Below the pieces are notes generated by a model. It was not told the DNA's origin, did no database searches, and worked only from the letters and a program-made list of their open reading frames with translations. The position numbers and the translations under genes were made by a program. From positions 1 through 64,000 of the forward strand of contig CAMXCT020002729.1 in the NCBI GenBank assembly GCA_947184155.2: a DNA stretch of 64,000 nt, read 5' to 3'. This stretch comes from Cladocopium goreaui (lineage: Eukaryota; Sar; Dinophyceae; Suessiales; Symbiodiniaceae). Below are positions 1 to 64,000 of this stretch, in pieces; position 1 is the stretch's first letter, and each line of letters opens with the position of its first letter.

Positions 1-275
1 ACTTTACTTGAGACTGTTGTCAGTGCACTTTACTTGAGCCTGTTGTCAGTGAACTTTACTTGAGACTGCTGTCAGTGAACTTTACTCGAGACTGCATCCA
101 ATGAACTTTGCTTGAGGCTGCATCCAATAAACTTTACATGAGGCTGCATCCAATGAACTTTACTCGGGCCTGTTGCCAGTGAGCTTTACTTGAGACTGTT
201 GTCAGTGAACTTTACTGAGGTTGCTATCATTGCACTTTGCACCTTACTTGAGACTGCACTGAATGAGTTTTACTT
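1..275. repeat. 26-bp tandem repeat
   Basis: Nine successive 26-bp units (starts at 1, 27, 53, 79, 105, 131, 157, 183, 209) follow the pattern ACTTTACTTGAGACTG plus a variable 10-bp tail. Two tail types, TTGTCAGTGA and CATCCAATGA, alternate in blocks. The array decays after 234 and probably continues upstream of the window. No coding role is seen. Confidence 0.9.
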
Positions 276-356
276 CAAACTCAATGCATGCAATCTCTTT
301 TTGAGAGAGAACCTTATCATCTTTTATTTTTTCCAAGAAAAATGCCATAAATTCTT

Positions 357-698
357 GACGCGCTTTTGACGCACTTTTGACGCACTTTTGACGCACTTTT
401 GGCGCACTTTTGACGCACTTTTGACGCACTTTTGATGCACTTTTAAAAAGCGCATCAAAAGTGCATCAAAAAGCGGTAAAAGTGCATCAAAAGTGCATCA
501 AAAGTGCATCACTTTTGAAAGTGCATCAAAAGTGCATCAAAAGTGCATCAAAAGTGCATCAAAAGTGCGCCAAAAGTGCATCAAAAGTGCATCAAAAGTG
601 CATCAAAAGTGCATCAAAAGTGCATCAAAAGTGCACCAAAAGTGCATCAAAAGTGCGCCAAAAGTGCATCAAAAGTGCACCAAAAGCATCAGAAGTGC
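357..698. repeat. 11-bp minisatellite arranged as a giant inverted repeat
   Basis: The left arm (357-444) is made of GACGCACTTTT-type units and the right arm (445-698) of the reverse complement AAAAGTGCATC, with the switch around 433-455. Eleven bases times three gives an 11-residue peptide period, so every frame of each arm stays open and reads VHQKCIKSASK-like repeats. This is best read as non-coding hairpin-forming DNA. Confidence 0.9.
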
Positions 699-699
699 A

Positions 700-1550
700 T
701 TGCATTTTTGACCGTGTTCAAGCATTTTTCTGAAAAAACTTTGGACACATGTGAAAAAATATTCATATGGAATTGAAAGTGGAGTAAGGGTCTCACTAAG
801 ACTTCTTGGATGTATCTTTTCAAGCCAGCCAAAGGTTTACCAGGATTTCATCCAGACCTTCTCCAAATTGTATGAGAAAAAAAGCACCGCAAGAGTCTAT
901 GAGCTCCCTTTTAAATTTAGCTTTGAAAAAGACATGTCTTCAGTCCCCATGGACACTTGTTTTATGTAAGTTGATCAAGTTTTGTAGCAAACAAACCTGA
1001 TCCAATAAAATTTGGTTCACTTTCCTTGCCTGGGAAAAATGATAAGATGTGGTTATTATTGCTTTGATATTTCACCTAGTCTCATTTACCCAAAAATTTA
1101 TCTAGACTTTCTTTTTCAAATGTAAATGCTTTGCAATGACTTCTTAAAGTCAAGATCCAATGTAAATTCCTTTTGTGGATTCACCTATTATTATGTAAAT
1201 CCAGTTTATATGTTTATATAGATATATAGATATAGATATAGATGTACACGATTTCACATAACATCTCAAAAGAACTCTCAGGTAAAGTCCCAAGAAAGTA
1301 TCAAGAACTCCTCATATAAAATCGCAAGTAAAGTCTCCAATACAAACTCATGTAAAGTCATTCCTCAACACATAAGTGCAGTTTCTTCTACAGTAACAAC
1401 AACATATCGATTGAAATCCTCCACTGGAAACACCCCACTCATAACCAAATCATCGCAAACCACAATCAGACACATCACAAAAAATATCAGAATTCCTAAG
1501 AAAAACATTAGAAAAAAAACGCAATTTTCACAATTTTTGAAAGCATGCAA
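700..1550. other. no gene seen
   Basis: A+T-rich unique sequence with a short TAGATA run near 1218-1243. No exon-like G+C island or known repeat was seen. Confidence 0.6.
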
Positions 1551-1552
1551 AA

Positions 1553-1703
1553 TTTTACTAACGTTAGTAAAATCATTTACTAACATTAGTAAAATTTTAC
1601 TAACGTTAGTAAATTTTACTAACGATAGTAAAATTTTACGTAAAATAACGTTAGTAAAACAGTCGATTTTACGTAAAATTCAGGGCGAGTAAAATTACTA
1701 ACT
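1553..1703. repeat. cluster of AT palindromes
   Basis: TTTTACTAACGTTAGTAAAA is a perfect 20-bp palindrome at 1553-1572. It is followed by several imperfect copies and by TTTTACGTAAAA palindromes. It abuts the open frame that ends at 2074. Confidence 0.85.
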
Positions 1704-1768
1704 TTCGAGACTTAGGGTACAACCACATCAAGCAGCGGGACGATCAACGACCAAGGTGGGGCATCCAC

Positions 1769-2074
1769 ATGTCTGACGCCCACATACTTGCGATTGCTGA
1801 TACCCCGACTCCTGCTGATCGTGAACGTGCTAACCCGGTCGCTGGCAAATCGAAAGCAGCCCCTAAGGCGGCACCAGCACTGGGCAGAGTGTCAAAAGCG
1901 AAAGCATCATCGTCAGCAACATGGAGAACCGTCGAAGCCGCTCCTCCGCCAAAACAAGCTCCAGTAACCCCGCCGCAGAAAGGTGGAAAAGACCAAGGAA
2001 AAGGTGGAAGATCTTATTCGCACCGTGGTGGAGACTGGAACCAACAGGGATACTATGGATGGGGATATAGATGA
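1769..2074 (+). CDS. C-terminal exon of a basic, RGG-tailed protein (unknown)
   Basis: The frame is open from the palindrome cluster (about 1679) to a TGA at 2072, so the Met at 1769 need not be the start. An upstream acceptor such as CGAG at 1706-1709 could begin the exon. The part from 1769 has 101 residues. The first 30 are neutral (SDAHILAIADTPTPAD). They are followed by an Ala/Lys/Pro-rich stretch (GKSKAAPKAAPALGR) and a tail with GGKDQGKGGR, SHRGGDWNQQ and a final YYGWGYR, a composition common in RNA-binding or disordered tails. No family was recognised. It could also be the end of a retroelement-type polyprotein. Confidence 0.5.
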   Translation: MSDAHILAIADTPTPADRERANPVAGKSKAAPKAAPALGRVSKAKASSSATWRTVEAAPPPKQAPVTPPQKGGKDQGKGGRSYSHRGGDWNQQGYYGWGYR

Positions 2075-2826
2075 TAAATCGATATGACCTCTGCATAGGT
2101 CCTGATTGAACCTGGCGATGCGAGGATGCAATCATTGCTCGAGATTTACCTCTACTTCATTTCGAATGATTTCTGAGAGGACTCTGAGCCGGCTAATTTA
2201 GAACCACACATTTTTTTTTGAACATCATTGCACGAGACGCTGAGTTTCTACAGCGGTCTACATCTCAACCGACGAAGGAACGGGAAGGTAAACTTCTAGT
2301 TCCATAGTCATCTTTGTGTATGATTTTTTAAATTCACATGCTTGAGTGGGACTCCATGCTGGCTACGCCACATCGGATGAACCTCAATGCTTGACACCGA
2401 CTACGTCGTGTCAACATGCACGTGAACAGAACCTTTATCTTTTGATAGAGATCGTAGCAAGCCGCCATGTAGATTTGAAGTTCTGAACGGACTTTAGCTC
2501 TCCATAATTCAATAAATGAACAGCTGCAAGTGTAGTGGATCAATTTGAGGAACACTCCTTTGCGCGTAGCCAACAAAGTTGGCTATGCGTGGGGGGTGCG
2601 AATAGAGTGTAGGCTACGTACCGTTGTGCATTCACATACAATTCAATACTCTAGGATCCATTGCCAAGGGGGTATATCAAATCGCCCCTTTGGCTCAAGA
2701 CCCACTGCAGCACCAGAACAAAGAACTGCTATGCAGAAGCCGCCACCCGTGTGACGTCATCATTGAAGTATCTACTTCAAGACCAAGTATCAGAATATAA
2801 TCGGATAGACAACCTCCGATTCACAA
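2075..2826. other. no gene seen
   Basis: Unique sequence with T-rich runs. A short open stretch with TAAPEQRTAMQKPPPV ends in TGA near 2752 but has no support beyond the frame. Confidence 0.4.
2679..2699 (+). other. possible relic of the dinoflagellate spliced leader
   Basis: Positions 2689-2699 read TTTGGCTCAAG, identical to the last 11 bases of the conserved dinoflagellate spliced leader. By hand alignment 15 of 21 leader positions match. Retroposed mRNAs of dinoflagellates carry such relics. An 11-base match can also be chance. Confidence 0.3.
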
Positions 2827-2843
2827 TCTATCTATCTATCTAC

Positions 2844-2938
<95 letters not shown>

Positions 2939-2953
2939 CTATCTATCTATCTG
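2827..2953. repeat. TCTA microsatellite
   Basis: About 125 bp of nearly uninterrupted TCTA units, with one TCTACC variant near the start. Confidence 0.95.
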
Positions 2954-3032
2954 GGGAGTAAACAGACTGACTGAAGGGTAGGCCACTTGGCGATTTTTGC
3001 TCGTTTAGCTTTGGGATTTCCTAGCCAACCAC

Positions 3033-3142
<110 letters not shown>

Positions 3143-3293
3143 ATTTTTCTCAAATTATGTATATAATGTGCATATATATATATAATATTATTGTATGTGT
3201 TATTGTTACTATTGTTATTATTATTATCTTTATCATCATTATTATATACATATACGCATTATATACATATACATATGCATATACATATTTTCC

Positions 3294-3480
3294 CCAGCCC
3301 TGTACCCCAGTTCCCCGGGAAACCACTTCGCTACACGTTTGCGAATCAGGCGATGGCAAGCAATACGCACATCCACACGTTGTCATTGGTGAACTCCAAT
3401 CTACACAAGGTGAAACGATTTCGTCGCATCTGGGATTATGGTGGGATTGTGGTACTTGATGGGGCAAACGACGCGGATAC
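3294..3480 (+). CDS. possible exon, frame unresolved
   Basis: A G+C-rich island follows TTTTCCCCAG in A+T-rich surroundings. Two frames stay open (tags CESGDGKQYAHPHVVIG and RFRRIWDYGGIVVLDG). A usable donor follows CTACACAAG at about 3410. Frame and end are not settled. Confidence 0.25.
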
Positions 3481-3543
3481 GTCGTTTATATCTCATATAG
3501 TGGGGATATTCCATATATAAGTGGGGGTTTGTCACCCATTTAC

Positions 3544-3653
3544 TACCCTTTGGTAAACTAACAAAACTAATTATGGAATATCACCATTTTTAATGGGACA
3601 ACTCACTATAAATGGCCATTTTCAATAGTTTTTTGTATGTTTACCAGAGGGTA
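3544..3653. mobile_element. family A MITE (introner-like)
   Basis: Terminal inverted repeats TACCCTTTGGTAAAC and GTTTACCAGAGGGTA enclose about 80 bp that includes the shared core TGGCCATTTTCAATAG. Confidence 0.85.
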
Positions 3654-3768
3654 AGTGGGGCCCCCGGGGCCCCAAGTAGCTTAGCCGGTTCGCCGTCGAA
3701 GATCTCTCCTAGCAGCCGGTATGGGTCCCATAATTTTAGAGCCAGGGGACCACCGAGTCTTGACTAAT

Positions 3769-4104
3769 CAGGAAGGGGCCCCCTAGTTACCCTCTGGTAA
3801 AAAAAATGGTGATCCAACTACCCATCCAGTTGGGGATGATATAATCCTATTGTTCCCATATAACCACCATATACCCTCTGGTAAACATACAAAAAACCAT
3901 TGAGCATGGTCATAGAAATAGTGGATTTACCCATCAATAGCATGGTGATTGTCCAGTTCGTTATGTAATCGTTTACCAGAGAGTATAAGTTGGTTTATAG
4001 ACCTTTTTAAACCATATAGTCAATATAGTTATAGTTATATGCCCTAACCCAATAGTTAACCTAGTTATAAGTCAGCTTAGCTAAGTATGGGGCCCCTTCC
4101 TGTA
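3769..4104. mobile_element. larger inverted-repeat element with a nested family A MITE
   Basis: The arms CAGGAAGGGGCCCC and GGGGCCCCTTCCTG are exact inverses. The family A copy at 3872-3985 sits inside, so it inserted later. Confidence 0.55.
3872..3985. mobile_element. family A MITE
   Basis: Starts TACCCTCTGGTAAAC and ends GTTTACCAGAGAGTA. It contains the family core AAATAGTGGATTTACCC. Confidence 0.85.
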
Positions 4105-4193
4105 CTAAGCATCCATTTTGGGAGTACCTGATTTTGACCCATACCCATGTCACCAATGATATAAGAGAAAATGGGTGTGATTCAATCTATCTC

Positions 4194-4283
4194 TACAGGA
4201 AGGGCGATAGATATAGCCATCATAAATCCTAGTTCTTATACTTATGAACCAAGTTAGCTGACGAACTGGGGTCCCTTCCTGTA
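4194..4283. mobile_element. short element with AGGAAGGG-type inverted ends
   Basis: TACAGGAAGGG at the left and CCCTTCCTGTA at the right are exact inverses. The ends are shared with the element at 3769. Confidence 0.5.
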
Positions 4284-4589
4284 ATTCACAATAATCATTG
4301 CCGTTGTACTTCACCGCTGGAAGCCCCGAATCAGATATTCGATTCTCTTCACAGGGAAATTCCAATGAATAGTAAACTGGTGTCACCAAATCCCCAAACC
4401 CTTCCTAAGATGATGACCAACATCTGTGTATATGATCCCGTATCTCGTGATCACGGATACATATGGAGACCATCACCATCTCGTGGGGGTGGAAGGGGGG
4501 CCACCAAATAATGGGCCATATATGCATGTATATATATATTATACCTAGACGCTCCAAAGTACCTAGAAAAATAAGTAAACATCCTAAAG

Positions 4590-4709
4590 CTGGTTGGTGG
4601 TTTCAAACATTTTTTTTTCCATAATATTTCCATTTCATATATGGGATGTCATCCTTTCCATTGACGAAGTCCATCATTTTTCAGAGGGGGTAGGTCAACC
4701 ACCAAGCAG
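4590..4709. mobile_element. family B MITE
   Basis: Starts CTGGTTGGTGGTTT and ends AACCACCAAGCAG. The body holds CATTTTTCAGAGGGGGTAG, typical of the family. It lies 15 bp upstream of a candidate exon. Confidence 0.85.
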
Positions 4710-4724
4710 AAAGTGGAGTTTCAG

Positions 4725-4776
4725 GGCCCTGAGATCCACTGCTTGTGGTGCCCTCTGTTTGCCTAACGGCCCTCGG
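4725..4776 (+). CDS. candidate exon (gene model 1, 5-prime part)
   Basis: A 52-bp island begins after GTTTCAG and ends before a GTTTTT donor. One frame reads LRSTACGALCLPNGPR and joins in phase 0 to the next island at 5443. Another frame has higher third-position G+C but reads into a stop. Frame uncertain. Confidence 0.3.
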
Positions 4777-4860
4777 GTTTTTAAGATCCAAAAAGTATAG
4801 GGATACGTCTACCCGGCCTGGTTATGTCAAGCCATAGCTATTGAAGTCATGGCCCAGTCG

Positions 4861-4932
4861 AAATAGTTGATGAATCCCCTAATTAAACATGGTGATTTTC
4901 CAGTTCGTTATGTAAACGTTTACCAGAGGGTA
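4861..4932. mobile_element. family A, right half only
   Basis: Matches the right half of family A from AAATAGTTGATG to GTTTACCAGAGGGTA. The left terminus is missing. Confidence 0.7.
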
Positions 4933-5042
4933 TATACTGTAATAGAAATTCAATCGTTATTATGGAGCACCCCCTTCCATTCATGATTTTTTGCATCCCA
5001 TTTCTTGATAACTAAGTCCCTATGTGTGCAGCTAAATCATCA

Positions 5043-5144
5043 CTGATTGGTGGTTTGGAACATTTTTTATTTTTCCATATATTGGGAATAATCATCCCAA
5101 CTGACTTTCATATTTTTCAGAGGGGTTAGTATACCACCAACCAG
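5043..5144. mobile_element. family B MITE
   Basis: Starts CTGATTGGTGGTTT and ends ACCACCAACCAG. Flanks ATCATCA and ATCATAT look like a 7-bp target duplication with two changes. Confidence 0.85.
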
Positions 5145-5282
5145 ATCATATTTTCAGCAAAGTTCCCATTTTCGATGCGAAGATATTTTTTGTCGGGTGG
5201 TTTCACGACACCATCTTGGATGATTTTTCATCAGTTAAATCCATCAGTATTTCATTGTTAAGTCAGAATTTCTGATGGATTA

Positions 5283-5391
5283 AGGCCGTTTGCCAATTAT
5301 CAATGGTTATAACTGGTTATTTCTCTGTGATTCTACATTCCATGAATGGGGTTTTCTAAGTACTTATAACTGGTATTTTGGGCCATAACTG
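5283..5391. mobile_element. family D MITE
   Basis: Shares with the other D copies AGGCCGTTTGCCAATTAT, CATGAATGGGGTTTT, AGTACTTATAACTGG and the end GGGCCATAACTG. The left tip CAGTTAT has been lost. Confidence 0.75.
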
Positions 5392-5442
5392 TGCTGTTGT
5401 TTTTGTGGCTAAGTCGCCATATTCTTTCCATTTCGGTCTCAG

Positions 5443-5541
5443 GCGGAGGGCAGCGTTTTAGCAGCCTCTCTTGCTCAGCGACTCGGTGTCACGAGCGGAG
5501 CGAAGACCCTGAGAATGGGAGAAAGGAACCATTTCACAGTA
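5443..5541 (+). CDS. exon of gene model 1
   Basis: A G+C-rich island follows the pyrimidine-rich acceptor TTTCGGTCTCAG. The phase 0 frame reads AEGSVLAASLAQRLGV and continues to SGAKTLRMG before a possible GTATAA donor near 5536. A second frame is also open with similar codon bias. No family was recognised. Confidence 0.45.
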
Positions 5542-5684
5542 TAATGTGGTAAACCCAACTATATATATATAATTATATATATACACATAATGGAACTATA
5601 ATTCGGTTTAATGAATATGTATGATTATTTAAGAAAGAAACCAATGTCTATGGACTTCATGCAAACGAACTTCGACTTGCACAG

Positions 5685-5829
5685 CGTTCACAATTCAATT
5701 TGGCCCTGGTGACCCTGATTTTGAGCATTTTGGAGAAGGTGACCAACATCAAGATCTTTGACATAAGCACTAGAGCACTGGCTTGGATAGAAATTTCCTC
5801 AAAGGCCTCCATTTCTGACTTACCCTCTG
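5685..5829 (+). CDS. exon of gene model 1
   Basis: Follows the acceptor GACTTGCACAG. The frame with strong third-position G+C reads NLALVTLILSILEKV followed by TNIKIFDIS, an amphipathic segment. It enters in phase 0. Codon bias weakens after about 5780, so the exon may end there, at a GC donor near 5807, or run to the donor CTCTG/GTTATG inside the family A element that starts at 5821. Function unknown. Confidence 0.5.
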
Positions 5830-5907
5830 GTTATGGCTGACATAACCATGGGAAATGGCCCATTTATAGATGGTTTACCTATTAAAAATGGTGATTTTCC
5901 ATGGCGA
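5821..5907. mobile_element. family A2 MITE, right end eroded
   Basis: Starts TACCCTCTGGTTATGG and ends near CCATGGCGAACTGTT. The intact relative at 30748 continues AGTCATAACCAGATGGTA, which is absent here. Confidence 0.75.
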
Positions 5908-5932
5908 ACTGTTCATCTCAAACTTCGGGAAG

Positions 5933-5993
5933 GACTTGGTGCCGTGCTGGAAGACTCCATCAAATCATGCCGGAGAACATGTCGCTATACTTG
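5933..5993 (+). CDS. candidate exon of gene model 1
   Basis: G+C-rich island directly after the family A2 element, with acceptor CGGGAAG. All three frames are open: DLVPCWKTPSN, LGAVLEDSIKSC and QIMPENMSLYL. The first fits the phases of its neighbours. It ends where the family I repeat begins. Confidence 0.3.
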
Positions 5994-6123
5994 GTGGTTC
6001 AACCCACTTCCTAAGTCGGTTAGTTCGCCCTAGTTATTTCAGTGGATGAATACCCTACTTGTCCCACTTGATGATAAGCAGGTTATAACCCACTTAGGAT
6101 CCGTGGCTAGTTGACCACCAAGT
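5989..6123. mobile_element. family I inverted-repeat element
   Basis: Ends ACTTGGTGGTT and GACCACCAAGT are inverse. The body shares GTGGATGAATACCCTACTT and other blocks with 25269-25399. Confidence 0.65.
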
Positions 6124-6162
6124 ACTACAGGAGATTTAACCTTTTGCCGTGGGCCATTTCAG

Positions 6163-6196
6163 AGAAGGTCGGCAACAGTTGCCTATTTTGTACGGG
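6163..6196 (+). CDS. short exon of gene model 1
   Basis: Acceptor TGGGCCATTTCAG and donor GTAATG frame a 34-bp exon. The frame with high third-position G+C reads KVGNSCLFCTG. It leaves in phase 2, as the exon at 7604 requires. A longer alternative frame (TVAYFVRGNALILVGG) has poorer codon bias. Confidence 0.4.
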
Positions 6197-6239
6197 GTAA
6201 TGCGCTCATCCTTGTAGGAGGTGTCACATGTTGTCACTA

Positions 6240-6348
6240 TAGTTATGGCCGTTTACTAATTATAAATTGTTATACCTGGTTATTTCTATGCGAAGTCCAT
6301 AAATGGGGTTATATATAAGTACTTATAATTGGTAAAGGGCCATAACTG
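6240..6348. mobile_element. family D MITE
   Basis: Starts TAGTTATGGCCGTTTA and ends GGGCCATAACTG, with the family core ATAAATGGGGTTATATAT. Confidence 0.8.
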
Positions 6349-7017
6349 TATGGGATGTGTGATTGCTGGTGAGTTATCGCATCGGTGTAATTGCTTTTAT
6401 TGTTGGGTTTACCACATGATATAAAACTTCAGAATATGTTTGTGTATACATATATATATATATGTATGTATAATGTAGTAAACACAATAACAAACGTGGA
6501 TGGTTTGTTGGGTTTACCACATTATGAGAATCGGCCAAAGTGACATGCAAAGAAACATGTATGATTGCATCAGAAGTATATAAATTTCACAATTCTAGTT
6601 GATATTTGGTAAAACAGCTGATATACATAATATTCCACACATGGAATTTCAATGTTGGACAGACCCTGAACATAACCCATGTTCAGCTTCGAAAGTGGTT
6701 TTCTAACCCCCGACTCAACTCCAAGGTTGTCATGCCATGCGTGAACCGAACTTTTTTGGGGAGATGGAGTCAATGTGGGTGCCCGCAACCGTAAATGGGT
6801 TTATAAGCCTATCTACTACAGATATTTGCCACAAAGCATAGTTTAACTTAGTTAGAAAGTAACTTATGAAGCAACGTCCAAGGTGCTTCTTTAACAGTGG
6901 TTGAATCTCAGGAAATAGGTGAAGATCACCACTTCGATTCCCAGGGATGCATCTCAAAATGGACACCCCATTTTCAGCGAAATTTTGGGCATTCCCAGGG
7001 ATGTCAGAAACATATAT
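6349..7017. other. no gene seen
   Basis: A+T-rich intron-like sequence. TTGGGTTTACCACAT occurs at about 6403 and 6508 and suggests a further decayed element. Confidence 0.5.
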
Positions 7018-7128
7018 CTGGTTGGTGCTTTGGAACATGAATTTCATGACTTTCCATTCATTTGGGAATTTCATCATCCCAACTGACGAACTTATATTTT
7101 TCAGAGGGGTAGGTCAACCACCAACCAG
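7018..7128. mobile_element. family B MITE
   Basis: Starts CTGGTTGGTGCTTT and ends AACCACCAACCAG, with CATCCCAACTGACGAAC and TTTCAGAGGGGTAGG inside. Confidence 0.9.
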
Positions 7129-7603
7129 TACATAACAATATGATCTGGATGAATTTGATCATGACCTCAATGTGGCATCAGTGGAATGATGATGAAGTGA
7201 ATCATCCCCTTAGCTGCAGGGGTGGGGTAGTGGCCCGCTATTTCCAGGTTCGTGAAGTCTTGTAATTCAGCCAGCAATATAAATTCTGGATGGATATCAC
7301 AGCAATAATTCAGCACTCCTTCGAAAACAGCTCGGATGTCCTGGTCGAATTGGATGGTCAGAAAATGTCAGGGAATTCACAGGAGCCCCGATCAATTTGA
7401 GGGTATTTTTGCCATGACTTCAACTGCAGACTTGCACAGACAAATCCCTTGATTGAGGCTGTCTATTATATATATATACAATTATACATATTGTATGTAC
7501 ATGTTTCCGCATTGTCGGTTATATTCCCATTTTTTCCATTATATTTCCCTTATATCTTTATGATATATTCCTATTGGAGTCCCAATTGTGCGTTGCCGCA
7601 CAG

Positions 7604-7663
7604 GAACAACAGTGTTGTTCATGTGAACGTGGAGTCCGCAGCCTCAGTCGAACTGGCGAAGCG
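7604..7663 (+). CDS. exon of gene model 1
   Basis: Follows GTTGCCGCACAG and precedes GTTTGT. The chosen frame (1 base in, 2 bases out) reads NSVVHVNVESAASVELAK. Eleven of 18 codons end in G or C, against 7 of 20 in the competing frame. It joins in phase to 6163 and 7970. Family unknown. Confidence 0.6.
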
Positions 7664-7969
7664 GTTTGTTTTGAGGCGTTGAAGAAGTCTTCAAGTGTAG
7701 CTAGTGATCGGATGATGATCTCTTTTTGTAGAGTTCGAGAAGCCAACATCGAAATGGACTCTCCACATGTTTGATTGTGACAAAAAATCATAGCTTGGAG
7801 CGTGGCTTACTTGAAGATTTACAGATAGATTGACAGTAAATCCAATCTGTTCCCAATTTGGTTTATATAAATAATTATCAGTAAATCATAGTCTTCCTCA
7901 AAGATTTACATTGGTAGTTCCCCCGTTCTCAATTTGAAAAATGTCATGACTTGGGTCATCCAGCGCCAG

Positions 7970-8053
7970 GAACAATTGTTTGGACTCGGCCTCGGTGAAG
8001 GATTTTGTCCGGAAACTTCAGCGGGAGATGTGGCACGACAAGGGGAAAGCTAG
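7970..8053 (+). CDS. exon of gene model 1
   Basis: Acceptor CAGCGCCAG and donor AG/GTCAAT. The frame reads CLDSASVKDFVRKLQ and EMWHDKGKA, a charged helical segment, with about 70 percent G or C at third positions. The alternative frame reaches TAG exactly at the donor. Phase agrees with both neighbours. Confidence 0.65.
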   Translation, partial: EQLFGLGLGEGFCPETSAGDVARQGES

Positions 8054-8083
8054 GTCAATCTTGGATGGGTAGAAACTAAGCCG

Positions 8084-8253
8084 TTTATCAATTATAAATG
8101 GTGAAATCACTGGTTATAAATGGGATTATATATTCATATATGTTCCATAAATGGGGTATACGTACTGAATGGTGAAATAACTGGTTATTTCCATGGGATT
8201 ATACATTCCATATATGGGGTTTTAAGATGTTATAAGTACTTTTAACTGGTAAA
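8084..8253. mobile_element. family D element, internally duplicated
   Basis: The D core (GTGAAATAACTGGTTAT, CATAAATGGGGT) appears twice in succession. This makes the copy about 170 bp instead of 110. Confidence 0.6.
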
Positions 8254-8340
8254 AGGTAGAAACCAAGGCCTTTAGTCTTTTGGTATCGGATTAGTATGAT
8301 TTTTCAAGATTGGCAATGGAATATGGAACGATGAAGAAGG

Positions 8341-8452
8341 GTGGTAAACCTATCATTTTGATAAACTATCCCAAAAATCATCATTTTTTATGGGTGGTAT
8401 AAACGTTCTCCAAATGGTAGGTTTATATAATTGTGTTGCCCACATTAGTGTG
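8341..8452. mobile_element. possible family G element
   Basis: Resembles the G copies at 9912 and 24654 (GGTGGTAAAC, TTTTTTATGGGTGGTAT, GCCCACATTAGTG) but the termini are degenerate. Confidence 0.4.
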
Positions 8453-8556
8453 AAAGCGTGTGAATGGTGATATTTTCACCTTATCTTAACTTATTATCCA
8501 GCAACCCAAGGGAAATTTCATGTTTTGGTGATATATTCCAACCTTATTGACCTTAT

Positions 8557-8622
8557 CTGATTGGTGGTTTGGAACATGAATTTTATTTTTCCATATATTG
8601 GGAATTTCATCATCCCATCTTA
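8557..8622. mobile_element. family B MITE, truncated
   Basis: Left half CTGATTGGTGGTTTGGAAC through GGAATTTCATCATCCCA. The right terminus is missing. Confidence 0.75.
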
Positions 8623-8683
8623 TTTTTTTAAAATGTATCTATATATAGATATCACACATCACACTTAGCCTCGTTCTTTGCAG

Positions 8684-8753
8684 CAACATATCTATCTTCA
8701 AAGCCGCCAAGTTCCTCGTCAACTTGGGATCCGCCACCACCTGGGGATGGTTG
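8684..8753 (+). CDS. exon of gene model 1
   Basis: The strong acceptor CCTCGTTCTTTGCAG is followed by a frame in which 17 of 22 codons end in G or C: ISIFKAAKFLVNLGSATTW. Its first base completes the codon split from the exon at 8053. The donor is GTTCCG at 8754, or GTTGGT four bases earlier. One of the clearest exons in the window, but the family is unknown. Confidence 0.7.
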
Positions 8754-8865
8754 GTTCCGACCATCGATAAACCCTGGGGACCAATTAGTATTAGGATTTA
8801 ACCACCAATCATCAACAAAATGGGGATATAGATTGGGATTGAACTATAAATTTTAATACATGTAT

Positions 8866-8990
8866 CTGGGTAAATTTCATCACGACCGAACCCTGTTCTC
8901 TCGAACCCTGGAATCATGGTTAGGATTCGGGGAATCATCCCCTTTTATGGCCGCAAGATTCAGGTTAGTGAAATATTATAATTTACCCAG
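8866..8990. mobile_element. family C MITE
   Basis: Starts CTGGGTAAATTT and ends AATATTATAATTTACCCAG, with TGGAATCATGGTTAGGATT in the body. Confidence 0.9.
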
Positions 8991-9156
8991 AATGGTTGTT
9001 TATCAATGGCTATCATGATTTTCCCATCCATGGTATTAGTAAACATGTGGGTTTACTACCTTTGTTTAGTAATGTGGTCCACCCAATTTCATAGACCATT
9101 CTCTCAACATTGCCATAAATCGGGTGGTAAACAGCGTCCAAAAATTGGATGTTTAT

Positions 9157-9254
9157 CTGGTTGCTGGTTTGGAACATTTTTTATTTTCCATAATATATGG
9201 GATAATCCTTCCCATTGACTAATATTTTTCAAGATGGTTAAAACCACCAACCAG
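9157..9254. mobile_element. family B MITE, short subfamily
   Basis: Starts CTGGTTGCTGGTTT and ends AAACCACCAACCAG. The 98-bp form has CCATTGACTAATATTTTTCA. TTAT flanks both ends. Confidence 0.9.
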
Positions 9255-9348
9255 TTATAATTGGGTTTACCCAATAATTCCCTTAGCACTTCGCAGACTG
9301 CCCATGATTTGGGGATTTGACCCAAGAAAATCTGTTGCTTGCACCAAG

Positions 9349-9397
9349 AACATCACTTTCGCCAACATGATGCGAAACAGGATTTTTCGGCGTGGCG
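9349..9397 (+). CDS. exon of gene model 1
   Basis: Begins after GCACCAAG and ends before GTTACC. Frame ITFANMMRNRIFRRG has 11 of 16 codons ending in G or C. It enters in phase 0 and leaves with one base that forms GAG with the next exon. A Met/Arg-rich segment of unknown function. Confidence 0.55.
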
Positions 9398-9445
9398 GTT
9401 ACCAGCAAAAGTGATCCTGTTTTGCCTTTTGGAGTGTACAGTTAC

Positions 9446-9551
9446 TTACTTGTGCTACACGTAGGGAATTTTCGGGAATGATCCACTGGCTAACTATCAA
9501 TAATCCTACTCCCACAGCAACCCATCCATTCCCTACGTTTAGCACCAGTAA
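9446..9551. mobile_element. family E element
   Basis: Termini TTACTTGTGCTACACGTAGG and CCTACGTTTAGCACCAGTAA are near-inverse. The body GAATTTTCGGGAATGATCC is shared with copies at 20424 and 32499. Confidence 0.8.
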
Positions 9552-9578
9552 GCCAAATATTCGGATTATCAGCATGTT

Positions 9579-9642
9579 ATAGTTGATTTACCCATTGAAA
9601 ATGGTGATGTTCCATAGTTTTTTGTAGGTTTACCAGAGGGTA
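9579..9642. mobile_element. family A, right half only
   Basis: From AGTTGATTTACCCATTG to GGTTTACCAGAGGGTA. The left half is missing. Confidence 0.7.
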
Positions 9643-9683
9643 CCAGCCATGGTTCCCTAACTCAACAGTTACAGTTACAGTAG

Positions 9684-9784
9684 AGGCTTATGACGGTGGC
9701 GCGCTCGCGAATCCGGCTGTCTTTCAGGCCACCTGTTTGCTGGAGAATCCCACCAGGCCGAGAGCACTTTCCATGCCTGGTGAA
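9684..9784 (+). CDS. exon of gene model 1
   Basis: The frame reads AYDGGALANPAVFQAT and LLENPTRPRALSMPG, with 21 of 34 codons ending in G or C. The acceptor is CAGTTACAGTAG. The likely donor is GAA/GTTCGG, which gives phase 0. If that donor is not used, the frame stays open to the donor CTCTG/GTAAAC inside the family A element at 9805. No family recognised. Confidence 0.6.
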
Positions 9785-9804
9785 GTTCGGGGGTTAGCAT
9801 GGGT

Positions 9805-9918
9805 TACCCTCTGGTAAACATATACAAATAGCTATTGAAAATGGCCATAGAAATAGTGGATTTAGCCATTAATAGCATGGTGATTTTCCATAGGTATGTA
9901 AACGTTTGCCAGTGGGTA
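9805..9918. mobile_element. family A MITE
   Basis: Starts TACCCTCTGGTAAAC and ends GTTTGCCAGTGGGTA, with AAATAGTGGATTTAGCC inside. Its right end overlaps the left end of the next element. Confidence 0.85.
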
Positions 9919-10012
9919 AAACAACAATAAACCACCCCCCAGTCATCACCATTTTTATGGGTGGGATTTCAACCATCAAAAATGGGGTGGTTGATGACAT
10001 TGTTTTACCCAC
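9912..10012. mobile_element. family G element
   Basis: GTGGGTAAAACAA at the left and TTGTTTTACCCAC at the right are exact inverses. The body has CACCATTTTTATGGGTGG. Confidence 0.8.
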
Positions 10013-10415
10013 ATGAGTGATATTTACCAAATCACCATTGATTCTATCGAGCTATGAACATTTCACACTGGTGATATTTGGTTACTAAGTATGGGTTCTG
10101 AAAATGTTGGTAGTTAGATGGGTTGAAGAAGATTGAGCTAATGATGCTATACTATTGGATATTGTTCATATGAATTCATATGAGAAATCCATGGTGGATG
10201 CATCGAAATCCACGATGCAAATCCCGTTCTTAAGCAGCCAGTAGAACAGAATCACAGAGGGTTTTGAGACACTGCGAAAAATTGGTGGATCATCCCATTC
10301 AGTAAGTTTGGGATGACATGGGATATAGTTGGGATGAACACGAATCTGATTCGTGAGGATTTTTATTTTTCACCAATTTAACCAGTGAAGATTAGGTGTT
10401 CCAGGTTTTTTTCAG

Positions 10416-10466
10416 AGGGCCATTTTCTTCGGCGCTCTGACCCAGTATGATTTGGCGCTCCGGTGG
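10416..10466 (+). CDS. exon of gene model 1
   Basis: The strong acceptor GGTTTTTTTCAG and the donor TGG/GTATTG bound a 17-codon exon. RAIFFGALTQYDLALRW is in phase 0 at both ends, and 13 of 17 codons end in G or C. It is preceded by AATTTAACCAG, a possible remnant of an element end. Confidence 0.65.
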
Positions 10467-10904
10467 GTATTGATAAGGGAAAAAAGACGCTTGGTTGATG
10501 GTCAGTTCGGGGATTGTACTATCCAATAGTTATTGGGAATATCACAGTTCATGAGCGGATAGCCCTTAGAGGGACGACACACGTTTTTGAACACTGGGAA
10601 AAATATGGAAAAATGGGTGATTTCCGATCCACCTCGTATTCTCTGATGTTCTCGGCACGTCAGTGCAAAGACAGGCGTGGCCCCCTTTGTAGCTAAGTTG
10701 TTGCAACTGTTATAACTAGTTTAACCATGTTTAACCAGGATTTATGACAAAAACAGCTACAATAGCTGTAGTTAATGGAGGGTCATGGAGGATATCAAAC
10801 AACAAACATAAATTTTCGCGGTATAACACACCTTTTCATAACACCACTCTGCTGCGTTCACCATGCGGCCGCGCAGTAAACTCGAAAGTTTGCGGTTTTC
10901 ACAG

Positions 10905-10954
10905 CAGAAGGGCACTGGCAATTTCTTCGGTCGGCCTGGAGGCCCAGAGCTGCT
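10905..10954 (+). CDS. exon of gene model 1
   Basis: Acceptor GGTTTTCACAG and the near-consensus donor CTGCT/GTGAGA. Frame QKGTGNFFGRPGGPELL is Gly-rich, enters in phase 0 from 10466 and leaves in phase 2, as the terminal exon needs. A longer frame running past the donor (EGHWQFLRSAWRP) is also open, so the exact end is not certain. Confidence 0.55.
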
Positions 10955-11022
10955 GTGAGAAACCCTGAGGTTTTTGGCAAAGGGGAAGCGAGGTCAACGA
11001 CCACCCAAAAAATAGTTTCATG

Positions 11023-11129
11023 CAGGTAAAACAATACCATGTTTACGATCGCCCAGAAAAATCACCATTTTTATAGGTGGTATATATAACCATTCCCAGT
11101 CATGGGTGGTTTATGCTGGTTTTTCCCAC
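11023..11129. mobile_element. family G element
   Basis: Starts CAGGTAAAACAATA and ends TTTTTCCCACA, with CACCATTTTTATAGGTGG shared with the copy at 9912. Confidence 0.55.
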
Positions 11130-11138
11130 ACTAATGTT

Positions 11139-11358
11139 CTGGTTGGTGGTTTGGAACATTTTTATTTTTCCATATATCGGGAATGTCATCATCCCAACTG
11201 ACGAACTCCATCATTTTCCAATCGCGTTGCCCTGCTGGCATTTGTTTCGCTGACTTTGCCAGCTTGGTCGCCCATTTTTCCTTGCCGTTTTTGCCTTACC
11301 ATGTGCTTTCAGCATGCTCTGCTAGCAGTTTCAGAGGGATAGGTATACCACCAACCAG
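11139..11358. mobile_element. family B MITE split by a 110-bp insertion
   Basis: Normal B ends (CTGGTTGGTGGTTT and ATACCACCAACCAG) and body, but about 11219-11328 is foreign. This segment has about 50 percent G+C and is rich in CTTGCC and GCTAGC-like words. It is absent from every other B copy. Confidence 0.8.
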
Positions 11359-12105
11359 TGTTTGTTTTTTTGGGTTCAAAAACTGACCTGAACAATTTTC
11401 ATGGAGCTTAATTAATTGCCCGACCATTGGAGTTTTTGGGAAGCATTTTTTGGGCCTGGATGTCACCACTGGAGGATCAAGTCCTTCCTGCCGGGATTGT
11501 TCGGAAAAAACCACCTGCCGCGCATTAGACCAAAACACAAATAACGATGTCATAAAGGTGTAGACATGTGAACAAAAACAATAGATATGGAACAATTGGA
11601 AGAACTGTCAATACAAAATGATTACCAGCCTGGATTTTCTGGGGGATGATGTTGCCACCTCTTCTGAAGGTTGATCCTCGAATGGATGCACAGAATCATG
11701 AGACATCAACACAAAAGGGAAAACTGGATGAACCATTCTCAAATGGGATTCACCATTTAAACAGAGAGAATATGAGAGGGTTGACTCTTTTTGTTGGTGG
11801 ATGCACTTATTTCTAATTATTTGTGGATGGACCGAATAATTTGCTTCCAACATGTACATGTAAACACCAAAAAAAACCATTGCCATACCATTCTAGTGTT
11901 TCAACATCCACATTTTCCGAACATGTGAAAGGTGCATGCAAACAGTAACACCCGCCTGTAAACGCTTACATAGATGTGGAAAACTGAGCCCATTTGTAGA
12001 CGTCGAGAAAAACCATGGGTTCTTCACGATCTTTTTTGAGTGTGACCTTCGGGTATTAGGTCTGTTTGACCTTGGAAGCCCCCAACAATGGATCCCCATT
12101 GATGT

Positions 12106-12229
12106 CTGGTTGTTGGTTTAGAACATGGCTTTTATGACTTTCCAATACCTTCCATATATTGGGAATGTCATCATCCCAACTGACGAACTCCATCATTTTT
12201 CAGAGGGCTTGCGAAAAAACACCAACCAG
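12106..12229. mobile_element. family B MITE
   Basis: Starts CTGGTTGTTGGTTTAG and ends CACCAACCAG. It lies 25 bp upstream of the terminal exon of gene model 1. Confidence 0.85.
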
Positions 12230-12254
12230 TTGTGATCTTTGGCTATGCCTTTAG

Positions 12255-12345
12255 GCCAGTGGAAGAGGCATTTGGCCAGCTGTTGGACAAGAACGAAACT
12301 CTTCTAAGGCGCGACAAAAACATGGGGAAAGCCATCGAATCTTGA
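12255..12345 (+). CDS. terminal exon of gene model 1
   Basis: After the acceptor TATGCCTTTAG the frame reads PVEEAFGQLLDKNETLL and RRDKNMGKAIES, ending with TGA at 12343. Seventeen of 29 codons end in G or C and the composition is that of a charged helix. The first base completes a codon with the exon at 10954. A second open frame (SGRGIWPAVGQERN) would continue through a GTCAAT donor instead. The chained protein of about 190 residues from 7604 onward matches no family I know. Confidence 0.6.
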
Positions 12346-12469
12346 GGTCAATTTAGCAAACCAAGGCCTAACATTTTCACCCATAGTACGACAAGACCCT
12401 ATGGTGTGCCCGGAACATGCCCAAATACCTGTATAGGGCCAGTGTTTTGGTATTTCCTCAATTCTATAT

Positions 12470-12556
12470 CCTAAAACCCTAAACGCTAAAACCCTGAAAG
12501 CCTAAATCCTAAAACATCCTAAAACCATAAACCCTGAACACTCTGAATCCTAAACA
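12470..12556. repeat. degenerate telomere-like repeat
   Basis: A run of CCTAAA-type units (TAAAACCCTAAACGC, AAACCCTGAAAGCC, AAATCCTAAAAC and similar). It resembles the plant and algal type TTTAGGG telomere on the opposite strand, decayed and internal. Confidence 0.6.
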
Positions 12557-12599
12557 AGAAAACACTGCGTATACGCAGTATTGTCTGCAATCTCTCTTA

Positions 12600-12660
12600 T
12601 CATGTTCGACAACAGGGCATCCTCAATGTTGCAGTCCGAGCAAATCTGTGCGAAAGAATA
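12600..12660 (+). CDS. possible exon before gene model 2
   Basis: A small island follows TGTTCGACAACAG. Two frames are open (GILNVAVRANLCER and SSMLQSEQICAKE). A donor GTGCGA is available. Weak. Confidence 0.25.
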
Positions 12661-13052
12661 GGGATCTATTGGGATACAGGATAGAGATATAAATGGTTGA
12701 TTTGAGTGTGATGAATTGGGGATTTACCACCCAAATTATGGTTAATAATGGGGATATAATGGGGGCTTTCAGCTGGAATAATAGGGATTTAACCAATGAA
12801 CATTAATCCAATGCAAGATTATGCTCCAGTTTGTATAATGTATACGCGCTTATAACTGTTGCTTTTAGAAATCTCCTAATTGATATTAGGCAAAATCAGC
12901 TTTATAAACCAGTAAGAATCACTGGACGCCACACTGTAAATGCGGGATTTACCCTCCAGCAATTCACATAATGGCAAATCTACAGTTTTGTAACTGTAAA
13001 CGATGGATTGCACATCTATCGTAACTGGAGTTTAAAAGCAATTTATTCTCAG

Positions 13053-13131
13053 TCGGCAGTGCAGTTCCAGTTAGTCGTGGCTAGCTCAACTGGTCATTTA
13101 CGAATTCTGAAAGAATTCTGGCCCAAATTTG
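13053..13131 (+). CDS. exon of gene model 2
   Basis: Bounded by ATTTATTCTCAG and the donor TTTG/GTGAGC. Only one frame is open: VQFQLVVASSTGHLRILK then EFWPKFG. It leaves in phase 1, which the next exon (15105) matches across an intron holding the TAA/ATT desert. The true acceptor may be one of three AGs within the first 20 bases. Confidence 0.5.
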
Positions 13132-13174
13132 GTGAGCTGGCTGGACTTCAATGAGTCTTGTATGCGTTAGATGT

Positions 13175-13274
13175 TACCCTCTAGTAAATTAACATAGACC
13201 CTGCCAGAAGGGTTGGAAGATTCATGTCCACTCAAAACTGGTGATGTTCAGGGTCCAACTGTTAATTTTCCAGA
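13175..13274. mobile_element. family A3 element, degraded right end
   Basis: Starts TACCCTCTAGTAAATTAAC and carries ATAGACCCTG, as in the intact A3 copy at 16857. The right terminus is altered. Confidence 0.6.
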
Positions 13275-13438
13275 TGTTAGATGTCTCTATAGTCAACAGG
13301 GGTTATAAATTTATAGACCAGGAAAGAGAACTGGGGAGGCCCACCTTGTATTGATGAAGTGAAATCATGTGAAATCGAACAATAACACATCCCCAAAAGA
13401 GGATTATTATTGGGTATATGCCCCATATTGGATTATTC

Positions 13439-13549
13439 TGGGTAAATTATAACGACCTCACTACGACCTCACTGGAAATCATGGTTAGTAAGGGAAATCA
13501 TCCCCAAATGGCCTTAATTCAGGTTAGTGAAATATTATAATTTACCCAG
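13439..13549. mobile_element. family C MITE
   Basis: Starts CTGGGTAAATTATAACG and ends TTATAATTTACCCAG. ATTATT directly flanks both ends, consistent with a target duplication. Confidence 0.95.
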
Positions 13550-13749
13550 ATTATTTGAATGATTGGTTAATGAGATCGGTTATTATTGGGGTTAGCACAT
13601 TGATTACCATTGAAACTGGATGAATTGTGGCCATGCATTTGTGTTTGCTTTTTTTCTTTTTTGGAGCTTAGATCATCAAAAGTCCCAAAGATGTCACTCC
13701 CCACGGGTATATATATATGTATATGTATAATCACCGATATTGAATATTT

Positions 13750-15045
13750 TCTTTACATAATTATATCATCAATATTTAAGTATCTATATATTTATGTATT
13801 TGCCAACATTAATTAATGTTGATATAATAATGATATTATTATTAATGTTATTACTAATATCATTATTAATATTATTATTAATATTATTATTAATAATATT
13901 ATTATTAATTTTCTTAATATTATTCATATTATTATATATATATATTACTATTAGTATTAATATTAATATTATTTAATATTAATATTAATATTATTCAATA
14001 TTAATATTAATATTATTCAATATTAATATTAATATTATTCAATATTATTATTAATATTATTATTAATTGTGTTTTGAATATTATTATTAATATTATTAAT
14101 CTTATTTTTAATATGATTATTAATGTTATTCTTGATATTATCATTAACATTATTAATTTATTATTATTATTAATATTAATATTATTATTAATATTATGAT
14201 TAATATTATTATTAATATTATTATTAATATTCTTATTAATATTATTATTAATATTATTATTATTATTATTAATATTTTATTAACATGTCCATTTTTAATA
14301 TTATTGATATTATTATTAATATTAACATTATTATTAATATTATTATTATTAATGTTATTATTAATATTTTGATTTATATTATTATTAACATTATTGTTAA
14401 TATTAATATTTTTATTAATATTATTATTAATATTATTATTAATGTTTTTTTTTTCAAATCTCATTATTAACATTATTATTAATATTATTATTGATATTAT
14501 TAATAATATTATTAATATTAGTATTATTAATGTTGTTATTAATATTAACATTATTATTCATATTAATATTAATATTCATATTGTTATTATTAATATTAAT
14601 ATTATTTAATGTTATTAATATTATTATCAATATTGTTATTATTATTTTTTTTAAAAAAATATTGTTATTAATGTTATTATAATTATTGTTATTAATATTA
14701 TTAATGTTATTATTAATATTATTATTATTGATATTATTATACATATTATTATTATTATTCTAAATATTATTTTTTAAATATTATTATTAATAATATTATT
14801 ATTTATTATTATTAATATTATTATTGTTGTTAATATTATTATTGATAGCTATTATTAAAGTTATTATTAAAAAAATAAATATTATTATTAATATTATTAA
14901 TATTGTTAATATTATTCATGTTATTATTAATATTATTATTAATATCATTATTATCAATAATATTATTAATATTATTATTAATGCTTTTATTTATATTATT
15001 ATTAATATTATTGTTATTAATTACAATATATATATATTATATAAA
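13750..15045. repeat. 1.3-kb TAA/ATT low-complexity desert
   Basis: Almost pure A and T built from ATTATTATTAATATT units, with very few G or C. Open frames rich in Ile, Asn and Leu here are artefacts. It lies in the intron between two phase-compatible exons. Confidence 0.95.
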
Positions 15046-15104
15046 AGCAACACTTCTCACATCCCCATAGCCCCTGTCCCCAGGGGCACAGGCCCCCAGG
15101 CCAG

Positions 15105-15229
15105 GCCATGCCGCCAGGCTCGGCTTCAGCTGCGATGATGCGCACTGGCGCAATCACATCAACCGCGTTGGGAAGTCCCAGGGAGTCGTCAACAATTCGC
15201 CAACGTTTTCGCTCATGAAACCAAACCAA
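15105..15229 (+). CDS. exon of gene model 2
   Basis: A strong coding island right after the A+T desert. The frame reads HAARLGFSCDDAHWRN, HINRVGKSQGVV and SPTFSLMKPNQ, with 29 of 41 codons ending in G or C. Acceptor CCCCCAGGCCAG gives phase 1 entry matching 13131. Donor CAA/GTTGGG gives phase 0. The Cys-Asp-Asp-Ala-His-Trp motif is distinctive, but no family was recognised. Confidence 0.65.
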
Positions 15230-15340
15230 GTTGGGGATGGGAGCACATGGCAAACCATAGGAAACTGTTGATTTAACCACTAGGAAAATGGTGATTTTCT
15301 ATGGTTAACAATGGTGAATAGTGGGATGACAATGGTAAAC

Positions 15341-15446
15341 TACCCTTTGGTAAACTTACAAAAAACTATTTCAAATGGCCATTTATAGTTGATTTAACCA
15401 TCAAAAATGGTGATTTTCCATAGTTATGTTTGTTTACCAGAGGGTA
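15341..15446. mobile_element. family A MITE
   Basis: Starts TACCCTTTGGTAAAC and ends GTTTACCAGAGGGTA. Confidence 0.9.
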
Positions 15447-15467
15447 TTATATATAATATATAATATA

Positions 15468-15588
15468 TGGGTAAATTAAAATATTTCACTAACCTGAAAC
15501 AAGGCCATTTGAGGATGATGTCCCTATTGTTTCCCCTACTAAGCATCATTCCAGTGAGGTGGCAGTGAGGTCCTTATAATTTACCCAT
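15468..15588 (-). mobile_element. family C MITE, inverted orientation
   Basis: Reads TGGGTAAATTAAAATATTTC at the left and GTGAGGTCCTTATAATTTACCCA at the right (segments shown under 25 bp overall; ends are inverse), the reverse of the other C copies. ATATA flanks both sides. Confidence 0.85.
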
Positions 15589-15678
15589 ATATATATATGT
15601 AATGGATTGAATGGATATGATTTATACATATAACCAATGATTATACTGACATTTTATGGTGATAATATGCAAGGTGAG

Positions 15679-15711
15679 GACCCCGTTTATGAAATGACCA
15701 AGTTGACGCAG
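15679..15711 (+). CDS. short exon of gene model 2
   Basis: DPVYEMTKLTQ has 9 of 11 codons ending in G or C. Acceptor AAGGTGAG, phase 0 entry. No GT follows the end of the biased stretch, so either GTTGAC inside it (15701) or a GA or GC donor near 15706-15711 is used. Confidence 0.4.
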
Positions 15712-15842
15712 ATCATTTGCTGAACTGAAACGGGTTTATGGAGGATAGAACGGCGAACTACTTCGTTGGGTTTATAAACCAAACATAACTGGGGGGCGCC
15801 ACCTTGCAAGTGGAATTATCTTTCTGGCTTCCGCATGTTCAG

Positions 15843-15918
15843 TTCGATATGTTCACCTTTTTGCGTTTGTACATAAGCGTGCTTGTGGTGCAGCATTTGA
15901 GCCCAACTATCTGTGTTG
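15843..15918 (+). CDS. exon of gene model 2
   Basis: Acceptor CCGCATGTTCAG, donor GTTG/GTTGAT. Frame FDMFTFLRLYISVLVV continuing to SPTICV is hydrophobic, possibly a membrane helix. Codon bias favours it over a longer frame containing FEPNYLCWLMFTAF. Phase 1 out matches 17834. Confidence 0.45.
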
Positions 15919-16704
15919 GTTGATGTTCACGGCATTCACTAGGGATCGATTTACCAGCTTTGGATAGGTAGTTTAATCCTTTATATTTTTGTGCTATCAA
16001 TGGAACATCTCCAGCCAAGCTAAAGAGGACTTATCTTTTTCTCCTGTAGACTACCAGTCAGATTGACCATGATCAAACATAACACTTATTTCATCACCAC
16101 AAAGCCTAAAGATATAGCTACACAACCACCACCCTGGGGAGACGGAGGGCAGACAACGGGGTGAACCATCAAAGTATGGGTAAAACGTGATTTCCTTATG
16201 AATATCCCTGATATATCCAAGGAAATCAGTTTTTTTTGGGTTAAAGCCATTCAATCACCATATACCATACGGCTACATACAATGCACTTCTTGGGTTGCT
16301 CGACCTATTATAGGTAAATGGTATCCACAAGGGTGGAAATTCGTCATTTGACCCCTGTACCTAGTTTCCCCCACTTGTAGCTGAAGTATTAGGAGCAACC
16401 CTGAGTAATGTGCTACATTTTTGATGCAGCAAACGCACCAATAAGCTGACCCTTTGGGATAGTTTTTACAATCCGTGTATGGTAATATGTTTGGATGGTT
16501 TACTATTCAGCTTGTGATATTAGTAGGTTTTTTCATTTACCACTATTCAAATCCCAAGCCCCAAATAGTAAACAGCCTCCAAAAAAACCCATGGGGAACA
16601 GGATGGGGAAAACATCTGTGGGACATTGTAGGACCAATGAAGATGGGGTGAAGATGGGAAGATGGGAAGATGGGATTACCCTCCGGTAGTCCAATATTTG
16701 TAGA

Positions 16705-16800
16705 TACCCTCTGGTGAACATACAAAAAGCAATGGAAAGATCCACCATTTTTAATGGGAAAATCCACTATTTCTATGGCCATTTTCAATAGCTATGTTAG
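16705..16800. mobile_element. family A element, right end lost
   Basis: Starts TACCCTCTGGTGAAC and carries TTTTTAATGGGAAAATCC (family A body reversed). It fades after GCTATGTTAGTTTA. Confidence 0.65.
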
Positions 16801-16856
16801 TTTATTTGTAGATAAGTTTTCCTATCAACGCTCCATTTTGAGGGGATTTCCGATGC

Positions 16857-16962
16857 TACCCTCTGCTGAATTAACATAGACCCTGAAAATCACCCCTTTT
16901 TTAGTGGAAACTAATCTTCCAACTCCTATCTGTCAGGGTCTATGTTAATTTACTGGAGGGTA
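16857..16962. mobile_element. family A3 element, intact
   Basis: Starts TACCCTCTGCTGAATTAAC and ends GTTAATTTACTGGAGGGTA. The inner arms TAGACCCTG and CAGGGTCTA extend the inverted repeat. Confidence 0.85.
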
Positions 16963-17465
16963 TGTTTGGTTACCGGAAGGTAATTCCCAAGATACCAGTG
17001 AAATCCAGTGAATCTCAATTGAAAATCACCTAAATCCTCCTAACTCAACAGGAAATCCCTAAGTTCCATCAACAAAATCCCAGGAAAAACCCTATCCCCA
17101 AGATAGAAATCTTTAGGCGTTGAAAAAGTGATCCATCACTAGTCGAACTCCAGCAGTGTCTTTACGGAGGGGCTAGCAAATGAACACCAAAAATGGAGGT
17201 ATAACTATAGGACCTATAGGAAACCATAGGAAAATGGTGATTTAACCAATAACAATTAAACGATTTTATGGGATGTGTAGTTGATTGATTTTAGGAAGTT
17301 TGGGTAAACAGAGTTTTTGTAGCTTGGGTTTATGGTAGATATATTCGAACATATTCAAACGATTTTTCATGAGGCTTAGAAACCAACGAAGCATGGGACC
17401 CAGACTCGACTTTGCCAAAAAAGGCAAGAAACCTTGGGATATTGGAGGTATTTGGTCAAACTATT

Positions 17466-17562
17466 CTGGTTGGTGGTTTCAAACATTTTTTATTTTCCAT
17501 ACTATATGGGATAATCCGTCCCATTGACTAATATTTTTCAGATGGTTAAAACCACCAACCAG
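17466..17562. mobile_element. family B MITE, short subfamily
   Basis: Starts CTGGTTGGTGGTTTC and ends AAACCACCAACCAG. TATT flanks both ends. Confidence 0.95.
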
Positions 17563-17833
17563 TATTTCACTTACAACATGCCGCTAGCGGCTAAAGCATC
17601 AAATCACGGTGGTGGTTCCCCGCGGAGACAAAACTGGAGTTTTTTTTTCAGGAAGATGTGTTGAAGCTTAAGACCAATTGCAGCCCCTGGAAATGCACTG
17701 AACAACCAGATTTTTTTAACAACAGAAATATATTTGTCAAACCTACAGGGTGGTGTTTTCCAGCAAGTTGCTTTATAAACCCCATTAAGTACTTCGTGAT
17801 AGTTATATCTACCATAAACCATAGTTCATTCAG

Positions 17834-17901
17834 CCACAGCCATATCTCGAACGCGAGCTCGAACTGAGGGCCCCATCCTGTTGGGATTACTCAGCAAACA
17901 G
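17834..17901 (+). CDS. exon of gene model 2
   Basis: Acceptor AGTTCATTCAG, donor AAACAG/GTGGCC, 68 bp. The frame that matches both neighbours (phase 1 in, 0 out) reads AISRTRARTEGPILLG then LLSKQ. Another open frame reads PQPYLERELELRAPSCW. Third-position bias is similar overall, so phase decided. Confidence 0.5.
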
Positions 17902-18080
17902 GTGGCCTTACAACAGAAATATGTATGTCAAACCATGTCAAAGCTACAAGGTGGTACCCGTTCGATAGCGTTCAGTGGGTGCAAATAACTCCAATCACTA
18001 TGGTTTTTGTTGGTGATATATCTATAGTTTTCAAGGGCTTATAACCAAAATATGTATGTCAAACCTACAATAACCTCCAG

Positions 18081-18171
18081 AAATTCGCTGAAAACCCGCC
18101 CAAGTTGTTGCGGATTTCTGTCGGCTACCAGGCGCTGTTGCGGAACAACGACTTCGCGAGGCCTTGGAACT
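18081..18171 (+). CDS. exon of gene model 2
   Basis: Acceptor ATAACCTCCAG, donor AACT/GTGTGT. Frame KFAENPPKLLRISVGYQ continues ALLRNNDFARPWN. It leaves in phase 1, and the split codon becomes TGC with the next exon. A confident coding island of unknown family. Confidence 0.65.
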
Positions 18172-18408
18172 GTGTGTATAATATACTGATATATATATAC
18201 ATATTTACATGATAATATATATATATATACATAGATATATTTTTTTGAGTTTTACATTTTTAGGGTTTACATGATTGAAATTTTGTATACTTTGTTACAC
18301 GTCTTTTTCCTTTCTTTTTCAGATAGGGGAAATTGTATCCCATCCTTGTCCCCACTAGATCCCCCCAAAAAAGTCACCGTCCTTGTTTGAATCCCCAGTA
18401 TTTTTCAG

Positions 18409-18596
18409 GCGAAGGAGAAAAAAACAAGCGGGGGGAGAAGAGGACTGCGGACCGCACGGACCGTTTGACGTTTGAAACGAGTGGCAGGTTTAGCACAAAT
18501 CCATCGAAGTGGGGACCTGGTGGCTTAGCCATGCAATGTTGCGTGGCCCCCCAAGGCCCGGGTTTTTCATCTACAGGTTTATTATGCTCGATTTGA
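18409..18596 (+). CDS. terminal or penultimate exon of gene model 2
   Basis: After AGTATTTTTCAG the frame is EGEKNKRGEKRTADRTDR, then LTFETSGRFSTNPSKWGPGG and MQCCVAPQGPG. It is basic at first, then Gly/Pro-rich. It runs to TGA at 18594. A GTTTAT donor at 18577 would end it earlier. Phase agrees with 18171 and third positions are strongly G/C. Confidence 0.6.
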
Positions 18597-18612
18597 AAAG
18601 CAAGTTATAACG

Positions 18613-18700
18613 CAGATGCTCCATGTATGGAATATTTGCCTACATTTGGGGCAGTTTTGGGGGACATGTAGGTAAATATTCCAGCACCATGGAGCATCTG
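18613..18700. mobile_element. family H inverted-repeat element
   Basis: CAGATGCTCCATG at the left and CATGGAGCATCTG at the right are exact inverses. Inner arms GCCTACAT and ATGTAGGT extend them. Relatives lie at 37308-37390 and about 25140-25190. Confidence 0.75.
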
Positions 18701-19962
18701 GGTAAGAGAGGCGGGCACATTGTATATTGATTTTAGCACGGTCGATTTTGCCTGGAGAGATGGAAAGTTCATGCAAAAAGAAATATGGTTCAATCTGGAT
18801 TTGGGGATTGTTACATCCACATTGTTTAACCCCTGCCCTTCTCCCTAATAATTAAACACCCCCTTAGCCTTAGACACCATGGTTTAGTAGGGAATTTCCA
18901 CATAATTGGGACCATTTATGGTGTGTTTATTATTAGGGTGATGGGATTGCCCAAGTGTAGATTTTTATTTCCCAATTTTCAGGACTAAATCTCCAAGTCT
19001 TTCAAAGGTGGTCCTTAGTAATAGCGTGCTTTAGAAACCCCATCCAACTATTCATGACAGGCCCCCCACAATGAACCCAATCGGTATATTAGTTCTCTCT
19101 TCAGTGGAAAGAACCTCAGAGTTCCAGCTGAAATCCTGCATGGATTTTCCCATGATTCACCATTGCTGGTAGATCTGGTAGATCTCCAGTTCTTCACGGT
19201 GAAAACCAGCATTTTTTTGCGGGGCACCATCGTATGCCAATCTATAGGCACAACTATAGGCTTAAATTTCCATAACTTGGCTGGGTTGACCCCCCATATG
19301 TATATAAACAGGGCCTTCAAGTGCTGAAAACACTAAAAGAAGAAAGGGCCTTAGTAACTCGTGTCTTGGCAATAATTTGGCAATTCTGCCGAATGAGATT
19401 ATCCTAGCCGTCGACTTTACTGTTGGTTTAGCTAAAAAATTATGTATATATAATTATATATATACACATAAATTATATGTAGTGTGTAAATTATAACGAC
19501 CTCACTGCGACGTCTAACACATCGATGTCTTGCAGGACACAGCGCTCTGATATGCTCTGATGCTCTGGGAAATCGTGCCAACACGGCCATATTTCAGATT
19601 AGTGGATCATTGTTACATTATATGTATTCATTATATATATATATGGATATATATATATATACATAATATTTTAATTATCATTATTATTATTATTATCAGC
19701 ATGATCCTGAATTAGATAGCACGTGAGTTTAACTATACTCCCATTATTGGTATACCCAAATAGGGGTATACCCAAAAATAAGCTTCTATTGGGGATGGTT
19801 TACTATTGAGTTTACGACATTATAGTGACTTGTTGTCAATCAATCTATCTATTTAACTTAATATATACATATATAGTTATAGATTATACATATTATATAT
19901 ATATATCTCCACATACACACACACACGTATTTCTCACCACTACAGTAACTGGCTCTTCCCAG
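18701..19962. other. no gene seen
   Basis: Intergenic or intronic. It holds a left-end fragment of family C near 19484 (GTAAATTATAACGACCTCAC) and TA-rich microsatellites near 19440 and 19630-19700. Confidence 0.5.
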
Positions 19963-20064
19963 GAGGAAGTCATCGCCGAAGAGAAGACCTTGCGGCGGGT
20001 GATGCTCACCACTCCGCCCAGCAACGACCAGGCGCTGGCGCAGGACCCGCCGGTGCTGCCCCTG
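19963..20064 (+). CDS. exon, gene model 3
   Basis: Acceptor GGCTCTTCCCAG and donor CTG/GTTCGT give a 34-codon exon in phase 0 at both ends: EEVIAEEKTLRRVMLTTPP, then SNDQALAQDPPVLPL. Nearly every codon ends in G or C. A shifted frame beyond the donor (KESIMEAAKGTPA) runs into the family D element at 20109 and hints at another exon or a sequence indel. Confidence 0.65.
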
Positions 20065-20108
20065 GTTCGTTAAGGAAAGCATCATGGAAGCCGCTAAGGG
20101 AACCCCTG

Positions 20109-20228
20109 CAGTTATGGCCGTTTACCAATTGTGAATGGTGAAATAACTGGTTAATTCTAAATGGGATTATATAATACATAAATGGGGTTATAAAGTACTT
20201 AATATAACTGGTTTTTTGGGCCATAACT
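20109..20228. mobile_element. family D MITE
   Basis: Starts CAGTTATGGCCGTTTACC and ends GGGCCATAACTT. Coding-like sequence (see 19963) reaches its left edge, where CA/GTTATG is a potential donor. Confidence 0.85.
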
Positions 20229-20423
20229 TTTGGAAAACCCATAGGTTAAATGATTTTGTTGGGGGATTTCCCCGGGATTTTTTTTTTGCTTATGAGAACT
20301 AAGATTAAGTTCGTTGAAATAACTACAAGAACTGGGATTTATGCTAGATGTATCTAGATATATCTATGATTAATGGGGTGTAATGACCAAACATCACTGA
20401 CGGAAGGCAGCCTTCAACTAGCC

Positions 20424-20537
20424 TTACTGATGCTCAGTCGGGAATTTTCGGGAATGATCCACTGGCTAACTATGAATCATCCCAGCAACCCCCAGCAACC
20501 CCCAGCAACCCCCATTCCATTCCCTACGTAAAACGCA
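20424..20537. mobile_element. family E element
   Basis: TTACTGATGCTCAGTCGG, GAATTTTCGGGAATGATCC and CATTCCCTACGTAAAACGCA. It includes three CCCAGCAAC repeats. The AG just after the right end serves the next exon. Confidence 0.75.
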
Positions 20538-20538
20538 G

Positions 20539-20604
20539 CCGATGTCCTGCGATCCAGGACGGGCCTCAACGAGCGGTTCAAGGCTTCGTGGTGGCGCATC
20601 GCAA
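20539..20604 (+). CDS. exon, gene model 3
   Basis: Frame DVLRSRTGLNERFKA continues SWWRIA, with 18 of 22 codons ending in G or C. The acceptor AAAACGCAG abuts the family E right end. Donor GCAA/GTTTCC. A second open frame (VQGFVVAHRKFPTPSG) extends further but with poorer bias. Confidence 0.5.
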
Positions 20605-21953
20605 GTTTCCCACCCCGTCCGGGGCCCCTCCGGGGTCCCGGGGGAACCTTAAAATGTTCATGATCTCAATGGTTGATACACAAAGTTTGGGGGTTTCCAT
20701 CAATGGGGTACTACATATGGTTAACATATGGTTTATATATATATATAAGGTTTATATGGATCATATAATCCATTGATGATTCTTAATATGAATCATATAG
20801 TTGGATTATTGAAAAATACACAATTTTCAGCAGTGTTTTTTTGGTGGTTTTATGGTAGTTTAATTATAAGTTATATGAGGAGAAGTGATAAAAATAATGG
20901 TTGATAGGTTTCCATCAATGGGGGTACCCCTATGAATGGATGGTTTCTTGTAGTAGAACATTCTGAAAAAACATGGATGATGACTAGGGGTACCCCCGTG
21001 CATTTGGAAACCACCATTTGAACCATGGAAAGTTACATACCATATGTTGATTGGCTGATTGGTATAGGATTCAATGGATTGATTTAAGGAAACATTTACA
21101 GGAAACCATAGATTTTGCCCTTAAATATGGGGTTTTCCTGTAAATTTCCCTTAATCCAATCTATTGAAGGATTGAAAAATGGTATTTATTATGTTTTCAT
21201 CACAACAGTAATATTAGTAATGACCAAAAACACCATAGGTTGATTGGTCTTTTTAGTGGGAATTAACCACCAGTTATAATGGTTTTATGGTAGTTTAAGT
21301 ATAAAGATATGGGGAGACAAGTTAAAAATCATAAAACGGGGGAGTTGCACTATTATATACAGTGGTTATTGGGGATGATGCAGCTAGCAGCTAGTATTTG
21401 ATGGGATTACGGAGTATTTTTACCCATTATTGATGGTTCATTTATAGATGTTGTGTCCCATTCAAAACATTTCTAGTGGATTGCCCAGCTAGCCATGTGT
21501 GATTACCGGACCAGCTTATTTCAGTGGGCATCACCTGGTGGCAAAACCATTCGAAAAAGAGCCCCCTTCAGGCGGCATGAATCATCAATGTAAGACGCTT
21601 CAGACTTGGAGATCTGAGTGGAAACCTGCACCATGTGCTCTGAAACTAGGCTGCGTAGGGTCAACATCTTCAAAGAAGACATGTGTTTTGAAGTGGTTTG
21701 ACCCATGTTTGTGGTTAGTATCTGGCTCGCGCAAGGATGGTGGCCCCACAAAGTCCCACATGGGGAGAGCAGCGTGGTGAATCTTCACGCTCCCAGATGT
21801 AAAATATCAACTATCTCGTATATTACTACATTATCTACATGATATTACAATATATTACATGTAGGAAAACATAGGACAACATGTATCACAATGTACACGC
21901 GTTTCATTCGTAGAAGTCAGCAAGTTCTTGAAGTTGTTCAGTCAGCAACTTAG
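20605..21953. other. long stretch with one weak open frame
   Basis: Intron-like. A 93-codon open frame at 21499-21780 (tags KTLQTWRSEWKPAPC and SGSRKDGGPTKSHMG) is not G+C-enriched and has no repeat content. It may be an exon or chance. Otherwise nothing recognised. Confidence 0.35.
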
Positions 21954-22047
21954 CCTATACCTCGTGCGTCCGCGAACACGGGCCCCGCGGCACGGAATGG
22001 CAGTGAAATGGCTGAGCAGGCACGGGCAATGTGGTCAGATGCCCGTT
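21954..22047 (+). CDS. exon, gene model 3
   Basis: Acceptor CAGCAACTTAG. The phase 0 frame reads ASANTGPAARNGSEMAEQ, then ARAMWSDAR, up to the donor CGTT/GTGAAA. Without it the frame ends in TAA at 22065. A competing frame (TSCVREHGPRGTEWQ) with very high third-position G+C would use GTGAAA at 22011. Confidence 0.5.
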
Positions 22048-22116
22048 GTGAAATTATTGATGTATAAACCTCGTGAAAATTGGGGATATGACCATAAATG
22101 TCCCATAAATCCGAGT

Positions 22117-22242
22117 TACTCTCCGGTAATTTAAGATAGCTATGGAAAATTGCCCATTTATAGATGATTTATAGATGATTTATGATGATTTACCTATTAA
22201 AGATGGTGATTTTCCATAGCTATGTTAGTTTACCAGAGGGTA
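22117..22242. mobile_element. family A MITE with internal tandem
   Basis: Starts TACTCTCCGGTAA and ends GTTTACCAGAGGGTA. TAGATGATTTA is repeated in the middle. Confidence 0.8.
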
Positions 22243-22471
22243 CTTGTAAACATTTAGAAACTCACTTAGCTTTGCCAAAGCAATGGCCAAAACTCCAGTT
22301 TGAACATATCACCTTCCGTCCTACAAGGCAATGGTCCTCCAAGCCATGTCAAACAAAACACATCTTTGCCCTACACCAATAGCTGGATGATAGGTTTATA
22401 GGCCAATAACTATGGTTTATAGGTGATATATCTAGAGTTAATGGATGTTAATAGGTTTATAACCAATTTAT

Positions 22472-22588
22472 CTGGGTAAATTATAACAACCTCTCTGCGA
22501 CCGAAACCTGGAATCATGGTTACTAAGGGAAATCATCCCCTTTTATGGCCGAACTATTCAGGTTAGTGAAATATTATAATTTACCCCG
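22472..22588. mobile_element. family C MITE
   Basis: Starts CTGGGTAAATTATAAC and ends TTATAATTTACCCCG, so its own acceptor is mutated. The next exon begins 14 bp downstream. Confidence 0.9.
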
Positions 22589-22602
22589 AATGGTCAAAGC
22601 AG

Positions 22603-22678
22603 GCAACTGTCTTCAAGACTACCTCGCTGCTGCCCTACAACACCACAGTCAAAACTCTACCCCATACTGTACGCCATG
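22603..22678 (+). CDS. exon, gene model 3
   Basis: Acceptor GGTCAAAGCAG, donor CCATG/GTTATT. The phase-compatible frame reads NCLQDYLAAALQHHSQ and STPYCTPW. An alternative starting 17 bp later reads TSLLPYNTTVKTLPHT. It leaves in phase 2 toward 23547. Confidence 0.5.
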
Positions 22679-22831
22679 GTTATTGGTTCCTTTGCTGGTT
22701 AACCTCATGTTTGATTGCTAAAAAGCACTTGTTTTACCTGGCACAGCCAGTTGCAAGTTGGTTTACAACCCTATCTAACATGGTGTGATTTCACTATGCT
22801 TTATGGTATGTTAAGAACTAATTACTACAAG

Positions 22832-22955
22832 GTGGTGCCCCCCAGTTATAACTTGGCTATAGGCCCATTATCCATAGATATATCAACTATAATTTCCATA
22901 GTGAAATTGGAGTTATTTGCGCCAACTTAGCTATCGAACGGGGGCACCAGCTTGT
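22832..22955. mobile_element. family F palindromic element
   Basis: CAAGGTGGTGCCCCCCAG at the left mirrors GGGGGCACCAGCTTG at the right. Relatives or half copies lie near 15792, 17741, 17941, 23105, 24850, 27053, 29431, 35055-35190 and 42414-42525. Confidence 0.65.
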
Positions 22956-23440
22956 ATTGTTTATAGATGTTATGGCCATAGAATGACGTAACTCCTGCAA
23001 CTAGTTGTGAAACATATTACTTGAATGCTGTTTTCTTAGCCAGTTATAGCTGTTACAGTAATTGCAATAACTACTGTATAGTTTATAAACCCAGAAACAA
23101 AACTGGGGGGCACCACCTTGTATGAGGTCCAAAGTAGAGTATCCCATTGATAAGTGGGTTTTAAGCCCACTCAACTGGTTCAACCTTGGTTAGATACGAA
23201 CTAGTACTTTAATCTTCTATGGTAAAATTTGTCAGCGAAAAATTAGAGATTTTGTCAGGTCCTAATTAAAGAACTCATGTTGAAATCTAAGCCTCCCCAA
23301 AAACCTAGGATTCCAAGCTTCACCGAATGATTCACCTGCGATTTTTACTCCCCCCAGAAACTCCATGTTTACCAAGAATATCCTTATTGTAGCCCTATAA
23401 AATCATATAAATCCCTATAAAATCCCTTCAAACTCCCAGG

Positions 23441-23530
23441 CACCGTTCGGCACCGTTCGGCACCGTTCGGCACCGTTCGGCACCGTTCGGCACCGTTCGG
23501 CACCGTTCGGCACCGTTCGGCACCGTTCGG
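23441..23530. repeat. nine tandem copies of CACCGTTCGG
   Basis: Nine exact 10-bp units. They end 16 bp before the acceptor of the next exon, where a pyrimidine tract would be expected. Confidence 0.95.
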
Positions 23531-23546
23531 CCGCTTGCGCCTCGAG

Positions 23547-23679
23547 GCGCATGTCCCTGGGCATGATCAAAGACTTCGATGCCGCCGATGCTCCGGACTC
23601 GCCAACGCAATCGACCTCGGCCTCGCTGACGGTGCTTGAGGGACTGGAGGGACCCCCTCGAAGGATGGCTTACCCTCTG
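23547..23679 (+). CDS. exon, gene model 3, with a donor inside a MITE
   Basis: Acceptor TTGCGCCTCGAG. The frame reads RMSLGMIKDFDAADAP, DSPTQSTSASLTVLEG and LEGPPRR, with 29 of 39 codons ending in G or C. It is acidic and Ser/Thr-rich. Apart from GTGCTT inside the biased region, the first GT in reach is CTCTG/GTTATA inside the family A element at 23671. If that donor is used, the last residues are encoded by the element. Confidence 0.6.
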
Positions 23680-23777
23680 GTTATATCAAAATAGCTATTG
23701 AAAATGGCCATAGAAATAGTGGATTTAGCCATTAAAAATGATGGTTTTCCATAGTTATGTTAGTTTACTAGAGGGTA
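23671..23777. mobile_element. family A MITE abutting an exon
   Basis: Starts TACCCTCTGGTTATATC and ends GTTTACTAGAGGGTA. Confidence 0.9.
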
Positions 23778-23926
23778 TGGGGATGGCTGATGGGCTTTTC
23801 CATCTATTTTGATGGCTTATTTTTAATGGAAAATCCCAACCTGTAAATATGGATGATGAAATGGGGGTACCCCCATTTCAGGAAATCTCCATGCTCAGAG
23901 GATTTTATAGGATTTGATGGGGATTT

Positions 23927-24037
23927 TGCCTCTGGTAAATTAACAGTTTGCTATTGGACATGGCCATAGAAATAGTTGATTTACCCATTCATAGCGTGGT
24001 GATTTTCCAGTTCGTTATGTTAATTTACCAGAGGGTA
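23927..24037. mobile_element. family A MITE
   Basis: GCCTCTGGTAAATTAAC at the left, TTAATTTACCAGAGGGTA at the right. AGGATTTTATAGG occurs on both sides (about 23898 and 24038). Confidence 0.85.
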
Positions 24038-24168
24038 AAGGATTTTATAGGGCTATCATTGGGATATGATTGGAAAATATGGAGTTTCAATGGGAACGTC
24101 ATGGAACTAAATGAGTGGCTGCAAGACACCTTTGGTTGATGATTAGTTCGGGCTTCGGCGATGATCAT

Positions 24169-24266
24169 CTGGTTGGTGGTTTGGAACATTTTTTATTTTC
24201 CATAATACATAGGATAATCCTTCCCATTGACTAATATTTTTCAAGATGGCTAAAACCACCAACCAG
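24169..24266. mobile_element. family B MITE, short subfamily
   Basis: Starts CTGGTTGGTGGTTTGG and ends AAACCACCAACCAG. Confidence 0.95.
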
Positions 24267-25268
24267 TTTTTGTTTGGAAATCTTATGAACGAATCAGCAA
24301 AAGGGACGGCAGTGGATTTTGAACACTGCTCATTTACAAAGTGGTTTGTAAGTCAAGCGGGCTTAGAACCTAGTGGATAATCTACTTGGCGGGCTTAGAA
24401 CCTGTTTTCCAAGTGGAGTCCGTGGGAAAACATAGTGTGTACCAACAACAATAGGGGAATAACCAGATGGTAAACCAACTGGTGAACTGAATGGATAGTA
24501 TGATATAGTTTGTGTTTAAACGGTTTTCAACAACAAAACCAGCAATACCAGTATATCTACTGGGTAAACATTTGGTGGCTAGTTGGGTGGGCCAATCAAG
24601 AATGTTGTTGAGGGACGAGAAAGAGGTGGTTTACCGTCAAACATATGGGTAATGTGGGTAAAACAATAATAAACCACTCATTTGGGAATGGTTTACACCA
24701 CCTATTTATGGTGATTTGGGGGATGGTTTTATTTTATTGTTTTACCCACATGAATGCAACTGGTGAAAATTAATTTGATAGTTCCTGATGTACCATAACT
24801 GGTGTACACATACACATATTCTTGAGAAGATGAAGGTTTATCGTAAGGTGGGGTCCCAGAACGATAGCCAAGTTGGTTTCTTTGCCTAGTTCAACTATGG
24901 TTTATGTTAGAATTATAGATATATCGCGAACTAGTCTTGGCCTCGCAAACTAGTTAGTTGGGTGTGTAAACCGACGAACATCACTGGGCAGCACCATAGT
25001 GATCCTACAAATCCTACAAAGATGTTTTTTTAATGATTTTTCACGGGATATAATTGATGATGAAGATATAGTCCCACATAGATGGAGCTTTGAATGAGAA
25101 AATCATGGAACTAAAGTGGTGGATATTTCATTACCCATATGATCCATGTATGGTATATTTACCTACATTACTGGGTGCACCATGGTTCGCATTTGGGTTA
25201 GTATGTTTGATTGCCGGAGACCTTCAGTCCGAAGATCGAATGGGACATCCACCATTTGGGGAATCTAT
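24267..25268. other. no clear gene
   Basis: Intron-like. A 27-bp island at about 24601 (NVVEGRER) has AG and GT ends but is too short to rate. It holds the family G element at 24654 and a family F half copy near 24850. Confidence 0.4.
24654..24749. mobile_element. family G element
   Basis: GTGGGTAAAACAATAA at the left and TTATTGTTTTACCCAC at the right are exact inverses. Confidence 0.9.
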
Positions 25269-25399
25269 ACTTGGTGGCTCATCCCAGTAAGTAGGTTAGT
25301 TCACCCTATAGTTATATAATGTTATATATAAGTGGATGAATACCCTACTTATCCCAGTGAAATCACCAGGGATTAGGATTCGTGGGTAGTTCACCGCCA
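25269..25399. mobile_element. family I element
   Basis: Starts ATACTTGGTGGCTCA, shares GTGGATGAATACCCTACTT and GTAGTTCACC with 5989-6123. Ends degenerate. Confidence 0.55.
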
Positions 25400-25608
25400 A
25401 ATGACCCGTTCTTGCCAACCTTGGACTACACATGCGAGTCGCTTTGGAGTGGCTGGGCTGAATATTCTATCTGTGAGATTTTGCACAATACATATTATAT
25501 ATATACATATATAATGATTCAAGTAAGTGGGGTATGTAATTATCCATATAGTAATGGTGAACATGTAGTAGATTGCCACTGGCCACAGACCTCGGCCCCA
25601 TTGCGCAG

Positions 25609-25653
25609 GCAAAGTCCCGAAGGTCTTCGCGCGCTTTGTTGATGCGGCCTCGA
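25609..25653 (+). CDS. exon, gene model 3
   Basis: Acceptor CCATTGCGCAG. Frame KVPKVFARFVDAAS has strong third-position G+C and reaches the donor TCGA/GTGGGG in phase 1. Unspliced, it ends in TAG at 25665. It could start 20 bp earlier. Confidence 0.5.
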
Positions 25654-25816
25654 GTGGGGAGCCCTAGATGTAGCGAACGGCTATTGGGATAGTGGGGATA
25701 TCCCTTGGGATAACCAAAGTAATAGGATATTAGGATTATAGTGGGTTTATAAATGCTTATAATATGTTATATTATATATTATTATATGGCATTGTAACTA
25801 TGCTCTGCGTCTACAG

Positions 25817-26027
25817 GAAGGGGCCAAGATTTCCAAGGAATCTTCTCCAACTGGGCGGCCGCCGGCCGCAAAAAGCAGAAACAGAAGAGTTTGCAAGACC
25901 CTTCTGCCCGGACGCTGTGGGCGGCTGCGTCTGGACCCCAGCCTCGTATCCGAACCTCAAATCGCGAGCTCCGGACGCTGTGGGCTGGGCTTGGACCCGA
26001 ACAGAGAAAATGCCACAAGAGAAGAAT
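25817..26027 (+). CDS. long exon, gene model 3, open in three frames
   Basis: Acceptor CTGCGTCTACAG. The frame with best codon bias and phase reads QDFQGIFSNWAAAGRKK, then SLQDPSARTLWAAASG and NRELRTLWAGLGPEQRK. A 13-bp core CGGACGCTGTGGG and its surroundings recur about 75 bp apart, so ARTLWA and LRTLWA are repeated. The end is probably AGAAT/GTCAGA. Its first bases coincide with the inverted end listed above, so it may be element-borne. Confidence 0.5.
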
Positions 26028-26130
26028 GTCAGAGAGAATCCCAGATTCCAGATAGAATGTGAGAATAGACGCCAGATAGAATGCCAGAATATATGCCAGA
26101 AAGAATGTCAGAATATATATATATATATAA
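26022..26130. repeat. GTCAGAATA-type short repeats
   Basis: Loose tandem of AGAATGTCAGA and CCAGATAGAATG units running into TATATA. A similar run lies at 36475-36560. Confidence 0.7.
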
Positions 26131-26301
26131 TACATACATATGTATGTATGTATGTATGTATATATATATATATGCAATAAATACTTACAGATGGTGTGTC
26201 AGAAACTATGTCAGCATAGTTTGTGAGGGTGGGGATCACTCGAAGAAAGTAATTAGATGGGGTTATACACCAACTTCTAACTAGGAGGCCCCTTCCTGTA
26301 G

Positions 26302-26967
26302 GATGAAAAAAAAGGTGTAGGGATATCCCCATTGTACCCCGATGATCCATTTTATATTTTTCTGATATTAGGATTTATATAGATGTAGGATGATAATGGG
26401 ATTTAGATGGTATTGATTAATGATACTGTAATGACTGTGTTTTGGTTTATACTTGGGATCATAATGCGATGTTTAATGGGCTTGTATTGGGATACGATAG
26501 GGTTTCCTTGGCATTATAGTGGTGAGTGTAAGCGAACAGTGTTCAAAACCTTGGTGTCGTCTCTTGATACTGGCTGTCAATAGAGATGTCCATTGTTGAT
26601 TGTGATAATCCCCGTATTTTGGACAGTATAACATCATAGAACACCCTCTAATCATCAACCAACAGGGGTGTTTAACATTGCTCACTTAAAATCAGGTACA
26701 AAAACTATATAATATCATGGGCCTATCATGGGATTATAATATAAATATGTGGTGGGGGGTGCTTGGGGGTGTTGGGGATTGATTTGAATTGGTACATGAT
26801 GGCCCATCAGTTAACCAAATATCTACACTTATTAGCTATCACATGATATAACATGTGTTTTTCCCGGTTATGGAGGGTAATTATACCAACCATAGCATGA
26901 TAGATATGAAAAAAACTGAACTTCCAAGTACAAGGTGCTGCTTACAGCACTGCTTTCATCTCCACAG
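26302..26967. other. no gene seen
   Basis: Intron-like A+T-rich sequence without a recognised repeat. Confidence 0.5.
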
Positions 26968-26987
26968 GTTGGGAGTTGGGGGCGCAG

Positions 26988-27057
26988 TCCAAAAGTGGCC
27001 CCATGGGTCGCCCAAGATTCGTTCAGAATCGCCACGTTGGACTCAAGGTGGTGCCCC
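26988..27057 (+). CDS. exon, gene model 3
   Basis: The frame PKVAPWVAQDSFRIATL, ending DSR, has good third-position G+C. Acceptor TTGGGGGCGCAG (or TTTCATCTCCACAG 20 bp earlier, which opens other frames), donor TCAAG/GTGGTG. The donor overlaps a family F end (AAGGTGGTGCCCCC). It leaves in phase 2, matching 29715. Confidence 0.45.
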
Positions 27058-27067
27058 CGAACAGTTA

Positions 27068-27166
27068 TACCCTCTGGTTATGACTAACATAGCCATGGTA
27101 TAGATGGCCCATAGAAATAGATGGTTTACCTATTAATAGCATGGTGATTTTCCATGGCTATGTTAA
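27068..27166. mobile_element. family A2 MITE, right end lost
   Basis: Starts TACCCTCTGGTTATGAC and ends at CCATGGCTATGTTAAAC. Nearly identical to 30748-30840. Confidence 0.8.
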
Positions 27167-27169
27167 ACA

Positions 27170-28249
27170 GCCATATGACCATTTGTCAAAAATAGTTGTT
27201 TAGAAGTTTAGTATTGGTTGTTGATAATTCATCTGGGTCTACTGTTTTTTCCTCTTCGTTATGAGGCGGCACGCAACTAAATTCAGCAATTCTGCAAAGC
27301 AGCGCTAGCAAACCCGCTAGGTTTGCGCTAGGTTTGATTGACAGCCATGGCCTCCATGTCGTGAATGTCTTGCCAGCTTTTCTTACAAGTCACTTCAGTT
27401 TCCACATATTCCCAAATTTTCGATTGTTTTACATATTTTACGCGCTAGATCCCCGCTAGCAGCGAGCTAGCGAAAATTGCAAATACATGCCCCGGTCCAC
27501 CCACAGCCCATTCAGAGGCACAGCCATGTTCACGCTTTGGTAGCTTACAGTAAGGAAACAGCGTTGATCAGGAGGCATGTCAAGAAGCATATTGCATTCA
27601 GAGAGGCACACACACACAGAGACACACAGTTCAGGAGATAGCACCAGCGACAGCGAACGAAAACCGACGTGCGTTAGCCAATTTCTGTGGTTTTAGAAAG
27701 ATTTCCAAAGGTAACGAAGAATTTCCACGTTTTCACGTCATCAAGGTAGGTCATGTTTTTTAAAGGCAAACATGAGGCGGCACGCATGGAATTGCGATTT
27801 ATCAACAAAACCGGGAACAGACATTTTGACAAACCGTCATATGGTAAATCTCAAAGGAAAGCGGATGAAAATAGGGAGGGTGCCAGCAACCATGGATTTA
27901 TGAAGAGACAAAACACTGGAAAACTCTGGAAAATGGCGGAAAAAAGTAGTGGTTGGCCCCCATGTTTGTATCCACTACATATACAGCATAACTATCCATG
28001 AAACATCCCAATATATCCCAATACCAGTATGTTGGATGGTTAAATTGCCATTGTTGATGGTTAAATAATCAGTTTTTGATGCTGGAATCGCCATGATGGT
28101 CAAATCATAATGTCATATCAGATCACCATGGTTTTTGCAGTTATTTTAACTGCGCCATTGGGGTTTGTCTGGTTATTTACTAGAGGCTACTTATCACTTT
28201 CCCTATTACGGCATAAAATTGGTCCTAAATCCCGCCATTTTTTTGAGAC
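27170..28249. other. no clear gene; GCTAGC-rich patch
   Basis: 27290-27480 is rich in CGCTAG and GCTAGC words. ATGAGGCGGCACGCA occurs at about 27260 and 27770. No convincing exon. Confidence 0.4.
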
Positions 28250-28270
28250 CCATTTGATGTTCCCTCGCCC

Positions 28271-28364
28271 TTGGCAATGGGGAATTTCCGACGCGCTAAG
28301 GCTTTCCTAAGGCCATGGGAGTTCGGAATGGTTGGAAGAAGAAATTGCAGCAATAAGGAAACTG
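28271..28364 (+). CDS. candidate exon left of a family B element
   Basis: Open frame RRAKAFLRPWEFGMVG and RRNCSNKET reaches the element edge, where CTG/GTTGGT can act as donor. Modest codon bias. The start is not defined. Confidence 0.3.
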
Positions 28365-28468
28365 GTTGGTGGTTTGGAACATTTGTTATTTTTCCATTCA
28401 GTTGGGAATCATCATCCCAACTGACTTTCACTCCATCATTTTTCAAGATGGCTAAAACCACCAACCAG
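28362..28468. mobile_element. family B MITE, possibly a complete intron
   Basis: CTGGTTGGTGGTTTGG to AAACCACCAACCAG. Flanks AAGGAAA and AAGGGAA resemble a 7-bp target duplication with one change. Removing 28365-28468 as GT-AG joins two open frames. Confidence 0.9.
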
Positions 28469-28611
28469 AAGGGAATGTGGTTTTTAATTGGTGGGAAAAT
28501 CTACGAAGACCATGGGTTTCACACCATCATCCCGATTCGGGAACGGAATTTTCCAGATTTTCCCTCCATTTTGTGAGATTTTCCAGCTTGAAACCAGCTT
28601 GCCACACTTGA
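28469..28611 (+). CDS. candidate exon right of the family B element
   Basis: After CCAACCAG the frame joined in phase reads GNVVFNWWENLRRPW, PDSGTEFSRFSLH and FSSLKPACHT to TGA at 28609. Codon bias is weak. It is open for 47 codons. Confidence 0.3.
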
Positions 28612-29218
28612 TGACCAGTGGGTACTTAGGGTGAAAATATAACCAATTATATACTATAATTAGTAGTAAGACGGATGGAGTATATCCAACCTAAGATGGG
28701 ACTGGCAAATAGCCAGCATTTCCAGTTTAGGAGTGATACAGATATTTACTCGACCGCACATGGGAAATACAGATGGGACATCATCATGTTCAACAGACAG
28801 ATGACGTGACAAGAATATTGTCCGTATCATGAATCACATGATTTCGATACTAATCCACTCAATTTCGGTATGAAACTTACTACATTCGGGGTGTTTTTGG
28901 TCAAGTATAGGACGTCATTATACAGAACAAGACATGGGATATACCGTTGATATACCGAGTTTGCAAGCATATGATACAAAAACATGGCGAAGTGGGGTAC
29001 CTTTCTGGACCCACAAAATGTTGCCAAAGGTGTCGTCTCTAGCCATCTATTTTTTGGGGTAGTTGGTGATGTCAATCATATGTTTCGGTTCATGAGCCCA
29101 ACATGTCGTGGATTAAGCAGCAAAGACGTGGATCGTAGCCAACAATCATGGATCATATCTCCTGCCATCCAACAATTTTAAGGGCCGTTTGATCAACATG
29201 ATCCAGATGTATGAGTCG

Positions 29219-29323
29219 TACCCTCTGGTAAACTAACATAACTATGGAAAATCACCATTTTCAATGGGCAAATCCACTATAAATGGCCATTTCTAATAGC
29301 TATGTTAAATTACCAGGCCGGGT
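29219..29323. mobile_element. family A MITE
   Basis: Starts TACCCTCTGGTAAAC, body in the reverse family order, and ends AAATTACCAGGCCGGGTA. Confidence 0.8.
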
Positions 29324-29714
29324 AAAACCTCTGATGTTCCGTGGGGCGATGATCCAAATGTGGTGGATTTTCCGAAGGGCTCACTCGGCCAACTTCCCAG
29401 GAACCAACAGCACGTTTTGAGCACCGATAGCAAGGTGGTGCCTCCCCCAGTTAAAAATGGGTTATAAACCCATAAAAACTATAGATATATCACCATTAAT
29501 GGGTTGTAAATGGGTTATAGATGGGTTATAATCAATATAATAATGCCCATTAATGAAATCCTGTATAATTGGGAACATACTGGGATGCCCATGAACACTA
29601 TAAGCCTATGGGATTTTTGTTGGTGATACAGTAGCCCATGAAAACTATAGATGTATCACCAACAAAAATCCCATGGTGAAATTGGAGTTATAAACGCATC
29701 AGTCCTGAACGCAG
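29324..29714. other. family F remnants, no gene
   Basis: Contains CAAGGTGGTGCCTCCCCCAG and repeated ATAGATATATCACC-like blocks of family F. Confidence 0.5.
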
Positions 29715-29845
29715 GGCTGGACTCTTTGGTGAGAAGAGCGACAAGCTGTCGAAGGCTTCCAGAGGATCTGCGGAGTGCCTCGACTCTGTCGCCCCTACCG
29801 GCGCCGTCGGGGCGGGGCGGGGGACGATTTGTAGAAGCGCCAGCG
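29715..29845 (+). CDS. exon, gene model 3
   Basis: Acceptor GTCCTGAACGCAG. Frame AGLFGEKSDKLSKASRG, then SAECLDSVAPTGAVGAG and CRSASG, has strongly G/C third positions. Donors GTAGAA (29831) or GTGGTT (29846), both phase 1. It enters with one base, matching 27057. The segment is low-complexity, Ser/Gly/Ala-rich. Confidence 0.65.
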
Positions 29846-30311
29846 GTGGTTGACATTTGTCATGGTCCAAACCTAAGGGTTGGCTCTGGGATGCCATTGA
29901 ATTGATTCTTAATCAAAGTTTCTATGATTTTCTTATATTTCACGCGTTTGGAAAAAAAGTGCAAGTTGAATTATGTTTGATGTACTCAGACAGATTGCTG
30001 AAGGGCCAAAACATATTTCAGCAGCGTTTTTTTGGAAACATGGTTTATATATGTTTATATAATCTTTCTGAATTGAGATTCATGTTCGAAAAAGGATGGA
30101 GAACAGACTCAGATCTTGTTTTTTGTAGGTATATAATATATATACAGATACGTATGATTATATATAATATTATATATGTAAATATATGTTTCTATAGGAT
30201 TCGACAGGTATTTGCTAATCAACATTGTATTTTTCTATTCTTTGCTGGTTATTAGATTGTCTTCCTGGATTTGTGCTTAGTCAGTCAGGTTGTCTGTTGA
30301 TATTTTTGTAG

Positions 30312-30372
30312 TCCACACCCTGAAAAACTCGTCCGTTCATCGGCAAATTCTCACGTTTCTCCGGAAACCAAG
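30312..30372 (+). CDS. exon, gene model 3
   Basis: Acceptor TATTTTTGTAG, donor CCAAG/GTTTCG, 61 bp. The phase 1 frame reads HTLKNSSVHRQILTFLRKP, with 11 of 19 codons ending in G or C. The alternative PHPEKLVRSSANSH is poorer. Confidence 0.5.
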
Positions 30373-30457
30373 GTTTCGGTGAACAATAATTCCAGCCAAA
30401 AAGGGATGCTACTGTATGGATGTATTGGATGTTCAAGAATTGTATTCTTGAAGCAAT

Positions 30458-30564
30458 TAGCCTTTGGTAAATTAACATTTGGACCCTGAAAATAACCAAT
30501 GTTGAGTGGAAACTAAGCTTCCAACCTCCATCTGCCAGGGTCTATGTTAATTTACTGGAGGGTA
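30458..30564. mobile_element. family A3 element
   Basis: TAGCCTTTGGTAAATTAAC to GTTAATTTACTGGAGGGTA, with GGACCCTG and CAGGGTCTA inner arms. Confidence 0.85.
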
Positions 30565-30598
30565 TGTAGTGTTTCAAAAATACATAATTACTCATATT

Positions 30599-30690
30599 AC
30601 TCTTCAGTAAATTAAACCATAAACACTCAAAATAGATAATGTTGAGTGGAAACGAATCTCCTAACCCCTAACTCATGGCAGGGTCTATGT
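30599..30690. mobile_element. family A3 element, truncated
   Basis: TACTCTTCAGTAAATTAAA start, shared AATGTTGAGTGGAAACGAA body and GCAGGGTCTATGTA end. Confidence 0.7.
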
Positions 30691-30747
30691 ATGCAAGTTG
30701 GTATTTATAACTCCAACATTTCCAATAGTAAGGTTTTATGGTAGATA

Positions 30748-30864
30748 TACCCTCTGGTTATGACTAACATAGCCATGGTATAGATGGCCCATAGAAATAG
30801 ATGGTTTACCTATTAATAGCCTGGTGATTTTCCATGGCGAACTGTTAGTCATAACCAGATGGTA
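30748..30864. mobile_element. family A2 MITE, intact
   Basis: TACCCTCTGGTTATGACTAAC and its near-inverse GTTAGTCATAACCAGATGGTA bound the copy (each end about 20 bp). Confidence 0.9.
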
Positions 30865-30912
30865 TCGAAGCGATGAATCAGGGTGAACCCCCAGTTTGTG
30901 ATCCCCCCTGAG

Positions 30913-30955
30913 GCAGATCTACTCTCCTGAGGCGTTTGAAAATCTGATGATCTCT
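30913..30955 (+). CDS. exon, gene model 3
   Basis: Frame QIYSPEAFENLMIS. Acceptor CCCCCCTGAG, donor ATCTCT/GTGATG. One base in (completing a codon with 30372), phase 0 out. Confidence 0.45.
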
Positions 30956-31383
30956 GTGATGTTTTTCGATGTGTTTCTTAAGTGTATACTGTTTTTGTTT
31001 TTTGTTGGTTGATTGGTTGATGAAATTTATGAAGTTTATGATTTGTTGCTGAAGTTTCCGTTTTTGCTTTGTTGGTGAAATTATTTCAGCTGTGGCACGC
31101 CCACATCCCTAGCTATGTTTGTTGGTGAAATCGCCTAAAATCGTGGTGAAACATCCCCAGTTGTGTTGATCAAATCCTGAAAAAAACAGAGTGTTGGATG
31201 GCCTTGGGGTATGGTCCCAAGGTATGTAAAAAACTTATCTTGGAATCAATGGGTATACAATTTTGGGATGTTGGCTGGATGTGTGTTTAATCTGGGATAT
31301 TTCATGGGATATACTTGTCACTGGATGCATGGGTACGGTGTATTCCTCGACTTGCAAGAGCAACCCTTATATATCGTTTTCAG

Positions 31384-31423
31384 ACAAAGCGTGACCAAGC
31401 CAAGTATCACATCAACTCAGACT
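31384..31423 (+). CDS. exon, gene model 3
   Basis: Acceptor TATATCGTTTTCAG. The phase 0 frame TKRDQAKYHINSD is well biased and reaches the donor GACT/GTTATA. Unspliced, the same frame runs to TAA at 31477 through HHGREIHHQIAINW. Confidence 0.5.
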
Positions 31424-31777
31424 GTTATAGCCATCATGGAAGAGAAATTCATCATCAAATTGCTATAAATTGGATATAAGATGTTATAAGCCCATGAAAA
31501 CTATAGATGTATCACCCATAAATCCCATAGTGAAAATGGATTCACTGTTCTATTTGGGGATAACGATTCAACAAATCCTCCCATGAGTTTGACTTAAAAG
31601 TCCCTATGATTTTCCCCTTGATGAAATCAGTTGGGGGTTTAACATGAATGGCTAAAAGTTATATGGTAACATGTTGGCGAACCTCCAGGAATGTTGGGAT
31701 TTTTTAGCACACTTCTTGGATGGGTAGAAACTAATCCTTGACGTTCATGGAAAATCACCAGCAAAAGATGATATTTT

Positions 31778-31889
31778 CTGATTGGTGGTTTGGAGCATTA
31801 ATTTTATTTTCCATTTTATATATGGGATGTCATCCCAACCCCATTGACGAACTCATATTGTTCAAGATGGTTTTTCAACCACCAAGCAG
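31778..31889. mobile_element. family B MITE
   Basis: CTGATTGGTGGTTTGG to CAACCACCAAGCAG. Confidence 0.85.
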
Positions 31890-31976
31890 TTTTTCTTGTA
31901 GACTTCCAGTCAGATTTTTCCCAGCTTACAGTAGTGGAACGTTTTCGCTTTTCCCGTTTTTTTTTCCCTCTGCCAG

Positions 31977-32236
31977 ATTCCGGGAATCAATCAACTAGAT
32001 CCAGAGGAGTTGCCAAACAGGTACCGGGTACCGGGTACCGGGGGGTAACGGTTAGCTCCAACCCGTGGCGTTTCAAGGAGCTCCTTGAGGGAACCATATT
32101 CCATGGGATAAATCATGATGAAGCTATTGAATTTTTGTTGAAGAATGTTCTAAAGCCATCGGAAACATTCAAAACAATGGGACTTCATGGGATTCTATTG
32201 GATAAAAATATAAAGGAACCTCTCAACCAACCGTAA
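31977..32236 (+). CDS. long exon, gene model 3
   Basis: After TCCCTCTGCCAG the frame that completes the codon split at 31423 reads SGNQSTRSRGVAKQVPG, VTVSSNPWRFKELLEG and HGINHDEAIEFLLKN. It ends in TAA at 32234 after KNIKEPLNQP. Three GGTACCG units (about 32019-32042) are translated in frame. Codon bias is strong up to about 32088 and weaker after, so an intron or the true 3-prime end may lie there. No family recognised. Confidence 0.5.
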
Positions 32237-32306
32237 AAATGCCTGAAACTGGGCTAAAAAACCATCAAACATCGGATTTAACCAACAAAAACATGGCAAG
32301 TAAGGA

Positions 32307-32347
32307 GGACCTGCAGCAAAATACACTTCGGAACTTGTTAGCCTCTG
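32307..32347 (+). CDS. candidate exon ending at a MITE donor
   Basis: DLQQNTLRNLLAS, after a possible acceptor AAGTAAGGAG, ends exactly at CTCTG/GTAAAC of the family A element that begins at 32339. Upstream the frame is open from MASKE at 32294. Confidence 0.35.
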
Positions 32348-32457
32348 GTAAACATAGAAAAAGCTATGGAAAATCACCATCTTTGAGTTCTGTAAATCAA
32401 CTATTTCTATGGGCAATTTTCAAGTTCGCAAACTGTAACAGTCGTTACTAGAGGCTA
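32339..32457. mobile_element. family A MITE, variant termini
   Basis: TAGCCTCTGGTAAAC to GTTACTAGAGGCTA. Both ends changed together (CCCTC to GCCTC, GAGGG to GAGGC), keeping the inverse pairing. TTGT flanks both sides. Confidence 0.85.
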
Positions 32458-32498
32458 TTGTTCAATATCAGATATCATTTTCCTCATGATTGATTGTC

Positions 32499-32627
32499 TT
32501 ACTGGTGCTTAGTAGGGAATTTTCGGGAATGATCCACAATAACTATTAGTATCTATTAGTAATTAATCCCAGCAACCCCCAGCAACCCAACCCCCAGCAA
32601 CCCATCCAGCAACCCTACGTAAAACGC
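32499..32627. mobile_element. family E element
   Basis: TTACTGGTGCTTAGTAGG, GAATTTTCGGGAATGATCC, CCCAGCAAC repeats and CCTACGTAAAACGCA. Confidence 0.8.
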
Positions 32628-32629
32628 AC

Positions 32630-32750
32630 ATGGAGCACGACATGTCCACCTTTGAAATGATCATCCCGTCGCGATGGACAAGTCTTGCAGGGCCTGGAAG
32701 GACTGGAGCAATTTCTAGGTCGAGACGGATCTTCGCACAGCGGTCCTACA
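32630..32750 (+). CDS. exon joined across a family D intron
   Basis: From ATG at 32630, directly after the family E right end, the frame reads MEHDMSTFEMIIPSRW, TSLAGPGRTGAISRS and RIFAQRSY, with 24 of 40 codons ending in G or C. It ends at CTACA/GTTATG, a donor lying in the left inverted repeat of the D element. Spliced to 33138 it would make a small protein of 73 residues. A second frame (GLEGLEQFLGRDGSSH from 32691) is also open across the same junction. Confidence 0.5.
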
Positions 32751-33141
32751 GTTATGGCCATTAGTTATAACTGGTGAATTCTTTAAATGGGGAGAATCTC
32801 CCTTTAAACAAAAAAACTGTGGAAACATAAGAAATGTGGAGTTAATTGGACATTGATGCAGTTATGGCCATTTATTGGGTATATAAATGGTGATTTCTAT
32901 TGGATGATACATTCTACAAATGGGGTTCATGTGGCTGAAAGAATGCCATAGCACCTATACCCCAGACACTGGGAATGGTGGTTTGGGGGGATGGTGCTAG
33001 TGGATTATCACCATATATCCAGGTGGAAAAAACACCTGGTTGGTGGTTTCAACAAACCCTAAACCACCATTGTTTTAACATGTTTTAAGCACATCATAAG
33101 TACTTAGTCACTGGTATGACTCGGGCCATAACTGTAGGACC
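32742..33141. mobile_element. family D element coinciding with an intron
   Basis: GGTCCTACAGTTATGGCC (32742-32759) and GGCCATAACTGTAGGACC (33124-33141) are perfect 18-bp inverses. GT at 32751 and AG at 33136-33137 lie at mirrored places in them. The 387-bp intron 32751-33137 is therefore supplied by the element. A second D left end lies inside near 32856. Confidence 0.8.
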
Positions 33142-33235
33142 TGCCACCATTTCACCGACTCCTTGCCCTCCATGCCTTGACTCGAGGGAGCTGCGGAGCT
33201 ACGGTTTGCGCGCTTTCAGCAACGGCAAAAGCTAG
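33138..33235 (+). CDS. terminal exon right of the family D intron
   Basis: After ATAACTGTAG the frame in phase with 32750 reads PATISPTPCPPCLDSREL, then RSYGLRAFSNGKS, and ends in TAG at 33233. Twenty of 31 codons end in G or C. The CPPC motif is notable, but no family is claimed. Confidence 0.5.
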
Positions 33236-34849
33236 GCAGCTGTACATCTATGTCATTATATATATATATATATAAAAGTTGCATATCGTATGAGATGTAT
33301 ATCATATATATAATGATATACATATAAATACATAATATATATATTATATTATATTATATTATATTATATTATTGTATATTATATATTATTTATATTATAC
33401 ATATAGATATTATATAGGAAATATACATATTATACACGATGTATACCCAACTTAAAATGGAATAGCTCCACTTCGTAGGCATCTCTTCTCCAGGCTTATG
33501 AACCAGTCAGACTCAGTGGTATGATCTGGGCGGATTTTTTTCCCAAAAAACATGCGAAAGTCATAGGAACAGATGGGAAAACCATAGGAAAATATGGGAA
33601 AACATAGGGAAATGATGGGATCATCATAGGGTGAAGAAATTCCCTAGTAACATGATGGGAACACATGTGAAATTCCGCACCAAAAAGAGGTTTCGTTCGC
33701 TGGGAAATCATGGATGACACCGGAGGGAGTCAACTCTGAGAACCCATAAATACGTGAGAGATCGAGATATTTCACCACCAGTTGAAAGACACAAGCTATG
33801 TGACCCACTTGGATCGGAAAACCTGCTGAATCATAGTGGTGAATCATAGTGGTTCCAAACCACAACAGACCATGGGGTATGGTTTACCAGCAACATTGGG
33901 CGATTATGTGCGATTGCATTGGCTAATTTAGGAGACTAAATGATGAAGGGTAACCAACTGTAACCACCATGATATGATATGAAGATGCAAAGTTGTAGAC
34001 TTGAACAAAGGAACATGATATTTCAATATGATTCACCAACAGAAAACATGGAGATGAAGATGACAAAGGAACATTGAAGAACAAACATGTGGATTTACTC
34101 AACGGGAAACGGATCGTGTAAACCAAAATGGCGAACGATGTGGAACCAAAAACATGTTGACAAGTGTCGCGGTGTCGCAGTGTTTGGGATTACAACACAC
34201 TTGTAATTACTAATCCCTTTCCCCTGACATCAAATACTCTCCAATCAATAACATAGTTTAGTATTTGACCTATTCATACCTATTCTGTATTTGGGCTCAT
34301 TGAAAGGGGTGTTCAACATTCAATAGAGGGAACGGGATTGCCAAATTGTTAACCATAATTTCCAGACTCTGTCCTGCAGGGACACGTCCCAATGTGACGT
34401 GCCCAATATACTACTATCCGAGCATTCGCTGATCCTTGCAATTAAGATGACTATAGATTCACTACAGTATATTTGAGGTTGGTTGGTCACCGACCTGTTT
34501 TTGTTGTCTAAGCCCTTCAATAACGCAAAGACATTAGGAAATACCCTGCGGGAATCACATTGGCAATGGAACATTCCGAATTTTTGGATAATGTGCCAAT
34601 TAAAACCTCAATTTACAGGGGATCAAACCTAGCTAGCCATGTTTGATGAAGGGATATGAAGGGTAAGTAGCGACCCCAAGCCAATGAAACCACCAGGCTG
34701 ATACACAGTAGTTGATTTCTGAAGTTGCCGTGCCTGGATGATGCCTGGGGTTATACAAGGTGGGCTCACGTTTTACGACGGCGAAATCGTTTTACAACTA
34801 GAAAACTATTGGGTGTATGGTAGACATATCCTGAGTTAATGGAGTTAAT
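33236..34849. other. no gene seen
   Basis: 33250-33440 is TA-rich microsatellite. The rest is unique A+T-rich sequence without exon islands. Confidence 0.5.
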
Positions 34850-34946
34850 CTGGTTGGTGGTTTCAAACATTTTTATTTTTCACAATATATGGGATAATCC
34901 TTCCCATTGACTAATATTTTTCAACATGGTTAAAACCACCAACCAG
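34850..34946. mobile_element. family B MITE, short subfamily
   Basis: CTGGTTGGTGGTTTC to AAACCACCAACCAG. TAAT on both flanks. Confidence 0.95.
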
Positions 34947-35054
34947 TAATGGTGTGAATATATACCAAGAAACAAACTCCCGGACACGACCTTGTGTAAG
35001 TTACATATAGTTACATGGTCTTTCAGTATTTCTCATGGAATAGCCCTCCAGTTA

Positions 35055-35190
35055 TAGAAGGTGCTGCCTTTTCCAGTTATCAATTGGTTTCTTTGCCCAT
35101 GAAAACTAAAGATATATCACCTGTAAACCCTACAGTTATTGGAGTTATTTGCACCAACTGAACGCTATCGAACGGGGGCACCACCTGGTA
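35055..35190. mobile_element. family F element
   Basis: AGAAGGTGCTGCC at the left mirrors GGGGCACCACCTGG at the right. The body has ATATATCACC and GTTATTGGAGTTATTTGC, as in the copy at 22832. Confidence 0.6.
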
Positions 35191-35319
35191 GAATGTTAGA
35201 ATCTTGTAGAGGGCCCAGCATCCCAGCATCCCGAGCTTACACAAAAAACCGGTTGGGAAATGTTGGGATGAAACGTTGTTCCATCATCCACATCATCCGC
35301 TGGAAATCCCTTTCTGCAG

Positions 35320-35407
35320 GATTCCACTTTCGAACATTGATGAAGATCCCCAGGATGAGGTGCACCTCGGAATCGCCAAGTTGGGATCACCAGTCCCGCA
35401 ATGCTAA
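35320..35407 (+). CDS. isolated exon
   Basis: Acceptor CCCTTTCTGCAG. The frame reads IPLSNIDEDPQDEVHLG and IAKLGSP. It is open to TAA at 35405, or ends at CCA/GTCCCG (35392). Strong third-position G+C from the Asp-rich part on. Confidence 0.5.
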
Positions 35408-35729
35408 GTTTATAACTACAATAACTATAGGCTATTGTTTTTTCTTTTGCTATATGGTGATGTTTATCAATATACACTCTTGAATATCAATAAGCACTGT
35501 GATATTTTGGTTTGAAAAAGTATATATAAGAAAATCGAGGAAACCCTACGGCAGGGTCTATGTTAAAGTACTGGAAGGTATCATTGCCTAAACATTGAAT
35601 GGGATAATGGTGATTTTCCTTGGAGGTCAGTTGGCTGGCCAGTCATGCTGGATATGTTATTACGTACCCAGTGCGTGCAAGAATCGGTATTTCTGTCAGG
35701 AGGTGACTTGCCACTCACTCGGCGTTCAG

Positions 35730-35788
35730 GCACTGCCAACATGGCTGCCAAGGTCGCGTGTTTGACCACCAAACGGCTGCGAAGATAA
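35730..35788 (+). CDS. terminal exon
   Basis: Acceptor CACTCGGCGTTCAG. Frame TANMAAKVACLTTKRLRR ends in TAA at 35786. Twelve of 18 codons end in G or C. Confidence 0.45.
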
Positions 35789-36091
35789 GTTGTTTTTTCC
35801 TTAACATGACCCCTTCCAGAGCACCCAATTTTCCTGCAAAATTTTCACCTACTTACACCTCAGATTCTTAACATACTTGCCCGAATCTTAACATACACCT
35901 CAAACAAAATTTGCTCATTTTTGAGGTGTACGTTAATATTCAGGAGAGTAGTTTTTTTTTTGGTGGATTTATGGTGAAAGTAGAGATATCCATGGTTACC
36001 AACCATGGTTACCGTTGCAGGGCCCTAATAAACTAACACACAAAAATCTGGGAAGCACCGCAACACCACCTTTTGGGTCGCGGCCGGGCAG

Positions 36092-36149
36092 CTCTTTGGA
36101 GCTGAAAGTGGAGAGGCTAAAGTTTGGAGCCTTCCATGGAGATGTCCTG
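36092..36149 (+). CDS. isolated exon
   Basis: Acceptor TCGCGGCCGGGCAG, donor CTG/GTAGTA. Frame SLELKVERLKFGAFHGDVL. It may extend upstream through FGSRPG. Confidence 0.5.
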
Positions 36150-36474
36150 GTAGTATTTCTATATCAATATCATCTGAATATCTATCATATATATATAATA
36201 TGATATATACATAATAATTATATATATATGATATATACATAAATAAATATAACTATATGTATATTATGTATATATATATATATATATACCCACTTGCTAG
36301 TGTGTGCCAGTGCCAGCGTGTGCCAATCACAAACCAATCATGAAGATGCCTAAGTGATCATGGATGTCTAAGTTATCACCACCGGAGAACAATGATTTTT
36401 CGCGAAAAACTATGTGTCTTTGAGGATGAAACGCCAGAGAAAATGGCACAAGATGATGTGTCACATTTTATGTA

Positions 36475-36560
36475 TATATGTCAGAATATCTATAATTATC
36501 TATATATCTATATATGTCAGATAAAATGTCAGAATGTCCGAATATGTGTCAGAATGTCAG
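36475..36560. repeat. GTCAGAAT short repeats
   Basis: Five TGTCAGAA-type units in ATATAT context. The preceding AGAGAAAATGGCACAAGA also matches sequence before the run at 26022. Confidence 0.65.
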
Positions 36561-37307
36561 AATAGTTGTGATTTTTTGGTGGTTAAATCTCCATAGTTTG
36601 GTAACGATGGGTAACTGCTTTCTGCAGATTAAGTTACCAAAGGGTAAACCAATTGTGCTTGGGTTAGATCCTCATTGCGTGATGGTTAAAGCGAAGCAAT
36701 GACGGTTGATTTCCTGCCTCAATAAGATCCGCGGAAGCTATTGATGGCAAGTCTTTTGAAGTGAGCTGATCCCACTAAAAGGGCTCATAGACATACTTAT
36801 GATCCGCGGATCCTAAAATGTCAATGGGAATTTCAGGATCCGAAAATGGAGGTACGTTAGTACCATTTTTCAGGCAATATTTTCTGGGGATATTCCCTGA
36901 AATTTAGGCCTAAAAAAGGCCTTATATATGATGGGTATCTCCAGTTTAGGTTCCTGAAATGGCCATTGAAAATGTTGGTGAGCCAAAAACAAACCAAAAA
37001 CTTCCCAACCGGCTGGCACTTAGATGTACTTACTATCTACTTCTTTGTGGATGACACCATGACATTTTTGGAGGGGCTGAAAATCCAAGTGAGTCAAAAA
37101 AATGGTTGAGCCCGAAAATCCCATGGTAACTGTTATCATGATGTTCACATATGTTTCCCCATTAGATGAAAAACATGGGGTCCATGGATGGGTCTTGTTG
37201 GGAAGATTTATGAACCGGTTGAAAAGCCCCATATGAAACATTGGTGAAAATCGGATTGGTTTCCGGTGTCGATTTTCCCAACGAAACCAATCCCAGATTA
37301 GCTCACC
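36561..37307. other. no gene seen
   Basis: Unique sequence. GATCCGCGGA occurs at about 36727 and 36801, marking a small repeat. Confidence 0.4.
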
Positions 37308-37390
37308 ATGGTGCTGGCATATTTACCTACAAAGCTGGGTCATTTTTGGGGTAAATGTAGGTAAATATTACATACATGGAGCATCTGGGA
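37308..37390. mobile_element. family H element
   Basis: CATATTTACCTACA and TGTAGGTAAATATT arms, ending ATGGAGCATCTGGGA. Compare 18613. Confidence 0.65.
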
Positions 37391-37401
37391 CTCCATTGAT
37401 T

Positions 37402-37513
37402 CTGGGTAAATTATAACAACCTCACTGCGACCTCACTGGAAATCATCGTTAGTAAGGAGAATCATCCCAAAATGGCCTTAATTCAGGTTAGTGAATTATT
37501 ATAATTTACCCAG
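37402..37513. mobile_element. family C MITE with clear target duplication
   Basis: CTGGGTAAATTATAAC to TTATAATTTACCCAG. Both sides are directly flanked by ATTGATT, a 7-bp direct repeat. Confidence 0.95.
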
Positions 37514-37563
37514 ATTGATTGGGATATCCCCAAGTACCATGGCATGTTCCTTTCACGTGCCAG

Positions 37564-37618
37564 GTGCCAAGTGAAAGGAAGGGTCTCATCAGCAGCGCTG
37601 CGGGGATGTACCGCAAGG
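37564..37618 (+). CDS. isolated exon
   Basis: Acceptor TTCCTTTCACGTGCCAG. Frame VPSERKGLISSAAGMYRK is well biased. Donor AAGG/GTGTTG at 37619, though the frame stays coding-like through GVGEPSHGACW. Confidence 0.55.
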
Positions 37619-37940
37619 GTGTTGGGGAGCCCAGCCACGGGGCTTGCTGGATATTTCTTTATTTGGTTCAAGATTTTCCCGTTTAGATTTTGCAGCTCCA
37701 TATGCAATTATATATATATATACACGTAATTATATATATATATATATATGTAATATTATTTATGTAATTATATATATGTAATTATATATATATATATGTA
37801 ATTACAGTATATACACATGTTTGACTGCCGGAGGATATCTCCTGTATTCGTATCACCAAATTTCTTGCAGATTCTGACATAATGAAAATCACCAACCAAG
37901 GAACAATAGGTATCCAACTTATGCTACCTACAAATCCATA

Positions 37941-38052
37941 TACCCTCTGGTAAACTTACAAAAAGCTATTGAAAATGGCCATAGAAATAGTTGATTTACC
38001 CGTTAATAGCATGGGGATTTTCCATAGTTGTTTGTATGTTTACCAGAGGGTA
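37941..38052. mobile_element. family A MITE with extended inverted flanks
   Basis: TACCCTCTGGTAAAC to GTTTACCAGAGGGTA. The flanks AATCCATA and TATGGATT extend the inverted repeat by 8 bp. Confidence 0.95.
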
Positions 38053-38124
38053 TATGGATTTTAGCCACAGAACATGCAGTTCACCAGTTCAAGTTCACCT
38101 TTTTGGGGGATTCACATACTTTTT

Positions 38125-38212
38125 TTGCGAGTCGCAACTCAATTCAGAACAGCAGAACGAAGAAATTAGCAAACCCAAAGTAGATGGACAAGTGGAAAAA
38201 CTGGAAAACTAG
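38125..38212 (+). CDS. possible terminal exon
   Basis: Frame ESQLNSEQQNEEISK, then PKVDGQVEKLEN, ends in TAG at 38210. Hydrophilic and protein-like but with weak codon bias. Acceptor unclear (GCGAG or TTCAG). Confidence 0.35.
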
Positions 38213-38407
38213 GAAGGATATAAGATAACATAAAATAACATAAATACATATAATTCATAGCTGTAACATCCTGGAATCACAACTCTCTATCTATAAATGG
38301 TCCCATTTCACTGCCAAGCAACCACCACTAAACGCTGTCAGATTAGCGAACTCAATGGACCATCGGACCATTTGAGCCATGAAAGTTATACCCGGTAGTT
38401 GATTGGT

Positions 38408-38526
38408 TACCCGGCCTGGGAAACGTTTACAAAAAGCGAACTGGAAAATTACCATCTTTAAGTTCGGTAAATCAACTATTTCTATGGGCCATGACTTCAA
38501 TAGCTATGTTAAATTACCAGAGGGTA
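38408..38526. mobile_element. family A MITE
   Basis: TTACCCGGCCTGGGAAACG to AAATTACCAGAGGGTA. The left end carries a small insertion. Confidence 0.7.
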
Positions 38527-38771
38527 ATTTGTTGGGACTTCTACCACTGTACCTAATTGGGGATGATGACCCATGTTAGGGACACCTATTAACCAACTAG
38601 TATTTCATGAGATGGGATGGGGGTATTTTGATCTCACACTTGAGTTGGATCTGGGTAAGAAGATTGTCTTGGTTCATTTCAAAATAGGCTGCGCCGAATT
38701 CCATGGGTTAACCGGTTAACCATCATCATTGCTATTAAAATGGCCATAAAAGGGTGGCACTCAGAAGTCAG

Positions 38772-38835
38772 ATACTGCGGCCATACACGAAGTCAAGGCA
38801 CAGTACAGCGCAATCAGCCTGCGAACCCTCTTACT
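38772..38835 (+). CDS. isolated exon
   Basis: Acceptor CTCAGAAGTCAG, donor TTACT/GTACAT. Frame TAAIHEVKAQYSAISL, then RTLL. Two other frames are open. Confidence 0.4.
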
Positions 38836-39022
38836 GTACATATGTTATATATATATATACACACATACATACATATGTCATGTGTACTTTTTTGGGGGGG
38901 GAGGGGGGAGTATTGCAAAATCCTATTGTTTTTTTCAACAAAATTCTGGATTACAATATCGTACAAAACTCTTCCCACTGACATGACATTTTCCATGGCT
39001 GGTGTGGGGCTTCGTCGCGAAG

Positions 39023-39129
39023 TTCACCGAGGTCTCTTTAGCGAGTAGTTTTGTCTGGGACAAGGCGGAAGAAGGCCTGGGCATGGTGGAGCCACTCCCG
39101 AGAAAGCTGGGATTTCACAACCACCGTAG
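39023..39129 (+). CDS. isolated exon, strongly biased
   Basis: Frame FTEVSLASSFVWDKAEEG, then LGMVEPLPRKLGFHNHR, ends at the donor CGTAG/GTTAAT. The frame is open further upstream (WLVWGFVAK), where no AG is available, so the start could be upstream of 39023 with an unusual acceptor. Confidence 0.55.
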
Positions 39130-39674
39130 GTTAATAAGCTGAGAATAAGTTTCAATAAAGATGAATAAACTCAATAAAGGTCCAGAACCCGGGTTGATTC
39201 TATCAATAATAACCTCTCTAGTTTGAATTCAATAAACCTTATTTCTTATATTTCTTACTATTAGTCATTGATAAACCAGGTAGCTTATATAAGAATGAAT
39301 CAGCCACGGTTTTCGGTTGCTCAGCTGTCCGATGTTTGACTGTAGTCTACCAACCACTGGGGCCTCAACTTGGCAAACCATATTATGTTTTTGTTTGCTT
39401 AATCTCTCTGAATCAGCCTTACTTAAGCATTATTTGGACACACATACATACATATAACAGACATACATATGATCATACATACATATAATCACATATCACT
39501 GTATATATATATACACAAGTGAATGTATAGGTATGACCATAACTATATAGTTATGATATATATATATACATGTGAGTACATACATTATATATATATAATA
39601 CACAAATATACTGTATACACACGTGCGTTTGATCCCTACTCTTCCTTACGGCTCAAAATAATGTATCCGCAAAG
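39130..39674. other. no gene seen
   Basis: A+T-rich with CATACATATA repeats at 39430-39620. Confidence 0.5.
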
Positions 39675-39737
39675 TTCGCCGGAATTGCTTCTGCCTACCA
39701 AGTGGACAATTTCTTCAGTGCCACCCAGATCAATTGA
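39675..39737 (+). CDS. possible exon
   Basis: FAGIASAYQVDNFFSATQ, with TGA at 39735. Fourteen of 23 codons of the wider frame end in G or C. Two other frames are open. Confidence 0.35.
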   Translation, partial: FAGIASAYQVDNFFSATQIN

Positions 39738-39821
39738 GGTTCCCGGGTGGATAGCCATACACTTACCCTAGGGTTTTTACATACGATGTGGAAAATCCCA
39801 TTGGTACTATGTAAACCACCA

Positions 39822-39980
39822 GAATTCAAAGCTTTTAGCAGGGGCTCAACTTTCACAGCGTTTGATCCCGTTTCTGTGTGTGTTCTCTTTCCTCTTGAGA
39901 ATTTTTCGCATTGCCTCATTGATTGGTTCCTTCCTGCTTTCCTGGTTGAGTTGTTACGTGCAACTGTGCAACGCATGTGA
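39822..39980 (+). CDS. possible terminal exon
   Basis: Frame EFKAFSRGSTFTAFDP, PVSVCVLFPLENFSHC and AFLVELLRATVQRM to TGA at 39978. Reasonable composition, start undefined. Confidence 0.35.
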   Translation, partial: EFKAFSRGSTFTAFDPVSVCVLFPLENFSHCLIDWFLPAFLVELLRATVQRM

Positions 39981-40469
39981 CGGGCTAAGAAAGATGGCTG
40001 GGTGGTAGATCAGTGGACAGTATAGTTTGGATTGCAAGGCCCTGGCCCAGGCCCATAGTCCAGAGCAGTCGGTGAGAGGGCCGTTTTCCATGAAATAAAC
40101 CATCCAGCTATGGGTGTAGCCACATTTTAGGAAACCTCCATATTGAACTTTCATAACTTTCATTTGCTAGGATTTTCACGCTTCAATATGTGGGATTTTC
40201 CATTATAAACCATAACTTTCTGGGATTTTCCATGAAATAAACCATAACTTTCTGGGATTTTCCATTATAAACCATACATTCTTTAAGTTTCACGCTTCCC
40301 CATTAACGACAGACAAGGCTTACGAGAAAAATGCGGTAGTCCAGGGGCTTCACCAATGTGAAATTGATCGTGAGTCCCCCAGAATGTGGTGCCCAGGTAC
40401 GTTGATTGCTTCACGCCGGCTTGTTCTTGTAGCCTTTTTTCTTAAGCATTTTGGTGCTGTACGGTGCAG

Positions 40470-40579
40470 GTCCAATTGGCCGGAGGCCGGTGCTGATGTG
40501 TTTCCTTTTTCGCAGGCTGCTCAAATGTCTTCAATTCTTCATAGATCAATGAACCAATCAACCTCGTGGATTCATCAAG
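40470..40579 (+). CDS. exon, last one in the MITE-dense zone
   Basis: Acceptor GTACGGTGCAG and the consensus-like donor CAAG/GTATGC. Frame SNWPEAGADVFPFSQAAQ, then MSSILHRSMNQSTSWIHQ. Phase 2 in, 1 out. An internal TTTCGCAG could be a second acceptor. Confidence 0.6.
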
Positions 40580-41145
40580 GTATGCAAAAAAATCAATCTA
40601 TTTTCATTTATCTATTTATCTGTCTCTCGAGCCATCTATGTATTGAGTTATCTATCTATTTAGCTACCTATCTAGTTGCCTGTTTATGTATCTTTCTATA
40701 TAAAAAATATCTGTTTATCTATTCATCTAAGTGTATAAATAATATATAAATATATATGTAAATCTATGTATATGCAATTCTAAATATATAGATATTTTTT
40801 TGAAATATATTACTGAGCAAAAAAAGTCTTGCGATCTTTGAGAGGCAGCCTTCAAAGTTAAGGGCATAAGTCCTGTGACCAGTCGTTTGCTCAGTTTCTT
40901 TTGTGATCATTGTTTTTTCTCAGGTCTTTGCTGTATAGCTGTTGTCTTTTTGTGCTTTGTCTGTGGTCGTGAATGATTCATGTCTTGTAAGGATTTTGAC
41001 GTTTTTCAAACGCTTCGGTCGTCGCGTCACGTTCTCAGTCTCTAGCGCTGCAGACTCTGTAATGGCAAAGTGCTTTGCTTACTTGTACCTCTTGTTGCGA
41101 AGGTTTTTTTCAGATGCATATCAGTTATCAGTGAATTGTTTGCAG

Positions 41146-41223
41146 GTCAGGTGCAGCTTCAGCGACGAAGAAGGTTCACTTTTGCTGTTCCTCTTTCTTT
41201 GTAGGTCAACTGGAAAGAAGTGA
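41146..41223 (+). CDS. exon cluster or single terminal exon
   Basis: After ATTGTTTGCAG the frame VRCSFSDEEGSLLLFL runs to TGA at 41221. Alternatively two micro-exons (SGAASATKK and VNWKE) flank a 31-bp GT-AG segment and join 41311 in phase. The short segment makes the second reading doubtful. Confidence 0.35.
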   Translation, partial: VRCSFSDEEGSLLLFLFLCRSTGKK

Positions 41224-41310
41224 GTTTCGGTGGTCCTGCAAATCTTTTTCTGTCTTTGTCGTTAGATGCATTGTTAGATGCCTTTTACCCGATTTGGTCG
41301 CATGTCTCAG

Positions 41311-41347
41311 GTGCGCAGAGAATCCTTGGATGCTGCAGCGCAGCAGG
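41311..41347 (+). CDS. short exon
   Basis: Acceptor TCGCATGTCTCAG, donor CAGG/GTTAAA. VRRESLDAAAQQ, phase 0 in. Confidence 0.45.
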
Positions 41348-41996
41348 GTTAAAAAAAGAATGCGAGGTAGCCAGCTTTGTTTTCAGTGAAGTTAAATGGG
41401 TGGTAGAATCTTTTTGAAGTATGGGCACCTTGAAACAACAGCAGGTGAATGTATAGACCCTGGATTAGGCTTCTGAAAAGGTTAGCAGAATTTTGAGGTG
41501 AAGGCAATATTGAGGTTAGAAGAAAGGTTACCATGTTATTTGAGGTTAGCCGAAAAAAACAATTTTCGGAAATTTCTGCAACAGTCCAGAATCCATTCAT
41601 TGCCGAGCTGCAAGTCTCGGTTCAATCCGTATGACAGGCAACACGGACTTCATAGATTTTTCACGTGCTTTAGACAAGGGTTTTAGTTATCTCGTTCATT
41701 ACCGTTTGGCAACGTTCCAGAAGCTATTTTGTACCAGTTCTCATGTCGGTTTAACCTCTCATATTAAACTTTGTGAAAACCGATTCGCTAGGATATTCTT
41801 GCGGGTTCATTTCTGACATCATGGTGGGAAGCGGGGGGCCAAAGTGCTTCTGCGGAAGATGGTTGACTTCGCTGCGGTCCCAAGAGCTCGGAAATGCCTG
41901 GAAGGATCGGATGGGAAACCATCTTTTCATAGTGGTATGCTAATTTGTTAACTAACAAAACCATGATGCCAATTTGCATTTTTATTGGTCTTGCAG

Positions 41997-42258
41997 CTTT
42001 GTTCCTCGCTTCAGTCGTCTGTGTCAGGAGGAAGAAGGCTTCAAGTGGCGTCTTCACGGCGCCTTGAAGTACTGGAACCACTGTCTTGAATGCCATTACA
42101 AGGCATTTGGAGTGGATGGGCGCACGCGGAACCGCTGGTGCGTTCCGCGGTCCTTGCCTTGCCCAAGGCTTCCAGTAGGAGAGTTGTTTCTTCGTCAGCC
42201 TCCTCCCGAGCTTGTCTCTTGGCACATGCAGTTATTTTTGCTATACCACATGATATAG
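41997..42258 (+). CDS. terminal exon of a gene of unknown function
   Basis: After TTATTGGTCTTGCAG the frame reads RFSRLCQEEEGFKWRL, HGALKYWNHCLECHYKAFG, VPRSLPCPRLPVGELF and PPPELVSWHMQL, ending in TAG at 42256. The CLECHYK and RNRWC motifs might bind metal, which is speculation. Consistent codon bias over about 80 codons and the canonical acceptor make it one of the better coding calls. Confidence 0.65.
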
Positions 42259-42565
42259 TTTTTTTTGATACCCGATTTAAAAAAAAATGCAGTAAATATC
42301 TATGTAATATATTATTTGGGCTGGTTTACAAAAAAAATGGTGGCGTATTTGATCTAAAATCATTATAAAATAACGTCAAGAAATCCAGTTATACGGGCAC
42401 GTGGGCAACTTCATCGGGGGCGGTACTACTGGTAAACCACATAAGTATAGATATATCAATCATCAACCATAGTTATTGGAGTTAAAAACAAACTTAGCCA
42501 ACTATGGGGTACCACTTTGTAGGTGTTTGGCTTCATGTTTACTACGCTCGGTTGCTCTTTCACAG

Positions 42566-42680
42566 CCCTGAGGAAGCGCCGGCGCCGGCGCCGCCTCCAG
42601 CACCGGCGCGGCGGGCTTCTAGGAAGCGCCCTCAACAGGCAGCGCGCTACATTTCTTATTTCTTGGGAGGGACCTGTTGA
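42566..42680 (+). CDS. Pro/Ala-rich exon
   Basis: Acceptor TTGCTCTTTCACAG. The frame PEEAPAPAPPPAPARRAS, then KRPQQAARYISYFLG, ends in TGA at 42678. The GGCGCC repeats in the DNA also open an Arg-rich frame. The segment follows a family F copy (42414-42525), the only family F trace in this zone. Confidence 0.5.
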
Positions 42681-43147
42681 GCATTGGTCAGCGTACATCT
42701 TCTGATTTTATAAGCGTAAACTGTTTGTGTCCGAAGATGATGAACAGTAGACTCCAGACCCATTCTGTAAATCTTTTTTTTTGTGGCTCTGTAGCTTTTC
42801 CGGGTTCAGTGATGTGAGTAATCTTAGAGTATCCGACATGAAACATACCAGTCAGACGGACATGAATATGCTTTGAGCAAGCGGAAGTTTTAGCGTGGCA
42901 GTCTGGCTTTTGTTGAACCATGATCTGAATATTGCCAACACGAAATTCATCAGCCGGCTGGCTTTTCGATGGGTTTTGTGGGTCGATCGGTTTTAGATTG
43001 GGCGGATGTATTGCTGTTCTTTCTTAGACATTGCATGCTGCACTGCTTTGTTCTTTCTTTTGATCGAATTTTGTGCCTTTCAGAGACAAGCTGTACAGAA
43101 TGCAGGTTCTTTCCTTTGGGTAAATTTATGCCAAAACTGGGTGCCAG
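42681..43147. other. no clear gene
   Basis: T-rich intron-like sequence. Confidence 0.4.
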
Positions 43148-43295
43148 GAGCTGGTAGCCGCTGGTCCTGTGGTAGTGCGACGAGAAGACCCCGACCAGGT
43201 TCCATCAGCGTTTCCTAATCAGAACCAGGCCCCAGGGCCAAGCCTTCTTCGAAGGCAGCAGAGGAATCTGACGGGGCTTTTGGCTTGGGAGACCT
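43148..43295 (+). CDS. exon of unknown gene
   Basis: Acceptor GGGTGCCAG. Frame ELVAAGPVVVRREDPDQVPS, FPNQNQAPGPSLLRRQQRN and TGLLAWET, to the donor ACCT/GTGGTT. The frame continues open to about 43340. Proline and Gln/Asn-rich linker-like composition with good codon bias. Confidence 0.6.
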
Positions 43296-43934
43296 GTGGT
43301 TTATCTGTTTTTTTCGGATTAATCACGTATGGCCAGAGAGAGAGATATATATATATATATAGTATTTCCATATATGTGTACATGTATTTTAGGTTTTTAT
43401 ATCTATATATGTATATGCATGTATGCATGCATGTATGTATATTTGTCAAAGGAATTTTCATAGAAGAAACTCCGAGTTGTGGTGCTTTGGCAGCAGATTT
43501 GTTCGATGCAGGTTCGCAAAAAGAGCAGCTGCAATCGCCTGCTTGAAGGTTGAATCTTTAAGTACTCCTTTAATACCTTCAATGCTTGGACATGACACGA
43601 AGATGATAACCGAAAGAAAAAATAAGCAATTCATTTGAAGAAGAAAGTTTGCAACTGAGTCACTTCGACTGGGTTGAGAAATTTGCACAGGTGCGAGTGA
43701 TGCTAATTCGTTCAACACCAGTGGACAAGACTTGAAATGAGAAGAAACAGATGACAGGAACGCGGAAGAATGGTCACAAAATCTGAAACAAGAATTCAGA
43801 AGTTTCGGAACGATGATGGAAGCCTTTCATAGCTCCTATAGGAAAAACATTTTTTTGGAATCCTATAGCAGTATGTTTCTTACTTACAACTGGAAACTAC
43901 CGCCGACCGGCTTGCTGGGGATCTATTTGCATCT

Positions 43935-44035
43935 ATGTATGTATGGATGTATGTATGTATGTATCTATGTATGTCTGGATGTATGTATGTATGTATGTAT
44001 GTATGCATGCATGCATGCATGCATGCATGTAAATA
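43935..44035. repeat. TATG/ATGC microsatellite
   Basis: ATGTATGTATG units passing into GCATGCATGCATGC. Confidence 0.9.
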
Positions 44036-44128
44036 TATGATTGTATATTTTTATCTATGTATATATGCGTACATAATCCTGACACTCTTTTATCTAATTG
44101 GATATCTGCTTTTCCTTCATGATTTGCA

Positions 44129-44413
44129 ATGCGTCATGGAACTCTATGTCACGCCTGCCTCTGGAGGCCTGCGGCTCTTTCGGTTGTCTTCGTCGAGCCA
44201 CCAGCGGTGGTCCCGGTTGCAAGTCAGAAAGGTTTGTGGCGCTGCTCGCCGCCGGCTTGGAATGTTTGCGACCTTCGGCCGCGACAAGGAGTTTGCTGCT
44301 GCTGTAGGAGTGCCGAGCTGCTTCGCAATGTTTACGTGCAGCGTATTATGGTGCCCTACCGGCTGAAGGACAAGTTTCTGCACCATCATGGTTTCATTGC
44401 ATTTGGCTTGTAA
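44129..44413 (+). CDS. coding region, frame shifts among readings
   Basis: The last part reads AELLRNVYVQRIMVPYRL, then KDKFLHHHGFIAFGL, with TAA at 44411, and is convincing. Upstream, VVFVEPPAVVPVASQK shares its frame. Between them other frames look better (FVALLAAGLECLRPSAAT or FATFGRDKEFAAAVG). A 78-bp GT-AG intron or indels may lie between the two good parts. Confidence 0.45.
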   Translation: MRHGTLCHACLWRPAALSVVFVEPPAVVPVASQKGLWRCSPPAWNVCDLRPRQGVCCCCRSAELLRNVYVQRIMVPYRLKDKFLHHHGFIAFGL

Positions 44414-44924
44414 AACACACGATTTTGTGAACTTGAGATTTGGAAGGGAATAGATCAAAAAAACGATTACAAAACAAATCCTTTTCCGACAGGAAGCCAC
44501 CTGGGTCTGTGGGAGCTGTTTGCAGCACCTCGCCACGGGCAACGCTGGTTGGCTGCAAGACTTGGACGCTTATGTCCGGTTGTGGCACTTCGTCGCTGCT
44601 TGAAGGCACTTCCCGGGGAGGGTCCGGGTTAACATAGGGGGCCGCAGAGTTGGACACTGTGGCAGCATCCTTTTCACATGCAAGTGCAATGGTGAGGGGG
44701 GCTGATCGTCCCGGCGTCACGCCAAAGATCGGGAGAGCCGTTGGGATTTGAAGGATGAGCTGCTCTGGCCCAAAAGGTTTCAGGAGCAAAGTGAAGGAAG
44801 GACGGGTGGGTTGGCACTGGCTCTGAAGGAAAATTCGTAGATACTGCGCCTTGTTCGGGTGTTCGCTCCAGTGGTAAATTTGGAGGTCTGTCTTGGTTCG
44901 AAGGACATGGATCTCTAGGAGCAA
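44394..44924 (-). CDS. 176-codon intronless open frame on the minus strand
   Basis: Among the longest non-repetitive open frames in the window. It starts MLLEIHVLRTKTDLQ and contains SFTLLLKPFGPEQLI, ALPIFGVTPGRSAPLTIA, SNSAAPYVNPDPPREVPSS and PDISVQVLQPTSVARGE. Composition and third-position G+C look coding, and the middle is Pro/Ser-rich. On the + strand 44493-44627 also has an acceptor, a donor and open frames (LGLWELFAAPRHGQRW), so one of the two is an artefact. Few other minus-strand genes exist here. Confidence 0.4.
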   Translation of the reverse strand: MLLEIHVLRTKTDLQIYHWSEHPNKAQYLRIFLQSQCQPTRPSFTLLLKPFGPEQLILQIPTALPIFGVTPGRSAPLTIALACEKDAATVSNSAAPYVNPDPPREVPSSSDEVPQPDISVQVLQPTSVARGEVLQTAPTDPGGFLSEKDLFCNRFFDLFPSKSQVHKIVCFTSQMQ

Positions 44925-45009
44925 TGCTTTGTTTTTTTGGTCAAATGTTTGTAAGGGAAGAATCTGTGGAGACCGAAGTGAAGACTAGTTCGAAGGACAT
45001 GGATCTCTA

Positions 45010-46640
45010 GAAGCAGGGCGGTTTTGCAGACAGTGCGCTGTGAAAGGGTGTTTTTGGCTTATGTTGGGGTTACATTTGGCCACGTGGACGGGCCGTCATG
45101 TGCCAAGAGGGTTGCATTTCTAGACACCGTGCTCGGTCTGGTGGCCATTTTGGAAGGCATGTTGAAGGGCAGGTTTGCAGACAGTGTGCCCTGATAGGGT
45201 CTTTTTGGCTTACGTTGGGTTGCATTGGGCCAAGAGGGTAGCATTTCTAGACACCGCGCCCGGTTTTGATGCCATTTTGGAGGTATGTTGGCGGGCAAAT
45301 TTGCAAACGATGCGCCCTGATAGGGTGTTCTTGGCTTACGGTGGGGTTGCATTGGGCTAAAAGGGTTGCATTTCCAGACACCGCGCCCGGTTTTGAGGTC
45401 ATTTTGGAAATATGTTGGCTGGCAATTTTGCAAACGATGCGCCCTGATAGGGTGTTCCTGGCTTACGTTGGGGTTGCATTGGGCTAAAGGGGTTGCATTT
45501 CTAGACACCGCGCCCGGTTTTGAGGTGATTTTGGAGGTATGTTGGCGGGCAATTTTGCAAACAATGCGCCCTGATAGGGTGTTCTTGGCTTACGGTGGGG
45601 TTGCATTGGGCTAAAAGGGTTGCATTTCTAGACACCGCGCCCGGTTTTGAGGCCATTTTGGAGGTATGTTGGAAAGCAATTTTGCAGACAGTGCGCCCTG
45701 ATAGGGTGTTCTTGGCTTATGTTGGGGTTACATTGTGCTAAAAGGGTTGCATTTCAAGACACCACGCCCGGCTTTGAAGCAATTTTGGAGGTATGTTGGC
45801 GGGCAATTTTACAAACAATGTGCCCTGATAAGGTGTTCTTGTCTTACGCTGGGGTTACATTGGGCTAAAAGGGTCGCATTTCTAGGGACAGCGCTCGGTC
45901 TGGTGGCCATTTTGGAAGGATGTTGAAGGGCAGGTTTGCAGACAGTGCGCCCTGATAAGGTGTTCTTGGCTTACGTTGGGGTTTAAATTGGGCTAAAGGG
46001 TTGCATTTCTAGACACCGCGCCCGGTTTGGAGGCCATTTTGGAAGTATGTTGGCTGGCAATTTTGCAAACAATGCGCCCTGATAGGGTGTTCTTGGCTTA
46101 CGGTGGGGTTACATTGTGCTAAAAGGGTTGCGTTTCTAGACACCGCGCCCGGTTTTGAGGCCATTTAAAAGGTATGCTGGCGGGCAATTTTGCAAACAAT
46201 GTGCCTTGATAGGGTGTTCTTGGCTTACGGTGGGGTTACATTGGGCTAAAAGGGTTGCATTTCTAGACACCGCGCCCGGTTTTGAGGCCATTTTGGAGGT
46301 ATGTTGGCGGGCAATTTTGCAGACAATGCGGCATGATAGGGTGTTCTTGGCCTACGTTGGGGTTACATTTGGCCACATGGACGGGCTGTCATGTGCCAAG
46401 AGGGTAGCATTTCTAGACACCGCGCCCGGTTTGGTGTCCATTTTGGAGGTATGTTGTCGGGCAGTTTTGCTGACAGTGTTTCTTGATAGGGTGTTCTGGG
46501 TTTACGGTGGGGTTACATGGGGCCACAAGGGTTGCATTTTTAGACACCGTGCTCGGTCTGGCGACCATTTTGGAGGCATGTTGAAGGGCAGGTTTACAGA
46601 CAGTGCACCTTGATAGGGTTTTCTTGGCTTAGGTTGGGGC
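45010..46640. repeat. 127-bp satellite, about 12 copies
   Basis: The marker TAGGGTGTTC recurs at 45194, 45321, 45448, 45574, 45702, 45829, 45956, 46083, 46210, 46337, 46487 and 46614. Spacing is 126-128 bp except one of 150 bp that holds an extra ACATGGACGGGCTGTCATGT-type insert, also present in the first unit. The unit length is not a multiple of three, so the open frames (GCSWLTVGLHWAKRVAF) slip from copy to copy and are not taken as genes. Confidence 0.9.
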
Positions 46641-46760
46641 TGCATTGGGTCAAGATTCTTAGCATGTCATAAAGCAGGAGCTCATGTAGACTTGTAGAAG
46701 CTCCTTGCTTTATTTGCTTTGGATACAAATGTTCAGTACAACTAGATTCACCTTTGCTGT

Positions 46761-46886
46761 GATGATGTGCAAGTGCTGCGTTCGAGGCGGTTCTTGGTGG
46801 AGGTTTCCTGTATACAAGCGTCTGATCCGCAAAATGTTGCAGTCGAGCAATGCGCAGTCCACAACGCTGTCTGCTGCGAGCCATAG
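46761..46886 (+). CDS. possible exon
   Basis: Frame DDVQVLRSRRFLVEVSC, then IQASDPQNVAVEQCAVH and NAVCCEP, ends in TAG at 46884. Twenty-two of 37 codons end in G or C. A Met-initiated frame (CVRGGSWWRFPVYKRL) overlaps. Confidence 0.4.
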   Translation, partial: DDVQVLRSRRFLVEVSCIQASDPQNVAVEQCAVHNAVCCEP

Positions 46887-47419
46887 TGGCTACTTTTGAG
46901 GAAACTTTGCATGTGACTGGGAGAACGATCTTGCAAAGAAATGGCAACAGCGGGCTTTGGTAATTGTAAACCTGGTAAATTGTAAACTTTGCTTGTTTGA
47001 ACTTTGGACAAATTCAACCGTATTGGGAGGGTTAGCTGTCAAAGTGAGTATGTAGTCCTAGCAACGGGTTATCAGCTTGCTAGCTTTGTCGCGTTCTGGT
47101 TCTGAAATCAAAATTCAATGATATTGGGCGTTCTTCTTTTGTGCCGCTGCTTTCTGTATTTAGCTGCTCAAGTCTTAGCTGCCAACTTTGTTTTTTCACG
47201 GCTTAGTGAGTGGACTTTGTTTCTGGCTTTGTTTCAGCAGCTTGTTTCTATTTTTGGGCTTTTGCTTGTGCTGTTTTTGCTCTTCTTAGGGTGATAGAAG
47301 ACCTTATGGAGCAATCTTGAAGGCTACTAGACCATAGGCGGGCTCTGATGCCTTTTCTCGAACAGTCGGCGGCAGGCCCGCTCTGATGCTATTTATGGGA
47401 CAGTGGGTGCGGCGACCGC
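46887..47419. other. no clear gene
   Basis: T-rich, TTTGCTTTTG-like runs. Nothing recognised. Confidence 0.4.
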
Positions 47420-47830
47420 GTGTACAGGGTTGCCTCCTGTAGCAGGCAGGTGAGAAGCAATGCGATGTGGGCAATAAAAATGCGTTCTTTTTCCTTTATG
47501 ATGGGTTGGTTTTTGTTGAAGATGCATGTGTATCGCTGTTTGGTGCAAGCTTGTGATTTTCACAGGTGTGGAGGATATGCAATCTTTCAATGCATTGATG
47601 TTAACTTAGCTAGGATGAATTTTGTTGGTGTGATGCATTCGTCGTGGATTGTGCTGAATGATCAATTCAATCTTTTCGTTCTGGAAAGGTTTTCTGTTTC
47701 CGCATTGATGGCTGTTGCTGTGACGTTTTTCCTTATCAGGCGGGGACAAGTGAACAGCAAACACGTTCTGTATCTACCATCTGTTTGGGACGCATATGAG
47801 TTTGGGATTATCTTGACCTTTGGCGGTTGA
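47420..47830 (+). CDS. 136-codon open frame, weak
   Basis: Starts MYRVASCSRQVRSNA, hydrophobic (SALMAVAVTFFLIRRG), ends LPSVWDAYEFGIIL. T-rich codons. It overlaps the start region of the next gene by 11 bp. It may be intron sequence with chance opening. Confidence 0.25.
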   Translation: MYRVASCSRQVRSNAMWAIKMRSFSFMMGWFLLKMHVYRCLVQACDFHRCGGYAIFQCIDVNLARMNFVGVMHSSWIVLNDQFNLFVLERFSVSALMAVAVTFFLIRRGQVNSKHVLYLPSVWDAYEFGIILTFGG

Positions 47831-47858
47831 ATTATCATTGGATATATCCTTGCCCGCG

Positions 47859-48419
47859 ATGAACACTTTGGACCAACTGCCTCATGCGCCTTTGTCGCTT
47901 GTCGTAGAATATCTTGGATGGCCCCTCGGGCTTCGTCTGCAGTGCAACCAGAGCTTGCGAGCGTTTCTGATTATCATTTTGTTGGCTGCCTGTCAGCGAG
48001 AGCACGTGCCAGCTTCTTTTATTCGAAGTCCAGGTGGCTTGCTGCGTCAGCTTTGGTTTTTTGAGGGCTTCGCAGAGATAGTGCTGCTGCAAGAGCTTCG
48101 CATGTCGCGGGCTCGGCGCCTCTTGGGGCGGGAGGTCAACGTGCGTCACCTTCGCGGAAATTGGCGTGAGATGCCACCTGCTGCAAGAGTTTTCTCCGAA
48201 GACTGGGAACGGCTGGAAGCCGTCGGCTTTCCAGTTCCGCTTTTCCAAGAGCGCGCAGCGCAGGTGGAGTTTTTCATAGAAATTTGGCACGACCGGGTGA
48301 TTGCAAGACAAATCGTTCGCACCAAAAGGACGACCTGCAGAATGGTGCTGGCTGGCTTCGAGCTTGAAGTGTCTTACACGAAAGAAACAATTTACCGGGA
48401 GGAGAGCTCACCAGAATAA
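47859..48419 (+). CDS. intronless gene, F-box-like N-terminus (paralogue 1)
   Basis: From Met 47859 (186 residues) or Met 47820 (199 residues) to TAA at 48417. The N-terminus LPHAPLSLVVEYLGWPLGL, then RLQCNQSLRAFL, has the Leu-Pro start, spaced hydrophobics and Trp/Leu pattern of an F-box-like helical motif. Next come an Arg/Glu-rich region (QELRMSRARRLLGREV), EDWERLEAVGFPVPLF and a C-terminal VLAGFELEVSY. The same landmarks occur in the gene at 49347 (EYLGW, then LGFEIS near the end). F-box proteins recruit substrates to SCF ubiquitin ligases. That role is inferred only from this weak resemblance. Confidence 0.6.
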   Translation: MNTLDQLPHAPLSLVVEYLGWPLGLRLQCNQSLRAFLIIILLAACQREHVPASFIRSPGGLLRQLWFFEGFAEIVLLQELRMSRARRLLGREVNVRHLRGNWREMPPAARVFSEDWERLEAVGFPVPLFQERAAQVEFFIEIWHDRVIARQIVRTKRTTCRMVLAGFELEVSYTKETIYREESSPE

Positions 48420-48484
48420 GAATGGTCCAGTAGCAAGAAACGCTGTGCGCATGGGCTTTGTGACTTTTGCAACCCTTCTGGCAG

Positions 48485-48688
48485 CAGGCGCTCACTGAGG
48501 CCCATGCGCATTTGCACACTAGGCGCGCTTGGACAGATGGCCTCGGAACAGCACACGGCAGGAAAAGAGCCATTGTGCTGTGCAAGTGCTTGCTGCTTGA
48601 GGTAAGTTGGCAACGTCGTTGTCCTTTGTGTGCAGATGATGGCGGTAAACATCCATTGGGTACATTATTATTATTAGGTCATACTTAA
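48485..48688 (+). CDS. terminal exon of a small protein
   Basis: Acceptor CAACCCTTCTGGCAG. Frame ALTEAHAHLHTRRAWTDG, LGTAHGRKRAIVLCKCLL and RRCPLCADDGGKHPLG, ending in TAA at 48686. GAG/GTAAGT at 48602 is a perfect donor motif, but the next AG lies 34 bp on and the frame is open through it. The CKC and CPLC pairs could form a small zinc site (speculation). Confidence 0.5.
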   Translation, partial: QALTEAHAHLHTRRAWTDGLGTAHGRKRAIVLCKCLLLEVSWQRRCPLCADDGGKHPLGTLLLLGHT

Positions 48689-48894
48689 CTGCGAGACCCT
48701 CTGAAAGATGTGGGTTGCTTCAGACGTTTCTATAATTTCATATGAAAATCTTTAATTTTTAAGCCTTCAAGTCATGGAGTCATTCCTGCTAGCGATCTGC
48801 ATTTTGCATGTGAAAACGAGATTCTACAGTGATCGTGTGCCAACTTTGTTTCAGGGCGCTACAAGCACCTGCTAGCAAAGACAATGTAAGATGG

Positions 48895-49150
48895 GCAAAG
48901 AGGAGGAAAGAAAGTAGGAGAGAGAGGGGAGATGGAGAGAAGAGAGCGAGAGGGAGAGGGAGAGAGAGAGCCCCCCCACCCCAAAAAAGAGAGTGGGAGA
49001 GAGACAAAGAGAGGGGAGAAGAGCAAGACGAGAAAGAAGCGTAAGAAAGGAGGACGAGAGAGGAGAGACACAAAGAGAGAGACAAAGAGAGTGAGAGAGA
49101 GCAAGAGAAAGCGAAATAGAGAGTCCGGAAAGAGGGAGAGGGAGAAAAAC
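48895..49150. repeat. 250-bp purine-only tract (GAGA)
   Basis: Nearly uninterrupted G and A on the + strand (GAGAGAGGGGAGATGGAGAG-type), broken by CCCCCCCACCCC at about 48971. Open frames in it (Arg/Glu-rich or Ser/Leu-rich) are composition artefacts. Confidence 0.95.
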
Positions 49151-49346
49151 AATCATTCTGAGTTTATTGCTGAAGCATATAGCCAAAGAATCGGACAGGT
49201 GCAAAAAGCGCACGCATTAAAAGATGTTAAACTTTTACTCCTTGTGTAATTGACCCGTTGACATGACATATCTGGCTTTCAGGAGTTTGCTGTTTGAATC
49301 GTTGAACACGGATTGGGGACCTCCCACTGATTCGGGCGCGTGAGCC

Positions 49347-49946
49347 ATGCCAACATTGCTGGATATTCATGTTGTCTACGTGATCATTGAAGAGTACCTT
49401 GGATGGCTGCCTTGCTTGGCTTTGCGGGCAACGCGCGCGTCGGCCTTGCATCCTTCTGTGCTCCTACGCATGCGGGAAATTCTGCGACTTTTTCCTGGCC
49501 GAATGAATCCACCTTTCCCATCCCTGACCTTCAGGTCCCAAGGGTCGGCACTTTGGCGCGTCATCATAGAACCATTGCGTCGTTCTGAAACGCCAGCACG
49601 CATTGGAGGTTACCAGCTCCCGGCACTGTTCGGAAGGCGGTTGGCTGAACGTCGGGTCATCGTCCGATACGACAGGCGCCGGGAAGTTTGGTATCATGGT
49701 CCCGGGCAACTTCTTCAGCGGGAAGATATCGCACAGGCGTTTCCAGATGCCAGCTTCAATGAGGCCCTTGCGATGGTGCAGGAGCATGGAAACTATTTCG
49801 TGGCGCGGCAAGCGTCGGCTTTTCGAGATGTCCGTGAAGGTGATGTCTTGCTGACCGAAGTTTTCGCGCTGGACTGTACATATCTCGGCTTTGAAATCTC
49901 TCTCAGGATGAGTTTTCGAAGCATTATTCCCTATGCGCAGGGCTGA
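49347..49946 (+). CDS. intronless gene, F-box-like N-terminus (paralogue 2)
   Basis: 199 residues from Met 49347 to TGA at 49944. The N-terminus MPTLLDIHVVYVIIEEYLG, then WLPCLALRATRAS, aligns by eye with paralogue 1 (VVEYLGWPLGLRL). The middle is Arg-rich (LFGRRLAERRVIVRYDRRR), followed by AFPDASFNEALAMVQEHG, AFRDVREGDVLLTEVFAL and YLGFEISLRMSF. The length equals that of paralogue 1 counted from its first Met. High third-position G+C. No intron signals interrupt it. Confidence 0.65.
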   Translation: MPTLLDIHVVYVIIEEYLGWLPCLALRATRASALHPSVLLRMREILRLFPGRMNPPFPSLTFRSQGSALWRVIIEPLRRSETPARIGGYQLPALFGRRLAERRVIVRYDRRREVWYHGPGQLLQREDIAQAFPDASFNEALAMVQEHGNYFVARQASAFRDVREGDVLLTEVFALDCTYLGFEISLRMSFRSIIPYAQG

Positions 49947-50787
49947 GACCTTGGAACCCAATGGTTTTCCCCGATAGCGTTTTGTGCGGTGGGAGGTTGC
50001 TAGTATGGACAGTTGAAATTTTCCCGAGCGCGGAGAAACGCTCTGTACAGAACGTTTGCAGGTCTTGCTATGATGTTGCATCAGCTCGTGAACAAAGAGC
50101 TAGAATTTATGTTGTTGCCATTCTGTTGCATTGTATCATGTCACTTAGGTGATTCAAAATACGATTGTTGCTTCCATGTGCCAGCAGGTTGCATCTTCAT
50201 ATGCACAGTGTACAGGTGAAGCCCCGGTATAGGAAGACAGTCCTAGTAATCGTGGGCGTACAGCCAAATGCCTGTCTGTCGACGGCAGATATAGGGCGTT
50301 GGATTAACCCAGAATGTCATGCCGTTTCTTGCCTGCGTGTACCTTGTCTGTTTGGAGACTGAAAGAAAAAAATTGCGCAGTGCTGCCTCTTTTGGAGGAG
50401 CGGGCACGGCGGCATCAGTGTAGCATAGGCCGGAGGCGTAGACTGAACAGAACTGGCTTTGTCTATCATTACGCAAGTCGTCTTGGTAATCATCCTATAG
50501 TTGCTAGGTTTATTTTCTTTGGGGTTCCAGATGATTGTTGCAATATGTAGGATATGCTGTCTTTTTTCGTGTAGAAAATGCTAGCTGACTGTTGTGCAGC
50601 TATTTCATTGCTCAATTTTGGCTGCGTCTACTTTTTAGCATGTTCCAAGTCAATGACTCTTTGGTCTTTGGGGAAAAACACGGTAGCAATTGGATGATGC
50701 TTTTTTCATTCACTTTTTTCTCAACCTTGTGGGATGCTGAAAGAGTAAGTCGATTGTATTGCAATGATGTTTCGGTGGAGCGATGCG
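49947..50787. other. mostly no gene
   Basis: A weak frame at 50380-50550 (LLEERARRHQCSIG, TGFVYHYASRLG) might be an exon after CAGTGCTGCCTC. Nothing else. Confidence 0.3.
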
Positions 50788-51108
50788 ATGACCAGTTCCG
50801 ACGAGGGCAGTGACATTCGCAGGCGTGATGCCGCAGAGGAAGGTTCTCCAATGGTTGTTCGCTTGTGGGAAATCGAAACAGAGGATGCGGACCCCCCGCC
50901 AGTTTTAAAGCCAAGAAGGCGAAGGATCTTGCAATCTCCGGGAAATAAAGACATAGCGAATGCGTTTTTTTTTTCGGGAGTGTTCATTCTGTTCATGGAT
51001 TGTCTCAAATGTCTTGTTCATGCCACTTGCTTCTTCAAAGGCCTTGATTCATTGATTCTTTTTTTTTGGTTCCGTTTCGGCATCCACGGCTGCAGGTGGA
51101 AAGCTTGA
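50788..51108 (+). CDS. first exon of an acidic/basic protein
   Basis: From Met 50788 the frame reads MTSSDEGSDIRRRDAAEEG, SPMVVRLWEIETEDADP and PPVLKPRRRRILQSPGNKD. It then becomes hydrophobic (FFFSGVFILFMDCLKC) in a T-rich stretch that is more likely intron. The charged part (about 57 codons) is a credible N-terminal exon. A further Met lies at 50764. Confidence 0.5.
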   Translation: MTSSDEGSDIRRRDAAEEGSPMVVRLWEIETEDADPPPVLKPRRRRILQSPGNKDIANAFFFSGVFILFMDCLKCLVHATCFFKGLDSLILFFWFRFGIHGCRWKA

Positions 51109-51202
51109 AGGCCGACACTAACAGAGGCATGCATTGCTGCAGGAGTACAGTGATGCTTTGTACCTCTTTGATGCTTTGTTTGCCATGTGCATGGGAAGTC
51201 CG
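51096..51202 (+). CDS. possible exon(s) continuing the previous gene
   Basis: After CCACGGCTGCAG a frame reads VESLKADTNRGMHCC. After CATTGCTGCAG another reads EYSDALYLFDALFAM up to CCG/GTTTTC. The second is the more natural peptide. One or two exons. Confidence 0.35.
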
Positions 51203-51230
51203 GTTTTCTTTTTGGGCAGTACGCCAAATC

Positions 51231-51612
51231 GAAAAAAAAAACAAGAAACGACAAACGACAAACGACAAACAACAAACGACAGACGACAAACAACAACAAC
51301 AACAAGAACAAGAACAAGAACAACAACAACAACAAGAACGACAACGACAACGAAAACGACAACCACAACAACAACAACGACAACGACAACAACAACAACA
51401 ACGACAACAACAACAACAACACCAACAAACAAACACACAAACAAACACACAAACAAACACACAAACAATCACACAAACTATCGCACAAACAATCACACAA
51501 ACAAACACACAAACAATCGCACAAACAAACAAACGAACGAACAAACAAACGAACGAACGAATCAACGAATGAGTGAACGAACAAACGAACAAACCATCAA
51601 ACAAACAAATCA
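51231..51612. repeat. CAA/ACAAAC low-complexity array
   Basis: AAACGAC, AACAAC and ACACACAAACAA units in succession, without T on the + strand for most of its length. Gln/Thr/Asn frames and their Val/Cys antisense frames are artefacts. Confidence 0.95.
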
Positions 51613-51726
51613 CGGTAAACACAATCGGGGCTTTCGGGCCTTCGCGCGCCTATGTCAGCTTGCTGTCTTTAGGGTGGTCGATGGATAACCACGGTAAACA
51701 CCATCAGGGCTGTCGAGCTTTCGCAC

Positions 51727-51992
51727 GTTGACACACAGACACAAACAAACACACAAACAAACACACAAACAAACACACAAACAAACACACAAACAAACAC
51801 ACAAACAAACACACAAACAAACACACAAACAAACACACAAACAAACACACAAACAAACACACAAACAAACACACAAACAAACACACAAACAAACACACAA
51901 ACCAACACACAAACAAACACACAAACAAACAAACAAACAAACCAACCAACCGACCGACCGACCGACCAACAAACAAACAAACAAACAAACCT
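51727..51992. repeat. ACACACAAACAA 12-bp array
   Basis: About 16 exact 12-bp units, then AAAC and ACCG units. Confidence 0.95.
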
Positions 51993-52019
51993 ACAAAAGG
52001 GGTTTTGATTGTTTATGGG

Positions 52020-52840
52020 ACCACCAACAACGTTGGACATGACCACCCATCAAGAATCATTTGAAAGGAGGTGAATGATTTAGTGACTTGGGATTTCCTG
52101 TGTTTCAAATGGTTGACGTTTGAATTTTCTTTGAACTTGTTATCCTTGTAACGGTTCGGGTATCCTCTGAAAAGAAATTTCTCAATGGGTTTTGACTGTT
52201 GAACAGGGTTTTGTTCTGTTTCCTCCAGTTTCCCAAGTTTGGTCCGATCCAGTGGGTTCACATGACACGAGGGTTCAGAATGGGTTTTGTTTTTAAAATA
52301 AGGTTACCAACAACATTGGACATGATCACCCAGTAAGAATCATTTGAAAGGGGGTGAATGATTTAGTGACTTGGGATTTCCTGTGTTTCAAATGGTTGAC
52401 GTTTGAATTTTCTTAAGACTTGTTATCCTTGTAACGGTTCGGGTATCCTCTGAAAAGAAATATTTTTCAATGGGTTTTGACTGTTGAACAGGGTTTTGTT
52501 CTGTTTCCTCCAGTTTCCCGGGTTTGGTCCGATCCAGTGGGTTCACATGACACGAGGGTTCAGAATGGGTTTTGTTTTTTTTTAGTAAGGTTACCAACAA
52601 CATTGGACATGATCACCCAGTTTGAATCATTTGAAAGGGGGTGTATGATTTAATGACTTGGGATTTTCTGTGTCTCAGATGGTTGACGTTTGTATCTTCT
52701 TTGAACTTGTTACCCTTGTAATGGTTCGGGTACCCTCTGAAAACCACGGTTTCAAAGGGATTTGTACGGTGGAATAGGGTTTTGTTGTGTTTCCTCCAGT
52801 TTCCCGGGTTTGGTCCGATCCAGTGGGTTCACATGACACG
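52020..52840. repeat. three copies of a 283-287-bp tandem unit
   Basis: ACCAACAAC starts recur at 52023, 52306 and 52593. Each unit runs through TGACTTGGGATTT, AACGGTTCGGGTA and GATCCAGTGGGTTCACATG. Copies 1 and 2 are closest. Confidence 0.9.
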
Positions 52841-52913
52841 ACATGAATCACACCGCAGCTTTTGGCTGAATCGGTCTCTCGTTTTTTTTTTGGCTTCCTC
52901 TCTGTATCTCGCA

Positions 52914-53063
52914 ATGATGCGCATCCTTCGTGACGTGGCGGCGCGCGTAGTGTTTCGCATGAATTGCCTTCTGCAGTTTTTCACTCCGGAGGAACTCCAT
53001 CGTCTGGAGGTTAGATGGGACACAACGGTTTTTAAGTTAGTCAGTTTACGGGAACGATTTTGA
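52914..53063 (+). CDS. start exon of unknown gene
   Basis: MMRILRDVAARVVFRMN, then FFTPEELHRLEVRWD, from ATG 52914. It is open to TGA at 53061. The donor CTGGAG/GTTAGA (53010) would end it at RLE. The segment FTPEELHRLE recalls the start of F-box-like domains, weakly. Confidence 0.45.
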   Translation: MMRILRDVAARVVFRMNCLLQFFTPEELHRLEVRWDTTVFKLVSLRERF

Positions 53064-53401
53064 GACCAAAGTTTTAAAGCTGGTTTAAGTAGCGTTTGGG
53101 TGTTTTGGTTGTATCTCCAACCCTGTTTCAGGTGGCCCTGGCTTTTGTTCTTCCTCAGCCGTTCCACTTTGTTGCGAGTCTTGGTTTTTTTCAATTGCCT
53201 TCCTCCGCTGTGCCTAGGCGTTTTTGGGAATGTTTTGTGGTTTGTGTTTGCGGCTGGGTTCTTTTTGTGACCCCCAACAAAGGTAGACAAGTGAAATATA
53301 TCCTTTTACCCCTCTGAAAATATATCTCGGGTATAATTATGTGGGGATGATAACATTTGTTCCTGTTTTTTTTTGGTGTTGGGTTGCTTCTTGCCTTTCA
53401 G

Positions 53402-53542
53402 GTGGGTGTCTTGCACCACTACGGCGGGGAATGGCTACCAAGATCATCGCGGTGGACGGTCTTGAGCGCGGAAGCCATTTTGGGACACGGCGCAGCAGAA
53501 GCTGCGTTCCGAGCAGCCACGGAGTGGCCGGAACGCTATCAG
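53402..53542 (+). CDS. 47-codon exon with canonical borders
   Basis: Acceptor CTTCTTGCCTTTCAG, donor TATCAG/GTACAG, phase 0 at both ends. Frame VGVLHHYGGEWLPRSSRW, TVLSAEAILGHGAAEAAF and RAATEWPERYQ. An overlapping frame from an internal Met (MATKIIAVDGLERGS) is also open. Confidence 0.6.
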
Positions 53543-53744
53543 GTACAGATCCCAGCCATAAGAGCTGGGACGGTGCGCCAGCGCCAAATTTTAAGGGCCT
53601 GGCTTCGCACCGATAGAGGAATTTTTTTTGTCGAATTAATTTTTTTCCGCGAGAGACCTTTATCAGTTTAATTCGTTTTTTTCTTTGCATGGCACCCCCC
53701 AAAAGAGGGGGTTTTTAAGATCGGTGGGGGACCGATGGAACAAC

Positions 53745-53867
53745 CCCCCCACCATAAGCGGGGCATTTTTCCAGCACTCGGCGTCCGACGCCCTCGACAA
53801 AAAGCGCTGGAGTGAGGAGGATGGTCTCGGGTGTAGGACCTGGAGGGGATTGGGTGTTAACGGTTGA
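53745..53867 (+). CDS. C-terminal exon
   Basis: TISGAFFQHSASDALDKK, then RWSEEDGLGCRTWRGLG, ends in TGA at 53865. Acceptor possibly GCATTTTTCCAG at 53773. Good third-position bias. Confidence 0.45.
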   Translation, partial: PPTISGAFFQHSASDALDKKRWSEEDGLGCRTWRGLGVNG

Positions 53868-54004
53868 CCTGTGTTTCTAACTTGTAAGTTCAGGGACCAC
53901 CAACTGAAGAAAGAACACAGTTAATGACAGACAGTTTTGTTTTTACCAAGTTTTGTGTTCCAAGAAGAACCGGGGTGGTTACGGGGTTGTACTTGTTTCA
54001 AGTT

Positions 54005-54222
54005 TTCAACCAAAAGGGGAAGTGAGTAGAGAGAGGGTTCCACCAAGGGGTTTTCAGAAAGACTTTTCAAATCAGTTTTCCACCAAAAGGGGAAGTGAGT
54101 AGAGAGAGGGTTCCACCAAGGGGTTTTCAGAAAGACCTTTCAAATCAGGTTTCCACCAAAAGGGGAAGTGAGTAGAGAGAGGGTTCCACCAAGGGGTTTT
54201 CAAAAAGACTTTTCAAATCAAA
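54005..54222. repeat. three copies of a 72-bp unit
   Basis: AAAAGGGGAAGTGAGTAGAG recurs at about 54012, 54086 and 54158, with CCACCAAGGGGTTTTCA in each unit. Confidence 0.9.
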
Positions 54223-54283
54223 GTTTAGTTTAGTTGCTTCTCGTTTCAAAAGTGCACACACATCGCAGAGATTGCAAGACATG

Positions 54284-54704
54284 GAAACAAACAAACAAAG
54301 AAACAACCACACACACAAACAAAAGCAAACAAAAGCAAACAAACAAACAAGCAAACAAACAAACAAGCAAACAAACAAACAAACAAACAAACAAACACAC
54401 CAACAAACAAACAAACAAACAAACAAACAAACAAAAGCAAACAACCAAACAACCAAACAACCAAACAAACAAACAGACAAAGAGACAAACAAACAAACAA
54501 AAAAACAAACAAAAACAAAAACAATTACACAACCAAACAAGCAAACAAACAAACACACAACCAAACAAGCAAACAAACAAACACACAAGCAAACACACAA
54601 GCAAACAGACAAGCAATCACAAAAGCAAAGACAAAAGCAAACACACAAGCAAACACAAAAGCAAACACAAAAGCAAACGAACAAACAAACAAACAAACAA
54701 ACAA
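54284..54704. repeat. AAAC-type array
   Basis: ACAAACAAACAAGC and ACAAAAGCAAAC units for about 420 bp. Same base skew as the arrays at 51.2-52.0 kb. Confidence 0.95.
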
Positions 54705-55135
54705 TTTCATGAATATATGCAATATATGCGTATATGGCATATATATATATATATAAATAGAGGTATTTGTAAAAAATGAAGGTATACATAGATATATTTG
54801 CATTTTTATATATAAATATATATATATATATATTCATAAAATGTGTGTATGTGAGAAAATAAATAGATTTATTATCCAAGAAAACATGAATATACATAAA
54901 TACTGTGTTAAGATATGTGCGTAGGGTATTATATATGTATATACGCAGACGTTGATCCAGGACTAGTGTTCAGTGACAAATTTATATCAAGAGTTTGCCC
55001 CTTGGGAAAGTTACAGGTAAATGTAGCTCAGGACATTGTCCTTGGAATGATATATACATATGTAGATTTGCACATATAGTCCAGGACTTTGTTCTTGGAG
55101 TTAAAAACATATACATATATAAATACATACATATA

Positions 55136-55985
55136 AATTTCTTTGGCAGGCTTTTGCTGAGAATGTGCATTGATATATTACAGATGTGGTTGCTTGTATC
55201 TAGCATTCACTTTCTAGTTAATCATGTCGTGATCTCGCAATTAATCAATTTATCAAACTATCTATATATCTAACTAGTCTATCTATCTATCTCTTTATCT
55301 ATCTATGTAAATATCTATTTATTTATCTTTCTATCTAGTTATCTATCTATCTATCTATGTATCTATCTATCTATCTACCTACCTATCTATCTATCTATCT
55401 ATGTATCTCTGTATGTATCCATCCATCTATCTATCTATCTTTCTGTCTATCTATCTACCTATCTACCTATCTACCTATCTGCATCTTCAGGAATTTATTT
55501 TTCTCTCTATTTACCTATGTATATATTTATGTATCTATCTATCTATCTATCTATCCATGCATCTATTTATCTATCTATCTATCTTTCTATCAATCAATCA
55601 ATCAATCTATTCAGATTTATTACCCATGTATTTAGTTGTGTTGATTTGTCAGTATGTCTATAAATACAAATATATATTTATTTTTTATTTGTATATGTCT
55701 AAAAAAAAAGTCTCTTCGCTTTTGGGAGGCAGCTTTCAAAAGAAAAGCTGTAAGGCCTGAAGTATGTCTGCAACTTTGGTTGTTTGTTTGTTGTTGTTTT
55801 TGTGTTTTAGGATGCTGGATTTGTGCAGGTGCAGCTTTGCTTTATGTATTGAAGTTTCTTGTCAGCAACCATATGTTTTTTTTCCATTGCCAGGAGATAG
55901 CCTATGTCAAATCGCTTTTGTCGCGCAGCTGGGTTCTCAGTTTTATATGTTTTGATGCTTTGGTGCACATATGAAATGTTTTTTC
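55136..55985. repeat. segmental duplication, copy 1
   Basis: Matches 61599-62370 apart from microsatellite length: TTTCTTTGGCAGGCTT, GTGCATTGATATATTACAG, CGCTTTTGGGAGGCAGC and TTGTCAGCAACCATATG occur in the same order in both. It contains only the end of the terminal exon (QAFAENVH and TGA at about 55169) seen complete at 61562-61637. Confidence 0.9.
55265..55620. repeat. TCTA/ACCTATCT microsatellite within the duplication
   Basis: CTATCTATC units with many variants. The counterpart at 61735-62000 differs in length and order. Confidence 0.95.
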
Positions 55986-56044
55986 CCCACATTGACGTGT
56001 GGGGTTTTTGTTTTTAGTTCTGTATCCGCTCCTCCGTCCTTCGC

Positions 56045-56158
56045 TCCCTCCCGCCCTTCCCTCCCTCCATCAGTCACTCTCACTCACTCACTCACTCACT
56101 CACTCACTCACACTCACTCACTCACTCACACACACACACTCACACACACACACACTCA
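56045..56158. repeat. CTCA/CACA array up to the gap
   Basis: CACTCACTCACT units run directly into the run of N. Confidence 0.95.
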
Positions 56159-56258
56159 NNNNNNNNNNNNNNNNNNNNNNNNNNNNNNNNNNNNNNNNNN
56201 NNNNNNNNNNNNNNNNNNNNNNNNNNNNNNNNNNNNNNNNNNNNNNNNNNNNNNNNNN
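56159..56258. other. assembly gap (100 N)
   Basis: Exactly 100 N, the usual placeholder for a gap of unknown size between two repeat types. Confidence 1.
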
Positions 56259-57580
56259 CGCCTGGCGTCCCTTGGTCTCCGCCCCTTTTGCGTGGCAGGC
56301 GTGGGACAATGTGCACTGCCAAGGGGTCGGATGTACGCCCTGGCGTCCCTTGGGTCTCCGCCTCGTTTGCGTGGCAGGCGTGGCACAGTGTGCACTGCCA
56401 AAGGGTCGGATGTACGCCCTGGCGTCCCTTGGGTCTCCGCCTCTTTTGCGTGGCAGGCGTGGCACAATGCGCACTGCCAAGGGGTCGGATGTACGCCCTG
56501 GCGTCCCTTGGGTCTCCGCCTCCTTTTGCGTGGCAGGCGTGGCACAATGTGCACTGCCAAGGGGTCGGATGTACGCCCTGGCGTCCCTTGGGTCTCCGCC
56601 TCTTTTGCGTGGCAGGCGTGGCACAATGTGCACTGCCAAGGGGTCGGATGTACGCCCTGGCGTCCCTTGGGTCTCCGCCTCTTTTGCGTGGCAGGCGTGG
56701 GACCATGTGCACTGCCAAGGGGTCGGATGTACTCCCTGGCGTCCCTTGGGTCTCCGCCGCTTTTGCGTGGCAGGCGTGGGACAATGTGCACTGCCAAGGG
56801 GTCGGATGTACGCCCTGGCGTCCCTCGGGCTCCGCGTCTTTTGCGTGGCAGGCGTGGGACAATGTGCACTGCCACGGGGTCGGATGTACGCCCTGGCGTC
56901 CCTCGGGCTCCGCGTCTTTTTGCGTGGCAGGCGTGGGACAATGTGAGCAGCCAAGGGGTCGGATGTACGCCCTGGCGTCCCTTGGTCTCCGCCTCTTTTG
57001 CGTGGCAGGCGTGGGACAATGTGAGCAGCCAAGGGGTCGGATGTACGCCCTGGCGTCCCTTGGTCTCCGCCTCGTTTGCGTGGCAGGCGTGGGACAATCT
57101 GCACCGCCAAGGGGTCGGATGTACGCCCTGGCGTCCCTTGGTCTCCGCCTCTTTTGCGTGGCAGGCGTGGGACAATGTGCACCGCCAAGGGGTCGGATGT
57201 ACGCCCTGGCGTCCCTTGGTCTCCGCCTCGTTTGCGTAGCAGGCGTGGGACAATGTGCACCGCCAAGGGGTCGGATGTACGCCCTGGCGTCCCTTGGTCT
57301 CCGCCTCGTTTGCGTGGCAGGCGTGGGACAATGTGCACTGCCAAGGGGTCGGATGTACGCCCTGGCGTCCCTTGGTCTCCGCCTCGTTTGCGTGGCAGGC
57401 GTGGGACAATGTGCACCGCCATCGGGTACGCCCTGGCGTCCCTTGGTCTCCGCGTCTTTTGCGTGGCAGGCGTGGGACAATGTGCACTGCCAAGGGGTCG
57501 GATGCACGCCCTGGCGTCCCTTGGTCTCCGCCTCTTTTGCTTGGCAGGCGTGGGACAATGTGCACTGCCAAGGGGTTGGA
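56259..57580. repeat. 78-79-bp G+C-rich satellite, about 17 copies
   Basis: CGGATGTACGCCCTGG recurs every 79 bp in the left half (GGGTCTCCGCC units) and 78 bp in the right half (GGTCTCCGCC units). One unit near 57420 lacks about 11 bp. The unit has few stops, so several frames on both strands stay open (GCTPWRPLGLRL and antisense RDARAYIRPLG). These are not taken as genes. Confidence 0.95.
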
Positions 57581-58690
57581 CTCACTCACTCACTCACTCA
57601 CTCACTCTCTCACTCACTCTCACTCTCTCTCTCACTCACTCACTCACTCTCACTCTCTCTCTCACTCTCTCACTCACTCTCTCACTCACTCTCTCACTCT
57701 CTCTCTCACTCACACTCACTCTCACTCTCTCACTCACTCTCTCACTCACTCTCACACTCACTCTCACTCACTCTCACACTCACTCTCACACACTCTCACT
57801 CACTCTCACTCACTCTCACTCACTCTCACTCACTCTCACTCACTCTCACTCACTCTCACTCACTCTCACTCACTCTCACTCACTCTCACTCACTCCCACT
57901 CACTCTCACTCACTCTCACTCACTCTCACTCACTCTCACTCACTCTCACTCACTCTCACTCACTCTCACTCACTCTCACTCTCACTCACTCACTCACTCA
58001 CTCTCTCACTCACTCTCACACTCACTCTCTCACTCACTCTCTCACTCACTCTCTCACTCACTCTCACACTCACTCTCACACTCACTCTCACACTCACTCA
58101 CACTCACTCACACTCACTCACGCTCACTCACACTCACTCACACTCACTCACACTCACTCACACTCACTCACACTCACTCACGCTCACTCACACTCACTCA
58201 CGCTCACTCACACTCACTCACACTCACTCACACTCACTCACACTCACTCACACTCACTCACACTCACTCACACTCACTCACACTCACTCACACTCACTCA
58301 CACTCACTCACTCACACTCACACTCACTCACACTCACTCACACTCACTCACACTCACTCACACTCACTCACACTCACTCACACTCACTCACACTCACTCA
58401 CTCTCACTCACTCTCACTCACACTCACTCACACTCACTCACACTCACTCACTCACACTCACTCACACTCACTCACACTCACTCACACTCACTCACACTCA
58501 CTCACACTCACTCACACTCACTCACACTCACTCACACTCACTCACACTCACTCACACTCACTCACACTCACTCACACTCACTCACACTCACTCACTCTCA
58601 CTCACTCACTCACTCACTCACTCACTCACTCACTCACTCACTCACTCACTCACTCACTCACTCACTCACTCACTCACACACTCACTCACT
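57581..58690. repeat. CACT / CTCACTCACA array
   Basis: Over 1.1 kb of CACTCACT, CTCTCACTCA and CACACTCACT units in blocks, C/A/T only on the + strand. His/Ser/Thr/Leu frames are artefacts. Confidence 0.95.
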
Positions 58691-58699
58691 CACACACAC

Positions 58700-58770
58700 A
58701 CACAACTCACACAACTCACACAACTCACACAACTCACACAACTCACACAACTCACACAACTCACACAATC
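58700..58770. repeat. 10-bp ACTCACACAA array
   Basis: About seven exact units at the right edge of the larger array. Confidence 0.9.
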
Positions 58771-58979
58771 CATCTACTCACTCCCTCACTCACTCCCTCC
58801 CTCCCTCACTCACTCACTCACTGTACTTGAACATACATACACACACACACAAACCTACCTACATACATACCTACATACATACCACCATCGTCCCTCCATC
58901 ACTCTCATACTTCCTCTTCCCTTCTCGCTTTCTCTGCTCAGTCTAAGTCTAAAGAAGTTGGTAACATGTGGGGTTATCC

Positions 58980-59066
58980 GGTCCTTTAATTTTTTGTGTC
59001 GTTGTTTCAGTGTTTGACGGTTTTAGCCCTGGCCGTGGTCTTTCTTTGTAGCGTCGTGCCAGGTGC
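58980..59066. repeat. continuation of the segmental duplication, copy 1
   Basis: TTTTTTGTGTCGTTGTTTCA, GGTTTTAGCCCTGGCC and CTAGCGTC-like sequence through GCCAGGTGCAG match 62376-62460. In copy 2 this follows directly after the part matching 55985. Confidence 0.8.
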
Positions 59067-59182
59067 AGTTAGCGAGCAAGGAGACCGGGGCTGTGGCAGT
59101 GTCTTCTCCTCGGAGGGAAGGTTTGCAGTTTAATGCCAGTGGAGTATCCTTTTTTCATAAACTGAACGGGTTCGGATTCTAG
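59063..59182 (+). CDS. exon after the duplicated segment
   Basis: Acceptor TAGCGTCGTGCCAG. Frame VQLASKETGAVAVSSPRR, then EGLQFNASGVSFFHKLNG, ends in TAG at 59180. Good bias in the first 17 codons. The counterpart acceptor at 62453 leads into an unrelated exon. Confidence 0.45.
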   Translation: MQLASKETGAVAVSSPRREGLQFNASGVSFFHKLNGFGF

Positions 59183-60112
59183 TTTCGATCTGTTGCATAT
59201 GGAATGTAGGTGAATTTTCTGTTTTGCACTATTTGCGATCTTGCGCGTAGATATGCGCATTGAGGTTAGCTTCGAGCGCGCCGATTTTGAATGAACAACC
59301 TGGTAAAAAGAAAATTGCTGACCCTTTGCAGCAGTTGATGTGCTTCATTCTTGTAGAATATCTAAGGGATGCATTCATTGTGACGTTAAAATTGTTCTAA
59401 TTGTGGCAACATCTGGTAAAGCACAGTATCTTTATATATGTTTTCCTTATTACTATGTAGCATCAACCTCCAAGATGATTAGTCATTCGATTTCAGCAAA
59501 CATGACTTGTTGGACTTGGCTAGGATCAGTAATCGAATGAAGCAATATGATGATGTGCGTTTTTTTTTTGTAACGTGTTGTTTGTCAAAAAGCTTCATGA
59601 GCATATCTTTCAGGATTGGACTTGCAACAATGTGCAGTGTGAAGGTACAAAAGATAAAGCTGGACTTTCAACCCCTTGAACTATAACAGAACTTAACATA
59701 ACTTTACGTTAGCTTCCCTAAGGTCTTTCGTAAAGCTCCTAAGTTTCTCTCAACTCAAGGTACATTTATGGAAGCTTACATTTTTGGAGTCTGGTTTGTT
59801 TGGAACTTATATGAAAGCCTCTAGGTATTTTGCGATGTTTTGCAATATTGTGTGTTGCTTATCCGCAGTGTGTTTCTTCAAGCGCTTTGAAAGGGTGTTT
59901 TTGGATCTCTCTTTGCTCCGCATTTCGCAGTGGCCTCAGCAGAGTGTTTTTTTTTTCCGCGTGTTTGCTTCTGATGTTTTGGTGTCTCGAGCAGTTGTCG
60001 ATTGCCTCTAAAGTTCTAGCAGTCAAGTTTTACATTGTATTTTTTGATGTGCGTTTCTTTGTTTCGATCTTGTGCTTGATGTGCAAGTGTAGTGTACGGT
60101 GTGTTTTCTCAG
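59183..60112. other. T-rich stretch, possible micro-exons only
   Basis: Small AG-GT bounded pieces (for example CVSSSALK at 59869) occur in T-rich sequence. None can be supported alone. Confidence 0.35.
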
Positions 60113-60155
60113 GTCGAGGAAGATGTCTTCTGAGGCGGGACATGATCTCTTGCTT
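60113..60155 (+). CDS. possible short exon
   Basis: Acceptor GTGTGTTTTCTCAG. SRKMSSEAGHDLLL up to CTT/GTTGTG. Confidence 0.3.
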
Positions 60156-60522
60156 GTTGTGTTTTTTAATTTATTTTTTTGTTTTGCGTTGTTGTTTTTC
60201 GTTATTGTTGCAGTCTTTTTTTTGGCCACGTGGTGTGAGGCTGTTGCTGTTCCTGAGGCTGGTTATGGGCGGACAGACATATGTTGTTGTCGCTGTAGCT
60301 TGAAGAAGTTTGCTTTTTTCTTTAACGCATAGCATGTTGCATTGTTGTGAAATCTTGGTGTCTTGGAAGGTTGGTGCCTATCCTGCGGGTGGGCGTACTT
60401 TTGGTCGCCTCTATCCTCCAGGCTGGATTGTTGTTGTTCGTTTGGCTTTTTTCGTGTGTGCTTTCTGTGTGTGTGCGTTTTTTTTTTTCTCCTTCCTCTG
60501 TTTCTTGTTTTGCTTGACTCAG

Positions 60523-60633
60523 GTCCTCTGTTTCGCGGCGCGGCGTGCTTGGATTTCTGCGTGAAACCCAAGGGCGCCCGTCCGACGCACGTTTGGGAGC
60601 ATGTGGCGCTAAACCCTCGGGCTTTGCTCTTAG
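60523..60633 (+). CDS. exon of gene model 4
   Basis: Acceptor TTGCTTGACTCAG. The best-biased frame reads LFRGAACLDFCVKPKGAR, then PTHVWEHVALNPRALLL (24 of 36 codons ending in G or C). A second open frame is SRRGVLGFLRETQGRPS. No GT is at the end; a GC donor (TTAG/GCTGTG) fits. Confidence 0.5.
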
Positions 60634-60713
60634 GCTGTGTTTTGTTGTGTTGGTGATTCTGTTTCTTGTCGCTTTTTTTTCTCCTCTCTCCTCCCTCTCT
60701 TGGTTTTGCTTAG

Positions 60714-60790
60714 GATTCGCCCTGGCTTTCGTGGTCTAAGAGCGTTGAAGTTGCATTTTGGTTTGCGGTGGCGCAGGCCAATGCAGGCGG
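60714..60790 (+). CDS. exon of gene model 4
   Basis: Acceptor TTGGTTTTGCTTAG, donor GGCGG/GTGTTT. Candidate frames: SPWLSWSKSVEVAFWFAV, or RPGFRGLRALKLHFGLRW, which fits the phases of its neighbours. High-confidence island, frame open. Confidence 0.5.
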
Positions 60791-60862
60791 GTGTTTTTTT
60801 TTTGGTACGGGGGCCTTGCCTTGCAGTTCTGTTCTTTTTTTCCATACTTTTTCCTTGCGAAG

Positions 60863-60921
60863 GTGACCGCCGTGTCCTGGCTGTTCTTCGGCCCGGGGTT
60901 CATCTTTGGAACCTTGCTCAG
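60863..60921 (+). CDS. exon of gene model 4
   Basis: Acceptor CTTTTTCCTTGCGAAG, donor CTCAG/GTGCTC. The phase-compatible frame DRRVLAVLRPGVHLWNLAQ joins the next exon in phase 0. An alternative with higher third-position G+C is VTAVSWLFFGPGFIFGTLL, membrane-like. Confidence 0.5.
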
Positions 60922-61011
60922 GTGCTCGTTTTTCATGATAAGAAATTTCTTCATCTTTGCATTGTTTGCGAGTAATTTTTGCTTTGGTGTGTTATTTTTC
61001 CTTGGTTAAAG

Positions 61012-61146
61012 GACTGGTGGGTCGATCAACATGGAAGTTCCACTTGGCATGTACCAGCAAAGCTCTGGTACAAGGCCAAGAGGTACACCGACTGGGCGCA
61101 GGAGTCTCTTTCCGGCCCAGTCGGTGTTGAGGATCTTCTTTGCCAT
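61012..61146 (+). CDS. exon of gene model 4
   Basis: After TTCCTTGGTTAAAG the frame DWWVDQHGSSTWHVPAKL, WYKAKRYTDWAQESLSG and VGVEDLLCH is rich in Trp and Tyr and well biased. Donor CAT/GTTGCT. Phase 0 at both ends. Unspliced, the frame continues as a hydrophobic stretch to TGA at 61226. Confidence 0.6.
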
Positions 61147-61258
61147 GTTGCTACTTGCTGGCATTATATATTTTGTTTGCTTGGGGTCGGTTTGATACTT
61201 TTGGTCGCTGTAGCATTTTTTTTTTGATGGTCTTTTCTTCTTGCTTGTTGCTGCTCAG

Positions 61259-61300
61259 GACTTTGAGGTGACCGCCGAGGACGTGGTGTGGGCCAACAAG
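61259..61300 (+). CDS. 14-codon exon of gene model 4
   Basis: Canonical acceptor GTTGCTGCTCAG and donor AACAAG/GTGAGA bound DFEVTAEDVVWANK, phase 0 at both ends, almost all codons ending in G or C. One of the cleanest small exons in the window. Confidence 0.75.
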
Positions 61301-61412
61301 GTGAGATCTCACGATGTGCTGTTCCCAGTTGTTTGTTTGCTTTTTTTTGAGGGTTGCTTTGTTTTTGCTGGGCTTTTGATTGTGTTGTTTTTGGCATCCA
61401 TCTGTTTCTGAG

Positions 61413-61475
61413 GTCCTTGAGCCACCGCCGCACCGTAAGGGTTTGTTGCAACAGGCGGCAGCGTATTTTGGAAAT
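61413..61475 (+). CDS. exon of gene model 4
   Basis: Acceptor ATCTGTTTCTGAG. VLEPPPHRKGLLQQAAAYFGN reads into a GTTTGTTTG microsatellite whose first GT is the donor. Confidence 0.55.
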
Positions 61476-61530
61476 GTTTGTTTGTTTGTTTGTTTGTTCG
61501 TTCGTTCGTTCGTTTGTTTGTGTGTGTGCG
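61476..61530. repeat. GTTT/GTTC microsatellite at an intron start
   Basis: GTTTGTTTGTTTGTTC units directly after the exon. Confidence 0.9.
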
Positions 61531-61561
61531 CGTGTGTATGCATGTGTTTGTGTGTGCTCAG

Positions 61562-61637
61562 CATTTTTGAAGGCGCTGTCATTGCCGCGATGAAGCGGCG
61601 ATTTCTTTGGCAGGCTTCTGCTGAGAATGTGCATTGA
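61562..61637 (+). CDS. terminal exon of gene model 4
   Basis: Acceptor TGTGTGTGCTCAG. IFEGAVIAAMKRRFLWQ, then ASAENVH, ends in TGA at 61635. Basic amphipathic helix followed by stop. Its last 13 codons or so lie in the segmental duplication, and a truncated copy sits at about 55141-55171. Confidence 0.65.
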
Positions 61638-61959
61638 TATATTACAGATGTGGTTGCTTGTATCTAGCATTCACTTTCTAGTTAATCATGTCGTGATCCT
61701 TCTAGCAATCAATCAATCAAACAATCAAACTAACTATTTATCTATTTATCTTTCGACCTGTCTATCTATCTCTCTATCAATGCATTTATCTATCTATCAA
61801 TGTATTTATCTATCTATCTATCTATCTATCTAAATCTATCTATCTATGAATCCATCTATCTATCTATCTATCCATCTATCTATCAATCAATCAATCAATC
61901 TATCTACCTACCTATCTATCTATCTATCTATCTGTCTATCCATCTATGTATCTATCAAT

Positions 61960-61993
<34 letters not shown>

Positions 61994-62460
61994 GTCTATT
62001 CAGATCTATTACTCATGTATTTACTTGTGTTGATTTGTCTGTATGTCTACAAATATATATACATATAAATTTATATTTATATTTGTATATGTCCAGTAAA
62101 GAAGTTTCTACGCTTTTGGGAGGCAGCTTTCAAAAGAAAAGCTGTAAGGCCTGAAGTATGTCTGCAACTTAGGCTGTTTGTTGTTGTTTTGTGTTTTAGG
62201 ATGCTGTATTTGTGCAGGTGCAGTTTTGCTTTATATATTGAAGTTTCTTGTCAGCAACCATATGTGTTTTTTTTTCCATTGCCAGGAGACAGCCTATGTC
62301 AAGTCGCCTTTGTCGCGGAGCGGGGTTCTCAGTTTTATCTGTTTTGATGCTTTGGTGTACATATGAAACGTTTTGTTTTTTTTTTGTGTCGTTGTTTCAC
62401 TGTTTGGCGGTTTTAGCTTTGGCCATGGTTTTTCTTTCTAGCGTCCCCGCCAGGTGCAGT
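61599..62460. repeat. segmental duplication, copy 2
   Basis: See 55136. The junction is contiguous here, without the satellite block found in copy 1. A more diverged short relative lies near 40830-40880 (GAGAGGCAGCCTTCAAAG). Confidence 0.9.
61735..62000. repeat. TCTA and CAATCAAT microsatellite
   Basis: CTATCTATC units with ATCAATCAATCA blocks. Confidence 0.95.
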
Positions 62461-62790
62461 TTCACTGGTTATGATGGACCGTGGTGCCATAAGAAGAAAT
62501 GGTACTCGGTGGCAGCTGACGCTCCAGTTGCTGCGCATCTGACATGGGGTGCTCGCGTCAAATGGTTCTTGCTGCTTTGGAAATCATACCTCAAAGGGAA
62601 CAAAGTCACCATACCACAAAAGGTGGCACGCCCATGTTCGGCCTCGGTGGCCAAGTGGTTGGTATGCTACCGATTGCGTTGGACAAAGCCACAGGTCGAC
62701 GAGGTGGACGCAATAGTGTTCGCCCAATTGCGGCGCCAAGTGGTCACTGCCAAAGATGTGGCCCTTCTGACTGCCGCAAAGACGGTCTGA
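62454..62790 (+). CDS. long terminal exon of unknown gene
   Basis: Acceptor AGCGTCCCCGCCAG. Frame FTGYDGPWCHKKKWYSVA, HLTWGARVKWFLLLWKSYL, NKVTIPQKVARPCSASV, KWLVCYRLRWTKPQVDEV and LRRQVVTAKDVALLTAAKTV, with TGA at 62788. About 110 codons with consistent bias, rich in Trp and Lys. No family recognised. A retroelement-derived or host gene are both possible. An overlapping frame (GGQVVGMLPIALDKATGRRG) is also long. Confidence 0.6.
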
Positions 62791-62860
62791 GCCCGAACAA
62801 AGAGCGGGTCGCGAGGTCGTTCGGCAGCCTCGTGGCCCCCCAAATAACGTGAAATAACGT

Positions 62861-62896
62861 GTAATATTTTTCAGAGGGCTTGAAACCACCCACCAG
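62861..62896. mobile_element. family B, right end only
   Basis: TAATATTTTTCAGAGGGCTTG and AAACCACCCACCAG (segments of the family B right half). First MITE trace after the MITE-poor zone. Confidence 0.6.
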
Positions 62897-62921
62897 TATA
62901 AGCTGATTGTTTTCGAGGTTG

Positions 62922-63152
62922 ATGCCAATTTCAATCAATGAGCCGAACGCATCTTCGGCCTTGGCTACCGCGCAGGTGTACCAACTCTTGCGCAACCGCT
63001 GGGTTGCAGTGGTGCCACTGCCTCCAGTTGCGGAGTCGGATCCTGAAGCTGCCGATGGGATCGAAGCTCCGACAGCGTTCTGTGGAATCCAAACCAGGTT
63101 GAAACTCTGGCAGGACCTGATCGGGAGATACTTGGAGGATCCCAGCAACTGA
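62922..63152 (+). CDS. exon or small gene
   Basis: Frame MPISINEPNASSALATA, QVYQLLRNRWVAVVPLPP, VAESDPEAADGIEAPTAF and LKLWQDLIGRYLEDPSN, with TGA at 63150. An internal acceptor CGCGCAG at about 62975 could begin the exon at VYQLL. Acidic with strong third-position G+C. Unknown family. Confidence 0.6.
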   Translation: MPISINEPNASSALATAQVYQLLRNRWVAVVPLPPVAESDPEAADGIEAPTAFCGIQTRLKLWQDLIGRYLEDPSN

Positions 63153-63413
63153 GTAACTGGGATACAGTAACCACCATTTATACATGGTATAACATGGTAT
63201 AGCCCAGTGATTGGGGACCATTTACTAAGTGGAAGGATCCTCCAAGTACTTCAAGTTGCTTACGTCGAAATCCACGAGTGGTAGAGACATATAGTCAAGG
63301 ATTCGCTTCATGAAACGCTTGTGGCTTCTCTAGGCTGTTTTTTGGGCCCAAACGCAGTTCGGATGGCTTAGATGAAAGTGTGATGCAACATGATTGAATC
63401 ATATATTTCCATC

Positions 63414-63513
63414 TACTCTCTGGTAAAGGTTGACATAGCTATGGAAGCCATGGTCCATAGACCTACGAAAAATGGTGATTTTCTATAGCTATGTAACAAA
63501 TCACCAGAGGGTA
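63414..63513. mobile_element. family A MITE
   Basis: TACTCTCTGGTAAAG to AAATCACCAGAGGGTA. Confidence 0.8.
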
Positions 63514-63597
63514 AGTTTCCTGATTCTTGAAGGGATTCTACCACTTTTAAACAGTCGATTTGTTTTTAGCGAACCAGACTGTTTGAGCATACTGAAA

Positions 63598-63720
63598 AGC
63601 GTCGGCTCCTTCCCGATGTCCGAAGGAGCTTGGGAACCTGTTGCTGGACCTTCCACTGCTCCCACTGCTTCTGTACCTTTGCAGTGCCCAAGTCCCTGTT
63701 TGTTTCTTAAACAATATATC
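63598..63720 (+). CDS. possible exon
   Basis: SVGSFPMSEGAWEPVAG, then STAPTASVPLQCPSPC, in a G+C-richer island. Pro/Ser/Thr-rich. Borders not fixed. Confidence 0.4.
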
Positions 63721-63971
63721 TCAACACATTTTTTGTCTCAATTCTGGCACGAGCACGTGCATTTTACAGCAATCCAAACGCATGATGTAAGGATGTTAAA
63801 CTCTTTTCCTCAATTTGACTCAACGAACCTGTTTTTGTTCTGTTTTTTTTGCTGGTCAAACTTTCAACATCGCCAGTGTTTGCGACGTTTTCTGTTACAT
63901 ATTGAACCAACACATCCAAATCTTTAAGGATTGTGATCTTCAGCCTCTGGCGGGCAGATCTGGTTTTGCAG

Positions 63972-64000
63972 CAATGCTGGAGCGCTGAAGACAACTGCCA
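63972..64000 (+). CDS. exon running out of the window
   Basis: GATCTGGTTTTGCAG is a good acceptor followed by a G+C-rich start. It is cut by the window end. Confidence 0.25.

Follow-up and report, generated by a model that had tools for sequence, protein, structure and literature searches.

A putative introner-type MITE family and the one-sided orientation of two MITE families in Cladocopium goreaui

Repeat families in the 64-kb window

The window is a stretch of 64,000 nucleotides of the Cladocopium goreaui genome (contig CAMXCT020002729.1, positions 1 to 64,000). Judged by their signatures, about 10 MITE families are found in it, and copies of families A to E are given in Table 1. A similarity scan gave 53 non-overlapping matches (copies or fragments) to families A to D, 51 of them within positions 3,544-38,523, and the same scan of the reversed window gave no matches. 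This bears out an earlier sequence-only reading, which had counted about 45 copies or fragments in 37 kb and had described A to D as distinct families; the scan found them to be separate repeat families, each with inverted ends. The matches are distributed as A 19, subfamily A2 6, B 15, C 7 and D 6, with the query copies included and two matches counted for the B element at 11139, which is interrupted.

Table 1. Positions of MITE copies in the window
Feature	Position	Strand	Remarks
Family A foldback MITE	3544..3653	-	reversed orientation
Family A foldback MITE	3872..3985	+	
Family A foldback MITE	9805..9918	+	
Family A foldback MITE	32339..32457	-	reversed orientation
Family A foldback MITE	37941..38052	+	long hairpin
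Family A copy	63414..63513	+	end of range under study
Family B MITE	4590..4709	+	duplication AAAG
Family B MITE	5043..5144	+	duplication ATCA
Family B MITE	7018..7128	+	exact 4-bp duplication no longer present
Family B MITE	9157..9254	+	duplication TTAT
Family B MITE	11139..11358	+	about 110 nt unrelated sequence inside; duplication TGTT
Family B MITE	12106..12229	+	exact 4-bp duplication no longer present
Family B MITE	17466..17562	+	full length; 4-bp duplication TATT
Family B MITE	24169..24266	+	exact 4-bp duplication no longer present
Family B MITE	28362..28468	+	exact 4-bp duplication no longer present
Family B MITE	31778..31889	+	duplication TTTT
Family B MITE	34850..34946	+	duplication TAAT
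Family C MITE	8866..8990	+	ends CTGGGTAAAT...ATTTACCCAG
Family C MITE	13438..13549	+	duplication ATTATT
Family C MITE	15467..15588	-	sole reversed copy; ends ATGG...CCAT, terminal AG thus lost
Family C MITE	22472..22588	+	
Family C MITE	37402..37513	+	duplication ATTGATT
Family D MITE	6238..6350	+	ends TATAGTTATGGCC...GGCCATAACTGTA
Family D MITE	20107..20230	+	
Family E MITE (TACAAGGTGGTGCCCCC)	22826..22956	+	orientation control
Family E MITE	17945-18053	reversed	

Families B and C are short, have TIRs and TSDs and occur in high copy number, and are thus MITEs. They are also the only families with ends of the CTGG...CCAG type. GT and AG ends had been ascribed to all four families, which holds for B and C but not for family A, where the inverted repeat is longer (TACCCTCTGGTAAAC...GTTTACCAGAGGGTA) and GT and AG are therefore internal to it. 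Family D has ends TACAGTTATGGCC... and few intact copies; a genome-wide pattern search with a family D 30-mer gave only 7 copies. An inverted repeat having CT and then GT offers a GT and, after inversion, an AG. The computed probability of this arrangement in a random 15-nt inverted repeat is 0.20, and with about 10 MITE families in the window a few GT/AG-type ends are unsurprising on their own.

The orientation of the matches in the window is one-sided for families B (15+/0-), D (6+/0-) and C (6+/1-), and mixed for A (14+/5-) and A2 (5+/1-). The sequence-only reading did not mention the one-sidedness of B, D and most of C. Family A is an imperfect orientation control since it is partly palindromic, with a self-complement identity of 0.64-0.72; a putative TA duplication cannot be told from its palindromic TACCC...GGGTA ends. 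Family E, with 73 exact matches, is a better control but a small one.

Searches for genes and RNAs gave little. For the first 15 kb of the window, two plus-strand frames with X at stops gave nothing useful and one sub-threshold match, and the 78 ORFs of the window searched against Pfam gave nothing useful beyond one match to DUF6883 (E 0.0028). There was no Rfam match at gathering scores. The dinoflagellate spliced-leader core was absent from the 349,801 bases scanned at up to 1 mismatch; at 2 mismatches it had one match in the window, which is chance level.

Family B copies that fit as introns

In a kinesin gene on contig C3546, a family B element separates, to the base, the exons matching positions 196-259 and 258-327 of the motor profile. 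The junction reads ...AACAAGA/GTTT-B element-/GTTTGAGTGCC, with the GT donor in the 4-bp duplication GTTT and the terminal ...CCAG of the element as acceptor. Removal of the element restores the conserved motor domain, and the joined product is gap-free at the junction when compared with kinesins (PDB 3zfc, E 7.8e-42; Pfam kinesin, E 1.1e-53). A second copy, at C132:58877-59004 with the duplication GTCA, agrees with this scheme in its reading frame: after splicing, 145 codons are read without a stop across the junction, while the same frame left unspliced stops inside the element. Without splicing, a different frame also runs open through the element but meets stops on both sides. No Pfam domain reaches the cut-off in the C132 spliced product, so the fit there is one of frame continuity. 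These are the two B copies that fit as introns, both on kinesin contigs. A third copy near a gene has the duplication ACTT, and all three joined frames contain stops. Ten kinesin introns read by eye had no obvious inverted ends.

Family B thus has the features described for Symbiodinium-type introners, namely a 4-bp TSD, a TIR, its own 3' splice site and a 5' site taken from the TSD, and a new intron exactly interrupting coding sequence is seen from the protein at C3546 and from the frame at C132. We infer that family B is an introner-type MITE, its splicing being predicted from these fits. In brief, B would be a non-autonomous TIR DNA transposon of about 100 bp with a 4-bp target duplication, inserting in coding sequence where the duplicated 4 bp start with GT. 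The pre-mRNA would be cut before the GT of the duplication and after the terminal CCAG, so that the element and one duplication are excised and the original frame is regained. The remaining 3' splice signal is predicted to come from the body of the element, as a branch-point-like motif (CTGAC, TTGAC or ACTAAT) about 40-50 nt before the end followed by TATTTTTCAG, and would be present in one orientation only. In a sample of 10 of the 11 full B copies of the window, such a motif was found at -39 to -50 in 10/10 when read in sense and within this distance in 0/10 when read in antisense. In family C the motif was found in 0/4 sense copies and in 3/4 antisense, at -51 or -58, which speaks against explaining C by splicing.

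The duplication of B was exact at 4 bp in 20/41 copies and at 3 bp in 0/41, with 32 of the 41 picked for GT on the left; among unselected copies of the window it was exact at 4 bp in 6/9. The two free bases of the duplication match in 14/17 GT-type copies. Of the first 20 GT-left copies, 2 lack a 3' end that can be recognised; among the remaining 18, the GT duplication is repeated on the right-hand side in 4.

The sequence-only reading had placed both splice sites in the terminal repeat (CTG/GT...ACCAG/), allowing splicing whichever way an element inserts. The repeats do contain GT and AG, and the part concerning the acceptor stands, since terminal CCAG is the acceptor in both predicted B introns. 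At both loci, however, the sequence is restored by a donor in the 4-bp duplication (GTTT, GTCA), and a cut at CTG/GT would add 7 nt. Furthermore, B and C are almost always in sense orientation among the matches listed. The borders of family A, also proposed as splice sites, were not intron borders in either of two genes checked by eye: one copy sits within an intron of C3546, approximately 24 nt past a putative GC donor, and the other within an intron of C3535, upstream of the acceptor. We therefore regard splicing in either orientation from the repeat as very improbable. By arithmetic from the ends, GT-AG removal would shift the frame in family A (+13 nt if the duplication is TA) and in family C, where CTGG and a 6-bp duplication remain. 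The family C duplication of approximately 6 bp begins with A and offers no GT donor, and we found no family C insertion in coding sequence.

Alternatively, these may be ordinary MITEs with no special link to splicing, the two B introns being chance co-options. GT-type duplications are indeed not enriched: the 2,140 exact copies of the B sub-pattern genome-wide comprise 1,090 GT and 1,050 TG, and a symmetric test gave 50 and 46. By ORF continuity, 17 GT-type copies (of a set of 24 loci, 7 left out because the pattern was not matched) likewise had no clear sign of a coding-exon location. We consider co-option unlikely, since the frame is restored exactly at two loci, B carries a 3' splice module in one direction only, and the strand lock is not shared by families A and E.

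Orientation of families B and C across the genome

Concordance was determined among the matches listed, which comprise, for each pattern, its first 100 places and extend over approximately the first 340 of 6,202 contigs; neighbouring pairs are not fully independent of one another. Among these matches, neighbouring B copies are on the same strand in 40/40 pairs within 50 kb and in 79/83 within 200 kb, where the best of 10,000 permutations gave 61, and another, partly overlapping B list gave 21/22 within 200 kb. Within 50 kb, family C pairs are concordant in 17/17 cases and C is on the strand of the nearest B in 32/32. Neighbours of families A (18/39) and E (5/12) look random among the matches listed, and B differs from E with Fisher p = 5.9e-6. 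The gene strand equals that of the nearest B or C on 13/13 contigs checked (11 plus C3546 and C2646); on four of the 11 the gene lies 177-412 kb from the B or C copy. The strand lock extends to copies that lack a usable GT donor. Among the matches listed, B and C are thus strand-locked, in the sense direction, over long one-way domains. Classical MITEs are short, have inverted ends and many copies, and occur in both orientations; A and E resemble them and look like ordinary unoriented MITEs, while B and C differ by being oriented.

We consider it probable that B is both a TIR MITE and an introner, and that B and C are sense-locked through insertion or survival in one orientation. Insertion or survival in a single orientation relative to transcription is the likeliest source of the lock. 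Survival alone is possible: B and C would insert both ways, sense copies being harmless and antisense copies in transcribed DNA being purged because they spoil pre-mRNA processing. The 3' splice module of B, present in the sense direction only, agrees with this, as do the introners of Micromonas, reported as sense-only in transcribed regions (PMC3879977). The mean gene length in Cladocopium goreaui is given as 15.7 kb against 2.0 kb of CDS (PMC9412976), from which it follows that transcription covers a large part of such a genome. However, the lock also holds where a copy has no usable GT donor, family C is locked despite having its branch-point-like motif on the antisense side, A and E persist in both orientations, and only very strong selection on non-coding copies could bring about a concordance this close to absolute.

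Because unspliceable copies share the lock, we lean towards oriented insertion over sense-only survival. We tentatively suggest that B and C are two unrelated TIR transposons whose orientation is fixed by transcription, or by co-directional replication, before any selection. If so, the strand on which B and C lie would allow one-way gene domains to be mapped without any data beyond the DNA, and both families would be pre-adapted to become introns. Spread via RNA, by reverse splicing and reverse transcription, would also give sense-only insertion and has been proposed for the Micromonas introners (PMC3879977). We find this highly unlikely here, as the duplications of 4 bp (B) and approximately 6 bp (C) and the inverted ends point to DNA transposition.

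Among the explanations offered for bursts of intron gain, introners are a leading one. If transcription orients cut-and-paste MITEs, newly gained introns would be correctly oriented more often than by chance, which bears on the intron richness of dinoflagellate-type genomes. The presence of A/E-type beside B/C-type MITEs in one genome is a built-in control, making selection and oriented insertion directly testable against each other.

Comparison with known introners

Symbiodinium microadriaticum has introners (Gozashti et al. 2022, PMC9860276, Fig. 2B legend), and B resembles them by description (4-bp TSD, TIR, donor from the TSD); the parts of that paper considered here say nothing of non-coding copies being strand-locked. 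For Polarella and further dinoflagellates, a single genome is reported to contain many introner families (Roy et al. 2023, as summarised in the review PMC11453091), a likeness to the present genome that is again one of description. The introner elements of Micromonas are described as having an internal branch-point motif, like B, but their authors propose RNA-based spread (PMC3879977), whereas the TIRs and target duplications seen here speak for DNA transposition. Those reported for Amoebophrya likewise have inverted repeats at the intron ends and short direct repeats (Farhat et al. 2021, PMC7789003); their splice sites are described as mostly non-canonical, whereas the B introns would use a GT donor and an AG acceptor.

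Inverted-repeat families in the window

The eukaryotic assembly comprises 1.166 Gb, of which the window is the first 64,000 bases of contig C2729 (CAMXCT020002729.1). The assembly also contains contigs that look bacterial. Approximately the first 40 kb of the window is dense in short inverted-repeat elements, belonging by our own signatures to about ten families.

Families A, B, C and D of the sequence-only reading are all present as separate families, with 53 non-overlapping matches in the window and none in the reversed window used as a control scan. Families B and C have ends of the type CTGG...CCAG. Family A does not; its inverted repeat is longer, TACCCTCTGGTAAAC, with GT and AG internal to it. 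Family D ends in TACAGTTATGGCC, and few of its copies are intact. As CT followed by GT was computed to arise within a random 15-nt inverted end with probability 0.20, the convergence of ends alone is weak evidence. The family B copies in the window are all in one orientation (15+/0-).

Features of the window
Position	Feature	Orientation	Remarks
3,544-38,523	families A-D		51 of the 53 matches
9445-9553, 20423-20537, 32498-32628	MITE family G, CTTACTGGTGCT...	3/3 copies in one orientation	
12475-12550	degenerate CCCTAAA-like repeats		contig-internal
15467-15588	family C, sole reversed copy	reversed	altered ends ATGG...CCAT, terminal AG lost
23439-23541	about ten perfect 10-bp direct repeats, GGCACCGTTC		between MITEs
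45090-46682	tandem array, 127-bp unit		copy number about ten or higher; similarity between copies 75-93%
55137-55982 and 61601-62374	pair with similar ends, each starting ATTTCTTTGGCAGGCTT		seemingly duplicated locally, with a spacing of about 6.5 kb
56159-56258	100-N run		
56190-57690	tandem array, 78-79-bp unit		adjoins the N run; followed by a long microsatellite-like tract

Family B as a probable introner

Family B has a 4-bp target duplication. It is exact at 4 bp in 20 of 41 copies and at 3 bp in none, 32 of these copies being from loci picked for GT on the left; in the window copies, which were not picked in this way, it is exact at 4 bp in 6/9. The two free bases of the duplication match in 14/17 GT-type copies. 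In the sense orientation, a branch-point-like motif is found 39-50 nt upstream of the terminal AG in 10/10 copies, against 0/10 at this distance in antisense, and TATTTTTCAG follows the motif in most of the copies listed. A complete putative 3' splice module is thus present in one orientation of family B and not in the other. In RNA folding of three B copies, one C copy and one A copy, the two ends paired in each of the five.

The genome was searched for TCP-1 chaperonin and kinesin, two gene families in which profile position gives the order of the exons. Intronless, single-ORF chaperonin and kinase matches came from two contigs, C1 (more than 7 Mb long) and C2380, which are therefore probably bacterial. 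In a kinesin gene on contig C3546, a family B element lies, to the base, between two exons that cover profile positions 196-259 and 258-327. The site reads ...AACATCAACAAGA GTTT [CTGGTTGG...CCACCAACCAG] GTTT GAGTGCC..., and without the element and one GTTT it becomes NINKSLSALGNVI. The joined protein aligns to solved kinesins with no gap at the junction (best E 7.8e-42) and to Pfam kinesin with E 1.1e-53. The predicted intron thus takes its donor GT from the target duplication and has the element's terminal CCAG as its acceptor. Of the two splice sites that the terminal repeat had been proposed to supply, it would therefore provide the acceptor but not the donor.

A diverged second B element, on contig C132, has the target duplication GTCA. 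With the element removed the frame is open for 145 codons across the junction. Unspliced, the same frame meets stops within the element; one other frame is stop-free across it, yet stopped on both sides. The joined product gave no Pfam domain reaching the cut-off. A third gene-adjacent copy, with the duplication ACTT, has stops in 3/3 joined frames.

The legend of Fig. 2B in PMC9860276 describes an introner of Symbiodinium microadriaticum with a TIR, a 4-bp duplication, its own acceptor and a borrowed donor. Family B, with the donor from the duplication, matches this scheme, and as an introner it looks like a fresh instance of this known type.

The bulk of the B copies are probably not introns. 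GT is hardly commoner than TG as left duplication (1,090 and 1,050, respectively), and GT-left copies with a recognisable end have the identical GT duplication on the right in 4/18 cases. Full elements carrying GT or its mirror at each end were sorted by eye among the matches listed (first 100 of 810 places); without four palindromic rows, 50 have the sense donor and 46 the mirror image (n=96).

Families A and C relative to introns

Two of the A copies in gene loci were compared with exons. Both lie inside introns, which argues against the borders of family A as splice sites. On C3546 the element is approximately 24 nt past a GC donor (read by eye) that we infer from the protein. On contig C3535, in a gene which we take to be CCT1-like, it is upstream of the acceptor (read by eye).

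We found no family C element in coding sequence. The target duplication of family C has a length of 6 bp, which shrinks to 4 when the flanking T and A are counted to the repeat; it is exact at 6 in 7/20 and at 7 in 3/20 copies (20 fetched loci, minus 4 without a recognisable 5' end, plus four window copies). Hence, excision of a C element from GT to AG would leave the target sequence altered. A branch-point-like motif is present in 0/4 copies in sense and, at -51 or -58, in 3/4 in antisense, a distribution that tells against splicing as the reason for the orientation of family C.

Strand of families B and C

For each pattern, strand pairs were counted among the matches listed (the first 100 places). 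Neighbouring B copies listed share a strand in 40/40 pairs within 50 kb, 57/59 within 100 kb and 79/83 within 200 kb; 61 was never exceeded in 10,000 permutations of B strand concordance. In a third, partially overlapping list, 21/22 of the listed pairs within 200 kb agree. Listed neighbouring C copies agree in 17/17 pairs within 50 kb, and listed C copies agree with the nearest B in 32/32, 47/48 and 61/66 cases within 50, 100 and 200 kb, respectively. Splicing in either orientation, as proposed for these elements, does not fit so uniform a strand. For family A (5,117 exact 26-mers in the genome), listed neighbours agree in 18/39 pairs within 50 kb, and A and the nearest B within 100 kb are on the same strand in 25 and on opposite strands in 19 listed cases. 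Listed neighbours of a further MITE family, E, agree in 5/12. Fisher tests on strand sharing gave p = 8e-9 for B against A, 5e-5 for C against A and 6e-6 for B against E.

The strand of B and C is that of the kinesin or kinase gene on 11/11 contigs with both lists, four of them at 177-412 kb, and also in the fetched loci on contigs C3546 and C2646. The flanks of fetched B copies have almost no base skew that would explain the lock (AT 0.002, GC 0.021). Long one-way gene domains are described for dinoflagellates in PMC8110479 and PMC9412976; the latter gives a mean gene of 15.7 kb and a coding sequence of 2.0 kb for Cladocopium goreaui, so many insertions would fall in introns. We did not find a description of strand-locked non-coding copies of TIR introners in the literature searched, which did not include the key dinoflagellate-introner paper, and we do not claim that they are unpublished.

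PMC3879977 reports that Micromonas introners are sense-only within transcribed regions and attributes this to an RNA route. Families B and C are likewise sense-locked in the copies listed, but their target duplications favour a DNA route of spread. Removal of antisense copies by selection may also account for the lock. However, the lock is near-absolute also in unspliceable copies, and this in two families that are unrelated, whereas A and E look random in the same genome; such a pattern is not selectable via the copies' own splicing. We lean to orientation at insertion as the cause of the lock; families B and C would be oriented at the insertion itself.
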